Shown here: positions 1-64,000 of the stretch, piece after piece
Layout: each line of letters opens with the position of its first letter
How positions within the stretch are numbered: the first letter of the stretch is position 1
NCBI RefSeq assembly: GCF_024323335.1
Contig: NC_066584.1
Span: forward strand, 234,934,994-234,998,993
Direction of reading: 5' to 3'
Length of the DNA stretch: 64,000 bases
DNA from: Lathyrus oleraceus
Taxonomy: Eukaryota; Streptophyta; Magnoliopsida; Fabales; Fabaceae
Translations under genes and position numbers: made by a program
Notes under the pieces: model-generated
The model's database searches: none
Seen by the model: only the letters and a program-made list of their open reading frames with translations
Told to the model about the DNA's origin: nothing

Positions 1-632
1 TGTCTGAAGCCCTCCTTAAGAGGCAATACTTGTGTTTGTTTATCTTTGTGCCAAGCAGGTAAAGACCTCTTAAGAGGCAATTGGAAGATAAAAGGGATGT
101 GCAATCCATCCCCTGCTATTCAGTTGTGTCATTCACCCTGCTCACACCATTGTGTTGATGCATTGTGGATAATAGCCCAAGATCTTTGTTGTGTCAGTCA
201 TCTGTGGAGAAGAGTTCCTACATTCTGAACTCCCACACTTTCATTTGTCTGAAGCTCTCCCAGGCCAGGGATAGGAGTTGTGACGTCTTACCCTCACTTC
301 CCATTTCATGAGCCTCATTGTTTGCATATAGTGTGTGTGCTTGCTTTTTGTGCTTGTATGTGTTTGCCTGTGCTGTTTAGGATAGCTTGCTTCCTGTGCA
401 AGTTAGATAGAAACCTTAACATAGGGATCGTATGAATGATAACTTCTAGGCTCGAGTCGTAGTCTCCCTAGTAGTTTGTGTCTCCCTTTGTATCTGGTTA
501 GGTTAGAAGTTCTTTCCCTGTTAAGGGGAACTACGTCGCCCTGATCCTCATACCAGATGAGGTACGTAGGTAGGAGATGAGCTGATCTCTCCAGGCGCCC
601 TTTTTCTTTTTCAACCCCTTTGTGTGTGTTTG

Positions 633-922
633 GAGTCTGACGTAAGTCCAGCGATTGGCAGTTGGTTTCCTGTGTCTTGTTTGCTTGTTGGAGTCTGACG
701 TAAGTCCAGCGATTGGCAGTTGGTTTCCTGTGTCTTGTTTGCTTGTTGGAGTCTGACGTAAGTCCAACGATTGGCAGTTGGTTTCCTGTGTGTGTTTGTT
801 GGTTCGGAGTCTGATGTAAGTCCAGCGATTGGGATTCGGTTTCCATGTTTGCCTGTTTGTGTTGGAGTCTGACGTAAGTCCAGCGATTGGCAGTCGGTTT
901 CCTGTTTGTGTTGTGTTTTGTT
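633..922 (+). repeat. 58-bp tandem repeat, five copies, in Ogre A LTR
   Basis: The string gagtctgacgtaagtccagc (one copy has gatg) starts at 633, 691, 749, 807 and 865, an exact 58-bp period. The same five copies lie in the 3' LTR near 23083-23370. Solo LTR B has three degenerate relatives near 17164, 17223 and 17292. Because 58 is not a multiple of 3 and no frame has stops, long overlapping reading frames appear on the minus strand. I regard them as by-products of the repeat. Confidence 0.9.
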
Positions 923-1189
923 TGGCGTGCGTTAGCCGAGCTACGAGTGCTCTGATTCTTCCTCCAGTCAAAGAAGATACGTATGCATAGGATCCGACAT
1001 CCTAGCGAGCACGTTTTCCCTTGTCCCGAACTACGTCGACTCTGATGTCTGTGCCTGACAGACTACGTAGGCCCAGGATGCGATATCCTGCCGAGTTAGT
1101 TTCTTTTATCTTTCTGTGTCTCCTTCCAGCCTTGTGCGGTGTTTGAGCAGTTTTTAGCAACCTTTCTTCTATTCTTTTGTGCGTGGATC

Positions 1190-1205
1190 CCGTCGAGTAT
1201 GACAG
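1190..1205 (+). other. AGTA-loop hairpin, Ogre A 5' LTR
   Basis: The left arm CCGTCG is followed by loop AGTA and right arm TGACAG, a slightly decayed stem with one wobble and one mismatch. The 3' LTR copy (23641-23656) is better paired. It lies about 200 bp before the LTR end and just before a conserved stretch, gtgctaatacc. Confidence 0.6.
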
Positions 1206-1391
1206 ATGCGTAGGGGTGCTAATACCTTCCCTTCGCGTAACCGACTCCCGATCCCATCTTTCTCTGGTCGCGGGACCATGTTATTTCCAGGTTTACTTCG
1301 AGCGTTTCCTTTCCCTCCTTTGGGATAAATAACGCACGGTGGCGGCTCTGTTGTTTTGTTTTCCCGCCGTTTTTTCGCGTAATGCGGCAGC

Positions 1392-1409
1392 TGGCGACTC
1401 TGCTGGGGA
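1392..1409 (+). other. Primer binding site of Ogre A
   Basis: TGGCGACTCTGCTGGGGA lies 2 bp after the 5' LTR end. Its reverse complement ends in CCA, as expected for a tRNA 3' end. Ogre elements are reported to use tRNA-Arg. The same 18-mer marks elements D (28393-28410) and C (38644-38661). Confidence 0.92.
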
Positions 1410-2201
1410 TAATTAAGAGAAGTTGACCTCTTGCTGGTCCATCTTCCCTAAGCGAGTCTCTCCTAGCGCTCTCTAGGATAGGGTTTGGTTGCTTTTGCTG
1501 TTTCATTTATTGCATTCATTTTGTTTATTGTTTGCATTTATGTTTGCATTTATGTTTGCATTCATCATATATTCATTTGTGCTGGCTGTGCTGTGTTTGT
1601 CTCTCTGTTGGGGTGGGAGCTACATGAGGTAAAAGGCCCAATACCCAGGCTATGAGTGAAATCTAGGACACCTAGGAATAGAGTGATTCTTGGGAAGCGG
1701 GTGGTATTGCGCCACTTAGCGGAACTTGGTATCACGAGCAGTTCAGACTCTGATGGGGTATTATCGTTACATACTTCGGGTGTGTATATGATGATATTCT
1801 ATGAAAGGATTATTTATGCTGCGTTTCTCTCGACCTTACCCTGGCCTAGATGACACCCGTGATTGGGGAGGGAATGATCACTATTACAGGTACCGTTGGT
1901 GACTGGTTGGTGACTCTTGGGTCCTGTTGGTGACTTGGTTCTACATATTGGGTCTCAGATGATTTTTTGGGTCTCAGATGATTTTTGGGTCCGAATTCAA
2001 GCCGAAGCTTTGATCCTGTGCTCCGAGATACACAGCCAGCCAGTCGTGTTTGCATCATTTGCATCATAGCATGTTTATTTTCAAAAAAAAATAATGCATA
2101 AAAAAATGAAAAAAAAGTGAAAAAAGAGAAAAGAAAAAAAAGTTAATCTCTTCATGCATATCATTTCTCAGGTTCATTCAGGAGTCTATTCATTGTGAGA
2201 G
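1410..2201 (+). other. Ogre A 5' untranslated leader
   Basis: This is about 790 bp between the PBS and ORF1 with no convincing coding frame. It includes duplicated short strings (tgggtctcagatgattttt twice near 1960-1990) and an A-rich tract at 2083-2143. I see nothing else. Confidence 0.6.
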
Positions 2202-3826
2202 ATGGCATCCGTTCCAGAGTTGAAGCGGAAGACTTGCTCCTACAGTTTTCACCGTGAGCCATTGACGTCTTTGATAGAGTTGAGCAACCTTGTGACCGGC
2301 GGTAGTCAGAAGATGTTTGCTGATCAGTATGGGGATTTGTTGACACTATTGAGGATGGTGGTAGATCCAGTGCCGTTGCAGACTCTTCTACAGTTCTATG
2401 ATCCAGAGCTCTGTTGCTTCACCTTCTAGGACTATCAGTTGGCGCCCACTCTTGAGGAGTACTCCATTCTGCTGAACGTCCCGATCCAGTATCAGGTTCC
2501 TTTCTTGGATGTTCCAAAGGAGGTTGATTTCAGAGTTGTTGCCAGAGCTCTTCATCTGAGTATCAAGGAAGTGAGTGACAATTGGAAGTCGAGTGATGAT
2601 GTGGTAGGGTTGCCTTTGAAGTATTTGTTGAGGATAGCTAGAGAAGAAGCAAAGAAGGGAAATTGGGAAGCTTTTCATGCTCAGTTGGCTATCATGATTT
2701 ATGGGATTGTCTTGTTCCTGAGTATGCCTAACTTTGTGGACTTTGCTGCAGTCACTATCTTCATTGGAGGAAACCCGGTTCCTACTTTGTTAGCTGACAC
2801 TTACTATGCTATTCACAGTAGGCATGGTAAGGGTGGAGCTATCAGATGTTGTCTCCCATTATTGCTCAGATGGTTCTTGTCTCTTCTGCCAGTCAGTGGA
2901 CCTTTTGTGGATGCTCAGGGCACTCATAAGTGGACTTAGAGGGTTGTGTCTCTTACCTCCTATGATATCAGGTGGCAATCTTACCGGATGGATGTGCGTA
3001 ATGTCATCATGAGTTGTGGAGAGTTTCGTAATGTGCCACTTGTGGTGACTAAGGGTTGCATCAATTACAACCCGGTTCTTTCTCTTCGCCAGTTGGGGTT
3101 TGTGATGAATGGAAGACCACTTGATGCTGAGATAGCTGAAAGTGTGTATTTTGAGAAGCGGAGTGACCCTGATAGATTGGAGCAGATAGGAAGAGCTTGG
3201 GAGACCATTGGTGTCAAGGATGGAGCTGTTTTGGGGAAGAAGTTTGCAGTTGCTATGCCTGATTACCTTGATTGGGTCAAGAAGAGAGTTGAGACTTTGT
3301 TGTTGCCCTATGATAGGATGGAGTCTTTGCAAGTACAACCACCTTTGATCCTTGCTGAGAGTGTACCTGCTGAGCAGTACAAACAAGCCTTGATGGAGAA
3401 TCGTCGGTTGAAGGAGAAGGAACAAGATACCCAGATGGAGCTTTACAAAGCCAAAGCTGACAAGTTGAACTTGGCATGCAGGGTGAAGATGTTGCTAGAT
3501 TGAAGGGTAAGAAGTGATCCTATGAGGAGATGGAGGCACTGCTGAATGTAGAGCATCGTGAGTGCTTGAGGTTGCAGAGAGCTGAAGCCAGTTATCAGAA
3601 GAAGATAAGAGACTTGGAGAAGCAACTCAGAGACAAAGACATCCAATTGAAGAAGGAAGTTGACTTGAGACATGCATCAGAGAACCAGCTTGGAGGAGAA
3701 GTTGTGGAGCTCAAAAGACAACTGAAGGAGAAGATCATTCCTCTGCCAGAGTGTTCAGAATGCGACCTGTTGATAGACCAGTGCCATTATCTGAAGACGC
3801 TCATTCCTAGAAGTCATTTGTCTTAG
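2202..3826 (+). pseudogene. Ogre ORF1 (extra ORF upstream of gag), decayed
   Basis: A frame starting MASVPELKRKTCSYSFHREP runs from 2202 through 3503 but is broken by two in-frame TAG codons (2427-2429 and 2937-2939), both where CAG (Gln) would fit. A shift into another frame near 3500 leads into a C-terminal part (3530-3826) rich in heptad-like Glu/Lys/Leu, a likely coiled coil. Position between PBS and gag is the diagnostic Ogre ORF1. The function of this protein family is not established. It resembles plant proteins annotated only with a domain of unknown function. This copy cannot make a full-length product. Confidence 0.8.
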
Positions 3827-4228
3827 CTCGTATCTCTGTTGTTTATGTTGAGAATCACCTCCAGGCTTGTTGGATGGGATTCGTTATTGTACTCTGATCA
3901 TTTGGATCTTGGCTTGATTTGTTGTATGGTCCTTGTTGCTCATATCTATAGATGAGGTTGTTGATGCTTCACCTTGTGCTCACTATCTTGTGTATGTCGC
4001 TTCTTTGATTGTATTGCAGGTTGCCATTTCTTGAAAGATGAATTAGGCTCTTGAATGCTTGAGAAATGGTCATATCATGTGCATCATACGCATCATAAGC
4101 ATCATACACATATCATTTTGCATTACAGGTGTTCTTGCTCGAGACTTCTCACTCTGGTTCTTGTGTCAGACAGGATAGCTGATCAACGTCCGCACCGCTA
4201 CGCAACCAGATTGAATCAACAGAGGAAC

Positions 4229-7200
4229 ATGGACCAGGTTCAAGCAGAGTTAGCTGAGATGAGGGCTAACATGGCCCAATTCATGACAATGATGCAAGGG
4301 GTTGTTCAAGGGCAAGAGGAGCTGCGTGCCTTATCCCAGAGACAAGAAGCTGTACTCCCACCTCCTAGTCGTGCCTCACCGGTGGGTGCACCTGTGACCG
4401 ACAATGCTGCTGTTGTTGCTCCCATCAATGATTATGCCGTGGGAGATGATTTGAGGGGTATTCGGATTAATGGACAACCTCTTGTTGCAGAGACTGTTAA
4501 TGCCAGAGAAACCCGTGCTCCCGTTCGACATCCTGCTCCGCTGGTTGACAGGCAGGAAGACATGTTCACACTGCTTAGCAAAGACGATGAAGTTGTGGGA
4601 AGAACTGACGAACAAGATCGGAAAGTTGATGCCCTAGCTGAGAAGATCAGAGCCATGGAGTGTCAGAACTCTTTGGGGTTTGATGTGACTAATATGGGGC
4701 TGGTGGAAGGGTTGAGGATTCCCTACAAGTTCAAGGCGCCCTCGTTCGATAAATATAACGGTGTTTCTTGCCCTCGCACCCATGTACAGGCCTACTACAG
4801 GAAAATCTCTGCATATACAGATGACGAAAAGATGTGGATGTATTTCTTCCAGGATAGCTTGTCTAGGGCTTCCTTGGATTGGTACATGGAACTGAAGAGA
4901 GATTCTATCCGTAGTTGGAGAGATCTGGGTGAAGCCTTCTTGAGGAAATACAAACATAATATGGACATGGCGCCGAGCCGGACTCAGTTGCAGAGTCTAT
5001 GTCAAAAATCTGGTGAGAGTTTCAAGGAGTACGCCCAGAGGTGGCGTGAGTTGGCTGCAAGAGTACAACCCCCTATGCTGGAGAGGGAATTGACTGATAT
5101 GTTCATCGGTACATTACAAGGTGTATTCATGGACCGGATGGGGAGCTGCCCGTTCGGTAGTTTTTCAGATGTTGTGATTTGTGGGGAAAGAACAGAGAGC
5201 TAGATTAAAGCGGGGAAGATTCAGGATGTTGGTTCCTCATCTTCAAAGAAACCGTTTGCTGGGGCACCCCGCAGGAGGGAGGGTGAAACTAATGCCGTGC
5301 ACAGTGGAAGGAATGTGAACAGGGGTCAGTATCGCCAGGTTGCCGCTGTAACCATTCCAGCACCTCAACCTCGTCAACAACAGCAACAACAGAGGGTTCA
5401 ACAACCACAACAACAACAACGTCCGTTTCAGCAAAGACAGAGAATGTCAGATCGTCGATTCGACCCGTTGCCGATGACATACGCTGAATTGTTACCCGAA
5501 TTGCTCAGATTGTGGTTTGTTGAGTTGCGCACTATGGCTCCGTTGACAAAGATACCACCTGGGTATGATGCCAAAGTGCGTTGTGATTTCCATTCTGGTG
5601 CTCCGGGGCACCACATTAAGAACTGTAGGGCTTTTCATCATAAGGTCCAGGACTTAATTGACGCCAAAACTATCAATTTTGCTCCTGTGCCGAATATTGT
5701 GAACAACCCTATGCCGCAGCATGGTGCACACAGAGTTAACAATGTTGAAGGTGGAGAAGCTGAAGACTTGGTGGTCAGTGTTGGTGAGATTCAGACTCCG
5801 TTGGTGGTTGTGAAGGATCGTTTGTTGAATGGGGGAGTATACCCGGGTTGTGATCAAGATTGTTCAGATTGTGCTGGGTCAGAGAATGGTTGTGTACAGT
5901 TGAAGGCTGGTATCCAGAGTCTGATTGACGAGGGCTGTTTACAGTTTAGTCGGGCTATTAAAGAACGTGGGGTGGTGTCAACTGTCACCATTTATTTCAA
6001 ACCGTCCGAGGGACGTGGCCAGAGAACTGTTAATACACCTACAATTAGTGGTACTCCTGTTACCATTTCTGCTCCTGTAACCGTCAGTGCTCCAACTACC
6101 ATCGTTGCTTCGGGTAGAAGGTCGGTTGAGAACGGTAGGGCTGTGCCATGGAAGTATGATAACGCTTATTGCAGCAACAGAAGGGCTGAGAGTCAGGTTA
6201 GGCCAGTGAATCAAGCTCCGGTGACTATTGGTGTGCCTAGTAGAACTCCTGTGATTGTGGGTCCCGTTGTGGACAATGTTGGGGGACCAGGAGGTTTTAC
6301 AAGAAGCGGTTGTTTGTTTGCTCCACAACTGTTGAGGGATAACAATGCCGAGGCTCTTGCCAAAGCTAAGGGTAAGCAAGCGGTGGTTGATGAAGAACCT
6401 GCTCAGAAGGGGGCGCTTGAGGGTTCATTTGAGAAAGACGTGGAGGAGTTCATGAAGATTATAAAGAAGAGTGACTACAAGATTGTAGATCAGTTGAATC
6501 AAACTTCGTCCAAGATTTCTATACTCTCATTGCTGCTATGCTCTGAGGCACACCGTAATGCCTTGTTGAAAATGTTGAATCTGGCTTACGTGCCTCAAGA
6601 GATCTCTGTCAACCAGCTGGAGGGTGTTATTGCTAATGTGAGCACCAGGCATGGTTTGGGGTTCACAGATTTGGACTTGACGCCTGAAGGTCGTAACCAT
6701 AACAAGGCCCTGCATATTACTATGGAGTGCAAGGGTGCAGTGTTGTCTCATGTGATAGTGGATACAGGATCTTCGTTGAATGTTCTGCCTAAGAAGACTT
6801 TGCGCAAGATTGATGTTGAAGGGGTTGTCCTCACTCCGAGTGATCTTATCGTTCGTGCTTTTGATGGATCCAAACGGTCTGTTTTTGGTGAAGTCACATT
6901 GCCGATGAAGATTGGCCCGGAAGTGTTCAGTATTATCTTCTATGTGATGGATATTCAGCCAGCATATAGTTGCTTATTGGGGCGTCCTTGGATACACGCA
7001 GCTGGGGCAGTTTCGTCAACTCTCCACCAAAAGCTGAAGTATGTCTGGAACGGTCAGATTGTGACTGTGTGCGGTGAAGAAGATATTCTGGTGAGTCACC
7101 TATCCTCTTTTAAGTATGTAGAGGTGGATGGCGAGATCCATGAAACTTTATGTCAGGCATTCGAGACTGTTGCTCTTGAGAGGGTGGCTTTTGCTGAGCA

Positions 7201-7541
7201 GAAGAAGCCAAGTGCCTCAATTGCATCGTACAAGCAGGCAGTGGAGGTTGTCAACTCTGGTAAGTCAGAAGGCTGGGGCAAGATGGTGGACATGCCCGTT
7301 AAAGAAGACAAGTTCGGTATTGGTTATCAACCCCCTGCAAGTGGAGCAGATTGAGCAGAAAGGGCCGAGTACCTTTACCAGCGCTGGGCTGATGAATCAT
7401 GTCGACGTCTTTGCAACCGGTGGTGAAGACTGTGACAGTGATTGTGATCTAGACAACTGGGTTCGCCCGTGTGCACCAGGGGAGTCGATCAACAACTGGA
7501 CGGCAGAAGATGTGGTCCAAGTTACTCTTCAAACAGAGTAA
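4229..7541 (+). pseudogene. Ogre A gag-protease, one nonsense codon and one frameshift
   Basis: Gag begins near the Met at 4229, although the frame is open from 4055 and a conserved HRY.TR stretch precedes the Met. The Gag core has FDKYNG, SCPRTH and YAQRWRELAARVQPP. A TAG at 5201-5203 interrupts it where other elements have Gln (IESQIK). The same frame then continues through a Gln-rich linker, an atypical zinc knuckle C-x2-H-x5-H-x4-C (about 5580-5625), and the aspartic protease motif VDTGSSLNVLP (about 6757). Near 7330-7355 the frame shifts. The conserved tail DCDLDNWVRPC ends in the other frame at 7541. Expected product: capsid-nucleocapsid and protease polyprotein. Confidence 0.88.
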
Positions 7542-7786
7542 TTTTCTTTTGTTTTTCATTTTGCACAAAACCCTACGTTCTGCCCAAGGCGTAGTGGTTC
7601 ATTGTAGGGCCTCATCATGTTTTTCAATGATATCATTAATAAAGGACGTTTTGCAAACAATTTTGTGATCCCTGTCTTTCTGTTTTTTTTTTCATTTTTT
7701 TTCAAAAAAAAATAAAAATGGCAATGTTTTTGTTTTTTGTGACTTTCTTGAACTCTTTTTTCTAAAACAAAGCATTAAACATGCAG
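7538..7786 (+). other. Putative intron between gag-pro and pol of Ogre A
   Basis: A GT donor (7538, GTAATTTTC) overlaps the gag-pro stop codon. An AG acceptor (atgcag, ending 7786) follows a pyrimidine-rich tract. Removing the 249 bp joins ...QTE to IDLTD... and runs in frame into the Met at 7824 of pol. Ogre is known for an intron at this place that allows a Gag-Pro-Pol fusion. Element C has the same donor (34199 on the minus strand). Confidence 0.7.
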
Positions 7787-7823
7787 AATCGATCTTACGG
7801 ACTCCACTACGAACATTTCTGTT

Positions 7824-10800
7824 ATGGCTCAGTATGATTTCAATAATCCCATCTACCAAGCTGAAGAGGAGAGTGAGGAAGACTGTGAACTCCCTAAAGA
7901 ACTGGTCAGATTGTTGAAGCAAGAGGAAAGGGTCATCCAACCTCATCAGGAGGAGTTGGAGATTATTAACCTGGGTACTGAGGATGCCAGAAAAGATATT
8001 AAGATCGGGGCTGCTTTGAAAGAAGATGTCAAGAGAAGGTTGATTGAGATGTTGAGAGAATATGTGGAGATATTCGCCTGGTCGTATCAAGATATGCCTG
8101 GGTTGGATACCGATATTGTGGTACATAGGCTACCTCTCAGAGAATATTGCCCTTCAGTCAAGCAGAAGCTTCGGAGAACTAGTCCTGATATGGCTGTTAA
8201 GATTAAGGAAGAGGTTCAGAAGCAGTTGGATGCGGGTTTTCTGTCAGTTACGACTTATCCCCCGTGGGTGGCCAACATCGTGCCCGTGCCGAAGAAGGAT
8301 GGCAAAGTCAGGATGTACGTCGATTATCGGGATTTGAATAGAGCGAGTCCGAAAGATGACTTCCCATTACCTCACATTGATGTATTGGTTGATAATACTG
8401 CTCAATCCTCGGTTTTCTCTTTCATGGATGGATTTTCTGGATATAATCAGATTAAGATGGCGCCAGAGGACATGGAAAAGACGACATTCATTACACCTTG
8501 GGGCATGTTCTGCTATAAGGTGATGCCATTTGGGCTGAAGAATGCCGGTGCTACCTATCAGAGGGCTATGACGACTCTCTTTCATGACATGATGCACAAA
8601 GAGATTGAAGTGTACGTGGATGATATGATTGCGAAGTCGCAGACAGAAGAGGAGCACCTGGTCAATTTGCAGAAGTTGTTTGAAAGGTTGAGAAAATTCA
8701 AACTGAGGCTGAATCCAAACAAGTGTAGGTTTGGGGTGAGATCCGGGAAGCTGTTAGGCTTCATTGTCAGTGAGAAAGGGATTGAGGTTGATCCAGCAAA
8801 ACTCAAAGCTATACAGAAGATGTCTGAACCGAAAACAGAAAAGCAGGTTTGTGGGTTTTTAGGGAGATTGAACTACATTGCAAGGTTTGTATCTCACCTA
8901 ACTGCCACGTGTGAACCAATATTCAAATTGCTCAGAAAGAATCAAGCAATCAGGTGGAATGATGACTGTCAGAAAGCTTTTGACAAGATAAAAGAGTATT
9001 TACAGAAACCTCCAATCCTTATACCTCCAGTTCCTGGGAGACCGCTGATAATGTACCTGTCAGTGACTGAGAACTCGATGGGGTGTGTATTGGGACAGCA
9101 TGACGAGTCTGGTCGAAAAGAGCATGCCATATACTACCTTAGCAAAAAGTTTACCGACTGTGAAATCAAATATTCACAGCTTGAGAAAACTTGTTGTGCT
9201 TTGGCCTGGGCTGCTCGCCGACTGAGGCAGTATATGTTGAACCATACTACCTTATTGATTTCTAAGATGGATCCAGTGAAATACATCTTTGAGAAGCCGG
9301 CTCTCACTGGACGTGTTGCCCGGTGGCAGATGATCTTAACAGAATATGATATTCAGTACACGTCGCAGAAGGCCATCAAAGGTAGTATTCTGTCTGATTA
9401 CCTTGCCGAGCAACCAATCAATGATTATCAGCCGATGATGTTTGAATTCCCTGATGAAGACATCATGTATCTGAAGATGAAAGATTGTGAAGAGCCTCTT
9501 GTCGAGGAAGGACCGGATCCTGATGACAAGTGGACCTTGATGTTTGATGGGGCGGTGAATGTGACTGGCAATGGTGTTAGGGCAGTGCTTATCAACCCTA
9601 AAGGTGCTCATATACCTTTTTCTGCCAGACTGACTTTTGACGTGACCAACAATGAAGCTGAGTATGAGGCTTGCATCATGGGTATAGAAGAAGCCATTGA
9701 TTTGAGGATCAAAACTCTGGACATCTATGGAGATTCCGCTCTAGTGATTAACCAGGTCAATGGAGATTGGAATACTAATCAGCCGCATTTGATTCCTTAT
9801 AGAGATTACACCAGAAGAATACTGACGTTCTTCAAGAAGGTGAAGTTGTATCACGTTCCCCGGGATGAGAATCAGATGGCTGATGCCTTGGCTACTTTGT
9901 CTTCTATGATTAAAGTTCATTGGTGGAATCATGTGCCACATGTCGCGGTAAATCGACTCGAGAGGCCTGCGTATGTGTTTGCAGCCGAGTCTGTTGTTGA
10001 TGAGAAACCGTGGTACTATGATATCAAGAACTTCCTCAAGAGCCAGGAGTATCCTGAAGGTGCGTCAAAGAATGACAAGAAAACCCTGAGAAGGCTAGCT
10101 GGAAGCTTTTATTTGAATCAAGATGATGTGCTGTACAAGAGGAACTTTGACATGGTTCTGCTCAGATGCGTGGATAGACACGAAGCAGACATGTTGATGC
10201 AGGAAGTGCATGAAGGATCTTTTGGTACCCATGCTGGTGGTCATGCAATGTCCAAGAAATTGTTGAGAGCCGGTTATTACTGGATGACTATGGAATCCGA
10301 TTGTTTCAAGTACGCTCGGAAGTGCCATAAATGTCAGATCTATGCTGATAAGGTGCATGTACCACCAAGCCCTCTGAATGTCATGAATTCGCCTTGGCCG
10401 TTCGCGATGTGGGGCATTGACATGATTGGGAAGATTGAGCCCACTGCTTCTAATGGACATCGCTTAATTCTGGTTGCGATTGATTACTTCACCAAGTGGG
10501 TGGAAGAAGCTTCCTATGCTAATGTTACCAAACAAGTGGTTGCCCGGTTCATCAAGAAGGAAATCATCTGTCGTTATGGGGTTCCTGAGAGAATCATTAC
10601 TGATAATGGTTCGAATCTCAATAACAAGATGATGAAAGAGCTTTGTAGAGATTTCAAGATTGAACATCACAATTCTTCTCCTTACAAACCGAAGATGAAT
10701 GGTGCTGTAGAGGCGGCAAACAAGAATATTAAGAAGATTGTGCAGAAAATGGCCGTGACGTACAAGGATTGGCATGAGATGCTGCCTTTCGCTTTGCATG

Positions 10801-11261
10801 GGTACCGTACCTCAGTACGTACGTCGACCGGGGCAACCCCTTACTCCCTCGTGTATGGTATGGAAGCGGTCCTACCTGTTGAAGTGGAGATTCCTTCTCT
10901 GAGAGTCTTGTTGGATGTCAAGCTTGACGAAGCCGAGTGGATTCGAACAAGGTTTAATGAGTTGAGCCTTATCGAAGAGAGACGTTTAGCAGCTGTGTGC
11001 CATGGGCAGTTGTATCAGAGAAGGATGAAGAGAGTCTTTGATCAGAAAGTGCGTCCTCGAAGCTATCAAATCGGTGATCTAGTTTTGAAGAGGATCCTTC
11101 CTCCCGGTATAGATAACAGGGGCAAGTGGACTCCTAATTATGAAGGTCCATACGTTGTTAAGAAGGTTTTCTCCGGTGGAGCCTTGATGCTTACAACTAT
11201 GGATGGTGAAGATTTTCTGTCCCCTGTTAACTCAGATGTAGTCAAAAAATACTTCGCATAA
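7824..11261 (+). CDS. Ogre A Pol: reverse transcriptase, two RNase H domains, integrase
   Basis: The 1145-residue frame is open throughout. RT spans about residues 110-340, with VDYRDLNRASPKDDFPLP and the active-site YVDD near residue 263. A first RNase H-like domain follows (about 405-520) but reads YLSVTENSMGC where active Ty3 enzymes have an Asp-containing TDAS-type motif, so it is probably catalytically dead. A second, archaeal-type RNase H (about 568-700) keeps the acidic residues in FDGAVN, NNEAEYEA, GDSALV and DENQMADAL. Integrase has a zinc-binding H-H-C-C (about 795-835), the D,D,E core (WGIDMIG, TDNGS, GAVEAANK), and a GPY-like C-terminus. A dual RNase H is a Tat-lineage trait. Expression would use the putative intron 7538-7786. 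Because gag-pro upstream is broken, this copy could only act in trans. Confidence 0.93.
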   Translation: MAQYDFNNPIYQAEEESEEDCELPKELVRLLKQEERVIQPHQEELEIINLGTEDARKDIKIGAALKEDVKRRLIEMLREYVEIFAWSYQDMPGLDTDIVVHRLPLREYCPSVKQKLRRTSPDMAVKIKEEVQKQLDAGFLSVTTYPPWVANIVPVPKKDGKVRMYVDYRDLNRASPKDDFPLPHIDVLVDNTAQSSVFSFMDGFSGYNQIKMAPEDMEKTTFITPWGMFCYKVMPFGLKNAGATYQRAMTTLFHDMMHKEIEVYVDDMIAKSQTEEEHLVNLQKLFERLRKFKLRLNPNKCRFGVRSGKLLGFIVSEKGIEVDPAKLKAIQKMSEPKTEKQVCGFLGRLNYIARFVSHLTATCEPIFKLLRKNQAIRWNDDCQKAFDKIKEYLQKPPILIPPVPGRPLIMYLSVTENSMGCVLGQHDESGRKEHAIYYLSKKFTDCEIKYSQLEKTCCALAWAARRLRQYMLNHTTLLISKMDPVKYIFEKPALTGRVARWQMILTEYDIQYTSQKAIKGSILSDYLAEQPINDYQPMMFEFPDEDIMYLKMKDCEEPLVEEGPDPDDKWTLMFDGAVNVTGNGVRAVLINPKGAHIPFSARLTFDVTNNEAEYEACIMGIEEAIDLRIKTLDIYGDSALVINQVNGDWNTNQPHLIPYRDYTRRILTFFKKVKLYHVPRDENQMADALATLSSMIKVHWWNHVPHVAVNRLERPAYVFAAESVVDEKPWYYDIKNFLKSQEYPEGASKNDKKTLRRLAGSFYLNQDDVLYKRNFDMVLLRCVDRHEADMLMQEVHEGSFGTHAGGHAMSKKLLRAGYYWMTMESDCFKYARKCHKCQIYADKVHVPPSPLNVMNSPWPFAMWGIDMIGKIEPTASNGHRLILVAIDYFTKWVEEASYANVTKQVVARFIKKEIICRYGVPERIITDNGSNLNNKMMKELCRDFKIEHHNSSPYKPKMNGAVEAANKNIKKIVQKMAVTYKDWHEMLPFALHGYRTSVRTSTGATPYSLVYGMEAVLPVEVEIPSLRVLLDVKLDEAEWIRTRFNELSLIEERRLAAVCHGQLYQRRMKRVFDQKVRPRSYQIGDLVLKRILPPGIDNRGKWTPNYEGPYVVKKVFSGGALMLTTMDGEDFLSPVNSDVVKKYFA

Positions 11262-12892
11262 TTTGACCCGCTGGACAAAAAGAATAAAAGAGTCCAGGCA
11301 AAAAAGGGCATCTCGGCGAACCAAAAAAAAAAAAGGGTTCGGGCAAAAGTTAGGGATCAAAATAAAAAGAATTTGTACACCCGGTAAGTCGAAAACCCGC
11401 AAGGGCGGCTTAGGCAAAAGAGGGATTAAAGTGAAGACTACAGTCTGAGTTATCTGTACTACATCGTGCTTCGTTGTCTACCATCTCCAAAGATGTGATC
11501 GGTCCAGTTATTCTTCTCAGAAAGCAAGGAATTTGGGAGGAAATTGATGATCTGTGAGTCATAACAGAATTGGGAAATAGCGGATGCCGTGTTCACATTG
11601 CCATTAGGATAGTTTATTTTTCCTTTTGTGCGCAATTACCTCTTTCTAGGAATTGCTTCCCGATGTATTCGCCTTTTCAGGCCCATTTTCAATCAATAAA
11701 AAGTCGTTATTCAGATAAATTGCTCTCTTGTTCTTACTTTTACTGTTTTGTTTGTAAAAACGTCCGAATTTTTGATAAACATTGCATATAAAAACATGAA
11801 GGCTAGACAATAACGTGCAGAAAGATAAAACATTTGAAAATCATTTTGAATGTTGAGTACACTTGGGTGTATCTTGTCCATGCAGTCCCCTGGGTCATGT
11901 TTGTCTTGTTTGCAGGTCATTCCCTTTGGTTCCTGGCTGAACAGTAGCCATGGTTTTGTTCAGGGATGTTGTCAGCACTGTCCAGCGGTGTGGGAAGGGG
12001 ACCTTCCTCAGCAGTTGAAGCAAGTTCGAGACTTGTCTCCCCAGCGTAGTCAAGATCAGGAATTCCTCAGCCGGATTGAGGATAATTCCTCAACAGGCGT
12101 AAGGCTGTTTCCCCCAAGCAAGTCTGAAAGCTATCAGAACTATTTTCCCCTGCAGAGACGTCTGTGGATAGTGTTTCCCCAGCAGGTCTAAGGATTGTTA
12201 ACTCCCTAGGAGGCTTGGAGGTGGTTTATCCCCAGCTAGTCTGAAAGCTGCCAAGTTCCCCACTGAGTCTGAAGATTTTTAATCCCCACTGAGTTGGAAG
12301 GATGTTGTATCCCCAGCGGAGGTGTCAGTGGAGTATTTTATTCAGCAGTCTGGCTTGAAGTACTGCTATCCCCAGCGTGGTCGGGAACGCTTTTCCCCGG
12401 CAGTGTTGTGGATGTCTATCCCCAGCATGGTCTGGTTTATTATGTCCCCCAACAGAGTTATGCATTTCCCCATCAGGGCGTGGAATGTTTTCCCCTAGTG
12501 GATCTCCCTAGCAGAGGGTTTCCGTTGATGGTTTTCCCCAGCAAGTTCCCCGAGTGGATCAAGTTTGGTGAAAATTATCTCCAGCAGAGTTTATCCTACC
12601 TGTGGATTGGCTGTTCCCCCCAGTGAAGTCGCCATCGTTTGTTTCCCTACCAGAGTCCTCGAGTGGATTAGGTCCAATGAAGTTTGTCCCTGGTGGGATC
12701 TATCCTTTCTCCAGCAGCAATGCTATTCCTCAGCATGAGTGAGAAGTTGGTGCTTTTCCCCCGCAGAGCATTTCTCTTGCTCCTCAGCAGGAATTTCTAT
12801 CATTTGCATTTTGCATGTAGTAATCATTGCATCCTCAAATCGCGTAGCATTTCCATTAAATATGGAGCATTACGCCATGGAAAAATTCAAAC
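11262..12892 (+). other. Ogre A 3' UTR, first part
   Basis: It begins with an A-rich block (11270-11400) conserved downstream of integrase in elements C and D (gcaaaagttagggat). From about 11990 to 12800 it contains many degenerate repeats of the form ccccagcag / ccccagtgagt / agtctgaag. There is no credible coding frame. It is cut by solo LTR B at 12898. Confidence 0.75.
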
Positions 12893-12897
12893 ATATG
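12893..12897 (+). repeat. Target-site duplication of solo LTR B, left (atatg)
   Basis: atatg lies immediately before TGTAACACC and recurs at 17822-17826 immediately after ...GCGACA. Confidence 0.9.
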
Positions 12898-15800
12898 TGT
12901 AACACCTCAAATTTGCACCCATCATTGTACATACATTTTCATATTAGGTCATAGCATATCATGGTCCACTGCATAGCATTGCATTGTCCCATTTGCCTCA
13001 AGTGCAAGCCAATCAAGAAATTAGGTCAAACTGGTCAGGAGATCAGTCAACCAAGCAAGCAAGTGAGTTTTTCATTGAGCCAGGGCCCTAGGGTTGGTCC
13101 AACATGTTCACATGACTTGGGGATCCATTTGAAGTGTTTTGGTCAAGGATTGGATGTTCAGAAGTCATCAGTCAATGCACAGTTTGTCAGAAACCCTAAA
13201 AAGTCAAACTTGGTCAACTGTGGTTGATTTTATGGTTTTGATGGATGGATTTGGTTTGAGAGAGCTTGTTCATGTCCAAATAGGCCTCATATATCATGTC
13301 AAACACCATCATGGAAGAATTTGAAGCCAGATCAGAAATTTCCAAAAATGGAAACTGGACCTGTAACTGAAACTTACCAAAAATGGAAAGTCTTGATCCT
13401 CAAACTTACATCATGATACAAGCTTCAAATGAATTTTTGCCCAACATGAAAGTTGAAGATCTTGTTCTCCCATTTCCAAAAAGTCCAAGAACTCTCAATT
13501 CCCATGTATGGTTGGCAAGTTATGATCGAATCGTTTTCAAAAATTCTTGAACTTCAAAAGGCCATATCTCTCAAACCATTTGGCCAATTTGGGTGGGGTT
13601 TTTTCCTACAAGTCACATTTGACCTCCTCTTTCCAAAAATGTAACTTGCATTCACCAAAACTTCACCAATCAAAATGGCATTTTTGGACTTGCATGAATT
13701 GATTTTAAGTGAGGTGAAAAAGTGAAGTTTTAAATTAACCATTTCTAATCAATTCTACCAATAAAACATGTTCTGAAATGTCATTTGAAACTTGTTGCAA
13801 GCTCATTTTTATGCAGTACACATAGCCATCACCTACTTGCTTGAAATTTGGCCAAAAGTACACTTTTACCAACTCCTTTCCATATTTTCATGAACCATGA
13901 TTTGTACTCTTAAACAGAGTATTTAAACATCATTTTCTGTCATCTTACAAACCCTAGCAGCTGCCTCCATAACACAAAAATATCATTCTCTCAAGATTTG
14001 CATTTTTCTCATTTTTGCATTTTTTGCTCAAACCTCCAAAGGGCTCGAGTTTGGCTTGGTTTTATCATCACATTCCATCACTTTGGAAGCTGTTTGGAGC
14101 CCTGAATCTCGACTGTAACAGCATTTGCATGAACTGGTTTTCCAAGCTCCAACAATGGCAGGTTTCGATTTGTTGTGTTTCAAGCATCATTGAGCCAAAA
14201 CAATTTCACCATTCAACTCTAGGAAGCTGATAGAGCATCTGTTTCAAGCAATCTTGGCCAGAAAACCGTGGAAATATCACTGCCCTTCAAGATCAGGTAA
14301 AATCCGACCTTAACCATTCTTAAAATTGTGTGATTCATCTTGTAGATCTTTTGCTTGTGAGTATCGTGAGCTTTGAGTCAAGTAGAATCGTGCCAAAATG
14401 AGAGAGAACGAGGGTTTTGAAGTTTCTTGTTCATGTATAGATTTGATCGATTCTTGGTGTTGTTGTTATTTTTAAACAAATCGCATATTGATTCGTGTTA
14501 AGTAATGGTGGATCTTCATGAATGTGTGAATAATTTTTAATTCTGGAACTATTTGAATTTCCTGGAAATTTCGTGCATGAAGATCATGAGGATCTTCATG
14601 CTGTTCATGAAACTGCCTTTTTTCCTGCGGATTTAGCCGCAGCCTTCATATGGGGTTGCTGCGACATTACCTGCGAAAACATATGAGTTTCCTGCGGATT
14701 TCGCGTGTTAGGGTTTTGCATGAACCGTTCCTTGTTTCATTCATACTGACCAATAGGAACATTCCGTTCCAGCGTCCAAAACGGTAGCGTTTGGTTTAGT
14801 GAACCCCATATTTACAAATATGCCATTCCCGGTTTTTATTTCATTTAAATCATTTAATTGTTTCAATTTTTATTTCACTTGGCATGGCTCACTTGCAAAA
14901 ATCATAACTTATTCATTTCAAATCCAATTTTCATGGGAATTTTTGTGTTGTGTTCATCACAATCTCTAGTTTTTTATCATGATTTTTCCAGATTTTTTTG
15001 ATGAGTGGATTTTAATTGGTATTAGGGTTTGTGACATGTATGCATATTTTGTACACTTTGCCAAAACATTTGTGAAATGATGATGCTTTATCCAATGGCT
15101 CCCAAATTTTTTGTGCTTAAACTAGACACACTCATGGTGATTTTGGTGTAGAGTTTGTGAATTTATCATTGCTGGTTCGTGAGTTATGATTTTTTGAACT
15201 AGGGTGTGACAATTTGTGTCACACCATTGATGTCCAACTTAATGATTTTTGATACCATGCTTCTTGACCTCCAATTGATCTGATTTTTTTGCATGAACCT
15301 ACTCTTGTATGTCTAGTTTACATGTGAATTTTCTTGGAATCATTTATGGCATTTCCTAATTGTTTGAGATTTTCTCCCCTGTTTAGTCATATGTTGACTT
15401 TTGGTGACACATGTTCCCATTTCATTTGTGAAATTCTCATACTTTATTAGATGATCATGAAATTTTACATGTGCATACTAGACATCCTCATCTTTGCCAT
15501 GGTTTTAGTCCCATTCATTTATCATACACCATCTCTGATTTATGATTTTTCTAAGTTGATGCTTGTTTGGTTGACTTCATTGAGCATGTTCAAAATTGCT
15601 TTGAATTTCTGATTTTCATTGACTGCCTTCCACTTGTCCAAATGTGATGAAATTTGACATGCTTACCATGCTGTGGGTTGTGATTGGTCATGATTTATTT
15701 GGTGATTTTTGGAAATGTTTAAGATTGCTTTTGAGTTAAGTCTTGCTGTTGACTTCTATGAGCTTCTAAATGCCATGCCTTGACCTAAACTGTTCATGAA

Positions 15801-17821
15801 ATGATGATGATGATTGATATGAATTTGAACCCAATTGGTTGTGTTTCTTAATTGTTTGAACATGACTTTGGATGCTTGCCCTTTGCTGTTTTGACTTTTT
15901 CATTCCCTTTTGACCCTAGGCTTGTCCTAGTGGTTCTGTTACTCACCTTTGAGCTCATGTTTTCAGGTTGACCAACAAATGACCAATGAGATCAATACAA
16001 ATTGATTGAGTGTGCTTGTTTATCATTACTAACCTATTTGTTTTGTAGGTTGCTTGGCTCACATGCCTTAGGCCTTGTGCCTTGCACATTCATTTGCTTC
16101 TGACTGACTGTTGACTTCTGCTTCCTTTTGCTTTGTTTGAGGTTGTATACTAATGTCTGCTTGACTATTTCAGGTGCTTTTAGTTGCTTAGTTCCTTGTG
16201 AACTTTTGCTTTGCTTTGCTTGTATAAGCAATTTGCATTGAGGTATATTTCTAATCTTCATGTAGTCTGGAAGACCTGGCCTGTTACTTGGCCAGGCAAC
16301 TGTCTGAAGTCCTCCTTAAGAGGCAATGTTTGTGGATGTTTATTTTTGTCCTTGTACAGAGTCAAAGTCCTCCTAAGTGAAGAGGCAATTGGCAGAACCC
16401 AAGGGATATGCAACCTATCCCCTGCTATTCAGTGTGTCATCTGTTTTGCTCACACCACTGTGTTGATGCATTGCAGATACAAACCCAAGATCTTGTACAA
16501 TTGTACAGTTGAGTCAGTATCAAATGTGTAGAAGGGTTCCCACTTTCTGAACCCACACATTCTTGTCTTAAGCTCTCCCAGGCCAGGGATAAGAGCTGCG
16601 AAGTCTTATCTTCACTCACCTTTCATCTGCTTCACCTTAGCCCCTCAATGGCAAGGTTAAGAGCACATTCACCCAGTTCCAGAGGTTTGTTTGTTGAGGT
16701 TGATATGACCCCTCGACTAAAACCTAACCCTTGTGTGAGCCCTTGCTTGTGTATAGTGTGTGCTATCTGTGCTTGTATGTTTGTTCGACTTGCTTCCTGT
16801 GCAAGTTAGGGTTAGTTTAGACTTGCTTCCTGTGCAAGTTAGGTTTTGCTTGGCTTGCTTCCTGTGCAAGTTAAGTGTGTGTGTGGCTTGCTTCCTGTGC
16901 AAGTCATGACTAGGATAGGCTGGCTCCCTGTGCCAGTTAGCTAGAAACCTTAACTTAGGGATGATTTGCATGATAACATCTAGGCTCGAGTCGTAGTCTC
17001 CCTAGTTGTGTCTCCCTCTGTTATCTGGTTAGGCTAGTCCTTTATCCCTCCGTAGGGGAACTACGTCGCCCTGATCCTCATACCAGATGAGGTACGTAGG
17101 CAGGAGATGAGCTGATCTCTCCGGGCGCCTGTGTCTTTGTTTTGTCTTGTTGTGTGCTTGGAAGCTGATGTAAGTCCATCGAGTGGCATTTGGGTTCCAG
17201 TGTGCGTGTGTTTGGTTCGGATGCTGATGTAAGTCCAGTGATTGGCATTTGGGCTCCATGTTTGCCTTCTTGAGTGCGTTTTGGTTCGGATGCTGATGTA
17301 AGTCCAGTGATTGGCATTCAGGCTCCACGTTTGCCTTTGCCTGTGTTTGTTTGTGTGCGTGTTAGCCGAGCTACGAATGCTCTGATTCTCCTTCGTCCAA
17401 GGAGATACGTATGCATAGGATGCGATATCCTAGCGAGCATGTGTCGTTTCCCCAGTCCGAACTACTTCGACTCTGATGTCTATGCCTGATAGACTAAGTA
17501 GGCCCAGGATACGATGTCCTGCCGAGTCAGTTTCAGTCAGTTTCTTTTGTCTCTTTCAACCAGTGTGTGTGTGTGTGAGCAGTGTTTAGCAACCATTTTC
17601 CTTTCTTATTGTGCGTGGATCCCGTCGAGTACGACGGATGCGTAGGGGTGCTAATACCTTCCCTTCGCATAACCGACTCCCGAACCCATTCTCTTTGGTC
17701 GCGAGACCATGTCTTTTCCAGGTTTACTCTGAGCGTTTCCTTTCCCTCTTTTGGGATAAATAACGCACGGTGGCGGCTCTGTTGTTCTTCTTTTCCCGCC
17801 GGTTTTTCGCGTAATGCGACA
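12898..17821 (+). mobile_element. Solo LTR B, Ogre-like, 4.9 kb, inserted in Ogre A
   Basis: It starts TGTAACACCTCAAATTTGC and ends GCGACA, flanked by a 5-bp duplication (atatg). It resembles the 3' LTR of A along its length (A starts TGTAGCACCTCAAGTTTGC) but is clearly diverged, so it is a related family rather than a partner LTR of A. No PBS, coding region or second LTR belongs to it. That fits recombination between the two LTRs of a full insertion. Inside are the three CTACG...CGTAGG modules (17061-17127, 17371-17438, 17462-17526), the AGTA hairpin (17622-17637), a PBS-like string (17771-17783), and a weak TATA-like gtatttaaac near 13918. Confidence 0.93.
17622..17637 (+). other. AGTA-loop hairpin, solo LTR B
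   Basis: CCGTCG - AGTA - CGACGG, a perfect 6-bp stem, with the same position and flanks as in A, C, D and G. Confidence 0.7.
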
Positions 17822-17826
17822 ATATG
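17822..17826 (+). repeat. Target-site duplication of solo LTR B, right (atatg)
   Basis: Matches 12893-12897. Deleting B plus one copy rejoins the 3' UTR of Ogre A. Confidence 0.9.
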
Positions 17827-18774
17827 CATTCATGTGTTAAGCCTAATCGGACCATATCCCCGGCAGAGGCGGATCGTTGTTCAACACCTGTACGACACAT
17901 TTGCTACAGTTGCTCCCGACAGCATTCAGGATTGATAACCCCCCAAAGAGGTTTATTTCCTCACGCGTCCTTGAAAGGAAAGCTTGATTCTCCCCAGTGA
18001 GATCCCCAGCAAGTGTTTAGCCTTGCCTTGACATATTGAAGACGTCGTTCTTGTGATACCGGTAGGTGTCATGTTTGCACCCGTGTGTGTTCTTTTTTTA
18101 GTGTCGGTAAACACCATTGTTTCGATGTCGGTAAACATCGAGTCCCACTCCAGTCATCGGTAAATGTCTGGTCGTCCCTTTATTGATGTCGGTAAACATC
18201 ATCTTTCGATGTCGGTAAACATCAAGTCTCATCCCAGGTCATCCGTTGATGTCTGGTCACCTCTCTGTTGGTGTCGATAAACATCGAGTTTTTCCCATTC
18301 GTCCGTTGACGTTTGGTTGTATTAGCTTTTTCCCCAGTAGATTCACCTCTCCGTTGGTCTCGATAAACGTTGAGTTTTTCCTATTCGTCCATTGACGTAT
18401 AGTTGCATCCTGTCTCATTCATCTGTTGATGTCTGGTCACCTCTCCGTTGGTGTCGATAAACGTCGAGTTTTTCCCATTCGTCCGTTGACGTCTGGTTGC
18501 ATATCTCGGTTCCCCAATCATCGGTAAATGTCTGGTCGTCTTTGTTTTGATGTCGGTAAACATCATCTTTCGATGTGCGTAACATCTATCTCTTTCCCCC
18601 AGTTCATCTGTTGATGTGTGTTCACCTCTCCGTTGGTGTCGATAAACGTTGAGTTTTTCCCAATTGTCCGTTGGCGTTTGGTTGTATTGGCTTTTTCCCC
18701 AGTAAAGTCGCCGTTGGTTGTTCCCCAGCCAGAGATCCCCAGTAGAGTCGTCGGTAAATGTTCACCTCTCCGTT

Positions 18775-19145
18775 GGTGTCGATAAACGTCGAGCTTCTCC
18801 CGTTCGTCCGTTGACGTCTGGTCGAGTCTTTCCCAGTCATTCGTTAATGTCTGGTCACCTCTTCATTGGTGTCGATAAACGTCAAGCTTCTCCCGTTCGT
18901 CCGTTGACGTCTGGTCGAGTCTTTCCCAGTCATTCGTTAATGTCTGGTCACCTCTCCGTTGGTGTCGATAAACCTCTAGCTTCTCCCGTTTGTCCGTTGA
19001 CGTCTGGTCGAGTCTTTCCCAGTCATTCGTTAATGTCTGGTCACCTCTCCGTTGGTGTCGATAAACGTCGAGCTTCTCCCGTTCATCCATTGACGTCTGG
19101 TCGAGTCTGCCCATTCATCCGTTGATGTCTGGCCACCTCTCCGTT
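18775..19145 (+). repeat. 93-bp tandem repeat in Ogre A 3' UTR
   Basis: The string ggtgtcgataaac begins at 18775, 18868, 18961 and 19054 (exactly 93 bp apart) and again at 19145 (91 bp). More diverged copies precede it back to about 18270. As 93 is divisible by 3, an apparent 135-codon frame (18718-19125) runs through the array. I treat it as non-coding. Confidence 0.9.
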
Positions 19146-19385
19146 GGTGTCGATAAACGTTGAGTTTTTCCCATTCGTCCTTTGACGTCTGGCTGTATCT
19201 TTCCTTTGATAAAAATCAAAATCCCCAGTAGAGTCGTCGGTAAACGTCCGGTTTGGTTACTGTTGCAAGCATCCTGTTCATATCCCGAAGAGTGCAAATT
19301 TCTACGGTTCTTCGGTATTCAATCCCTGTTTACCTTGAAGGTCTGACAGCCGTTGCTATCATCCATTCAGGTTCCCAGTTGATTG

Positions 19386-19397
19386 AATAGGGGCAGC
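19386..19397 (+). other. Polypurine tract of Ogre A
   Basis: aataggggcagc directly precedes the 3' LTR start TGTAGCACC, the expected place for plus-strand DNA priming. Confidence 0.75.
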
Positions 19398-22300
19398 TGT
19401 AGCACCTCAAGTTTGCACCTCCCATTTGTATATACATTTCATGTTTAGGTCATTAACATTGCATTATCATTTGCATAGTCCATCATGTCACAGGCAAGAC
19501 TGGTCAGGAGATTCAACTGTGCAAGGCAACAAGAGTATTCTCCATGAGATCAAAGCCCTAGGGTTGGTGCAATGAGTTCACATGATTCAAGGATCATTTT
19601 GAAGTGATTTGGCCTAGTGTTGAAGGCTCAGAATTCATCAGTCCATGTGCAAATCATCTGAGACCCTGAAAAGTCAACAGAAGTCAACTGTCAAGTCAAC
19701 TATGGATTTGGAGGTGGGAAGTGGTTAGAGATGCCTCATTCATGTTCATACAAGTCTCATTTGACATTTCAAACATCAACATTGAAGGATTTGAAGCCAG
19801 GTCAAGACTTTCCAAAAAATAGCAGGTGACCTGTAATTTGAACTTTCCAAAAATGGAAAGGTTTTGGACCAACTTCAACTCAAGATTACATCATCAAGAA
19901 AGCTTCAAATGAAATTTTGTCCAACATGAAAGTTGAATATCTTTCTCTCCCATTTCCAAAAAGTCCAAGATCATGAATTTCTCATGTGTGGTTGAGGAGT
20001 TATGTTCCAATCATGGCAAAGTGTGGTTCAAACTTCAAATGAGCATAACTTTCAAACCAAAACTCCAAATTGAGTGGTTCTTTTTGCACTTTGATCCTTG
20101 TGACATGTATTTTTCAAGCATACTATCACTTGGCATGAAATCTTATTGCATAGGCATGTGCTCACTTATGAAGATTTTGGGAAGAAATTGCATAAACTCA
20201 TTTTTGTGTAACATATGCATACCAAACCAATTTCAATATGTGCATGAACTCTCTTTTTGGCATTTTGGGCCAGAACATGCACTGTTCACGTGCATGGAGG
20301 TGCATGAAGTAGAAATTGCATTTTTGCACTTACACCTTCAAACTCACTAATCACATTTGCATTTGCCCTACACATTTCTTAAACATGATTAGCATGAGGT
20401 ATATATGCTTAATCATAACTGTTTTGCTCAGAATTAACATTTCAGATCTAGAATCACCAAAATCTCCAAATTTCTCTCTCATTTTTTTTCCAAAATTCTT
20501 CAAACTTAAACACATTTCATTGCTCAACTCATCATCATGAAGCATAATTGAGCATATTTGGACAAGAATTCAGAAGAAATCGTGGCACATTGAGCTAGAG
20601 TAGAAGCTTGAAGCATCCATGGCAGTTGGAGATTTAGCTGGTTTCGTGCATCCTTGAGCCTCACATTCACCATCATTCATCTCAAGAAGCATATTGGAAG
20701 AGATCTGAGCATTGCCAAGCCTTGGAAGCAAGTGAATCCAATTCTGTTCATCAAGAGGTTGGTTTTTCGACCTCTTTAATTCTCCATTTCCTTATGCTAG
20801 TTGAATAGATCGTGGTTTGGTGTTGTTTTAAGCAAGTTACATGCATTTCAATTTTGGATAATGATTCTTGATTCCTTCGATCCGTGTTCATCTTGATGTT
20901 TTAGAATGAATTAGTCATTGATCTTTGATGTGCATAGCGTGGTGAGTTGATTGGTGTAGGTTTTAGCAATTTCTGGAATATTTTTTTGAAATCTGGAAAA
21001 GTTGGATGAAGATCTTCATGATCTTCATCATGTTCTTCATGATGTTCATACTGTTTTCCAGGTTACCTACGGATTCATCCACGAGTTCATATGGATTACC
21101 TGCGGATTTTTAAATCCATGCATGAGCGCGCGTTAGGGTTTAAGTGTCCAAACGTTGTCGTTTTGAGTTAGGCGCGTTTCTGGATTCAAATGTGGTGATC
21201 GTTCGAATCCGGTTGAAAACATTTTCCATTTGCCTTGTATTTTCTCATATGTTCCTTCATATTTGCCATGCTTGTTCCATTTCATTTTTTCATTTCTTTC
21301 TCCACTTCAAAAATTCATTTAAAATTGAAAACTTATCCAAATTCATCCCAATTTTTTGCATTGTGATCCTTATCCTATCTATTATTTTTTGGTCATTAAT
21401 TTTAAAATTGTGCTTGGCTGGATTTTTTTTGGTGCTAGAATGTTTGAGTACATGTCCATATTTGACCTTGCCTTGGTTATCATGTTGTGAAATGCTGGTC
21501 TTTGATCCAATGGATGTGAAATTTTGCATGCTATAACTAGACACATTGCTTGACATTTTGGTGTTAATTTGGTATTTTTATCAATTGTCAATTCTGTTTT
21601 ATGAATGTGCTAAGTTGGTGTGACAATTTGTGTCACACCTTGTGATGTTCAACTTGAATGATGTGTTTGCCATGCCAAATGATATCTTATGCTCCTGATT
21701 CTTTGTGTGATGCATGTTATAGATGTTGTGATTGCTCATGAATTTTGTTGGAATCATTTGAATCATTTCTGATTTAATTGAGATTTTTCATTCTGGTTGG
21801 TCACATTTGAGCTTTAAAATTGCCTTGAACTTCAATTGATCATGAAATGCTTTTGGTTAATGATATTGATATGCGGCCTTTTGGAATGTTTCAAGATGTG
21901 ATTGAAGTTGATTCATGTTAAATTTCAAGTTCTGTTTTGAATGTTTGACCTACTTTTGACCCTAGGCTTTGACCTAGTGGTTTGGACTCACTGTTTGGAT
22001 TGTGGATTTCAGGTTAAGATGCACAGTGCCATGATTGGAGTGGCTCACTCATTTGAGTTGATTAGTTGATTGATGTTGGCTAATATTGAGTTGTTTTGTA
22101 GGTTTTGAGAACAAGTTCCATTGAGCTTGTGCCTTGCACATTGTTGCCTAATGCTTTGTCTGTCTGTGTACTATTGCCTGATGACTGTTGTCTGTCTGTT
22201 TGTTTGAATTGTGTACTGATTAGTTTATATTTTTCACAGGTACCTAAGTTGCTTTGAGTTCTTTTGAACTTGCTTTTGCTTTGCTTGGTTGCTTAACCAC

Positions 22301-23840
22301 TGAGGTATAATTTCCCTGACTTCATGTAGTCTGGAAGACCTGTCCTGTTATGTGGGCAGGCACCTGTCTGAAGCCCTCCTTAAGAGGCAATGCTTGTGTT
22401 TGTTTATCTTTGTGCCAAGCAGGTAAAGACCTCTTAAGAGGCAATTGGCAGATAAAAGGGATGTGCAATCCATCCCCTGCTATTCAGTTGTGTCATTCAC
22501 CCTGCTCACATCATTGTGTTGATGCATTGTGGATAATAGCCCAAGATCTTTGTTGTGTCAGTCATCTGTGGAGAAGAGTTCCTACATTCTGAACTCTCAC
22601 ACTTTCATTTGTCTGAAGCTCTCCCAGGCCAGGGATAGGAGCTGTGAGGTCTTACCCTCACTTCCCATTTCATCTGCTTCACCCTAACTCTCAATGTTAG
22701 GGTTAAGAGCTAACCACACCCGATTCCAGTTGGCTTGTGTTTCATAGCCTAACCTTGTATGAGCCCCATTGTTTGCATATAGTGTGTGTGCTTGCTTTTT
22801 GTGCTTGTATGTGTTTGCCTGTGCTGTTTAGGATAGCTTGCTTCCTGTGCAAGTTAGATAGAAACCTTAACATAGGGATCGTATGCATGATAACTTCTAG
22901 GCTCGAGTCGTAGTCTCCCTAGTAGTTTGTGTCTCCCTTTGTATCTGGTTAGGTTAGAAGTTTTTTCCCTGTTAAGGGGAACTACGTCGCCCTGATCCTC
23001 ATACCAGATGAGGTACGTAGGCAGGAGATGAGCTGATCTCTCCGGGCGCCCTTTTTCTTTTTCAACCCCTTTGTGTGTGTTTGGAGTCTGACGTAAGTCC
23101 AGCGATTGGCAGTCGGTTTCCTGTGTCTTGTTTGCTTGTTGGAGTCTGACGTAAGTCCAGCGATTGGCAGTTGGTTTCCTGTGTCTTGTTTGCTTGTTGG
23201 AGTCTGACGTAAGTCCAGCGATTGGCAGTTGGTTTCCTGTGTGTGTTTGTTGGTTAGGAGTCTGATGTAAGTCCAGCGATTGGGATTCGGTTTCCATGTT
23301 TGCCTGTTTGTGTTGGAGTCTGACGTAAGTCCAGCGATTGGCAGTCGGTTTCCTGTTTGTGTTGTGTTTTGTTTGGCGTGCATTAGCCGAGCTACGAGTG
23401 CTCTGCTTCTTCCTCCAGTCAAAGAAGATACGTATGCATAGGATGCGACATCCTAGCGAGCACGTTTTCCCTTGTCCCGAACTACATCGACTCTGATGTC
23501 TGTGCCTGACAGACTACGTAGGCCCAGGATGCGATATCCTACCGAGTTAGTTTCTTTTGTCTTTCTGTGTCTCCTTCCAGCCTTGTGCGGTGTTTGAGCA
23601 GTTTTTAGCAACCTTTCTTCTATTCTTTTGTGCGTGGATCCCGTCGAGTACGACAGATGCGTAGGGGTGCTAATACCTTCCCTTCGCGTAACCGACTCCC
23701 GATCCCATCTTTCTCTGGTCGGGAGACCATGTTCTTTCCAGGTATACTTCGAGCATTTCCTTTCCCTCCTTTGGGATAAATAACGCACGGTGGCGGCTCT
23801 GTTGTTTTGTTTTCCCGCCGGTTTTTCGCGTAATGCGGCA
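19398..23840 (+). repeat. 3' LTR of Ogre A (4443 bp, complete)
   Basis: It starts TGTAGCACCTCAAG and ends TAATGCGGCA. Its last 1476 bp match the partial 5' LTR at 1-1389, including five 58-bp repeats. Structured modules lie at 22982-23050, 23392-23462 and 23482-23546, the AGTA hairpin at 23641-23656 and a PBS-like string at 23791-23803. No coding region. Confidence 0.95.
23641..23656 (+). other. AGTA-loop hairpin, Ogre A 3' LTR
   Basis: CCGTCG - AGTA - CGACAG: five of six pairs form, with one mismatch at the stem base. Confidence 0.65.
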
Positions 23841-26010
23841 CCTACGACTAAACCTTGGATTTTGATTTGTGTTATATGCATAAATGTTATGTATGCGTTT
23901 ATGTAATGAGGTGATGCATGTGATGCATGTGATGCATGTTTAAATGCAAAGAATGATTAGTTTGTTTGGGATTGGCCCCCCTTTTCAAAGGCAATGTATT
24001 TTCTGCAAACCAGTGTTGGTCGTACTAGTTTTTGTATGGATGCCAGGGAGGTGGACTTTGACTTTTCTTGTAACTGTCAATGTGGATTGGACTGTTAATT
24101 GGTGGAAGGGTCTGACTTCCCGACACTCGGTAGTTGATGATGCGATGAACACGCAATAGGTGTGGGTGCTCTTGGTGCCCCCAGTTTGATCTCTTGGTGA
24201 TATGTTGTGTATTTGTCTTCGAGAAGATCTCAGTTCTTCTTCTGAAGTGTTTGGCCAGCCTGTAACTGAGCATAGCGACGTGATTAACGCATGATGATTG
24301 TGCCTTTGATGTGCCCTAAGGATTCTTGTCAAGGTAGGATGTTGTGCTGGTATGAACTTTTGATGTTTTTGTTATGAATTCAAACAGTCACTAGTGTTTG
24401 ACGCAATCTGTTTGACTGGTTCAAAGATATGAAGGGAATTTACCCCTTGCTACTTGTCTTGCCCCTGATTAGCATTTGAGGGACTTGCCCCAGACGGACT
24501 GAGTATTGAAGTGTTTTCCCCCCTTGATCAACCGATGCTTGGAGATTTGTCTTATACTGACTACTTCTTCAGTTAACATATCCAAAAGACGCCATGCCCC
24601 TGATTGACATGATGGTCTTGATTTGTGTCAGCATCAACGATCAAGTGCCACTCGAATTGCCCCTTGTTGGAATTTTCTCGATGTCAAGTACTGACTGACA
24701 ATTAAGAATTGTTATCCAAGAAATGGTGATTTTAATGCAATAGTTATGCAAGTTTTGAAAAACAATCATTCATTTAGAGTGTTGTGGTAATGTGTGGCGA
24801 GTGGATCATGAGTCCAATCGCGGTGCTTGATTTAGCTAGCTTGTGAGTGATATAATGAGAAGAGAATATCAACAAATCTTCTAGGAGTCAGTTTACTCAA
24901 CCTTGCTGTAGTATGCTTTCAGAATAAACCCTACTTCAATTAGGTCTTTTGACGGTTGTAACGTGGCTCAAAGTTTATTTTAACCCACCCCTTCTTCATG
25001 ATGATCTCCAATCCTACGTTCAGTTAATTCACACACATTCGTTTTTTACAGGTGTAAGGATAAAGATGGTGATTCAAGGTCTCTTGGAATGACAACCACC
25101 TTATTTCGTTTTTTGGATGTCGGTGACCCTTTGATTTTGGTATGGTGGTCACTGAATCTTGTTTTGTTTTGTTGGAGACTTACATTGTCTCTTTTGTTTT
25201 TTTTTGTTTTGATCCCTAACTTTTGCATGGACCGCTTTGTTTGAAGCTTTAATCCATCGGGATTGCCCCTGTTTTTGCCTAAGTCTCCTTTCAGGGTGTT
25301 GGACTTAGTGGGCTCTTTCTTTGACTTTTTTTTTGGAAATTGTGACTGCCAAGTCATTGGTCATTGAAGAACAACAAACCTAAAATTTGGATTTGTATGG
25401 TTTCTTCAACACTTCGGGATGTGTGTGAAGAATGTCATATGGTTGATCCTCATATGGGATATTTCACCTTTGTAATTTGAATGCGTAGTCAGATTAACTG
25501 AACACTACCCTGCCCCAGGTTAAGCGTAAGGGTTTGTAGATCCGAAAGAAACTCCTACTTCTAGGCTCGAAGTGGTTGACTAGGGATTAACTCTTTATCT
25601 CTCCAGTGTTTGGGGATTTAAAACAATGCCTGTACATCATCAGCAAGGTTTTATCCGAAAGCATACGATCAACAATTACGAGTATTTCATTTTCGTCATC
25701 CTCCTTCCAACATTTACTAATAATAGTGCGATAAAGGAGGTGGAGTGGAAAAGTATGTGTCTGTGCTTTTGCAAATGTGATAGATGAGTGAATATGAGAG
25801 GTTGATTCAAAGCATGCATAATTATCCCATTAATAAAACCAAATACAAATAACAATGTTTAAAGCATACAGTACTTAGACAAACAAGATCAAATTACAAG
25901 AATCCAAAATGGTAAAAATGGCATAATGATCGCCTTCATTCAAATGAACAGGCCTTCATCTTTGGATTCTTCGGTGGAATTGCTCTGCTTGTTCAGGCTG
26001 GTGGGAAGCT
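23841..26010 (-). other. 3' UTR-like region of element D
   Basis: There is no coding frame. On the minus strand it carries the gcaaaagttagggatcaaaa block (near 25205-25235) that follows integrase in Ogre A and C. It also has a series of PPT-like strings such as aggggcaa (for example around 24440-24480, 24595 and 24660). This supports its reading as the 3' UTR of D joined directly to gag by loss of pro-pol. The gatgcatgt repeats at 23911-23940 are simple. Confidence 0.6.
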
Positions 26011-27759
26011 TCATCTTCGAGGTTCACTCGACTCTGCATGCGCTGGCATGGGATTTTTTGCAACGTTTGGCCTCACTGGCGTGAATGTAACTGCCTTACT
26101 ATCAATCAGGTCCTGGACCTTGTGCTTGAAAGCCTTATAGTTCTCTATTGTGTGCCCTGGGGCACCCATATGATACTCACAATGAGCATTGGCGTTGTAG
26201 CCTGGAGGATATGGTGGAGTTACAGGTGTTAGCTCCTTTAAAACAATTGCTCCATCCTTTAGCAGGAAGGGAAGGATCTTGTTGTATGGAACTGGAAAAG
26301 GATCAAAATGTCTTTCTGGTCTCCTTGCCCTCTGCTGATTGGGTTGATGTTGTTGTGGAGCACGTTGCTGTTGATTATGATATTATTGTTGGTAAGCCGA
26401 CTGTTGATACGGCTGTTGATATTGTGTTGGGATGACAGCGACAGTCTGGTGATAAGGCGTATGAGCATATGGAGGTGCCCTATATCCTCCTCCTCTCATT
26501 ATGGCGCTGGTCTGACCTTCTGGCTCCTTTGGGAGGTTGGGATAGGTTTTCTTCATCCCACTTGAAGAATTGGCAGCGCAAGGTAGCTTTCCCTTCTTGA
26601 TCTGGCTCTCGATTCGTTCTCCCACAGAGACGACCTCAGCAAAAGTTGGGAAACTGGATCCTACCATCTTTTCCATGTACTGGGTGAACAGGGTTCCCAT
26701 AAACATATCCATTAGTTCTTTGTCAAGGATAGGAGGTTGGACGCGAGCTGCGAGCTCTCTCCACCGCTGGGCGTATTCCTTTAATGACTCATTATTGCGT
26801 TGGGTCATGTCTTGCAGCTGGGTGCGATTGGGTGCTAGATCAGTATTGTACTGATAATGCCTAAGGAAAGCTTCAGCAAGGTCTCTCCATGATTGGACCT
26901 GCCCCCTCTCTAGTTGCATGTACCACTCCAAGGATGCCCCACTGAGGCTATCTTGGAAGTAATGAATCAGGAGTTGACCATTACTGATGTGGGCAGCCAT
27001 TTTACGACAGTAGGCTCGGAGGTGTGTTCTTGGGCAACTAATCCCTTTGTACTTGTCGAAGTCCGGGGCTTTGAATTTCTGCGGAATCACGAGGCCTGGC
27101 ACCAGGCACATGTCAACAACGTCCAAACCGGGAGTAGTGTGAACCTCAAAGGACTTAAACTTTTCCTCCAAAGCATGGAGTCTATCAACAGCTGGGTCTG
27201 GGAGATCTCCAACAGCAGATTTGGCTGGTTGTGGCACGAAGAAGGCGTCATACGGATCCTTATCACCCATCATGGATCCATGTCGAGCAGATGTAGCAGA
27301 ATGCTTCTGAGGGTTTACATTGACCATTGAGATTGGAATAGGGATCAGTCCTCCTCTAGGCTGATTAGGGTTACCATCAAGTTCAGTTACTCCAGGGATG
27401 CTAAGTGATGGTGATCCAAACTGGGCAGCAACTTTCCTGGCTTCGGCGTTAGTCTCAGCATCCTTTTCCTTCTGGGCCAAGAGTAACATAGTCTCAAGCA
27501 AGCGATCCATCTTTTCCTGCATGGAGTCAATGTCTGTTCTCATCGAGACTTGGTTGGCTTCAAGCTGTTCGAGTGTCATCTTGTAGTTGCGGCGTGTCTC
27601 GTACCGGTGTCGAGTAGTCAGGGTTACTGGACAAAGGGTAGAATATGGTGTAAGTCTTTGTTTTGGGAAGATGATATGCAATGCATGTTGATGATATGCA
27701 AATGCATGAAATTTTGTCATTTCTTCACAAAGGAAATACAGGTACTCAAATTCGTTCAT
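26011..27759 (-). pseudogene. Gag of element D, one nonsense codon
   Basis: On the minus strand the frame is open from 27759. The likely Met is near 27580 (MTLEQLEANQ), preceded by a conserved RHRYETR stretch. The Gag core has FDKYKGISCPRTH, YFQDSLSGASLEWYM and YAQRWRELAARVQPP. A TAA (26383-26385) sits in a Gln-rich linker. The frame then continues through an altered zinc knuckle (C-x2-H-x5-H, with the final Cys replaced by Tyr) to a TGA at 26011-26013, shortly after NPMPAH. In Ogre A the protein continues from this point into protease, so the element is truncated here. Confidence 0.85.
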
Positions 27760-28392
27760 ACATCAGGTACGTCGGGATAACAGGAAGAAGCATGAGTTTC
27801 TATGATTGCAAGAAATTCCCCAAAGGTAGGTTCTAAAGTTATGTTTTCAAGGAAGGAACTTAGACTCACGGATCAAGTTCAAAACTTCCTCGCAATGGTG
27901 GGCTAGCCACATCGTGATGGGAGTTCTGAAATGATCTAATCTAAGTGGGATTCTCGTATTGTTCGAACTGGGTGTAGACCCTTCGGTTCAATACTACACA
28001 ATCACCAATCATGAAAACAAAACCTGGGTTTAAGGCGAGGTCCCTAGAGTCACGGATCGTATTTAGAACCTCCCCCACAATGATGGGCTAGCCATATTGT
28101 GATGGAAACTCCGAACAGATCTACTATAGGTGGAGTCTTCGTATTGTCCCAATGAGGTGTACACCCCTCGGTTCAATACTACACAACTCCGGGTTCTAAG
28201 TTTTTTCTCGAAGCTCGGGTATGAAGCTTGTCTCACAGCAGACATCAAGTCCCATATTATAGTATCAAAATACAATACATACGAGCAACATAATATAATA
28301 CAGAGAAACAAGCACGGAAGATAAGAACATCTTCTAAAGTCATAGCAAAATCAGACTAAGCTAGGCTAGACTCTCTCTTGCTTGAAGCAGGG
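27760..28392 (-). other. Leader of element D
   Basis: About 630 bp between the PBS and gag. There is no ORF1 as in Ogre A. It contains two copies of a roughly 170-bp segment (gaggtccctagagtcacggatcg... and a related one near 27850) with the phrase ggttcaatactacacaa. Confidence 0.55.
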
Positions 28393-28410
28393 TCCCCAGC
28401 AGAGTCGCCA
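28393..28410 (-). other. Primer binding site of element D
   Basis: On the minus strand it reads TGGCGACTCTGCTGGGGA, 3 bp after the 5' LTR end (...GTGCGACA). It is identical to the PBS of A and C. Confidence 0.92.
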
Positions 28411-28561
28411 GTCTGTCGCACCTCAAAAAAAGAGATAATGCGATCCCTCACGATGGAACGCGGAAAAAATGTTGTTCGAACAGAGTCGCCACCGAACTTT
28501 ATTCATTCCAATGAAGGAATAGGAAAATATCGAGAAAACCTTTGAAAAACAGAATAATGGT

Positions 28562-28577
28562 CCGTTGTACTCAACGG
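28562..28577 (-). other. AGTA-loop hairpin, LTR of D
   Basis: On the minus strand: CCGTTG - AGTA - CAACGG, a perfect 6-bp stem. It differs from B and C at a paired position (T-A instead of C-G or A-T). Confidence 0.7.
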
Positions 28578-29060
28578 GAACCTTTTAGTCTGATTTTGCT
28601 ATTTGACTGTTAATTGACTGTTATTTGCTTGCTTCGAGTGATTAGAATTGATGATAGATGTGGATGAAGACCTCAGGAGGGGGAAATGGGAGGTTTTTTA
28701 TTAGTGTGCTCACGAAGATACAACAATCTCCTGCCTACGTATCCTTATGGTGCAATAAGGAAATCAGAGCATTCGTAGTTCGGGCTACTACGAATATTTG
28801 GTGGGTTTTGTTTTGATGAACGACTGTGTAGGTCGGCGTTCTAACGGCTAAACGCTGGCTTGTCTACTCTCGGTGGAGGCTCTAGCACTGGTTTGTTGTG
28901 CGCATTAGAAAGGATTGACAGTGTTCTTTTGAAATGGTTTTGGTCACGCGGGGATGACAAGTTGATTTGATGTGTTTGGGTGTTTTGGTTTGGTTTCGAT
29001 CGCGCGGGGCGAGAAGTTAGGTTTAATGTTGGAGATGTATTTGGAGAACGACGAAAGATT

Positions 29061-29700
29061 GAGCAATGTGGTATACACCAATCGTCCAATTCTTTCGAGG
29101 AATAATAAGGCGACCGCCTTCTATTCCCTTTTCGTTTGAATTATTTTGAAAGTTTGTTTGTGGATGTTGAATATGCACGGTAGTGAGGCGTACGCCTCCT
29201 ACTTGCTTATTCAAGGAATAATAAGGCGTACGCCACTTATTCCTTTATCCAAGTTTATTTAGCATATTTTAGTCAGAAGTCGATAATTTGAGCAATGTGG
29301 TGTGCGCCAATTATTCAAATAATCAAGAGATGGCGAGGCGAACGCCTCCCATCTTTAATCATCTGAGGTTTAAATTAAGAAAGACATGTTTAGATGTTTG
29401 TATTTGATTTGCAAAGATAGTTTGAATTTATTCGATTGTGTTTTAAATTTGATGACGAAAATTCGAGCAATGTGGCGTACGCCAATTATTCGAATAATCG
29501 AGAGAGAATGAAGCGGATGCTCACTATTCTCCTTTTCATTCAAAGATTAATAGAGCTTTTAGATTTATAATTAATTGGGGGAGTGATTTTAATTTTATGG
29601 AGTTTTAGGGTTTTAAATGAATGACAAAAATCCGAGCAATATGGCGTACGCCAATTATTCGAATAGTCGAGAGATAGTGAAGCGGAAGCTTACTATTCTC
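29061..29700 (+). repeat. Interspersed repeats with palindromic ggcgtacgcc, LTR of D
   Basis: gagcaat(g/a)tgg starts at 29061, 29290, 29465 and 29634. In the last two copies it is followed by ggcgtacgccaattattcga, and the first two are diverged. Each copy is followed by an aataatcgagaga-like string. Spacing is about 170-230 bp. Confidence 0.75.
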
Positions 29701-32639
29701 CTTTTCATCCCAATGTTTATGTTTAAAAGAGAAAATTCTTTTGAAATTGAATGGTTTGGAAAAATGTTTGAATTCGTGTTTATGAACAAAATGAATTTTA
29801 TTTAGTGTACTATTTCGTCTACTCGATTAATCAATAACCAAGTAGGTTTCATTGTAAGGAAGCCCAAGAGTAAGCTATGTGAGGTTGATGGCGATGCTAA
29901 GAGCAATCGACTTACAAGGGTGTTTTTAAAAAATGGACTCGATGTTAAATCGAGAATTGTATGATTTTGTGCTTTTTGAAATTGGTTTGTGTTGTTGATG
30001 AATTGATATTGAATAAAATTGAAAATGATTTATGAAGTGATGATGACATGAAATAGTTTTTTTTGTTTGAAATAATATGAAGTTTGTGAGAGTGGAAGAA
30101 GTTAATCAATTTCTTTTTTAACAAAATTAATTTATTAAAATTTGATTAAATTGATTAATTAAATTAATTAAAATTAATTATCAAAATTATTTAATTAAAT
30201 CAAATAATTAAGCTAGTTAAAATTAATTAATAGAAATTAAACTAATTAAAGATTTTAATCAATTAATTAAGTCAAAAGAGAAAGAAAATGGGTATTAACA
30301 TTGATTTAATCGGTATGTGTAGATGAAGATGTTCTCGGAACCGGTTTGAGCATAAGGACAATATGATTGATGTCCTATGCGAGGTTGTAACGCGGTGAAA
30401 ATGTACAAATTAGTATATTAGAACTTGGGCGAGATAACGGCATCGAATTACCGAATCCATAGATTTTGAGTCCAACCACGTAAGTCCAACAACAACGTCG
30501 ACATACCTAACTATAATGAACAAACTCACTTCTTTGGAATATCATAAAAAAAAGAAACAATTGATATCCTGAGTCGAGCAATTCACTCAATACACAAAAA
30601 CACATGCCAATGGACTTAAATCCCAACCTATAATTCTAGACATAATCTCAACACGAAGCAAACATGGTAGCATAAATAAATCCAAAGGTGCATGAATGAT
30701 TAGGAGACCATTCAAAACATCCTTTTATATCAATAACCCCCCATCCAATATACAACAACCCCATCATTTAGTAAAAAGAAAACTTTCACCTAGTGGTAAA
30801 AATAATAAACGAACAGCCATTCAATCTTTTGTAAATGAAATTCCTAGACAATGCCTTGCTTTCTTCACAAATTTCACTAAACTCTTCATCCATAAAAATG
30901 CAGTCAAATTTAAACAGCAGTGACATTAATCAGCAATTTATAACAGTCCAGGATATTCAAAACCTACTAAGTGTAAACTTAAACAATTAACATCAGGACC
31001 ATTTCGGAAACGATTTAAACCCAAAGCCATGATAAACAAAACCGAAAACAAAAACAGCCAAATGAAATATATTACAATCTCAGGTAATACCGAAAAAAAA
31101 GTTGCGTAAAAGAAGAATTACATGTTTGATTTGGCTATGAAAGTCGTGTACGCGGCTGCTTATTGTGGGATGCTGAAACGTGGTGTCACACGTTGTTCAC
31201 GGATGCGTCAAAAGTGTCACGCGATGGAGTGACTCGTGAGATGTTGAGAGGTGGTTGAGAGACAACGGCGATGATAGCGAGGTTGTTCAGTTGAGTAGAT
31301 CTATGTGATGTTGGGGTCGGTTTTGGCAAGGAGTTGTACGGTGACGATGAGTGAAAGGAAAAAAGGGTTGGGTTTCGTCGGAGGTTGAAGGATGATGAAG
31401 ATGAACGGTGAGGTGAATCGCTATTCACGGTGGGGTTTTTCGGTGGCGAATGAAGATGTGGGTTTGACGGCGAAGGGTGGTTTAGTGGCGGTGGTCGATT
31501 TGCATGGTGAGAGAGATGGGGTTGTTGGTGAAGTGGTTTTGTTGGATGAAGGTTAACGGTGAAAATGAAGAGGGTTAAGGGATTGTGAGGTCGCGTGAGG
31601 AATTTTTTGAAGGTTGTGCGGTGGTTAAAGGGTTTTCGGTGGCGGATGTTGGTGGTAGGTGAATCGGAAGATGAAGGATGAGGAAGATGAAGGTGGAGTC
31701 TGAAGGGTTCATGGATCTAGGCGTGGGTTTTGAAGGGTGACGATGAAGAAGACGATGGAGGTTGGAAGCGGAGGCTGAGGATAGCGGAGTGAATTTTTTG
31801 TGTGGAGGGTTTTTTGAGAGAATGGTGAGCGAGCGTTTTTATGAGAGCGTGAAGAGGGATTTGTGATTGAATGGTGAGAGCAGAGAGAGAGAGTCTGAGA
31901 GTGGGTAGTGTGAGAATGTGAGCTGTTGTGAGTGGAGAGTGAGTGGCGTGAGAGATGGGTGAGGGAAGAGAGGGATTTGAGAGATTCTGAGAGATTTTGG
32001 TGATGGACGCGTGGTCTCTAGTGAGGACGTTTGAGAGAGTTTTTATTTTCTTTTTGTTTTTTAGTGATAGATCCGTTGGTGGTAATGGTAACCATTTTCA
32101 AGGAATCCAATGCCATTTTAATCCCATATTATTATTCTGAAAAGCAATATTGTTACTCATTTTTGATAAAAAAAAAAAAAAAATAAGATTACCACAAATA
32201 AAAACTTTAATTATTTAATTTGATATTTTGAATAAATAAATAAAATGACTTGATTAAAAAAATAGAAATTGGATATAAACTTACTTGAAAAATTAAATCG
32301 GACACACTAAAATAATCAGCACCAAATATACTTATTGAAAAAATACATCGTTTCTTCAAATTCTGAAATAAATTTTGCACCAGTTAAAAGGCTCAGACGG
32401 GTCAAAATATAACCGAAACAGTCATTACTGATTTTTCCTGTTCTTGAGGAATGATTCAACTGATTGGTCTGTATTCTCAATAAATTTATCCTGACTGATA
32501 TTCTAGGCATTATTCATGATGCAATGTATGTCATGCTATGCATATGATGCAAAAAATAAAAAATGAAATCATTTATATGAAAATTTGAATATGCCCGGAC
32601 AAAATTGGGGTATGACAACCGGGTGTACATTTTTTATTT

Positions 32640-34065
32640 TTATATCCCTAATTTTTGCCCGAACCTCTTCATTCCTTTTTTTTTTGTTCGTCGGGATGCC
32701 CCTTTTTTGCCTGGACCATTCTTTTTACTTGTCCAGCGGGTCAATTTATGCGAAGTATTTTTTTTTACTGCGTCTGAGTTGACAGGGGACGGGAAGTCTT
32801 CGCCATCCATGGTTGTTAGCATCAGAGCTCCGCCAGAGAAAACTCTTTTAACCACGTATGGACCCTCGTTGTTCGGTGTCCATTTTCCCCTGTGATCTGT
32901 GTTGGGAGGAAGAATTCTTTTGAGTACCAATTCACTGACTCGATACTCCCGAGGGCGCACTTTCTGATCAAACGCTCTCTTCGGCCGTCTCTGATATAGC
33001 TGGCCATAGCATATAGCTGCTAGTCTCTTTTCCTCAACTAGGCTTAGCTGATTGTATCGAGAACGGACCCATTCTGCTTCGTCCGGCTTCATTGTTGGTG
33101 CAGGGAAAAGTTATTCTGGCACAAAATGGCATATGAACCCCCTCCGGCGTGATCAACACTGCACCAACTCCGCGACCATTGACGTTGACCGCCCCATCAA
33201 ACATCATAATCCATTTGGATTCAGGGTCAGGCCCCTCCTCCGGGAGTGGTTCCTCGCAATCTTTCGATTTGAGAAACATGATGTCCTCATCAGGAAAGTC
33301 GAACCTCATAGGTTGGTAATCATCAATCGGTTGCTCGGCAAGATTGTCTGACAAGACACTTCCTTTGATGGCTTTTTGTGAAGTGTATTGGATGTCATAC
33401 TCTGTCAGCATCATTTGCCACCTAGCAACCCTTTTGGTAAACGCTGACTCTTCAAAAATACACTTGACTTGATCCATCTTGGATATCAATAGAGTCGTGT
33501 GAGTCAACATATACTGTCTTAGTCGGCGAGCAGCCCATGCCCAAGCGCAACAAGTTTTCTCGAGCAGTGAGTATCTTTGTTCATATTCGGTAAACTTTTT
33601 GCTAAGGTAGTATATTGCATGCTCTTTTCGACCTGACTCGTCATGCTGACCGAGCACACAACCCATTGACCTTTCTAACACAGTTAAGTACATGATCAAC
33701 GGTCTTTTCCTCTTGGCCTATAGACTGGTCCCGATCTTGATCTCTTTCTTGTCGTCCTCGGAACCAATGTTGACGGTCTCAATCACTTCCTGATAAGGTG
33801 TAATAGCTCGGTCCTCCTGTTTCAACAACCTGGCTAACTCCTCAGGCAATTCACAATCTTCCTCAGCCCCTTCTTCGGCTTGATAGATAGGATTGTCGAA
33901 GTCATACTTGGCCATAGCAGTGTCGTTAGCAGTGAGATCTGGGTGATCAGTTTTACGAGGTGTTTTTTGGAAAGAAAAACGAAAAAGAAACATGAAAAAG
34001 AAACATTGCCGTTTTTGTAAAAGTAAAAAATAATTGAAAGAAAGAGAACACAAAATTGTTTGCAA
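32640..34065 (-). pseudogene. Pol remnant of element C (RT core and integrase deleted)
   Basis: The minus-strand frame from 34065 carries the N-terminal start (MAKYDFDNPIYQAEEG, matching Ogre A near 7824) and stops after KEIKIGTSL near 33718. It resumes at 33699 with MIMYLTVLERSMGCVLGQ, the degenerate first RNase H. About 1 kb encoding the RT core, including YVDD, is gone. The second RNase H is present only up to CTNNEA (about 33100). There it is fused out of frame to the integrase C-terminus (DEAEWVRSRYNQLS onward), so the integrase zinc finger and D,D,E core are missing too. This remnant cannot support replication. Confidence 0.85.
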
Positions 34066-34196
34066 AAGTTGTCCTTTATTGATGATGAAAATAATTGCGA
34101 AATGTAACTAAATGGATGGCCCTACAGATGAGTCATTACACCTTGGTCAAAGTGTAAGACTTTATTATGCATGTGATAAAAGGAAAACAATAAAAA
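34066..34196 (-). other. Spacer / intron region between gag-pro and pol of C
   Basis: On the minus strand GTAATTTTTATTG starts inside the gag-pro stop, matching the Ogre A donor. A pyrimidine-rich stretch follows toward 33960. An acceptor that restores the frame is not evident, so splicing of this copy is uncertain. Confidence 0.45.
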
Positions 34197-37100
34197 TTAC
34201 TCCTTCAGTAGAGTAAACCGGACGACTTTTTCAGACGACCAATTGTCGAGCTTTTCTTCTGGGACACACGGGCGAATCCAGCTATCTAAGTCACAGTCGC
34301 TGTCAGCCTTGTCTTCATCTGCAGCATTGACGGTGTGGGGAGAAACCAAACCCCCGCTGGAGAAAGTACCGGCTTCATTCTTCTGAGACCCCGGAGTATA
34401 CCCCAATCCAAACTTGTCTTCTTTTATGATTGGCTCCACAAATTTGCCCCAGCCTTGGGCATTACCAGCCTTAACCACTTCAACAACTTGCTTGTATGAA
34501 GAGATAGAAGTCCCAACCTTCTCAGACTCAGGTGAAAAGACAGTTTCGGGCGCGACCTCACTGATGTTTATGGCTTCGAAGCCCTGACACAGCATCTCAT
34601 GCATCTCGCCATCCATCTCCACATACTTAAACGTAGACAGGTGGCTAACAAAAATATCCTCTTCACCACAGACGATGACGATCTGACCTTCTAGTCCATA
34701 TTTGAGCTTCTGGTGGAGAGTAGAAGTAACAGCACCGGCAGCATGAATCCAGGGTCGACCTAGCAGACAGCTATAGGCAGGCTGGATATCCATCACATAA
34801 AAGGTACTCTTGAATACCTGCGGTCCAATCTTAACTGGAAACTTAACTTCGCCACAAACAGCTCGCTTAGAGCCATCAAAAGCCCTTACAACTAAATTAC
34901 TCGGCCTCAGGGTGGCGTCATCGCAATCCAACTTCGTTAAGGATTTCTTTGGGAGAACATTCAGAGAAGAACCTGTATCAACCAAAACATTGGAAAGCAC
35001 TGTCCCTTTGCATTCTATTGTGATATGCAAGGCTTTATTGTGATTCCTGCCCTCAGATGTTAGGTCATAATCGGTGAAACCTAGCGCATGGCTAGTGTGT
35101 ACATTCGAAACTACCGACTCCAGCTGGTCAACAGTTATCTCTGGGGGAACATAAGCCATATTCAGTACTTTCAACAAGGCTGCTCTGTGTGCCTCAGAGC
35201 ACATCAATAGTGAGAGAATGGAGATCTTTGAGGGTGTCTGATTTAGCTGGTCGACTACCTTGTAGTCACTTTTCTTGATAATCCTCATAAACTCATCCAC
35301 TTTCTTCTCGAATGCGGTCTTAGGAGGAGCTTCCTCGGTAGTAACCTCTTCGGTGGATACCTGTTTTCCTTTAGCCTTGGCAGCTGCCTCAGCTTCAACA
35401 TTCGTGCGCAATGTGGATGGTGCAAATAGGCGTCCACTACGAGTGAAGCCACCAATTCCTCCAACATTGTCTACAGCGGAGCTACCAATGTCAATGTCTT
35501 CTTCGTTAACTTTCTGCCCCTGGCAGTAGATATCAGCCCCATAGTGCCACGAGATAGCACTGTCTTTCTCATACGGAACAGGTCCTGGTACCGTGATGGT
35601 GACCGGACCAATCAAAGTCGGTTGAGGGTTGTCAGAGTAAATTGGTGCTGGACTTTCTGGGAAATATATTGTCATCGGAGCGGGTCTCTCGGAAACATAT
35701 ATTTCTTCAGGAGTGAAATAAAACGTTACTGTCGACACATCATTCTTCATTGGACGAGTCTGATCGAACTGAAAACAACCTTCATCTATCAATTGCTGAA
35801 TACCCTTTCTCAAACTGTCACATCCGTTCTCGGCAGCTTGACAATTTCTGCACTCTTCCCCACAGCCCGGGAAAATCTGCCCTTTCAAAAGTCGGTCTTT
35901 AACTACCGATAGCGAAGTCTTCACTTTAGCCACATCAGAAACCAAATTCAAAGTTTCCCCACTATCAACAGCATTAATCCTCTGCCCGCCGTGAGCTGGC
36001 ATCGGGTTTTGGATAACATTAGGCACCGGAGAAAAATTGATAGCCTGGGCATCTCTCAAATCTTGTACCTTTAGCTGGAGAGCCTTGCAATTATCTGTAG
36101 TATGGCCAGGTGCGTTGGAGTGAAAAGCACATCTGGCGTTGACATCATAACCTCTAGGAAGATTGTTGGGATCGACCGGTGGGGCCAGAGTTCTCAACGT
36201 AACCAGATTCATGTTAATCAGCTTGGGAAGTAATACAGAATAAGGCATTGGGATTGGCTCAATGACCCGGTCCGCCTACCTTGGACGTTGTTGATAGGGT
36301 CTCTGCTGACCCGGATTACCTCCTTATTGTTGATTGTTGTACCTGGGTTGCTGTTGCGGATGATACTGCGGTTGAGGAACAGGTGTTGGAATAGTGACTG
36401 CGGCCACTTGATCTTGATAATAATTAGGGCGTCCTCTGCCCCTGCCTCTGCCGGCATATACAACGCTCGTCTCACCTTCTCTTCTTCGCTGACCGTTACC
36501 AGTAAACGGTTTCTTGGGACCTGATGAGCTGGAAGCACTATCGTCTTGAATTCGACCCATCTTCAACAGACTCTCGATCCTTTCTCCAGCAATCACTATC
36601 TCTGCAAAGCTGATTGACGGGCAAGCAGCCAATCTCTCGATATAATTGCCTTGAAGAGTGTTCATGAACATGTCTGCCATCTCCCTTTCAGACATAGGGG
36701 GTTGGACGGATGCAGCAATCTGTCTCCAACGCTGAGCATATTCTCTAATGGTCTCCTTGGCAGTCTGAGACATTCCTTGCAACAATGTCCGATTTGGAGC
36801 CATGTTCAAGTTGTATTGATATTGCTTGACAAAAGCCTCTGCCAAGTCTTTCCAGCTCTTGATAGTAGTACGAGACAAATGAGAATACCATTCACGAGAA
36901 GCTCTAGTTAAACTGTCTTCAAAATAGTACATCCACAACTTTTCATCTTCAGTGTGAGCTCCCAACCTTTCCAGATAAGATTGAAGATGAGTGCGTGGGC
37001 AAGAAGACCCGTTGTATTTCTCAAAAGTAGGGGGTTTGAACTTGTGAGGGATCCTTACTCCCTGAACCAGACCAAGATTGGTGACATCAAAACCTAAGGA

Positions 37101-37676
37101 ATTTTGAGACTCCAAAGATTTGAGCTTCTCAGCAAGCTCATCCATACGGCGAGTGGTCTCGAGGGCTTCGTCGTGCAAAGAGAATTGATCATACTGATAA
37201 TCTTCAGTAACGGGGTACCCGTTAATCCGAATTCCTTGATTCACATTGTATCTTCCACCAATACCATTCCCAACATTCCCCGTGTTGCCAACATTACCCG
37301 GGTTTCCATCAACATTTGCGTTACCCGCGTTTCCAGTGTTCACAGGGTTATCAGTGTTCCCAGGGTTACCAGAGTTCCCCTTAGCACTTGGTATTTCCAC
37401 CTCTGGATCGGGCCTCGGTTGCTCAACCAATTCCTTCAGCTTCGCCTGGCCTTCTGCCGTACCAGTCATCAATGTCATGAACTGATCCATCATTTCACGC
37501 ATATCAGCCAGTTCTTTCTGTATCTGGTCCATTGCTAGTCGTGGACGGTTTTCCTTTGTCGGGTACCTGTGAACTCGCTTGGGACCAATAACTGCCTGAT
37601 ACAGGGAACAAACATTAGACACTGCGGTGACACCTGCAAAACAAACAAGGGTTAGTATGCATGGTATGCGATGCAC
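34197..37676 (-). pseudogene. Gag-protease of element C, two nonsense codons
   Basis: On the minus strand one frame runs from 37676 (likely Met near 37533, MDQIQKELADMRE) to 34197. It is interrupted only by TAA at 36324-36326 and TAG at 36276-36278, both in a Gln-rich linker. Features in order: a PGN/TGN low-complexity segment (about 37260-37380), the Gag core FEKYNGSSCPRTH and YAQRWRQIAASVQPP, a zinc knuckle C-x2-H-x5-H-x4-C (near 36130), protease VDTGSSLNVLP (near 34975), and a conserved acidic tail DSDCDLDSWIRPC. Ogre A has the same organisation. Confidence 0.88.
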
Positions 37677-38643
37677 TGCTTATTCGATTTTAAGCCCCCC
37701 CCCCCCCCAAAAAAAAAGGGAATACTCTGCAAATGAATAAGTATGAGATGTTGGATGCAAATATGCAGATGATGTTATGCAATGCAATGGCATGTCAATC
37801 AGAATTGCTGGATCCGCTTGAACATCTGTCAGGTTGCACTGCCTGGAGAAAAATTAAGAGGATCAAGCAAAGCACACCAAAAAAAGGTCATGGGATGGAT
37901 CATGTTATCCTTAATATCAACCATCCATTTTAGGTGGATTATGGTTTACACCTGATCAACATCCAAGGTTCATTGATATTAAGGATACCTGAACGGATCA
38001 ACCATGAATCAAGGGTTTGTTGCAAGTCACGAGCATGGAGTTTAGGTTAAGAACCACCCAAAGGGAGTGTACTAAGGTTTAAACCTGCCAAACATGTTCT
38101 ACAAAAAGGTTCCCATAGTCATAATCCCATCTTTCGGATATTATCGGAGGAACGACTACTCGTATTCCAAAAATATTCTCAAGAGAGACTCTTATGAGTG
38201 TAGTATCGCGTAACAATCGTATCAAATCTTACACTTGAACGACTTTCGCACTACATCCTACGAATAGGACAAGATGGGTTTGGTAAACTAAGGTCCTTGG
38301 CTTCTAAGGTCTATATTGGAAAAAGTAATGTCTAACCACAACTTACTTGTGTGATATTATTGATCCCAACATGACCTCCACCAAGTGAATGGGCTTGCAA
38401 GTCAACTTGCTAAGGAATAACTCCACACAAGTCAACAAGACTATGCCATTCTCCTATCCTAAGTGCACTCGAGTTCGGGTATAGAACTCATCTCACAAAC
38501 AGAACCAGCAGATACGACAATCATATGTACACAATGCAATAAAGCAGGTAAATGCTGAAAGATAAATAACTGTACAAAAGAATAAACACCCAATAAACAA
38601 ACAACCTACAAAAGCTAGGAGGGACTCGCTTAGGGAAACCGGG
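37677..38643 (-). other. Leader of element C
   Basis: About 1 kb between PBS and gag. No ORF1 homologue is seen. A homopolymer junction (C13 then A9, near 37697-37720) and short repeats of atgcaatg occur. A string TTTGTTTTGCAG|GTGTC on the minus strand near 37634 could be a splice acceptor. Confidence 0.5.
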
Positions 38644-38661
38644 TCCCCAGCAGAGTCGCCA
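38644..38661 (-). other. Primer binding site of element C
   Basis: On the minus strand it reads TGGCGACTCTGCTGGGGA, 2 bp after the LTR end ...GGATGTGACA. Confidence 0.92.
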
Positions 38662-38871
38662 GCTGTCACATCCTGAAAAATGGAATGCAAAAAATAACAA
38701 CCGGCGAAGAAAGACAGGAGAGTCGCCACTGTGCGTTATTTATCCCAAAGGAGGGAAAGGAAACGCTCGAAGTAAACCTGGAAAAAGGAAAGGACAAGAC
38801 AAGGTCTCGCAACCAAATCTTGGGTTCGGGAGTCGATTATGCGAAGGGAAGGTATTAGCACCCCTACGCAT

Positions 38872-38887
38872 CCGTAGTACTCTACGG
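38872..38887 (-). other. AGTA-loop hairpin, LTR of C
   Basis: On the minus strand: CCGTAG - AGTA - CTACGG, a perfect stem. It differs from B by a compensatory C-G to A-T change. Confidence 0.7.
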
Positions 38888-40145
38888 GATCCACTTTTGT
38901 AGTTCTTGTCTAAAGGGTGTGGGTTTATCTAATGTGTTATTTACTAAAAAAAGGGGTCAAAAGAAAATGACTCGCACGGATGTCGCATCCACTGCATACG
39001 TATCTCATATGAATATGAGAATCATAGTCTTCGTAGCTCGGCTACCTAGGGGTTAAGGGTAATTGTGCTCGCTAAGACATCGCGTCTTATGCCTACGTAT
39101 CTCATATGGAATGAGAATCAGAGCAAGCCGTAGTTCGGCTAACTACGAGGTTATGGATTGGGTTTTGGACGAACGACGTTACTACGCAATCTACCGGATG
39201 CTCGACCTTTGGAGACTTACACGCCTGTAGTAGAAGGAGTTAACGTGTTCTTAGGAGAAGAAAAATCAATTAGTTGGTAGGGTTAGGGATGCTCATGCAA
39301 AAGGAGTCCTGGACGAAGGGACCTGTAAAAAAAAATAAACACACAAAAACATTGCCTCCTATCGAGGTCTTCCAGCTAGGAAAGCAGTAAAATGCGGGAA
39401 AATGTAAAAGGTACCACGCGGATAAAGATCCGAAGTAACAGCAATTAGAGGGATGGGAAACCCAGGGATCCTTCCAAGCTAAACACCATCAAAGAAAGCG
39501 AGTCAGTACAGGTAATCGGAATAAACCTCCAGGTGGTATCCCACAAATAAAGTGGAACACCAGGCAAGCTATCCCTGCAAGAGTATGTGAGCCCTCACAA
39601 AAACTCAACAAAAGGGTTAGTGAAACACGATAAGCATTTTTTTCATGGATAACAGTATGGTTTCAGAAACCTCAAACCCTGTGGCATACACTTCAGAAAT
39701 TAAACGATTAAGCATTCAAGGCATTATTTATACATTCATACATAATTATGAACCCGCGGGAAAAAACCTAATGAAATTCATCCATCATACCTCAAACATT
39801 CAGAGTATTCAACTTCAAAGCACAAAGGTAATGGGAATAAGGGCAAACCTGATTGGAGAGATCGGTTGAAATCAAATGGCACGGCTGGATTTGCAAACCA
39901 ATGTTAGGGTTTGCTTGAGCTGAAAGTGTGTGAGTCAGAATGAACCTTTCAGAGTTGCCTAGAGGTTGTTGCAGATTAATTCTCACTCTCTCTGTTTAGG
40001 TTTCTCTCCAGGTTTTGTCCAGGGTTTTGTTCCAAGGAAACCTCAGAGTGTTTTGTTTCTCTTCCTTTTTCTGTTTGTTCTCCCTCTTTTATAACCCGAT
40101 TTTCATGGCTTTGTGGGCTCAAATGAGAGAGGTCCAAGTCCAAGA

Positions 40146-40330
40146 TTTTTTTTTTATTTATTTATTTATTTATTTTTTATTTTATTTATTTATTTATTTT
40201 TTTATTTTTATTTTTATTTTTTATTTTTTTTCCGTTTTCGGTTTTTTTTTTCCGTTTTCGGTTTTTTTTTCTTTCTTTTTTCTTTTTTCTTTTCGTTTTT
40301 CGTTTTTTTTTGTTTTCCGTTTTTTGTTTT
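40146..40330 (+). repeat. T-rich / (ttta)n microsatellite in LTR of C
   Basis: Runs of tttatttattta followed by repeats of tttttccgttttcggtttt. The Phe-rich reading frames here are artefacts of composition. Confidence 0.9.
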
Positions 40331-40573
40331 CATGAACAAACCTTTGCTCCTTCAAGATTAACGTTTTGACTGACGAATAGACCCCTGTTGGAAGTAACTC
40401 AAGTCTTTCCCTTGTGTTGACTGATCATCTAAATAGAACCCACAAAGTGTCCTGGATGATGTTCAAGCTTCTTGAAGCTAATCCCAATTGACATGATGAA
40501 ATGCAATGTATCTAATGTTAAATGACCTAAAAATGAATGCGTGAATAAGGAGGGCAAATTTTGGGGTGTTACA

Positions 40574-41583
40574 GAAAGTATAACTAATTTCTTCACCAAG
40601 GTTATGAAACTGGTGAATCAAATGAAGGTATGTAGAGAAGTATTGACATCAAGATCTGTTGTTGGAAAGATCTTGAGGTCATTGGATCCAAAGTTCGACC
40701 ACGTGGTAGTAGCCATAGAAGAGTCGAAAGATTTATCAAAACTGACAAAGGAAGAGCTTCAAGGGACGCTTGAATCTCATGAACAAAGATTGGCTGAAAG
40801 AGTTGCAGGAAAGTCGAAGAGTGATATGGCTTTGCAGGCTCAATCAGAAAAAGAAAGAAAAGGCAAAAGAAGTTGGAATGGAAACAAAGGTAGAAGAGGC
40901 TACAATAATTCGACTGGTCAAAATCAGTAAGAAGGAAACTGGTCTAATCAGAGAAGACCTTAGAACCAAGGCAACCAAAGAGGTGATGTTACAGGTAGAG
41001 GAAGAGGTGGTGGTCAAAAGCCAGAAAAGAGTCAAATTTAGTGTTAAAGTTGTTATAAGTATGGTTACTATTCTAGTGATTGTCCAGAAAAGCAGAAGAA
41101 TCAAGAAACTTATATAAAGCTGGCGAAACATGAAGAAGAAAAGACATTGTTGATGGTTACAACAAGAGATGAAGATAGATTCAAGGACCAATGGTACTTG
41201 GACTCATAATGCTCATCACACATGTCTGGAAGGAAAGATTGGTTTGTCAACATAAATCCCTCAACAAAGAACATGTGAAATTTATAAATGACAACACTCT
41301 AGCAGTTGAAGATGTTGGTGATGTTTTAATTATGAGGAAATATGGCAAGAGGTCAGTAATTTCAAATGTGTTGTACATATCAGGCATGAAGAGTAATTTG
41401 CTCATCATAGGAAAATTAGTCGAAAAGAACTATAGAGTGTCGATCAAAGACAAGATGATGAGAGTTCTCGACTCAAATGCAAGGTTGATCTTGAAGTCTC
41501 CAATGTCTCAGAATAGAACCTGCAAGATTGAACTAAATGTGATGGAGCATAAGTGCCTTGCAACAACAACCAACATAGATTAA
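40574..41583 (+). pseudogene. Copia E gag (C-terminal part) and protease, decayed
   Basis: The Gag part has VNQMK, KILRSLDPKFD, VVVAIEESKDLS and SHEQRL, typical of copia Gag. A frameshifted zinc knuckle (about 41045-41090) follows. The protease region starts at QWYLDS with a stop where the catalytic D-S-G-C is expected (about 41191-41205), and continues LYISGMKSNLL to 41583. The first residues of the open frame before 40574 belong to the LTR of C. Confidence 0.85.
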
Positions 41584-42480
41584 TGAAATGGAATTATAGA
41601 CTTAACCATCTCAATTTCAAAGACATCAGAGATTTAAAGAGAAGAAATATGGTTTCAGGATTACCAGAAATTTACATTCCAAACGAAGTGTGGGAAGAAT
41701 GTGTGCAGGTGAAGTAGCACAAGAAAAATTTCAGTAAGGATGCAAGAAGCAGGTCGAAGGCATTTCTTGAATTCATATACTCTGATGTATTTGGTCCTAT
41801 CCGGGTGGATTTGATTGGAGGTAACAAATACTTTGTTACATTCATAGACGATTTCAGTCAAAAACCGTGGTCATACCTGATCAAGAAGAAAAGTGAAGTG
41901 ATAAAGGTATTTGCCAAGTTTAAGTCTATGGTCGAAAGACAAAGCGGTCAAAAGATAAAGATTTTGAGAACTGATGGTGATGGAGAATATGTGTCGAAAA
42001 ACTTTGATGCATTATGTGTGAAAGAAGGGATTATGCATAAGGTGGTGCCACCCTATACTCTACAGCAGAATGAAGTCACGGAAAGGAAGAATAGAACCAT
42101 CATGAATATGGTTAGAAGTATGTTGAAAGGAAAACATTTTAGCAAAGAACTATGGGGAGAAGTTGTGTCGAATGTGACATATATTCTGAACAGATGTTCG
42201 ACAAAGAAGCTATAAGGAATCCCGCCAGAAGAATGTTGGTATGATGTTAAGCCTAGCTTGAGTCATATGAAGGTGTTTGGATCTATAACACATAGACGTG
42301 TGCCAGATCAGTTGAGAAGAAAACTTGATGACAAGTCGAATTAGATGATCCTGATTGGATATCATTTGACTGGAGGATACAAGTTATTCGACCCAGTGAA
42401 TAAGCAAGTGGTGATCAATAGAGACATGATCATAGATGAGCTTAAGGAGTGAGATTGGACTGAGAACGTCAAGAAAGATT
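41584..42480 (+). pseudogene. Copia E integrase, decayed
   Basis: The frame is broken by stops near 41716 and 42213. It contains RLNHLNFKD, then SDVFGPI and FVTFIDDFSQKPW (first Asp), RTDGDGEY (second Asp), and NEVTERKNRTIMNMVRSML (the Glu), followed by HMKVFGS and a KLDDKS region. This is a recognisable integrase core in the copia order, before RT. Confidence 0.85.
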
Positions 42481-42579
42481 CAGTTAGAATCTTTTGTGAA
42501 GAACCAGCTTGTGAAGTCAAAAGAGAAGTTCAACAGGAAGAAGTCATAGGTGAAGCAGGCCCAAGAAGACCTCAAAGAA

Positions 42580-43757
42580 CAAGACACATGCCTGAAAGGT
42601 TGCACGAATGTGTGATTACATCAGATGATGTGGTCAATGAAGAAGGTGAGCTAGTACATTATGCTTTCTACACATATGTCGAACCTGTCAATGCAGTCGA
42701 GGCATTGAAAGATTCAAAGTGGATGAAAGAAATGGACGAAGAGATGAAGTCAATCGAAGGCAATAACACTCGGTCACTTGTCAAATTTCCCTAGAAATAA
42801 AGGAAATCAATGTGAAGTGGGTATACAAGGTGAAGTTGAATCCCAGAAGAGAAGTGACTCGACACAAGCCGATACTTGTGGCGAAAGGATTTCTTTAGAA
42901 AGAAGGAATCGACTTTGATGAAGTTTTTGCACCTGTTGCTAGGATCGAAATAGACATGTTGGTTGTTGATCTAGCAAACATGAACAACTAGAAGATGTGT
43001 CAGATAGATTTGAAATGTGCATTCCTTAATGCCCCTTAGAAGAAGAAGTTTATGTTGCATAACCAGTTGGGTTTGTGAAACAAGGCAAAGAAAGAAAAGT
43101 GTACAGGCTGTATAAAGCCTTGTACGGACTTAAACAAGCTCCAAGAGCTTGGAAAAAGAAGATAGATGGTTTTCTAAGGGAGAAGGAATTTGTGAAGTGA
43201 AAATCTGAGCATGGAGTATATGTAAGAATAAGCAAGAGTGAAATTCTTATACTATTCCTCTATGTTGATAACCTGTTGATAATAGAAAGTTGCAAGAAGG
43301 AGATCGAAGACTTCAAAGGTGATCTCAACAAGGAATTTGAAATGTCAGATCTGGGTGACATTTCATACTTCCTTTGCATTGAATTCTACAAGAGTGGTAG
43401 AGGTTTGATGATGCATCAAATAAGGTATGCAAGCGAAATACTCAATAGATTTGAGATGCAGGATTGCAACTCAACTTCGACTCCATCTGAGATAAGATTA
43501 CAACTGTCGAAAGATTCAAATGAAGATAATGTCGACCCAACCCAATATAGAATACTTATTGGGTCACGTCGATACCTTTGTCACACAAGGCCTGACTTAG
43601 CATACAATGTAGGTATGGTGAGTAGATTCATGCAGAAGCCAAAGGTATCACATCTTGCAGCGGCGAAGAGGATACTAAGGTATCTGAAAGGAACTCTCGA
43701 CTATGGCATTCTGTTTCCTGCAGTTGATGAAGGAAAAGAATGCAAATTAGTGGGATA
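42580..43757 (+). pseudogene. Copia E reverse transcriptase and start of RNase H, decayed
   Basis: A pre-RT stretch (HYAFYTYVEPVNAVEALKDS) is followed by VKWVYKVKLN, EGIDFDEVFAPVARIE and the palm motif reading LYVDNLLI, where YVDD has its last Asp replaced by Asn. TRPDLAYNVGMVSRFM and AKRILRYLKGT follow. Several stops and small frameshifts lie between 42795 and 43260. The frame ends at LVGY, where element F was inserted. Confidence 0.85.
43753..43757 (+). repeat. Target-site duplication of F, left (ggata)
   Basis: Precedes TGTAACACCC and is repeated at 52332-52336. Confidence 0.93.
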
Positions 43758-45776
43758 TGTAACACCCTTCTAAAATACCCCAATAATTAATTAAATCAAC
43801 AAAATATAAATCAGAGTAAGTATGCAATTAAGGGTGTCACACTTGACACTTCACACCATGTTCCAAAATATCTGGTCATACTCAATTATTTATCAAAATA
43901 AAACATTGCACAATACGCAACGGATAGAGATCTATCAATCATGCAAACCATGTAACACATTACATGTAAGATCATTCAACAACCAACAATGAAAATAAGG
44001 TAAAACATCCCGTCCCGATGTTACATCTACCAGAGCATGACCCACTAAGGAACTACACTAGACTCCAAGTACTAGCTTCTACTCAATCACTGCTCGTTAC
44101 CTGAAAAATAGTTGTAAGGGTGAGTTCCTCAATCGATATAATAAGCATTATAAAATATCATGTAATGTTAAGTAAATTAACACATTTCATCACCCTAATC
44201 ATAACACATATTCAGCAACGGCAATATCAACTCATAATCATCATCATCATCATACTCAACTCAACACAACCACACAAAACACACGTATAATATTGGAATA
44301 CATCCATTCATATTATACGCCATACATACATTATGCAATGAGACTCCATGCATGCGGTACCGACTATTCGTGAACATATAGTTCAACCTCACCGATCAAA
44401 TCCAGATACGGCTACCAAGCTCACTAGTCCCACTCATTTGAGACCTAGTGACTCACTCACTAATTCCTCACCATGGGAATTAGCTACCACCCCAAGGGCT
44501 ATGCTATGCACGCTAATCACCTAGCATGCAAACATCAACAACAATCCAAAATAATTCACTCACTAATTCCTCACCATGGGAATTAGCTACCACCATAAAG
44601 GCCACAATATGCAAGCTAAATCACTTAGTCATGCAACATCAACAACAATCCAAAATGGACATATGCTCACACTCTAAGCTATAAAACAATCCATTCCACA
44701 TAATACATACATTCACAGCATTATGCATACAATCATACATCATCAGCATATTATCCCAAAATCATATCATGTCATGCCAATTAATAATCACAGTATTAGC
44801 ACACTCTACTAATACCTATACTGCTCAAAACAACGGGAAATGATCCCTACTATATCATACATCAGCCAAATTACATTACTCAGCTGAACAACCAAAAACT
44901 GCATAACGACAGCCCAGAAAAATCACAAATCTGCCCATACGCGTATTGCATAGTCCCATACGCGTATGACCCATCTCCTGACCAAATCCCATACGCGTAA
45001 CACCATCTCATACGCGTATGCTACGCGTACCACTTCCCCATACGCGTACCAACAGAGACCAAACTACGTTCAAAACATCATCTTCCTCATCCATACGCGT
45101 ATTGCCTAGTGCCATACGCGTACCAGACCATCTCATACGCGTATTGCCTAGTGCCATACGCGTATGACCAGAAACCAGATTTCCAGATCTGCTATGGGTT
45201 TCTCTACCACGAGATTCCTCAGATCCAACCTCCCACAGTCCAATTTTACACAGTAATCGTTCATATCATCTAACACGAATCATACCCTATTCGATTTCAC
45301 AAATTCTAACATTATTACATCTAATTCTTACGAATTTCCTTCAATTATAATCCAAATTTCGTTCATCCAATATTTCACCAATTTCAGCATACATCATTCC
45401 AATTAGAGTCAAATCAATGGTTTATCACTACCCATTACATGTTATCCCATAATACCCATTAAACGATGATAAACCCCCCTTACCTGAGTTAATCCGACGA
45501 ATCTTTAAGCTTCAAGCTTTTCTCTTCTCCAACCTTCTTCCTCTTGCTCTGCCTCTTTGCCCTTTTCCTCTTTTCAGCCGCTTCTCTGTTTTTCACGTAA
45601 AAACCCTTTTACCAAAAAAATGGAACTCTTTTCTTATTTCCAACTTATATACTTTCCAATAATTATTATTTCAATAATAATAATAATAATCCAATAATTC
45701 CAATTATTTAATTAAATTAATAAATATAATATTAACTTAAATTAAATAATTATCTTATTTTTATCGGGGTGTTACA
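43758..45776 (-). repeat. 3' LTR of F (2019 bp)
   Basis: On the plus strand it reads TGTAACACCC...GGTGTTACA. It includes a cluster of ten tACGCGTA palindromes (44936-45168), a duplicated cactcactaattcctcacca segment (44450-44600), and a TATA-like TATATAAG on the minus strand (45644-45651). Confidence 0.96.
44936..45168 (+). repeat. Cluster of ten ACGCGTA motifs in 3' LTR of F
   Basis: Ten occurrences of acgcgta, most as catacgcgtat(g), separated by recurring spacers such as tgcctagtgc and ccatctc. The same cluster lies in the other LTR at 51490-51721. Confidence 0.9.
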
Positions 45777-45790
45777 ACTCTCCCCCACTA
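45777..45790 (-). other. Polypurine tract of F
   Basis: On the minus strand: tagtgggggagagt, directly before the 3' LTR. Confidence 0.85.
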
Positions 45791-45818
45791 AAAGAGTTTT
45801 CATCCTCGAAAACATACC

Positions 45819-48800
45819 TCAAGCGAATAACTCCGGATAAGACTCCTTCATCTGACTCTCAAGTTCCCAAGTCACATTGCCACCTGTTGGTCCTCCCCAA
45901 GCTACCTTCACCAAAGCAATCTCTTTACCCCTCAACTGCTTCAACTCTCGATCCTCGATCCTCATAGGTGATGTCTCAACAGTCAGGTTATCTCTCACCT
46001 GTACATCATCTACCTTGACCACATGCGACGGATCAGAAATGTACCTCCTCAACTGAGACACATGAAACACCTCATGCAAATTCGCAAGTGACGGCGGTAA
46101 AGCGATACGATAGGCTACCTCCCCTATCCTCTCCAAAATCTGATAAGGACCAATAAATCGAGGTGTCAACTTCTTCGACTTCAAAGCTCGACCAACCCCA
46201 GTTATCGGAGTAACACGAAGAAACACATGATCTCCCTCTTGAAACTCAAGTGACTTCCTCCTCTTGTCGTGATAACTCTTCTGACGACTCTGAGCAATTC
46301 TTATCTTCTCCTGAATCATCTTAATCTTTTCCGTAGTTTGTTGAACAATCTCCGGTCCAACCACAGCACTCTCACCGGACTCATACCAACATAAAGGCGT
46401 CCGACATCTCCTACCATACAAAGCTTCAAACGGTGCCATACCAATGCTCGAATGAAAACTATTGTTGTAGGTAAACTCAATCAAAGGTAAGTAACAATCC
46501 CAAGCACCTCCTTTTTCCAAAACACAAGCCCTCAAAAGATCCTCCAGTGACTGAATCGTCCTCTCAGTCTGACCATCAGTCTGCGGATGATATGCAGAAC
46601 TCAATCTCAGCTTAGTTCCCAAAGCCCTCTGCAAACCTTCCCAGAACTTCGATGTAAATCTAGGATCTCTGTCCGAAACAATACTCGACGGAATACCATG
46701 CAAACTTACAATCTTCTCAATATACAACTCGACTAATCTCTCCAATGGATAGTCCATTCTGATCGGAATGAAATGAACCGATTTTGTCAATCTGTCTACA
46801 ATCACCCAAATAGCTTCAAAATTCTTATTTGTCCTCGGTAAACCAGAAACAAAATCCATACTGATACTATCCCACTTCCACTCTGGAATAGCCAACGGTT
46901 GCATTAGCCCAGACGGCTTCTGATGCTCAATCTTTGACTTCTGACAAGTCAAACAAGAATAAACAAAACTCGCAATTTCTCTTTTCATTCCCGGCCACCA
47001 AAATAACTTTTTCAAATCATGATACATCTTCGTAGCCCCAGGATGAATACTCAGGCCACTACGATGTCCTTCCTCAAGAATACTCTTCTTAAGTTCGGTA
47101 ACATCCGGAATACACACCCGATTACCAAATTTCAAAACACCATTCTCATCAACTCTGAATTCACCACCTTGACCTTGATTCACTAGAGTCAACTTGTCAA
47201 CCAAAAGCACATCGGATTTTTGACCCTCTCTAATATCATCCAGAATACCACTCGTCAACTTCAACATTCCCAATTTAACACTATTGTGAGTACTCTCACA
47301 CACCAAACTCAAGTCTCTAAACTGCTCAATCAAATCCAATTCCTTAACCATTAACATAGACATATGCAATGATTTCCGACTCAATGCATCAGCCACTACG
47401 TTTGCTTTACCCGGATGGTAATTCAAACCAAAGTCATAATCCTTCAAAAACTCTAACCATCTCCTCTGTCTCATATTCAGCTCTTTCTGATCAAACAAAT
47501 ACTTTAAACTCTTATGGTCACTGAAAACCTCAAATCTTGACCCGTACAAGTAATGCCTCCATAACTTCAGAACAAATACCACAGCTGCCAACTCTAAATC
47601 GTGCGTCGGATAGTTCCTCTCATGAACCTTCAGTTGTCTCGAAGCATAAGCTACAACCTGCTTATTCTGCATCAAAACACCACCTAAACCCAACAATGAA
47701 GCATCACAGTAAACCTCAAATGGTTCCGACGGACTCGGTAATATCAGAATAGGAGCAGTAGTTAACCTTCTCTTTAACTCTTGGAAACCTTCTTCACATT
47801 TTGAGTCCCAAACAAACGCTTGCCCCTTTCTAGTCAACATCGTCAACGGTAACGCCAACTTAGAAAATCCCTCAATGAACTTCCTATAATAACCTGCAAG
47901 TCCAAGAAAACTCCTTATCTCAGAAACTGACTTCGGAGCTTCCCACTTAGATACCGCTTCTATCTTAGAAGGATCAACCGCAACACCACCTCTTGAAATC
48001 ACATGACCAAGAAAACTAACCTCTTCTAACCAAAATTCACACTTAGACAGTTTAGCAAATAACTTCTTTTCTCGTAGAACTCTTAAAACCATTCTCAAAT
48101 GCTCAACATGCTCTTCTTCAGATTTCGAATACACCAAAATATCGTCAATAAACACCACAACAAACTGGTCTAGGTACGGATGGAAAATCCTATTCATATA
48201 CTCCATAAATACTCCAGGCGCATTAGTCACACCAAAAGGCATTACAGAATATTCATAATGTCCATACCTTGTTCTGAAAGCAGTCTTCTGAATATCCTCA
48301 GTTTTCACACGTATCTGATGATATCCCGATCTCAAATCTATTTTGCTGAACACACTCGCACCAACCAACTGATCCATCAAATCATCAATCCTTGGCAAAG
48401 GATACCGATTCTTGATCGTCACTTTATTCAGTTTCCTGTAGTCCACACACAACCTCATAGTACCTTCTTTCTTCTTAACCAATAACACTGGTGCACCCCA
48501 CGGCGACACACTCGGACGAATAAATTTCTTATCCAACAGATCTTCCAACTGACTCTTCAATTCAGTTAACTCAACAGCAGACATACGGTATGGAGCCATC
48601 GATATCGGCCTAGTACCCGGTACCAAATCAGTCGAGAACTCAACTTCACGCTCTGGCGGTAATTCATTCACTTCATCAGGAAACACATCAGGAAAATCAC
48701 ACACCACGGCTAGATCGCCAATCACCAGTTTATCTTTAGCCTCCATAGTAGTTAACAGCATGAACAACTCTGCCCCATCTGCTACTGCCTCATTCACCTG

Positions 48801-50189
48801 CCTTGCTGATAGAAACAAACTCTTTCCTTCCTCAATCTCAGGAAAAATCACAGTCTTATCAAAACAGTTGATATAAACTCGGTTAAACACCAACCAGTTC
48901 ATACCCAGGATAACATCAATCTGCACTAGTGGAAGACACACAAGGTCCATTCCAAAGTCTCTACCAAAAATACTCAAAGGACAATTTAAACAAACTGAAG
49001 TAGTAGTCACTGAACCCTTCGCAGGAGTATCAATCACCATACTACCATGCATCTCAGATATCTCTAATTTAAGTTTCACAGCACAATCCAAAGATATAAA
49101 GGAATGAGTCGCGCCTGTGTCAATAATAGCTACAAGAGGAAAGCCATTAATATAACACGTACCTCGGATCAAAAGATCATCTACAGAAGTCTCAGAACCC
49201 GATAAAGCAAAGACCTTGCCTCCCGACTGATTCTCTTTCTTCGGCTTAGGACATTGTGGGCTAATATGACCCAACTCTCCACAGTTGAAACAAGTCACAG
49301 TCTTCGACCGGCACTTTGCAGCCAAATGACCACCTTTTCCACACTTAAAACACTTCTTCTCATTACTGGTACACTCATGGATACGATGTCCAGCCTGACC
49401 ACATCTGTAACACTTAGCAGGTGCACTGGAGTCTCCCCCACTAGGCCTCTTCATCCCACTCTGCCTCTGGAAACCTCTGCCAGCTGCATACGGTTTCCCA
49501 CGATCATTCTGATTCTTGCCTTTCCTATCAACCCTCTGCTGATAGCTCTCCGCTCTGGCTTTGGTATCCTGTTCAAAAATCCTGCAACAGTCAACCAAAT
49601 CAGAAAACACTCTAATCCGCTGATACCCAATAGCCTGCTTGATCTCGGGACGCAACCCGTTCTCAAACTTCACACACTTTGAAAATTCCCCAGTAGCCTC
49701 GTTATAGGGAGTGTAATACTTTGACAGCTCTGTGAACTTAGCAGCATACTCCGTAACAGACCGGTTGCCCTGCTTCAATTCTAGGAACTCTATCTCTTTC
49801 TTTCCTCTGACATCCTCTGGAAAGTACTTCCTCAGGAATCTCTCTCTGAACACAGCCCAAGTGATCTCAGCATTCCCAGCAGATTCCAACTCAGTGCGGG
49901 TAGCAACCCACCAATCATCTGCTTCTTCTGACAGCATATGCGTACCGAACCTGACCTTCTGGTTATCGGCACACTCAGTCACTCGGAAGATCCTCTCGAT
50001 CTCCTTCAACCACTTCTGAGCGCCATCTGGATCGTATGCTCCCTTGAACATTGGAGGATTGTTCTTCTGGAACTCACTCAGTTGACGAGCAGCTCCCATT
50101 CCCACAACATTCGGGTTTCCTCCAAGTACTCCAGCTAGCATACCCAGAGCCTCAGCAATCGCAACATCGTCTCTACCTCTTCCAGCCAT
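45819..50189 (-). CDS. Element F Gag-Pol polyprotein with chromodomain
   Basis: A 1456-residue uninterrupted frame. Gag (about 1-250) has [14 protein letters not shown]. Three CCHC zinc knuckles follow (from about residue 256: [27 protein letters not shown]), then protease IDTGATHSF (about 355). RT has [18 protein letters not shown] and active-site FIDD (about 680). RNase H has [13 protein letters not shown] and VVADALSR. Integrase has the zinc-binding H-H-C-C (about 1010-1055) and D,D,E in [17 protein letters not shown] and GQTERTIQ (about 1106, 1175, 1210). A GPY/F module (FIGPYQIL) is next, and a C-terminal chromodomain-like end ([14 protein letters not shown]). Chromodomains in this group are thought to guide integration to heterochromatin. 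All catalytic residues I can check are present, so it may be competent. Confidence 0.96.
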
Positions 50190-50298
50190 CTCTATTCTGA
50201 AAACCCAACAAGCTAAAACAATAAGTACTGATAGGGTTACACAACACCTATCCCGTACAGGGGAAACAGAATAATTACGACTCGACTCGACCGACTAT

Positions 50299-50310
50299 GC
50301 TCTGATACCA
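50299..50310 (-). other. Primer binding site of F
   Basis: On the minus strand: TGGTATCAGAGC, 4 bp after the 5' LTR. It is complementary to the 3' end of plant initiator tRNA-Met. Confidence 0.93.
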
Positions 50311-50314
50311 CTAA

Positions 50315-52331
50315 TGTAACACCCTTCTAAAATACCCCAATAATTAATTAAATCAACAAAATATAAATCAGAGTAAGTATGCAATTAAGGGTGTCACACT
50401 TGACACTTCACACAATGTTCCAAAATATCTGGTCATACTCAATTATTTATCAAAATAAAACATTGCACAATACGCAGCGGATAGAGATCTATCAATCATG
50501 CAAACCATGTAACACATTACATGTAAGATCATTCAACAACCAACAATGAAAATAAGGTAAAACATCCCGTCCCGATGTTACATCTACCAGAGCATGACCC
50601 ACTAAGGAACTACACTAGACTCCAAGTACTAGCTTCTACTCAATCACTGCTCGTTACCTGAAAAATAGTTGTAAGGGTGAGTTCCTCAATCGATATAATA
50701 AGCATTATAAAATATCATGTAATGTTAAGTAAATTAACACATTTCATCACCCTAATCATAACACATATTCAGCAACGGCAATATCAACTCATAATCATCA
50801 TCATCATCATACTCAACTCAACACAACCACAAAACACACGTATAATATTGGAATACATCCATTCATATTATACGCCATACATATATTATGCAATGAGACT
50901 CCATGCATGCGGTACCGACTATTCGTGAACATATAGTTCAACCTCGCCGATCAAATCCAGATACGGCTACCAAGCTCACTAGTCCCACTCATTTGAGACC
51001 TAGTGACTCACTCACTAATTCCTCACCATGGGAATTAGCTACCACCCCAAGGGCTATGCTATGCACGCTAATCACCTAGCATGCAAACATCAACAACAAT
51101 CCAAAATAATTCACTCACTAATTCCTCACCATGGGAATTAGCTACCACCATAAAGGCCACAATATGCAAGCTAAATCACTTAGTCATGCAACATCAACAA
51201 CAATCCAAAATGGACATATGCTCACACTCTAAGCCATAAAACAGTCCATTCCACATAATACATACATTCACAGCATTATGCATACAATCATACATCATCA
51301 GCATATTATCACAAAATCATATCATGTCATGCCAATTAATAATCACAGTATTAGCACACTCTACTAATACCTATACTGCTCAAAACAACGGGAAATGATC
51401 CCTACTATATCATACATCAGCCAAATTACATTACTCAGCTGAACAACCAAAAACTGCATAACGACAGCCCAGAAAAATCACAAATCTGCCCATACGCGTA
51501 TTGCATAGTCCCATACGCGTATGGCCCATCTCCTGACCAAATCCCATACGCGTAACACCATCTCATACGCGTATGCTACGCGTACCACTTCCCCATACGC
51601 GTACCAACAGAGACCAAACCACGTTCAAAACATCATCTTCCTCATCCATACGCGTATTGCCTAGTGCCATACGCGTACCAGACCATCTCATACGCGTATT
51701 GCCTAGTGCCATACGCGTATGACCAGAAACCAGATTTCCAGATCTGCTATGGGTTTCTCTACCACGAGATTCCTCAGATCCAACCTCCCACAGTCCAATT
51801 TTACACAATAATCGTTCATATCATCTAACACGAATCATACCCTATTCGATTTCACAAATTCTAACATTATTACATCTAATTCTTACGAATTTCCTTCAAT
51901 TATAATCCAAATTTCGTTCATCCAATATTTCACCAATTTCAGCATACATCATTCCAATTAGAGTCAAATCAATGGTTTATCACTACCCATTACATGTTAT
52001 CCCATAATACCCATTAAACGATGATAAACCCCCCTTACCTGAGTTAATCCGGCGAATCTTTAAGCTTCAAGCTTTTCTCTTCTCCAACCTTCTTCCTCTT
52101 GCTCTGCCTCTTTGCCCTTTTCCTCTTTTCAACCGCTTCTCTGTTTTTCACGTAAAAACCCTTTTACCAAAAAAATGGAACTCTTTTCTTATTTCCAACT
52201 TATATACTTTCCAATAATTATTATTCCAATAATAATAATAATAATCCAATAATTCCAATTATTTAATTAAATTAATAAATATAATATTAACTTAAATTAA
52301 ATAATTATCTTATTTTTATCGGGGTGTTACA
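50315..52331 (-). repeat. 5' LTR of F (2017 bp)
   Basis: Nearly identical to 43758-45776, including the ACGCGTA cluster (51490-51721) and the TATA-like element (52199-52206 on the plus strand, TATATAAG on minus). The latter lies about 125 bp from the LTR start and is a plausible promoter. Confidence 0.96.
52199..52206 (-). promoter_or_regulatory. TATA-like box in 5' LTR of F
   Basis: TATATAAG on the minus strand, in the U3 part of the 5' LTR and upstream of the coding frame. Start site not determined. Confidence 0.5.
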
Positions 52332-52336
52332 GGATA
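52332..52336 (+). repeat. Target-site duplication of F, right (ggata)
   Basis: Matches 43753-43757. With F and one copy removed, the copia frame reads LVGY then TDSSWCSD. Confidence 0.93.
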
Positions 52337-52495
52337 CACCGACTCAAGTTGGTGTAGTGATACTGAGGATCAAAAATCCACAACTAGCTATGTGTTTATG
52401 CTAGGTGGTGCACTAGTTGCTTATAGTTTGAGAAAGGAGCCAGTAATGGCATTATCATCATACGAAGCAGAATACATAGCTTCTTCTTTTTGTTC

Positions 52496-52500
52496 ATGTC
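52496..52500 (+). repeat. Target-site duplication of G, left (atgtc)
   Basis: Precedes TGTAAGACCC and is repeated at 58105-58109. Confidence 0.9.
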
Positions 52501-54020
52501 TGTAAGACCCTAATTTTGGCCCTAAGATCCCTCATGATATCTCATTATTTGCATTGGCTTTGGGATCACACCTTGGCATCCATCCTCCTTACCCCTCATT
52601 CATTGGGTTTGCATTGGGAGAGGTCAAAAGCACATTTGATTATATCATAATTTGTTTTTCATTATTTACTAACCAAAATACCAAAAATATGTCTATCTAT
52701 AGCCTTGTTTATTTTGTAGGTAGTGTGTGCATCCACCAATGCCTCATCAAACTCACATCTAGGGTTTAAGACCCTCAATGCAAGGAGATCAATTAAGAGA
52801 TGGTTCAAATTGGATATAGACATCATATATGGGTCCCCATGATCTTCATTTATCATTTTGATCAAGAAATCATCAAGAGTTAGAAGCTTGTTTGCCTTTA
52901 AAGCCCCATTTCATCTGGGTATCTTGTATGAATTCCTCAACAAGTTTCTTCAACATTTGATCAAATATATTAAGGGATAATTCATTATACATCAACTTAT
53001 GCATATATGATCCTCCATAAGTCCAAAATATCAAGAGAACTTCAAGGTTTCAAGTTGGTTCATGGTGGTTGATCAGAGAAAGTCAACTAGTCAGAACTGG
53101 GGTTCACTAGACCCTATCTCCTACAATGTTTGTCATATTAAAATTATTATAAGAGAAACGTTAATCCTTATGACATTCCAAACAACTTTCATGTTTAGTT
53201 CAAGAGCTAATTTTGCTTGGAAAGTCATTTTTTATGGTGAAAGATTATAGGTCATTTTGTTTGTGCCCTAGTTAGGAGGTCAACTTCCAAGGACCATAAC
53301 TTGCTCAATTTTTATGAGATGAAGGTCATCCAAGTTTAATGATAAAATTCAATATGTCTTCTCCAAATTTTATTCTTTAAGAAACTTCAAATTCAACTTG
53401 AAAAGGCATGTGCCAAGAGGAAACATTATAGGTCATTTTGGGCCATTACCATTGAACAAGCAATTTTCCTCAACTTCTAAAATGAATAACTCCTTCATGC
53501 CAAATCCAAATGAGGTCAAATTTATGACCAAATTGAAGAGGTTTGAAAGAGCTACAATTTTTATGAAGGAACATTTTCCATTTGAAGCTTATGCCAAAAG
53601 TTATTCAAGGGGGAAGAAGTGAACATTTGACTTGGTACTTAGAATTTTTTTAATTATATTTGATTTTCCAAACTTCCACCTCAAAATTCATCATGATCCA
53701 AGCTTCAAATGGAAATGTTTTCAACATGAAAGCGGTTCCCCTTGAACTCACCTTTCAAAAATGTCTAAAATCACTTCATCTGGCCATGGTTTGAATGACT
53801 TGCGTATAGTTTTTCTTCAAGGTTCCATTTGGATGAATCTCATGACCACTTCTCATGTTCAAATGCATGGCTTCATGTTACACTTTCAACATCACTCATG
53901 ATCATATTTGGACTTTTTGACATTACTTCATGGGCCTATCATACGCCCATGCAAGCACGCAAATGGGAATTGATATTTTTGGCATTTGAACGGAAGTGTG
54001 TGGAAATCAATTGCCAAGCC

Positions 54021-54029
54021 TATAAATAC
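54021..54029 (+). promoter_or_regulatory. TATA box in LTR G
   Basis: tataaatac about 1.5 kb from the LTR start and in its plus orientation. A plausible U3 promoter. Confidence 0.5.
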
Positions 54030-56820
54030 ATTGCCTCATGCTCAGAATTATGAACACCTTGCCCAAGCTTTGCTCCTGTAACCTCCCATTCACCATTAGA
54101 GGATAAACTTGAAGGTTTTCAATTGAAAACCGAGTTTCAATTTCACTTCTATTTTGAAGTTGAAACTCTAAGAATCCAAGCCATTTGAGCTCTCAATTCA
54201 TCTCCTACAATCAAGTGGAAGCAAGCCCAAGCAAATTGAGATCCAGATCGAGCCTCATCACTGTAAATAGAAGTTCGGTGAGGTCCATCGGAGAAGATGA
54301 ACGGAGCTAGGGCTCCGGTGGTGTGCTGGTGTTTCTCAGACCATCTGATCATAGTTCCACGTTTTAATCAAGACCTTTGCTTTTGCATACCACGCGTGTA
54401 GACGCGTTGACTGAGGTGTTGAACGGAAGTACACGCTTGATCATCAGAGATGCCACCTCAATTAATGAGGGAGATTTGATGACCCTTGTTTTTTTTTAAT
54501 TTAATTTAATTTTTTGATTTTTTATTTAATCACTTTATTTTGTTTAATTCATATTAACTTCAATTCTAATCCAAAAAATATGGAACTTTCACCAAAAATC
54601 TTTAAATATTTTTCTCTTCCATATTTTGAATTAAAATTATTTTTGGATTAATTTTAATATTTTTCATGAACTAAATGTTTTCTTGCATATTTTTAACTAT
54701 TTAAAAATACTTATGACTTTCAAAAAATAGTGAAATATTTTGTCTAAGGTCCTTTGACCTTGTTTGACCTAGGATAAATCCCTTGGCCATTTATTTGGTG
54801 TTTTGAAGGAATTTTAGGTTTTGACCAAATTAAAATGTATTTTAATTCATTTTTAAATTAATTTTTAATTGATTAAATGCTTAAAAATGTTGTTGAGCCA
54901 TTTTTATGGTCTTGTGATGTTTGACTTACTGTTTGGCTCTTGGTTATGGTTGATTTGACTTTTGTTGGATCAAAACCATTGGATTTAGGGGATTGATGAA
55001 ATGTACATTTCATCTCCCAAAATGAATGGATGGTTTTTATTTGATAAAATTCCTCCCATGGTCAATTTGTGTTTCTATCTTCCCCTCCCTCTTCATCTTC
55101 ATCCCTATTCTTCCCAAATCCATCATTTGACCAATGAAATCTCTAATGTCTAAAGGCTAATTGATTCATCAATGACCTTGTGTCAGATGAATCAATACAA
55201 GTGTGACTGAGATAGGTCCCTCCCTTTTGATCTTTTTCTTTTAGTGTGTGGTATGTTTTAGGAGTTTGGTTCTTGACACCAAATATCTAACATGCATTAA
55301 CACCAAAAATTTTATTGCCCGACCTCAGATAGTTGTGACTTCTACATAAGCTCAATTATGATTGTTTAACATAGAGCTAAATTTGACCCTCAAGGCATAG
55401 CATTCTAGTAAGTGAGATTGTTAGTCTCCCATTCTTCATGGCATTATATGGAGACTTGACCTTTTTTCCTTTCATGGGAGTTAGTGGCATACTTGTTGAA
55501 TTATCCAAGTTGGAGCCCTTCTCATGGAAGATGTCTTGGTTTAAGGATTCATACTTGTGAATGAATGGTTGAGTGTTCTCCAAAGAATGACTTAATTAAT
55601 TAAAATCACCACTAACATTTGACTAACTTTTAACTAACATTTGACTAACTCTTGTTAATATTGTTTTACTTTCAAGTCATTTACTATTATGCAATTTAAA
55701 TTTTAGTCTTTTATCATTCATTTCCATTTACATTTCATATAACGTGTTTATGTTTATGTCCTTTTTCACTTTGCTCATTTGAGCCATATCTTGTGATTGT
55801 ATATATTATTTGTGTGTTTTGATTTTGTTTATGGTCTTAGGACATTAAAATACCTAATAACAACAAAAAAACCCTAAAAAACATCTGGGGGACTGTTGAA
55901 CTTGATCTGAACTTTTGGACTTAGGATTAGGCAACATGCCCTGTGCAAAAAGGACTTGGCCAATGCCAACATCTTGAGACTGAGCTATTTTGAACCGTGC
56001 CTTCATCTGATGCAAGACTTAGGAATTGTTTTAATTCATCTGCTACTCTATCTTGGTGCTTAATTGTTATTTTGATCTTGTGTCTGATGTTTTATTCTAA
56101 GTTGATCAAGGGATATTTCATCCGGTACATTGGAAGACAGTGAAGGTTGCTAGCTAATGGAGTGCTTGTTTGGATGTGGCTATATTTATTTGAGGCCTTG
56201 ATCTTCATGATGCCTGGATATTGTTCATTGCTTATTGGTCATTTCTTGATTAAAGTCCAAAGGAAAATGGGTTTCTATATGACATTCTTGTCTATTAGAT
56301 TGCATCCCATTGGTCAGATCTTTTCAACTCTTAACTTTTAAGTTTGTGCTTAGGTTAGCCTATTCATCTCCTCCCATTTCTTAAATTTCAAATCTCTCTC
56401 TCTTTTCAAATAAATTTTTTGCTTGTGATTTCAGTATTAGACATTGTTTAATGATTAGAAACTTTGGCCTTATGTCATAGAATTTTCAAACTCTTTCTTA
56501 AATCAAATTTGTAAACAAACTTAATCATATTAACTTAAAATTTCAAAAGACAAAAAGAACTAACAACTCCATTAAAACTTTTGGCCCTTTTGTGCACTTT
56601 CTTATTAAAACTTTTGTTAAAAACAATTTACCAACTTATTTGAAATTTTTACCACGAACTACGGGGTTTGATCCCTCATTTTTATGTTGGTACGTAGGCA
56701 TGAGACCGAAGGTCTTGTCAAACACAAAAATATAATCAATGAATTATTTTCTCATCCCCACACTCCATTTTTCTCAAACATCATTTATACCAAAAACACA
56801 TGCACACATAAAAAATGGCT

Positions 56821-56838
56821 TCCTAGGAGTACCTAGGA
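56821..56838 (+). other. AGTA-loop hairpin, LTR G
   Basis: TCCTAGG - AGTA - CCTAGGA, a perfect 7-bp stem with a different sequence from the other LTRs. It is followed by gggtgataacacc, which corresponds to ggtgctaatacc in A, B and C. Confidence 0.7.
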
Positions 56839-56989
56839 CACTTTGGGTGATAACACCTTCCCTATGTGTAACCAACCCCCTTACTTGTAATCTCTGGCAT
56901 TTTATTAGTTTTGACTTGAAAACTTCTTATCTTTGGGTTTTCTTCGTACTTTTCCCTTTTCCTTTGGAAACATTAAAAGCGCGACTGTG

Positions 56990-57050
56990 ATTCTGGTTTT
57001 ATTGATGTCAAGCTTATCCATAGCTTGATGATCATGAATTTATCGCTACA
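56990..57050 (+). repeat. Internal copy of the terminal 61 bp of G
   Basis: Matches 58044-58104 (ttttattgatgtcaagctta versus ttttattgacgtcaagttta, and so on). Both end in ctaca. Confidence 0.85.
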
Positions 57051-57489
57051 GTCCTAAAAGGGTGTATATGGATATCCAAAGAAAATTGTATTTCGGTGTC
57101 AAAGAAGTAGTATGTCACTGGGTGAACAATTTAATGATCGAAGGTAGGTGATGGATCGTAAAAGATATGAACATTTCCCTAAGGCGGAAGGAGGAATAAT
57201 TAGAAGTATGCTTGCCAAGGATTCGCATCCTCATGCCTACGTATTCTCATTATGCAATAAGAAAATCAGAGCAATCGTAGTTCATGGAAACACAAGAACA
57301 GAGAGAGAGATAAGTGATGAAAAGTATAACTTGTACCAACATAATGGTATCAAGGGAACCCACAAATGGAAGGAACTTGGAATCAAAGAGTAAACTGGCA
57401 TTTACCAGTACGTGGGCTATCAGGGCTTCCGCTATAGGGTAAATCCAAAAACAAAGATTGAATTAAGTGTCTGAGTGCAAGCCAAACAA

Positions 57490-57800
57490 TTCTTGGTTCA
57501 CAAGACGGACTGCCTCTATATCGTCCTAAAAGGGTATAGGCGGGGGCCCAAGGGAAAGTATTATTGTGTACAAGGAATAATATATCACTGTCTGGGGAAC
57601 AAATAGTTGGAGATCAAGGAAGAATAGTATCTTGGATCCATGAAAAAGATAGACTCTGAATCGAAGAGAAAATCGGTGTTTAAACCCAAAAATACTGAAT
57701 TAAATGTTCGGGGATGATCCAAACAACCCTCAATTGATGAGGTGGACTGCCGTTATATCGTCCTAAAAGGATGTGCAATGAGTCCGAGGAGAAGCATATT
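57490..57800 (+). repeat. Degenerate repeats of about 250 bp in the tail of G
   Basis: ggactgcc...atatcgtcctaaaagg occurs near 57508-57535 and 57752-57780. A third gtcctaaaagggt lies at 57051. Confidence 0.7.
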
Positions 57801-58104
57801 TGATCTCAAAAAGATGGTATTGATTGAATGAGTGAAGAATGATTGATTGATAAATAAGGTAGCTCGCGAAGAATTTGGGTTCTCCTACCTACGTATCCTT
57901 ATAGTGCAATAAGGAAATCAGAGCTTTCGTAGTTCAGCCTACTAAGACTGAAAGAAAAATGATTAAGGAGGCAAGAGGAGATGATAGATTAATTGAAAGA
58001 GTAGAATAGACTTGATAGTTACTTGGTAAGAACCACACTAAAGACTCTGGTTTTATTGACGTCAAGTTTATCCATAGCTTGATGGTTATGAATTTACCTC
58101 TACA

Positions 58105-58109
58105 ATGTC
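58105..58109 (+). repeat. Target-site duplication of G, right (atgtc)
   Basis: Matches 52496-52500 and restores the copia frame (SFCSC then QATWM). Confidence 0.9.
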
Positions 58110-58366
58110 AAGCAACGTGGATGGTAAATCTGGTCAAAGAGATAACATGGAAGAGTCATGGAGCAATTACCATCAGGATCGATAGCATGTCAGCTATCAA
58201 TTTGGCGAAGAATCTGATAGCAAATGGTCGAAGCAAGCACATCGAAATGAGGTTCCATTATCTTCGAGAGCAGGTAACAGATGGGAAGATGAATGTGGAA
58301 CACTGTAGAACTGAGAATCAAATTGCAGACATCATGACGAAGGGAGTGCAGGTCGAAGTTTTCTAA
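58110..58366 (+). pseudogene. Copia E RNase H, C-terminal fragment
   Basis: Contains IRIDSMSAINLAKN, GRSKHIEMRFHYLREQV and EHCRTENQIADIMTKG, the end of a copia polyprotein. A stop at 58364-58366 interrupts just before the normal C-terminus (RLRVMMNV). The PPT follows 50 bp later. Confidence 0.92.
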
Positions 58367-58407
58367 AGACTAAGAGTTATGATGAATGTAGATAGCTTAG
58401 ACATAAT

Positions 58408-58420
58408 GAATTAGGTGGTG
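58408..58420 (+). other. Polypurine tract of copia E
   Basis: The purine-rich aattaggtggtg directly precedes the 3' LTR start TGTTGAATTG. Confidence 0.7.
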
Positions 58421-58931
58421 TGTTGAATTGTAATTCCTTGTGTCGAAGCAGGTTGCTCGACAGAAGCAAGGAAGTGTCAAACCACCTAGAATGTTGAGTT
58501 ATGTTAGTGTGTCGAAGTGTCGAAGCATGTTGCTTCGCACATGGTTTCAACTTATACATATTTAAGTAGTGTTAGCTATTTGGGGCTTTTATAATTTTGG
58601 GCTCTTATAGTTTTGGGCTTTGTCTTGAGGTCCAAGTTAACCTAAATCTATAAATAGAGGGAGTAACCCTTATTCTTGTAATGAAGTGAATAAAGTATTC
58701 ATAATATTTGTAATTCACAGTATTTTGCAGTTGCAAAGTGAATAAAAAGTTTTTCACCGTTTGCGGGCAGAGAGAAACTCTGCAGAATTTAATTCTTCTT
58801 CTCCTTCATTGTTCTTTACTTTTTGTCTTTCTCCATTGTTCTTCTCTTTTCATTGTTATTATGTGAGTGATAACAATCTTGTTCATTAAGCTTGATTAAA
58901 ATTCTCCATAGGTTGTGGGAGATTTCCAACA
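58421..58931 (+). repeat. 3' LTR of copia E (about 511 bp)
   Basis: It starts TGTTGAATTG and ends TTTCCAACA (58931, or 58934 if the next ACA is included). The ends TGTTG/CAACA are inverted. A TATA box is at 58649-58657 and aataaa signals at about 58689 and 58740. Short gtcgaagca repeats lie in the first 120 bp. Confidence 0.85.
58649..58657 (+). promoter_or_regulatory. TATA box in copia E LTR
   Basis: tataaatag about 230 bp into the LTR, with aataaag about 35 bp downstream. Typical of a short copia LTR. Confidence 0.65.
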
Positions 58932-59585
58932 ACACCAATTAAAATTCTCCACAAGAAATCATCAAACAAACACACTTGGATGAGAAAAATCAAGCCAACA
59001 AAACAACACTAAAAACTTCCAACCGAACACAGAGAAACGACACAACACCGACACTTTGATACCTATTATTTCATAAATATAGGACACACACATTGTTACA
59101 TATATGATAGTATTTAAAATTCATTTATTCATCTTATTAAAAAAACTAAAAGTATTATAGTAACAATTTATGTCTCTAACAACATATTTTTGGCAAAAAT
59201 TATGATATACAGTTATTATCAGAATAGGGGTGTCAAAACAGGTCGTGGCCCGCCGGGCCGGCCCGCTCATCTGCCATAAAATGACAGGTTGGGTTGAAAT
59301 TTTGGATCTGCCTACCCACTTAACCCGCCCACCAAAAAAATAAACCCCACGAGGTAAAAAAATGTTAAATACAAACGAAAAACAAAAATAGCCTAGTTTT
59401 TATTCAATTAGATTTTTCATTATTTGAGAATAACTTACAATTTGATAGTGAATTAGAATAAATTAATTAAAATTACATTAAAATTATAAAACAATATCTT
59501 TTAGTATTATTTTGATTTATTAATGTGACTCTCGTTTAGTTTCAAAGAGTCCACAACTCTGAAATTTGAAACAATAAATATGGAG
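58932..59585 (+). other. Non-coding flank right of copia E
   Basis: AT-rich sequence without a gene. ggggtgtcaaaacaggtcgtgg at 59227 followed by GC-rich ggcccgccgggccggcccgc resembles the end of a TIR transposon, but I cannot pair it with a clear second end. Confidence 0.5.
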
Positions 59586-59592
59586 TAGAGTA

Positions 59593-60431
59593 GGGGTGTT
59601 CAAAACCGAACAAACCCAATAGAAAACCACAAACCAAAAACCAAATTTGTTTGGGATGTGTTTGGGCCACATTATTACAAAACCGTGCAATTCGATTTGA
59701 TTTGCAGTTTGTATTTTGCAAACCGAACCAAACTGAATCAAACCGCACTATGGTACAACCCAAATTTCACTTAACTTACATCCAACCTAAACTTAAACAT
59801 ATTATGCCTTAGCCTAAGGATTACAAACGATTTTCTTTTCCTCACATTTAGGGTTTTAGTTTCAGCCGTCTCAAATCTCTCTCAGCGGTATCATGCCTTC
59901 TTCTCTAGATACACATTGCCTCTGCTTCTCTAATGTCTACTCTTTTATGTTTTTTCTATTTCACCTTCTCATTTTTATCACACTTTTTTGTCTTTAATTT
60001 GTCATCTCTTATGTTCTTTCTTTTTCATCTTCACTTATCTCTCATCTCCTCAATCTTTTTTATTTTATTATAATAATTTATATATTTTTTGATGTTATTG
60101 TTTTATGTTTATTATTCCACTTTTGTATAATTTATTTTTTACATATTAAAAGAGAAGTTGTTAACCAAATATGATGAGTTTTGTTGTTATTTGGTAGTGT
60201 ATGAATTACTAAATACAAAGTTATGTTGTCATCCATATGTGTATGTATAGCTCAATAAATTTTTTGAAAAAATTGAACCAACTGAACCAAACCAAACTGC
60301 ATTGGTTGATTTGGTTTGGTTTGGTTTTATTTATAAAATGCAATTGAACCAAACCAAACCTCATGTTTTTTATTTTGTGGTTTCGATGAATTTTAGCATA
60401 AAAACTGCCAAAACCGCACTGTGAACACCCC
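59593..60431. mobile_element. Small TIR element (hAT-like MITE), 839 bp
   Basis: The terminal inverted repeat ggggtgttca at 59593 pairs with tgaacacccc ending at 60431. Flanks are an exact 7-bp duplication, tagagta (59586-59592 and 60432-60438). The ends are rich in aaccgaacc / ggtttggtt strings that are inverted relative to each other. No transposase is encoded. The TIR type suggests hAT, although hAT normally duplicates 8 bp. Confidence 0.75.
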
Positions 60432-60438
60432 TAGAGTA

Positions 60439-60958
60439 TAGTGATATTTGAAATAATAAACGTGGGTCGACCCATACCCATAAGAACCCCTTATTTGGGA
60501 TTACTTCCTCCCCATGGTAGTCGCCATATCTATGTGCATCTAGGTCTAGTTGATTTCATTGTGAACAGTTGATTGATCCTCAATATGCTTCATCTTTATT
60601 CTCATCTGATACATCATAGCTTTTGAGTTTCCTAGACTAAGGTGTGTTTGTTGCATGTTTTCTTTTCCATTGTTTCTTATACCATCGTTGTAACTTCTAA
60701 CATTTTCCTTCCTTTTATCTGGGTTGTTTCTTTTTCCAGTTATGTCTTCCTTATATTTCCCTGTTATGGACTACTTCCTGATCCAGATAAGTTTTTTTTA
60801 TCTCTTGTTGATGAGGAATTTTACTTTTGTTGTGATTATCAAACTCCTTATACTTATACTTTTTATTAATCTTATTCCTTCCATGTTCAATATCTTTCTC
60901 CTACCCTTAATTGGGAGTCCTCATCCGGATTTTCTCATGTTGATTGACCGATATATAA
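60439..60958 (-). other. Probable 3' part of the LINE, unrecognisable
   Basis: No clear motif. On the minus strand it continues from the LINE C-terminal region, but frames are broken. The hydrophobic plus-strand frames at 60642-61059 have no recognisable family. Confidence 0.35.
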
Positions 60959-62067
60959 AAACATTATTGTTTTGGCAGGCTCCATCGATGACTTCTATAA
61001 CATGTAAGTTTTTCTGGTCAAATATCGCTTGTTTATGGCATTCCAAATTCCATAAATAAGTTTAATGAATGTGGCTAAATTGTTTGTACTCATCTGAGGT
61101 ATATTATTTTTGCAATGGTATGTGAATTCTAAGGTTAAATTGTTGTGATAATTAAGATTAAGCTGGGATCCAAACCAAACATAGTTAGCCCACCAATATG
61201 TCCTGACACAATGATAATTGGACTACATTCTTGAGCTACACTTAGGACATAGTAAATCTCTTTGAATTTCTTTATTTCTTAAATTTTCTTTTAGATGGAG
61301 AATATTGGTAAGGAGCCTCCATAGGGGATACTGCTTCCTAGGAGTAACCTTACTCCCCCAAACCTTCCCCCAAATATCCTTTTTTATTTCTCTGTTGGAG
61401 CTTTCACACTCCATGTTTCTCTGTCAATCCATTATGTTATAGCATCCTGCTTTAATCGAGTAGTGCCCATACTTCCTGGCCTTCCGACTTAGGCAATCTT
61501 CAACTTCCAGATTGTATAGGGGAATTTTTAGGATGGATGTCTTGTCGATTGGGATGAACATGTTGTTTATCTTATTTAGGTCTCAATAACATTTTTCCAT
61601 ATCAATGAGGTCCCTAAATTCAATTTCCCTTGTTTCTAAAGATTTTGTGTTAGGACATTAAATCTGCACTGGTTTGGAATGCAGTTGTCTTCCCAAATAT
61701 TTATATTACTACCACACCCAATATCCCAACAACTACCCTTTCTAATAATCCAACTTATGTGATGTAAACTTCTCCATAAGTAGTTAGGTATTTTACCCAA
61801 TCTAGCTTCGACAATATTTGATTCAAGATAGTACTTGGCTTTTAACAGCTTAGCCACTAGAGAATTAGGTTCAATATTCAGTGTCAAAACTTGTTTAGCA
61901 AGCATATACTCATTAAAAGCTTGGTAAGTTCTAAATCTTAGACTCCTTTCCTTCTTATATCTGCTAAGGTCTCTCCATTTCTTCCAATGGATTTTCCTAC
62001 CTCCCCATCAAAACCTAAAGGCCATACTTTCCACATTATTGCAAATACTATGAGGTAAAAGGAATAC
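60959..62067 (-). pseudogene. LINE ORF2 C-terminal part (zf-RVT region), decayed
   Basis: On the minus strand: LPHSICNNVES, GGRKIHWKKWRDLSRYKKER and AFNEYMLAKQVLTL, then LLKAKYY, YLWRSLHHISWIIRKGSCWD and SNINIWEDNCIP (61636-62060). The zinc-binding RT-associated segment follows (PLWRLLTNILHLKENL ... CPKC, 61223-61330). Broken continuations resembling VWFGS and LWNLECHKQAIF follow downstream. This order is that of plant L1-type non-LTR retrotransposons. Several stops and frameshifts are present. Confidence 0.85.
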
Positions 62068-62326
62068 CACTACAAAATATACCTTTCGTAACTTGTTATT
62101 ACCTCAGATATTCAATCAACCGAAGTAATAAGTGATATTTAGGCACCTAAATTTTTTTATTAAAATATTTTCCACTACGATCCTTAATAACAATCATGGT
62201 TAAAAGTAGGAAGGCGTCAATTTTAACCACGGTTGAAATTCCAACCATGGTGAAAAATGATGTCTGGTCATGGGTTCAAATCCCAACACCAATATTTTTT
62301 ATTTTTTATACTTATTTTTAAGCCAT

Positions 62327-62362
62327 TTTTCACCACGGTTGGAATTCCAACCGTGGTGAAAA
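62327..62362. repeat. 36-bp perfect palindrome
   Basis: Arms ttttcaccacggttggaa / ttccaaccgtggtgaaaa are exact inverse complements with no loop. Imperfect relatives lie near 62220-62256 and 62430-62470, spaced by about 110-120 bp. Confidence 0.92.
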
Positions 62363-62791
62363 GTGGCGTTTGGTCATAGGTTCAAATCTCAACACCAATA
62401 TTTTTTATTTTTTACTTATTTTTAAGCCACTTTTCACCACAGTTAGAATTTCAACCATAGTGAAAAGTGGTTCCTTTTTGTTTTTAAAGATATATAACAC
62501 TCTTCGTTAATTCACTTTTTCCCTAGATGTACTTAGACAAACTTCATCTTCTGTCTCCAAACTTCTTCTATTTACGAAACATTATTCCTCCACTAAACCA
62601 AAATTGAAAACATAATTTCTTCCATAAAAGAAACTCAAGAATACTTCTTCCATTAACGAGATTCGAAACTCCATCATCCCTTCTTGAAATTGAACTAGGC
62701 ACGAAAATCATGGATTCGACTTAGAAACATTAGTTGTTTTTATTATGTCAGGTAAAATGTTCTTGTTTAACGATTCTATTTATTTATTTAT

Positions 62792-62873
62792 TTTGTTGTT
62801 GTTGTTGTTGTTGTTTTTGTTATTACTCTCGTTCTTGTTCTTGTTCTTGTTGTTTTTGTTTTTGTTTTTGTTT

Positions 62874-62905
<32 letters not shown>

Positions 62906-63139
62906 CTTATAATTTTTATTATTGTTCTTGTTGTTGTTGTTGTTTTTGTTGGTCCTGTTGTTCTTATTGTTGTTCTTGTTCTTTTTATTGTTGTTGTTCT
63001 TGTTCTTGTTGTTCTTGCTCTTGTTGTTATTGTTGTTATTGTTATTGTTCTTGTTGTTTTTATTGTTATTGTTGTTGTTCTTGTTATTGTCCTTGTTGTT
63101 CTTAATGTTCTTATAGTTCTTATTGTTGTTGTTGTTGTG
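62792..63139 (+). repeat. TTG/TTC-rich microsatellite
   Basis: Long runs of ttgttgttg, ttcttgttc and tttttgttt. The Leu-rich plus-strand frame here is compositional. Confidence 0.95.
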
Positions 63140-63402
63140 TTAAAAATATTTAATATTATATATTGTGATGAAATTTATCAATATAGTCAAGCAAACCATG
63201 TGGAAAAAAATAAAAAATGCTGACAGGCCTTTCACTAGGGGTATTTAAAACATAGTTATATGTAGCGCACTCTAGTTTTCTACCACGGGCACTGGATCAT
63301 GGTTGTAAATAACCCACATATAATCATACCCTACCTAACAATGGTTGTTCAACCGTTATTATAGATCTTTCACAACATTTGTCATATGTGTTTTTCATAG
63401 TA

Positions 63403-64000
63403 TTGAAAGAAGCTCATGACATATGTAGGGACCGGTTAGGCCATTACCTTAATAAGAGTAGCTCTAATAGCATAGGAAAGGTTATTAGCTTTCTAAATAT
63501 TTATCTTATTTCTGATTATGTACTGCAGGAAGCTAAAGCTTCTGGTTTTTTATTGGCCTATATAAGTTGTTAAGCCCAAATAGATATCAATTCTATGAAC
63601 TATAGAAATACTCAGGATATTAGTAATAACATCTTTATGAATCTGATTCGTGTTAGAGTTGAACATCACCTGAGACTTATGGATGTTAATCTTTCCTCTT
63701 GAGCTTTCTTGTTAAATGTTGATGATAGTTAATAGAGTCATGGATTCCTTCTTCTCTTCCTTACAAAATATTAGATTGTCATCTATAAAAAATAAATGAG
63801 TAATATTAGGTGCCCCTTTAGTTATAGATATACCTGAGAGATTATTTGCATTTTGGGCATTTCTTATAAGATTTGAAAAACCATTATCCATAAAATACAG
63901 ATAAGGAGATCTGGGGTCTCCCTGTCTTATTACTCTGGTGGGGATTATATCGTGAGAAGGGTATCCATTAATAAGAATATATAAAGTAACCGTAGTGACA
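63403..64000 (-). pseudogene. LINE ORF2 reverse transcriptase fragment, decayed, continues past the window
   Basis: On the minus strand from 63999: LINGYPSHDIIPTRVIRQGD and PRSPYLYFMDNGFSNLI, then HLFFIDDNLIFCKEE (active-site F-x-DD, near 63778). INIHKSQVMFNSN, YLGLTTYIGQ and the segment leading to VPTYVMSF complete the fragment. It is interrupted by stops. It joins the segment at 60959-62067 across the CACTA-like insertion. Confidence 0.85.

What the first reader, a model, noticed from the sequence alone, without database searches (positions are those of the whole stretch)
1190..56838. Hairpin with AGTA loop and compensatory stem changes in all five Tat-type LTRs
At the same relative place, before a gtgctaatacc-like stretch in most, each LTR has a stem closed by AGTA. 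B (17622): CCGTCG/CGACGG. C (38872, minus): CCGTAG/CTACGG. D (28562, minus): CCGTTG/CAACGG. G (56821): TCCTAGG/CCTAGGA. A (23641): CCGTCG/CGACAG. One stem position is C-G, A-T or T-A in different families while the loop stays fixed. That is classic covariation, so the folded form seems to be selected. I know of no description of this element. Packaging, dimerisation, priming or 3'-end processing are possible roles.
Basis: partly seen in the sequence, partly recalled or inferred. Interest (0 to 1): 0.9.

Follow-up and report, generated by a model that had tools for sequence, protein, structure and literature searches.

The report
Folded RNA signals in pea retrotransposons
The ends of the giant jumping genes that fill the pea genome carry small folded RNA shapes that evolution has kept while their letters changed, so they probably act as signals in the element's RNA, although what they signal is not yet known.

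Summary
A 6-bp hairpin with an AGTA loop (H1) sits at the stated place in all five LTR families of the window (six copies). One stem pair is C-G, A-U, U-A or G-C.

The window lies in pea. There, 132,741 further places match an H1 pattern with three stem positions and most of the 3' arm free (backwards control 343). In the 100 listed, 292 of 300 free pairs are Watson-Crick; permuted arms reach at most 182. Of 50 LTR ends picked only by their primer binding site, 47 have the hairpin, 2 a decayed one, 1 none. The loop is not fully fixed: one group has ATAA.

Two things go beyond the finding. Directly behind H1 is a second covarying hairpin (H2) with a strongly conserved 12-13 nt loop. Upstream lie one to four copies of a covarying pseudoknot (M1). 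G.U cells far outnumber A.C cells in H2 and in one M1 helix, so there sense RNA is the folded strand.

My reading: a cis-acting domain of Tat/Ogre genomic RNA, probably for packaging or reverse transcription. The fold is well supported; the function is inferred. Ten literature searches found no description, but the one specialised Ogre paper looked up is not held.

The parts
1190..1205 (+). H1 hairpin, LTR A (5' copy); pair 2 is C.A, closing pair G.U
17622..17637 (+). H1 hairpin, LTR B
23641..23656 (+). H1 hairpin, LTR A (3' copy); pair 2 is C.A
28562..28577 (-). H1 hairpin, LTR D (no H2 behind it)
38872..38887 (-). H1 hairpin, LTR C
56821..56838 (+). H1 hairpin, LTR G (7 bp)
1206..1238 (+). 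H2 hairpin, LTR A (5' copy), loop holds gtgctaatacc
   Evidence: read; structure counted
17638..17670 (+). H2 hairpin, LTR B
23657..23689 (+). H2 hairpin, LTR A (3' copy)
38839..38871 (-). H2 hairpin, LTR C
56838..56869 (+). H2 hairpin, LTR G
526..599 (+). M1 pseudoknot, LTR A 5' copy, first
936..1013 (+). M1 pseudoknot, LTR A 5' copy, second
1026..1099 (+). M1 pseudoknot, LTR A 5' copy, third
17056..17129 (+). M1 pseudoknot, LTR B, first
17366..17441 (+). M1 pseudoknot, LTR B, second
17457..17530 (+). M1 pseudoknot, LTR B, third
22977..23050 (+). M1 pseudoknot, LTR A 3' copy, first
23387..23464 (+). M1 pseudoknot, LTR A 3' copy, second
23477..23550 (+). M1 pseudoknot, LTR A 3' copy, third
28705..28783 (-). 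M1 pseudoknot, LTR D
38967..39041 (-). M1 pseudoknot, LTR C, second
39064..39138 (-). M1 pseudoknot, LTR C, first
56654..56725 (+). M1 pseudoknot, LTR G (helix P3 weak: 2 of 6 pairs)
57207..57285 (-). M1 pseudoknot in LTR fragment F, no H1 behind it
1392..1409 (+). Primer binding site of element A, directly behind its 5' LTR
   Evidence: read
38644..38661 (-). Primer binding site of element C
   Evidence: read
28393..28410 (-). Primer binding site of element D
   Evidence: read
12898..17821 (+). Solo LTR B, flanked by the 5-bp repeat ATATG (best candidate)
7779..11261 (+). pol frame with reverse transcriptase, two RNase H domains and integrase: Tat lineage

Best explanation
Shown by comparison: LTRs of pea Tat/Ogre elements encode a folded RNA region made of M1 pseudoknots (one to four where found), a linker, hairpin H1 (AGUA or AUAA loop) and directly behind it hairpin H2 with a conserved 12-13 nt loop. 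H1 lies mostly 187-244 nt before the primer binding site and upstream of a poly(A)-signal-like motif. In H2 and M1 helix P4 the folded strand is the sense strand. Inferred: if transcription starts upstream of M1, this region is the 5' leader (and also the 3' end) of the genomic RNA, and H1-H2 is the site by which Gag or the reverse transcription complex recognises that RNA for packaging and initiation. The stems would be scaffolds that may change, the loops the contact surfaces.
For: H1: 132,741 pattern matches in pea against 343 for the backwards control; 292 of 300 free pair cells Watson-Crick in the 100 listed, permuted maximum 182. PBS-picked sample: 31 of 50 LTR ends have an AGTA hairpin of 6 bp or more, shuffles mean 0.1, maximum 1; 47 of 50 with any loop. 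H2: 95.1% of cells paired, score 0.429 against 0.228 shuffled and at most 0.211 slid; found unprompted by RNAalifold. M1: 96.4% of 1058 cells paired, score 0.465 against 0.190, slid at most 0.099. Strand: H2 51 G.U against 2 A.C cells, M1 P4 26 against 2. Place: H1 187-244 nt before the PBS in 47 of the 49 LTR ends measured. Precedent: the Ty1 RNA 5' end has a pseudoknot with hairpins needed for retrotransposition and tied to packaging (PMC5454406, passages).
Against: No transcript start or end is mapped; TATA boxes have no common position, so H1-H2 may lie in U3 and not in the leader. No binding or packaging data. H1 itself shows no G.U excess (3 C.A, 1 U.G). D has H1 without H2. 20 of 50 LTR ends show no M1 within 700 nt by the strict pattern. 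The window copies alone did not support H2.
Confidence: 0.45

Rival explanations
1. 3'-end formation: in the 3' LTR the H1-H2 pair lies upstream of the poly(A)-like motif and helps that LTR, rather than the 5' LTR, to be used for polyadenylation.
For: In the 15 of 16 fetched LTRs with an AATAAA-like motif, the first one lies 114-178 nt behind the start of H1; the motif ATAAATAA is repeated across families.
Against: The distance is shorter in D (about 75 nt, read) and varies widely; M1 lies far upstream and would need another role.
Confidence: 0.2
2. Nuclear export or stability element: the structures let unspliced genomic RNA leave the nucleus or resist decay, as the MusD and IAP transport elements do in mouse.
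For: Ogre elements are partly spliced and so need export of unspliced RNA; MusD's transport element is a pseudoknot with kissing loops (PMC12786077, passages). M1 is repeated up to four times in one LTR.
Against: No sequence or Rfam match to a known transport element; no export data.
Confidence: 0.15
3. Mutation artefact: template switching by reverse transcriptase inside an imperfect palindrome makes its arms complementary, so that pairing changes together without selection.
For: The elements replicate by reverse transcription, and the mechanism is known for quasi-palindromes (recalled).
Against: It would not keep G.U pairs, would not keep loops across families, and does not readily explain the pseudoknot helix P2, whose arms lie about 50 nt apart with hairpins between them.
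Confidence: 0.08
4. DNA-level palindrome: a transcription factor binds the two halves of H1 as a dimer.
For: Sirevirus LTRs carry repeated palindromes that were read as transcriptional elements (PMC2829016, passages). H1 contains GTAC, the core of SBP-box sites (recalled).
Against: Half-site letters at stem positions 3-5 change as long as they pair; the centre AGTA is not symmetrical; H2 tolerates G.U and not A.C.
Confidence: 0.05

Closest known systems
Ty1 5' RNA domain of yeast (pseudoknot S1/S2 with hairpins SL1a and SL3a; PMC5454406, passages)
   Same: LTR-retrotransposon RNA with a pseudoknot and hairpins; compensatory changes in a pseudoknot stem rescue retrotransposition there
   Different: In Ty1 the hairpins lie in loops L1 and L3 and the core spans 326 nt; M1 is about 75 nt, repeated, has a hairpin inside P1, and lies in the LTR. 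No sequence relation was tested.
Ty3 dimerization site (PMC11381356, passages)
   Same: Short hairpin of a Ty3-type element near the RNA 5' end
   Different: Ty3 uses a self-complementary palindrome in the loop; AGUA and AUAA are not self-complementary.
Sirevirus repeated palindromic motifs (PMC2829016, passages)
   Same: Palindromes in plant LTRs, conserved between diverged elements
   Different: Clusters upstream of a TATA box with a CGG-CCG core, read as DNA-level elements; H1 is single, near the PBS, and covaries.
Stem-loops in long R regions of retroviral LTRs (PMC3601003, passages)
   Same: Residual conservation of R linked to stem-loops
   Different: That paper holds no occurrence of Ogre or Athila, and none of Tat as a whole word.
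HDV-like ribozymes (helix order recalled)
   Same: Same order of helices as M1: P1 P2 P3 P3' P1' P4 P4' P2'
   Different: P1 short, joiner before P2' only 2-3 nt in most copies, no Rfam match.

Membership tests
Tat/Ogre lineage of Ty3-type LTR retrotransposons (the host element) | Second RNase H domain between RNase H and integrase | tested here: met
   (RT_RNaseH and RVT_3 both present, then integrase); tested for the pol frame 7779-11261 only
Tat/Ogre lineage of Ty3-type LTR retrotransposons (the host element) | Primer binding site for the lineage's tRNA directly behind the 5' LTR | tested here: inconclusive
   The same 18-mer follows LTRs A, C and D and the genome copies L149, L150, L151, L157 and L158 (first 12 letters); that the tRNA is tRNA-Arg is recalled
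Retroviral-type dimer initiation hairpin | Self-complementary loop | tested here: not met
   Loops AGTA and ATAA are not self-complementary, as the sequence shows
HDV-like ribozyme (for M1) | Helix order of the nested double pseudoknot | tested here: met
   for the helices; the HDV order is recalled
HDV-like ribozyme (for M1) | Catalytic joiner of several nt with its cytosine between P4 and P2' | tested here: not met
   Joiner is 2 nt in the 46 aligned copies; the requirement is recalled
Any of 4227 Rfam families | Match at the gathering score | tested here: not met
   0 matches in the window; at the looser threshold one match in 17300-17900, E 0.85, on the minus strand, well below its gathering score
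AGNN-tetraloop hairpins bound by yeast RNase III (recalled) | AGNN loop on a long stem | tested here: not met
   AGTA fits AGNN, but the stem has 6-7 bp and 9 of 47 hairpins have ATAA
Sirevirus repeated palindromes | Several copies per LTR with a CGG-CCG core | tested here: not met
   One H1 per LTR and stems such as CCTAGG without that core
Packaging signal | Directs genomic RNA into particles | not testable with these tools
   needs bench work

The most novel reading that the evidence does not exclude
Tat-lineage LTRs carry a so far undescribed modular RNA domain, M1 pseudoknots plus an H1-H2 double hairpin, that controls the fate of the genomic RNA, for example by protecting or cleaving it, exporting it unspliced, and handing it to Gag. 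With H1 patterns at more than 160,000 places in pea, it would be among the most abundant structured RNA families of a plant genome.
Probability: 0.3. Interest if true: 0.88.

Novelty: new variant of a known kind. Interest (0 to 1): 0.74.

Why it matters
Cis-acting RNA signals are mapped in retroviruses and in yeast Ty elements but hardly known for the Ty3-type elements that dominate large plant genomes. Here a whole structured region can be read from covariation, with helices, conserved loops and, for part of it, the strand. That makes packaging, reverse transcription initiation and RNA export of plant retrotransposons directly testable by probing and pulldown. It also gives a landmark for finding and orienting Tat LTRs and a candidate RNA family for Rfam.

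Tried and rejected
Relatives outside pea: pattern and protein scans of viral contigs and genome contigs gave no plant Tat LTR that I could recognise. L001 and L119 looked like bacterial or phage coding DNA. The 116 stretches were scanned by script: none had the PBS motif, the GTGCTAATACCTTCCC motif or the CCGTNG hairpin.

Dimerisation through the loop: unlikely, AGUA is not self-complementary. HDV-like ribozyme for M1: same helix order, core features missing. A branch-point reading of the CTAAT/CTAAC loop was dropped because the CTTAAAACC copies break it. Pairing of the H2 loop with another part of the element: in the window five complement patterns gave sites only at 15018, 26225 and 38849-38851, the last being the antisense of LTR C's own loop. 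On the six window copies alone H2 did not beat shuffles. A first P3 count was out of register and redone. MAFFT misplaced a gap in the first M1 alignment, so P2 was first counted by script on chosen arms (cells paired and score 0 of 2000, but number of pair types 336 of 2000), then on 46 copies of one length class out of 83 distinct ones. P1 varies at few pairs and says little (482 of 2000). AGTA is the commonest loop of perfect 6-bp tetraloop hairpins in the window (5, shared with its reverse complement), but only fourth in 200 kb of unselected pea sequence, behind ATAT, TATA and CCGG. Athila control by its PBS: asked from then on, never answered. TATA boxes: no common position.

Rows dropped before counts: from alignment A4 (34 segments found), L131 and L137:3636 (chance matches) and D (no H2), leaving 31; from A5 (50 LTR ends), L184 and L199 (not found by the script) and L188 (wrong hairpin found), leaving 47.
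Full report
What is there. The window is part of the pea genome: G000 has 3.8 Gb, and three of its contig lengths equal those of Lathyrus oleraceus records. It holds several LTR retrotransposons, some nested. The pol frame at 7779-11261 has reverse transcriptase, two RNase H domains and integrase and is closest to legume proteins among the named hits, so it is of Tat/Ogre type. LTR B is best read as a solo LTR of about 4.9 kb (12898-17821) with the 5-bp repeat ATATG on both sides.

The hairpin. On the six window copies 34 of 36 cells pair, three pairs change on both sides, and the score is 0.544 against 0.137 for shuffles and at most 0.067 when the partner column is slid. Family A is imperfect (C.A at pair 2). 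Folding single stretches gives H1 in the minimum-energy structure for three of six.

The genome test. The exact B hairpin occurs 34,089 times in pea, its backwards control 0 times. A pattern that leaves stem positions 3, 4 and 5 and the five outer positions of the 3' arm free, and excludes C at position 5, matches 132,741 places against 343 for the backwards control. Of the 100 places listed, 83 have a perfect 6-bp stem and 292 of the 300 cells at the three free pairs are Watson-Crick; permuting the 3' arms gives a mean of 134 and a maximum of 182. The 100 are the first on contig C1, not a random draw. Stems found with their full complement are CCGTCG, CCGTAG, CCGTTG, CCTAGG, CCATGG, CCTTAG, CCATCG and CTGTAG. 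Related families share ancestry, so these eight types, and not the copy numbers, are the nearest thing to independent events.

A sample that does not depend on the hairpin. The PBS TGGCGACTCTGCTGGGGA occurs 60,260 times, control 0. I took the first 50 listed places in order (10 loci and 40 stretches) and looked upstream. An AGTA hairpin of at least 6 bp lies 100-320 nt before the PBS in 31 of 50; shuffled regions give a mean of 0.1 and at most 1. Among all 256 tetraloops AGTA (31) and CTAA (35, inside H2) stand out; the next is ATAA (9), which is the same H1 hairpin in another group of copies. Allowing any loop, a script found a hairpin in 48 of 50. One of these (L188) was the wrong hairpin; its true copy has a broken closing pair. 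L199 has one base missing in the stem, and L184 shows none. So 47 of 50 are good, 2 decayed, 1 absent.

A second hairpin. In the 47 rows aligned from the PBS sample (35 distinct), H1 has 98.6% of cells paired and a score of 0.584 against 0.127; these rows were found by asking for at least 4 of 6 H1 pairs, so this number leans towards H1. H2 was not asked for: it has 95.1% of cells paired, 40 cells changed on both sides against 8.4, and a score of 0.429 against 0.228 for shuffles and at most 0.211 for slid partners. RNAalifold predicts both hairpins without being told. An earlier set of 31 rows gave the same picture more weakly for H2 (0.293 against 0.178). One group of copies has a perfect 10-bp H2, ATACAAAGGG/CCCTTTGTAT. 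A smaller hairpin GGTG-NTAA-YACC inside H2 is an alternative that the data do not exclude. In 200 kb of unselected pea sequence plus the window the H2 loop motif occurs 11 times, each time with a tetraloop hairpin of 5 or 6 pairs in the 40 nt before it.

The upstream pseudoknot. Thirteen matches of a CTAC...GTANGC pattern lie in the window against 0.13 expected, in the same LTRs and in fragment F. Each opens a module of about 75 nt, M1, with helices in the order P1, P2, P3, P3', P1', P4, P4', P2': a pseudoknot with two hairpins. In 46 copies of one length class, out of 83 distinct copies held, 96.4% of 1058 cells pair, 167 cells changed on both sides against 49.4, and the score is 0.465 against 0.190. 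The pseudoknot helix P2 alone gives 97.0% of 230 cells and 0.411 against 0.158, slid at most 0.141; only two of its five pairs vary on both sides in this class. Over the 83 copies the P2 arm fits its own downstream arm better than swapped ones (13.02 against at most 10.66 in 200 permutations), and an exact 5-nt complement is present in 47 of 81 copies against 74 of 1939 cross comparisons. P1 hardly varies. The strict pattern finds M1 within 700 nt of the PBS in 30 of 50 LTR ends; its start lies 144-187 nt before H1 in 25 of these and 246-273 nt in 5.

Which strand folds. On the 47 rows the listed H2 pairs hold 51 G.U and 2 A.C cells; M1 helix P4 has 26 and 2 in 25 copies, though 14 of its G.U cells are one pair. 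A sense RNA tolerates G.U; in the antisense these would be A.C. H1 and the other M1 helices show no such bias, so the strand claim rests on H2 and P4.

How it may work. Shown: the conserved fold, its place and, in part, its strand. Inferred: the role. The place, before the PBS and upstream of a poly(A)-like motif, is where leader signals of other retroelements lie. The best analogue is the Ty1 RNA 5' domain, a pseudoknot with hairpins needed for retrotransposition and tied to packaging (PMC5454406, passages). In Ty3 a palindromic hairpin serves dimerization (PMC11381356, passages), but H1 has no palindromic loop. I therefore prefer recognition by Gag or the reverse transcription complex, with 3'-end formation and RNA export as main rivals. 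A mapped transcript start is the missing fact.

Novelty. No Rfam family matches. Ten searches of the open-licence PMC library, with terms on Ogre, Tat, LTR, hairpin, stem-loop, pseudoknot, palindromes, ribozymes, packaging and the sequences themselves, showed no description in their listings. Of six papers I saw passages. One specialised Ogre paper that I asked for is not held, so a description in papers outside this library is possible.

Noticed in passing
M1 copies listed in parts, 526-57285: A repeated pseudoknot of about 75 nt with four covarying helices lies upstream of H1; it may be the larger finding of the two.
   Followed up: yes
about 17769-17781 and the same place in other LTRs: U5 holds a partial copy of the primer binding site, (GG)TGGCGACTC, about 15 nt behind the poly(A)-like motif: TGGCG[AG]CTC occurs in 46 of 50 pea LTR ends, mean 9.7 of 11 letters matched against at most 6.76 in shuffles. 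It may be a second tRNA contact or an old LTR end.
   Followed up: partly
about 17697-17712, and the matching place in LTRs A and C: A short hairpin with a GNRA-type loop, GGTC-GCGA-GACC, follows H2 in LTRs A, B and C; not tested.
   Followed up: no
43757-52331 (minus): A Ty3-type element of another kind (SH3 domain at the integrase end) with 2-kb LTRs that are 99% alike and one open frame of 1491 codons, so probably a young insertion. The only other AGTA hairpin of 6 bp in the window (47294, minus) lies inside it and looks like chance.
   Followed up: no
18094-19204: Array of diverged tandem repeats between solo LTR B and the 3' LTR of element A.
   Followed up: no
protein P0034: A record named Salmonella enterica reverse transcriptase is 67% identical to this pea pol protein; it is probably plant DNA in a bacterial assembly.
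   Followed up: no
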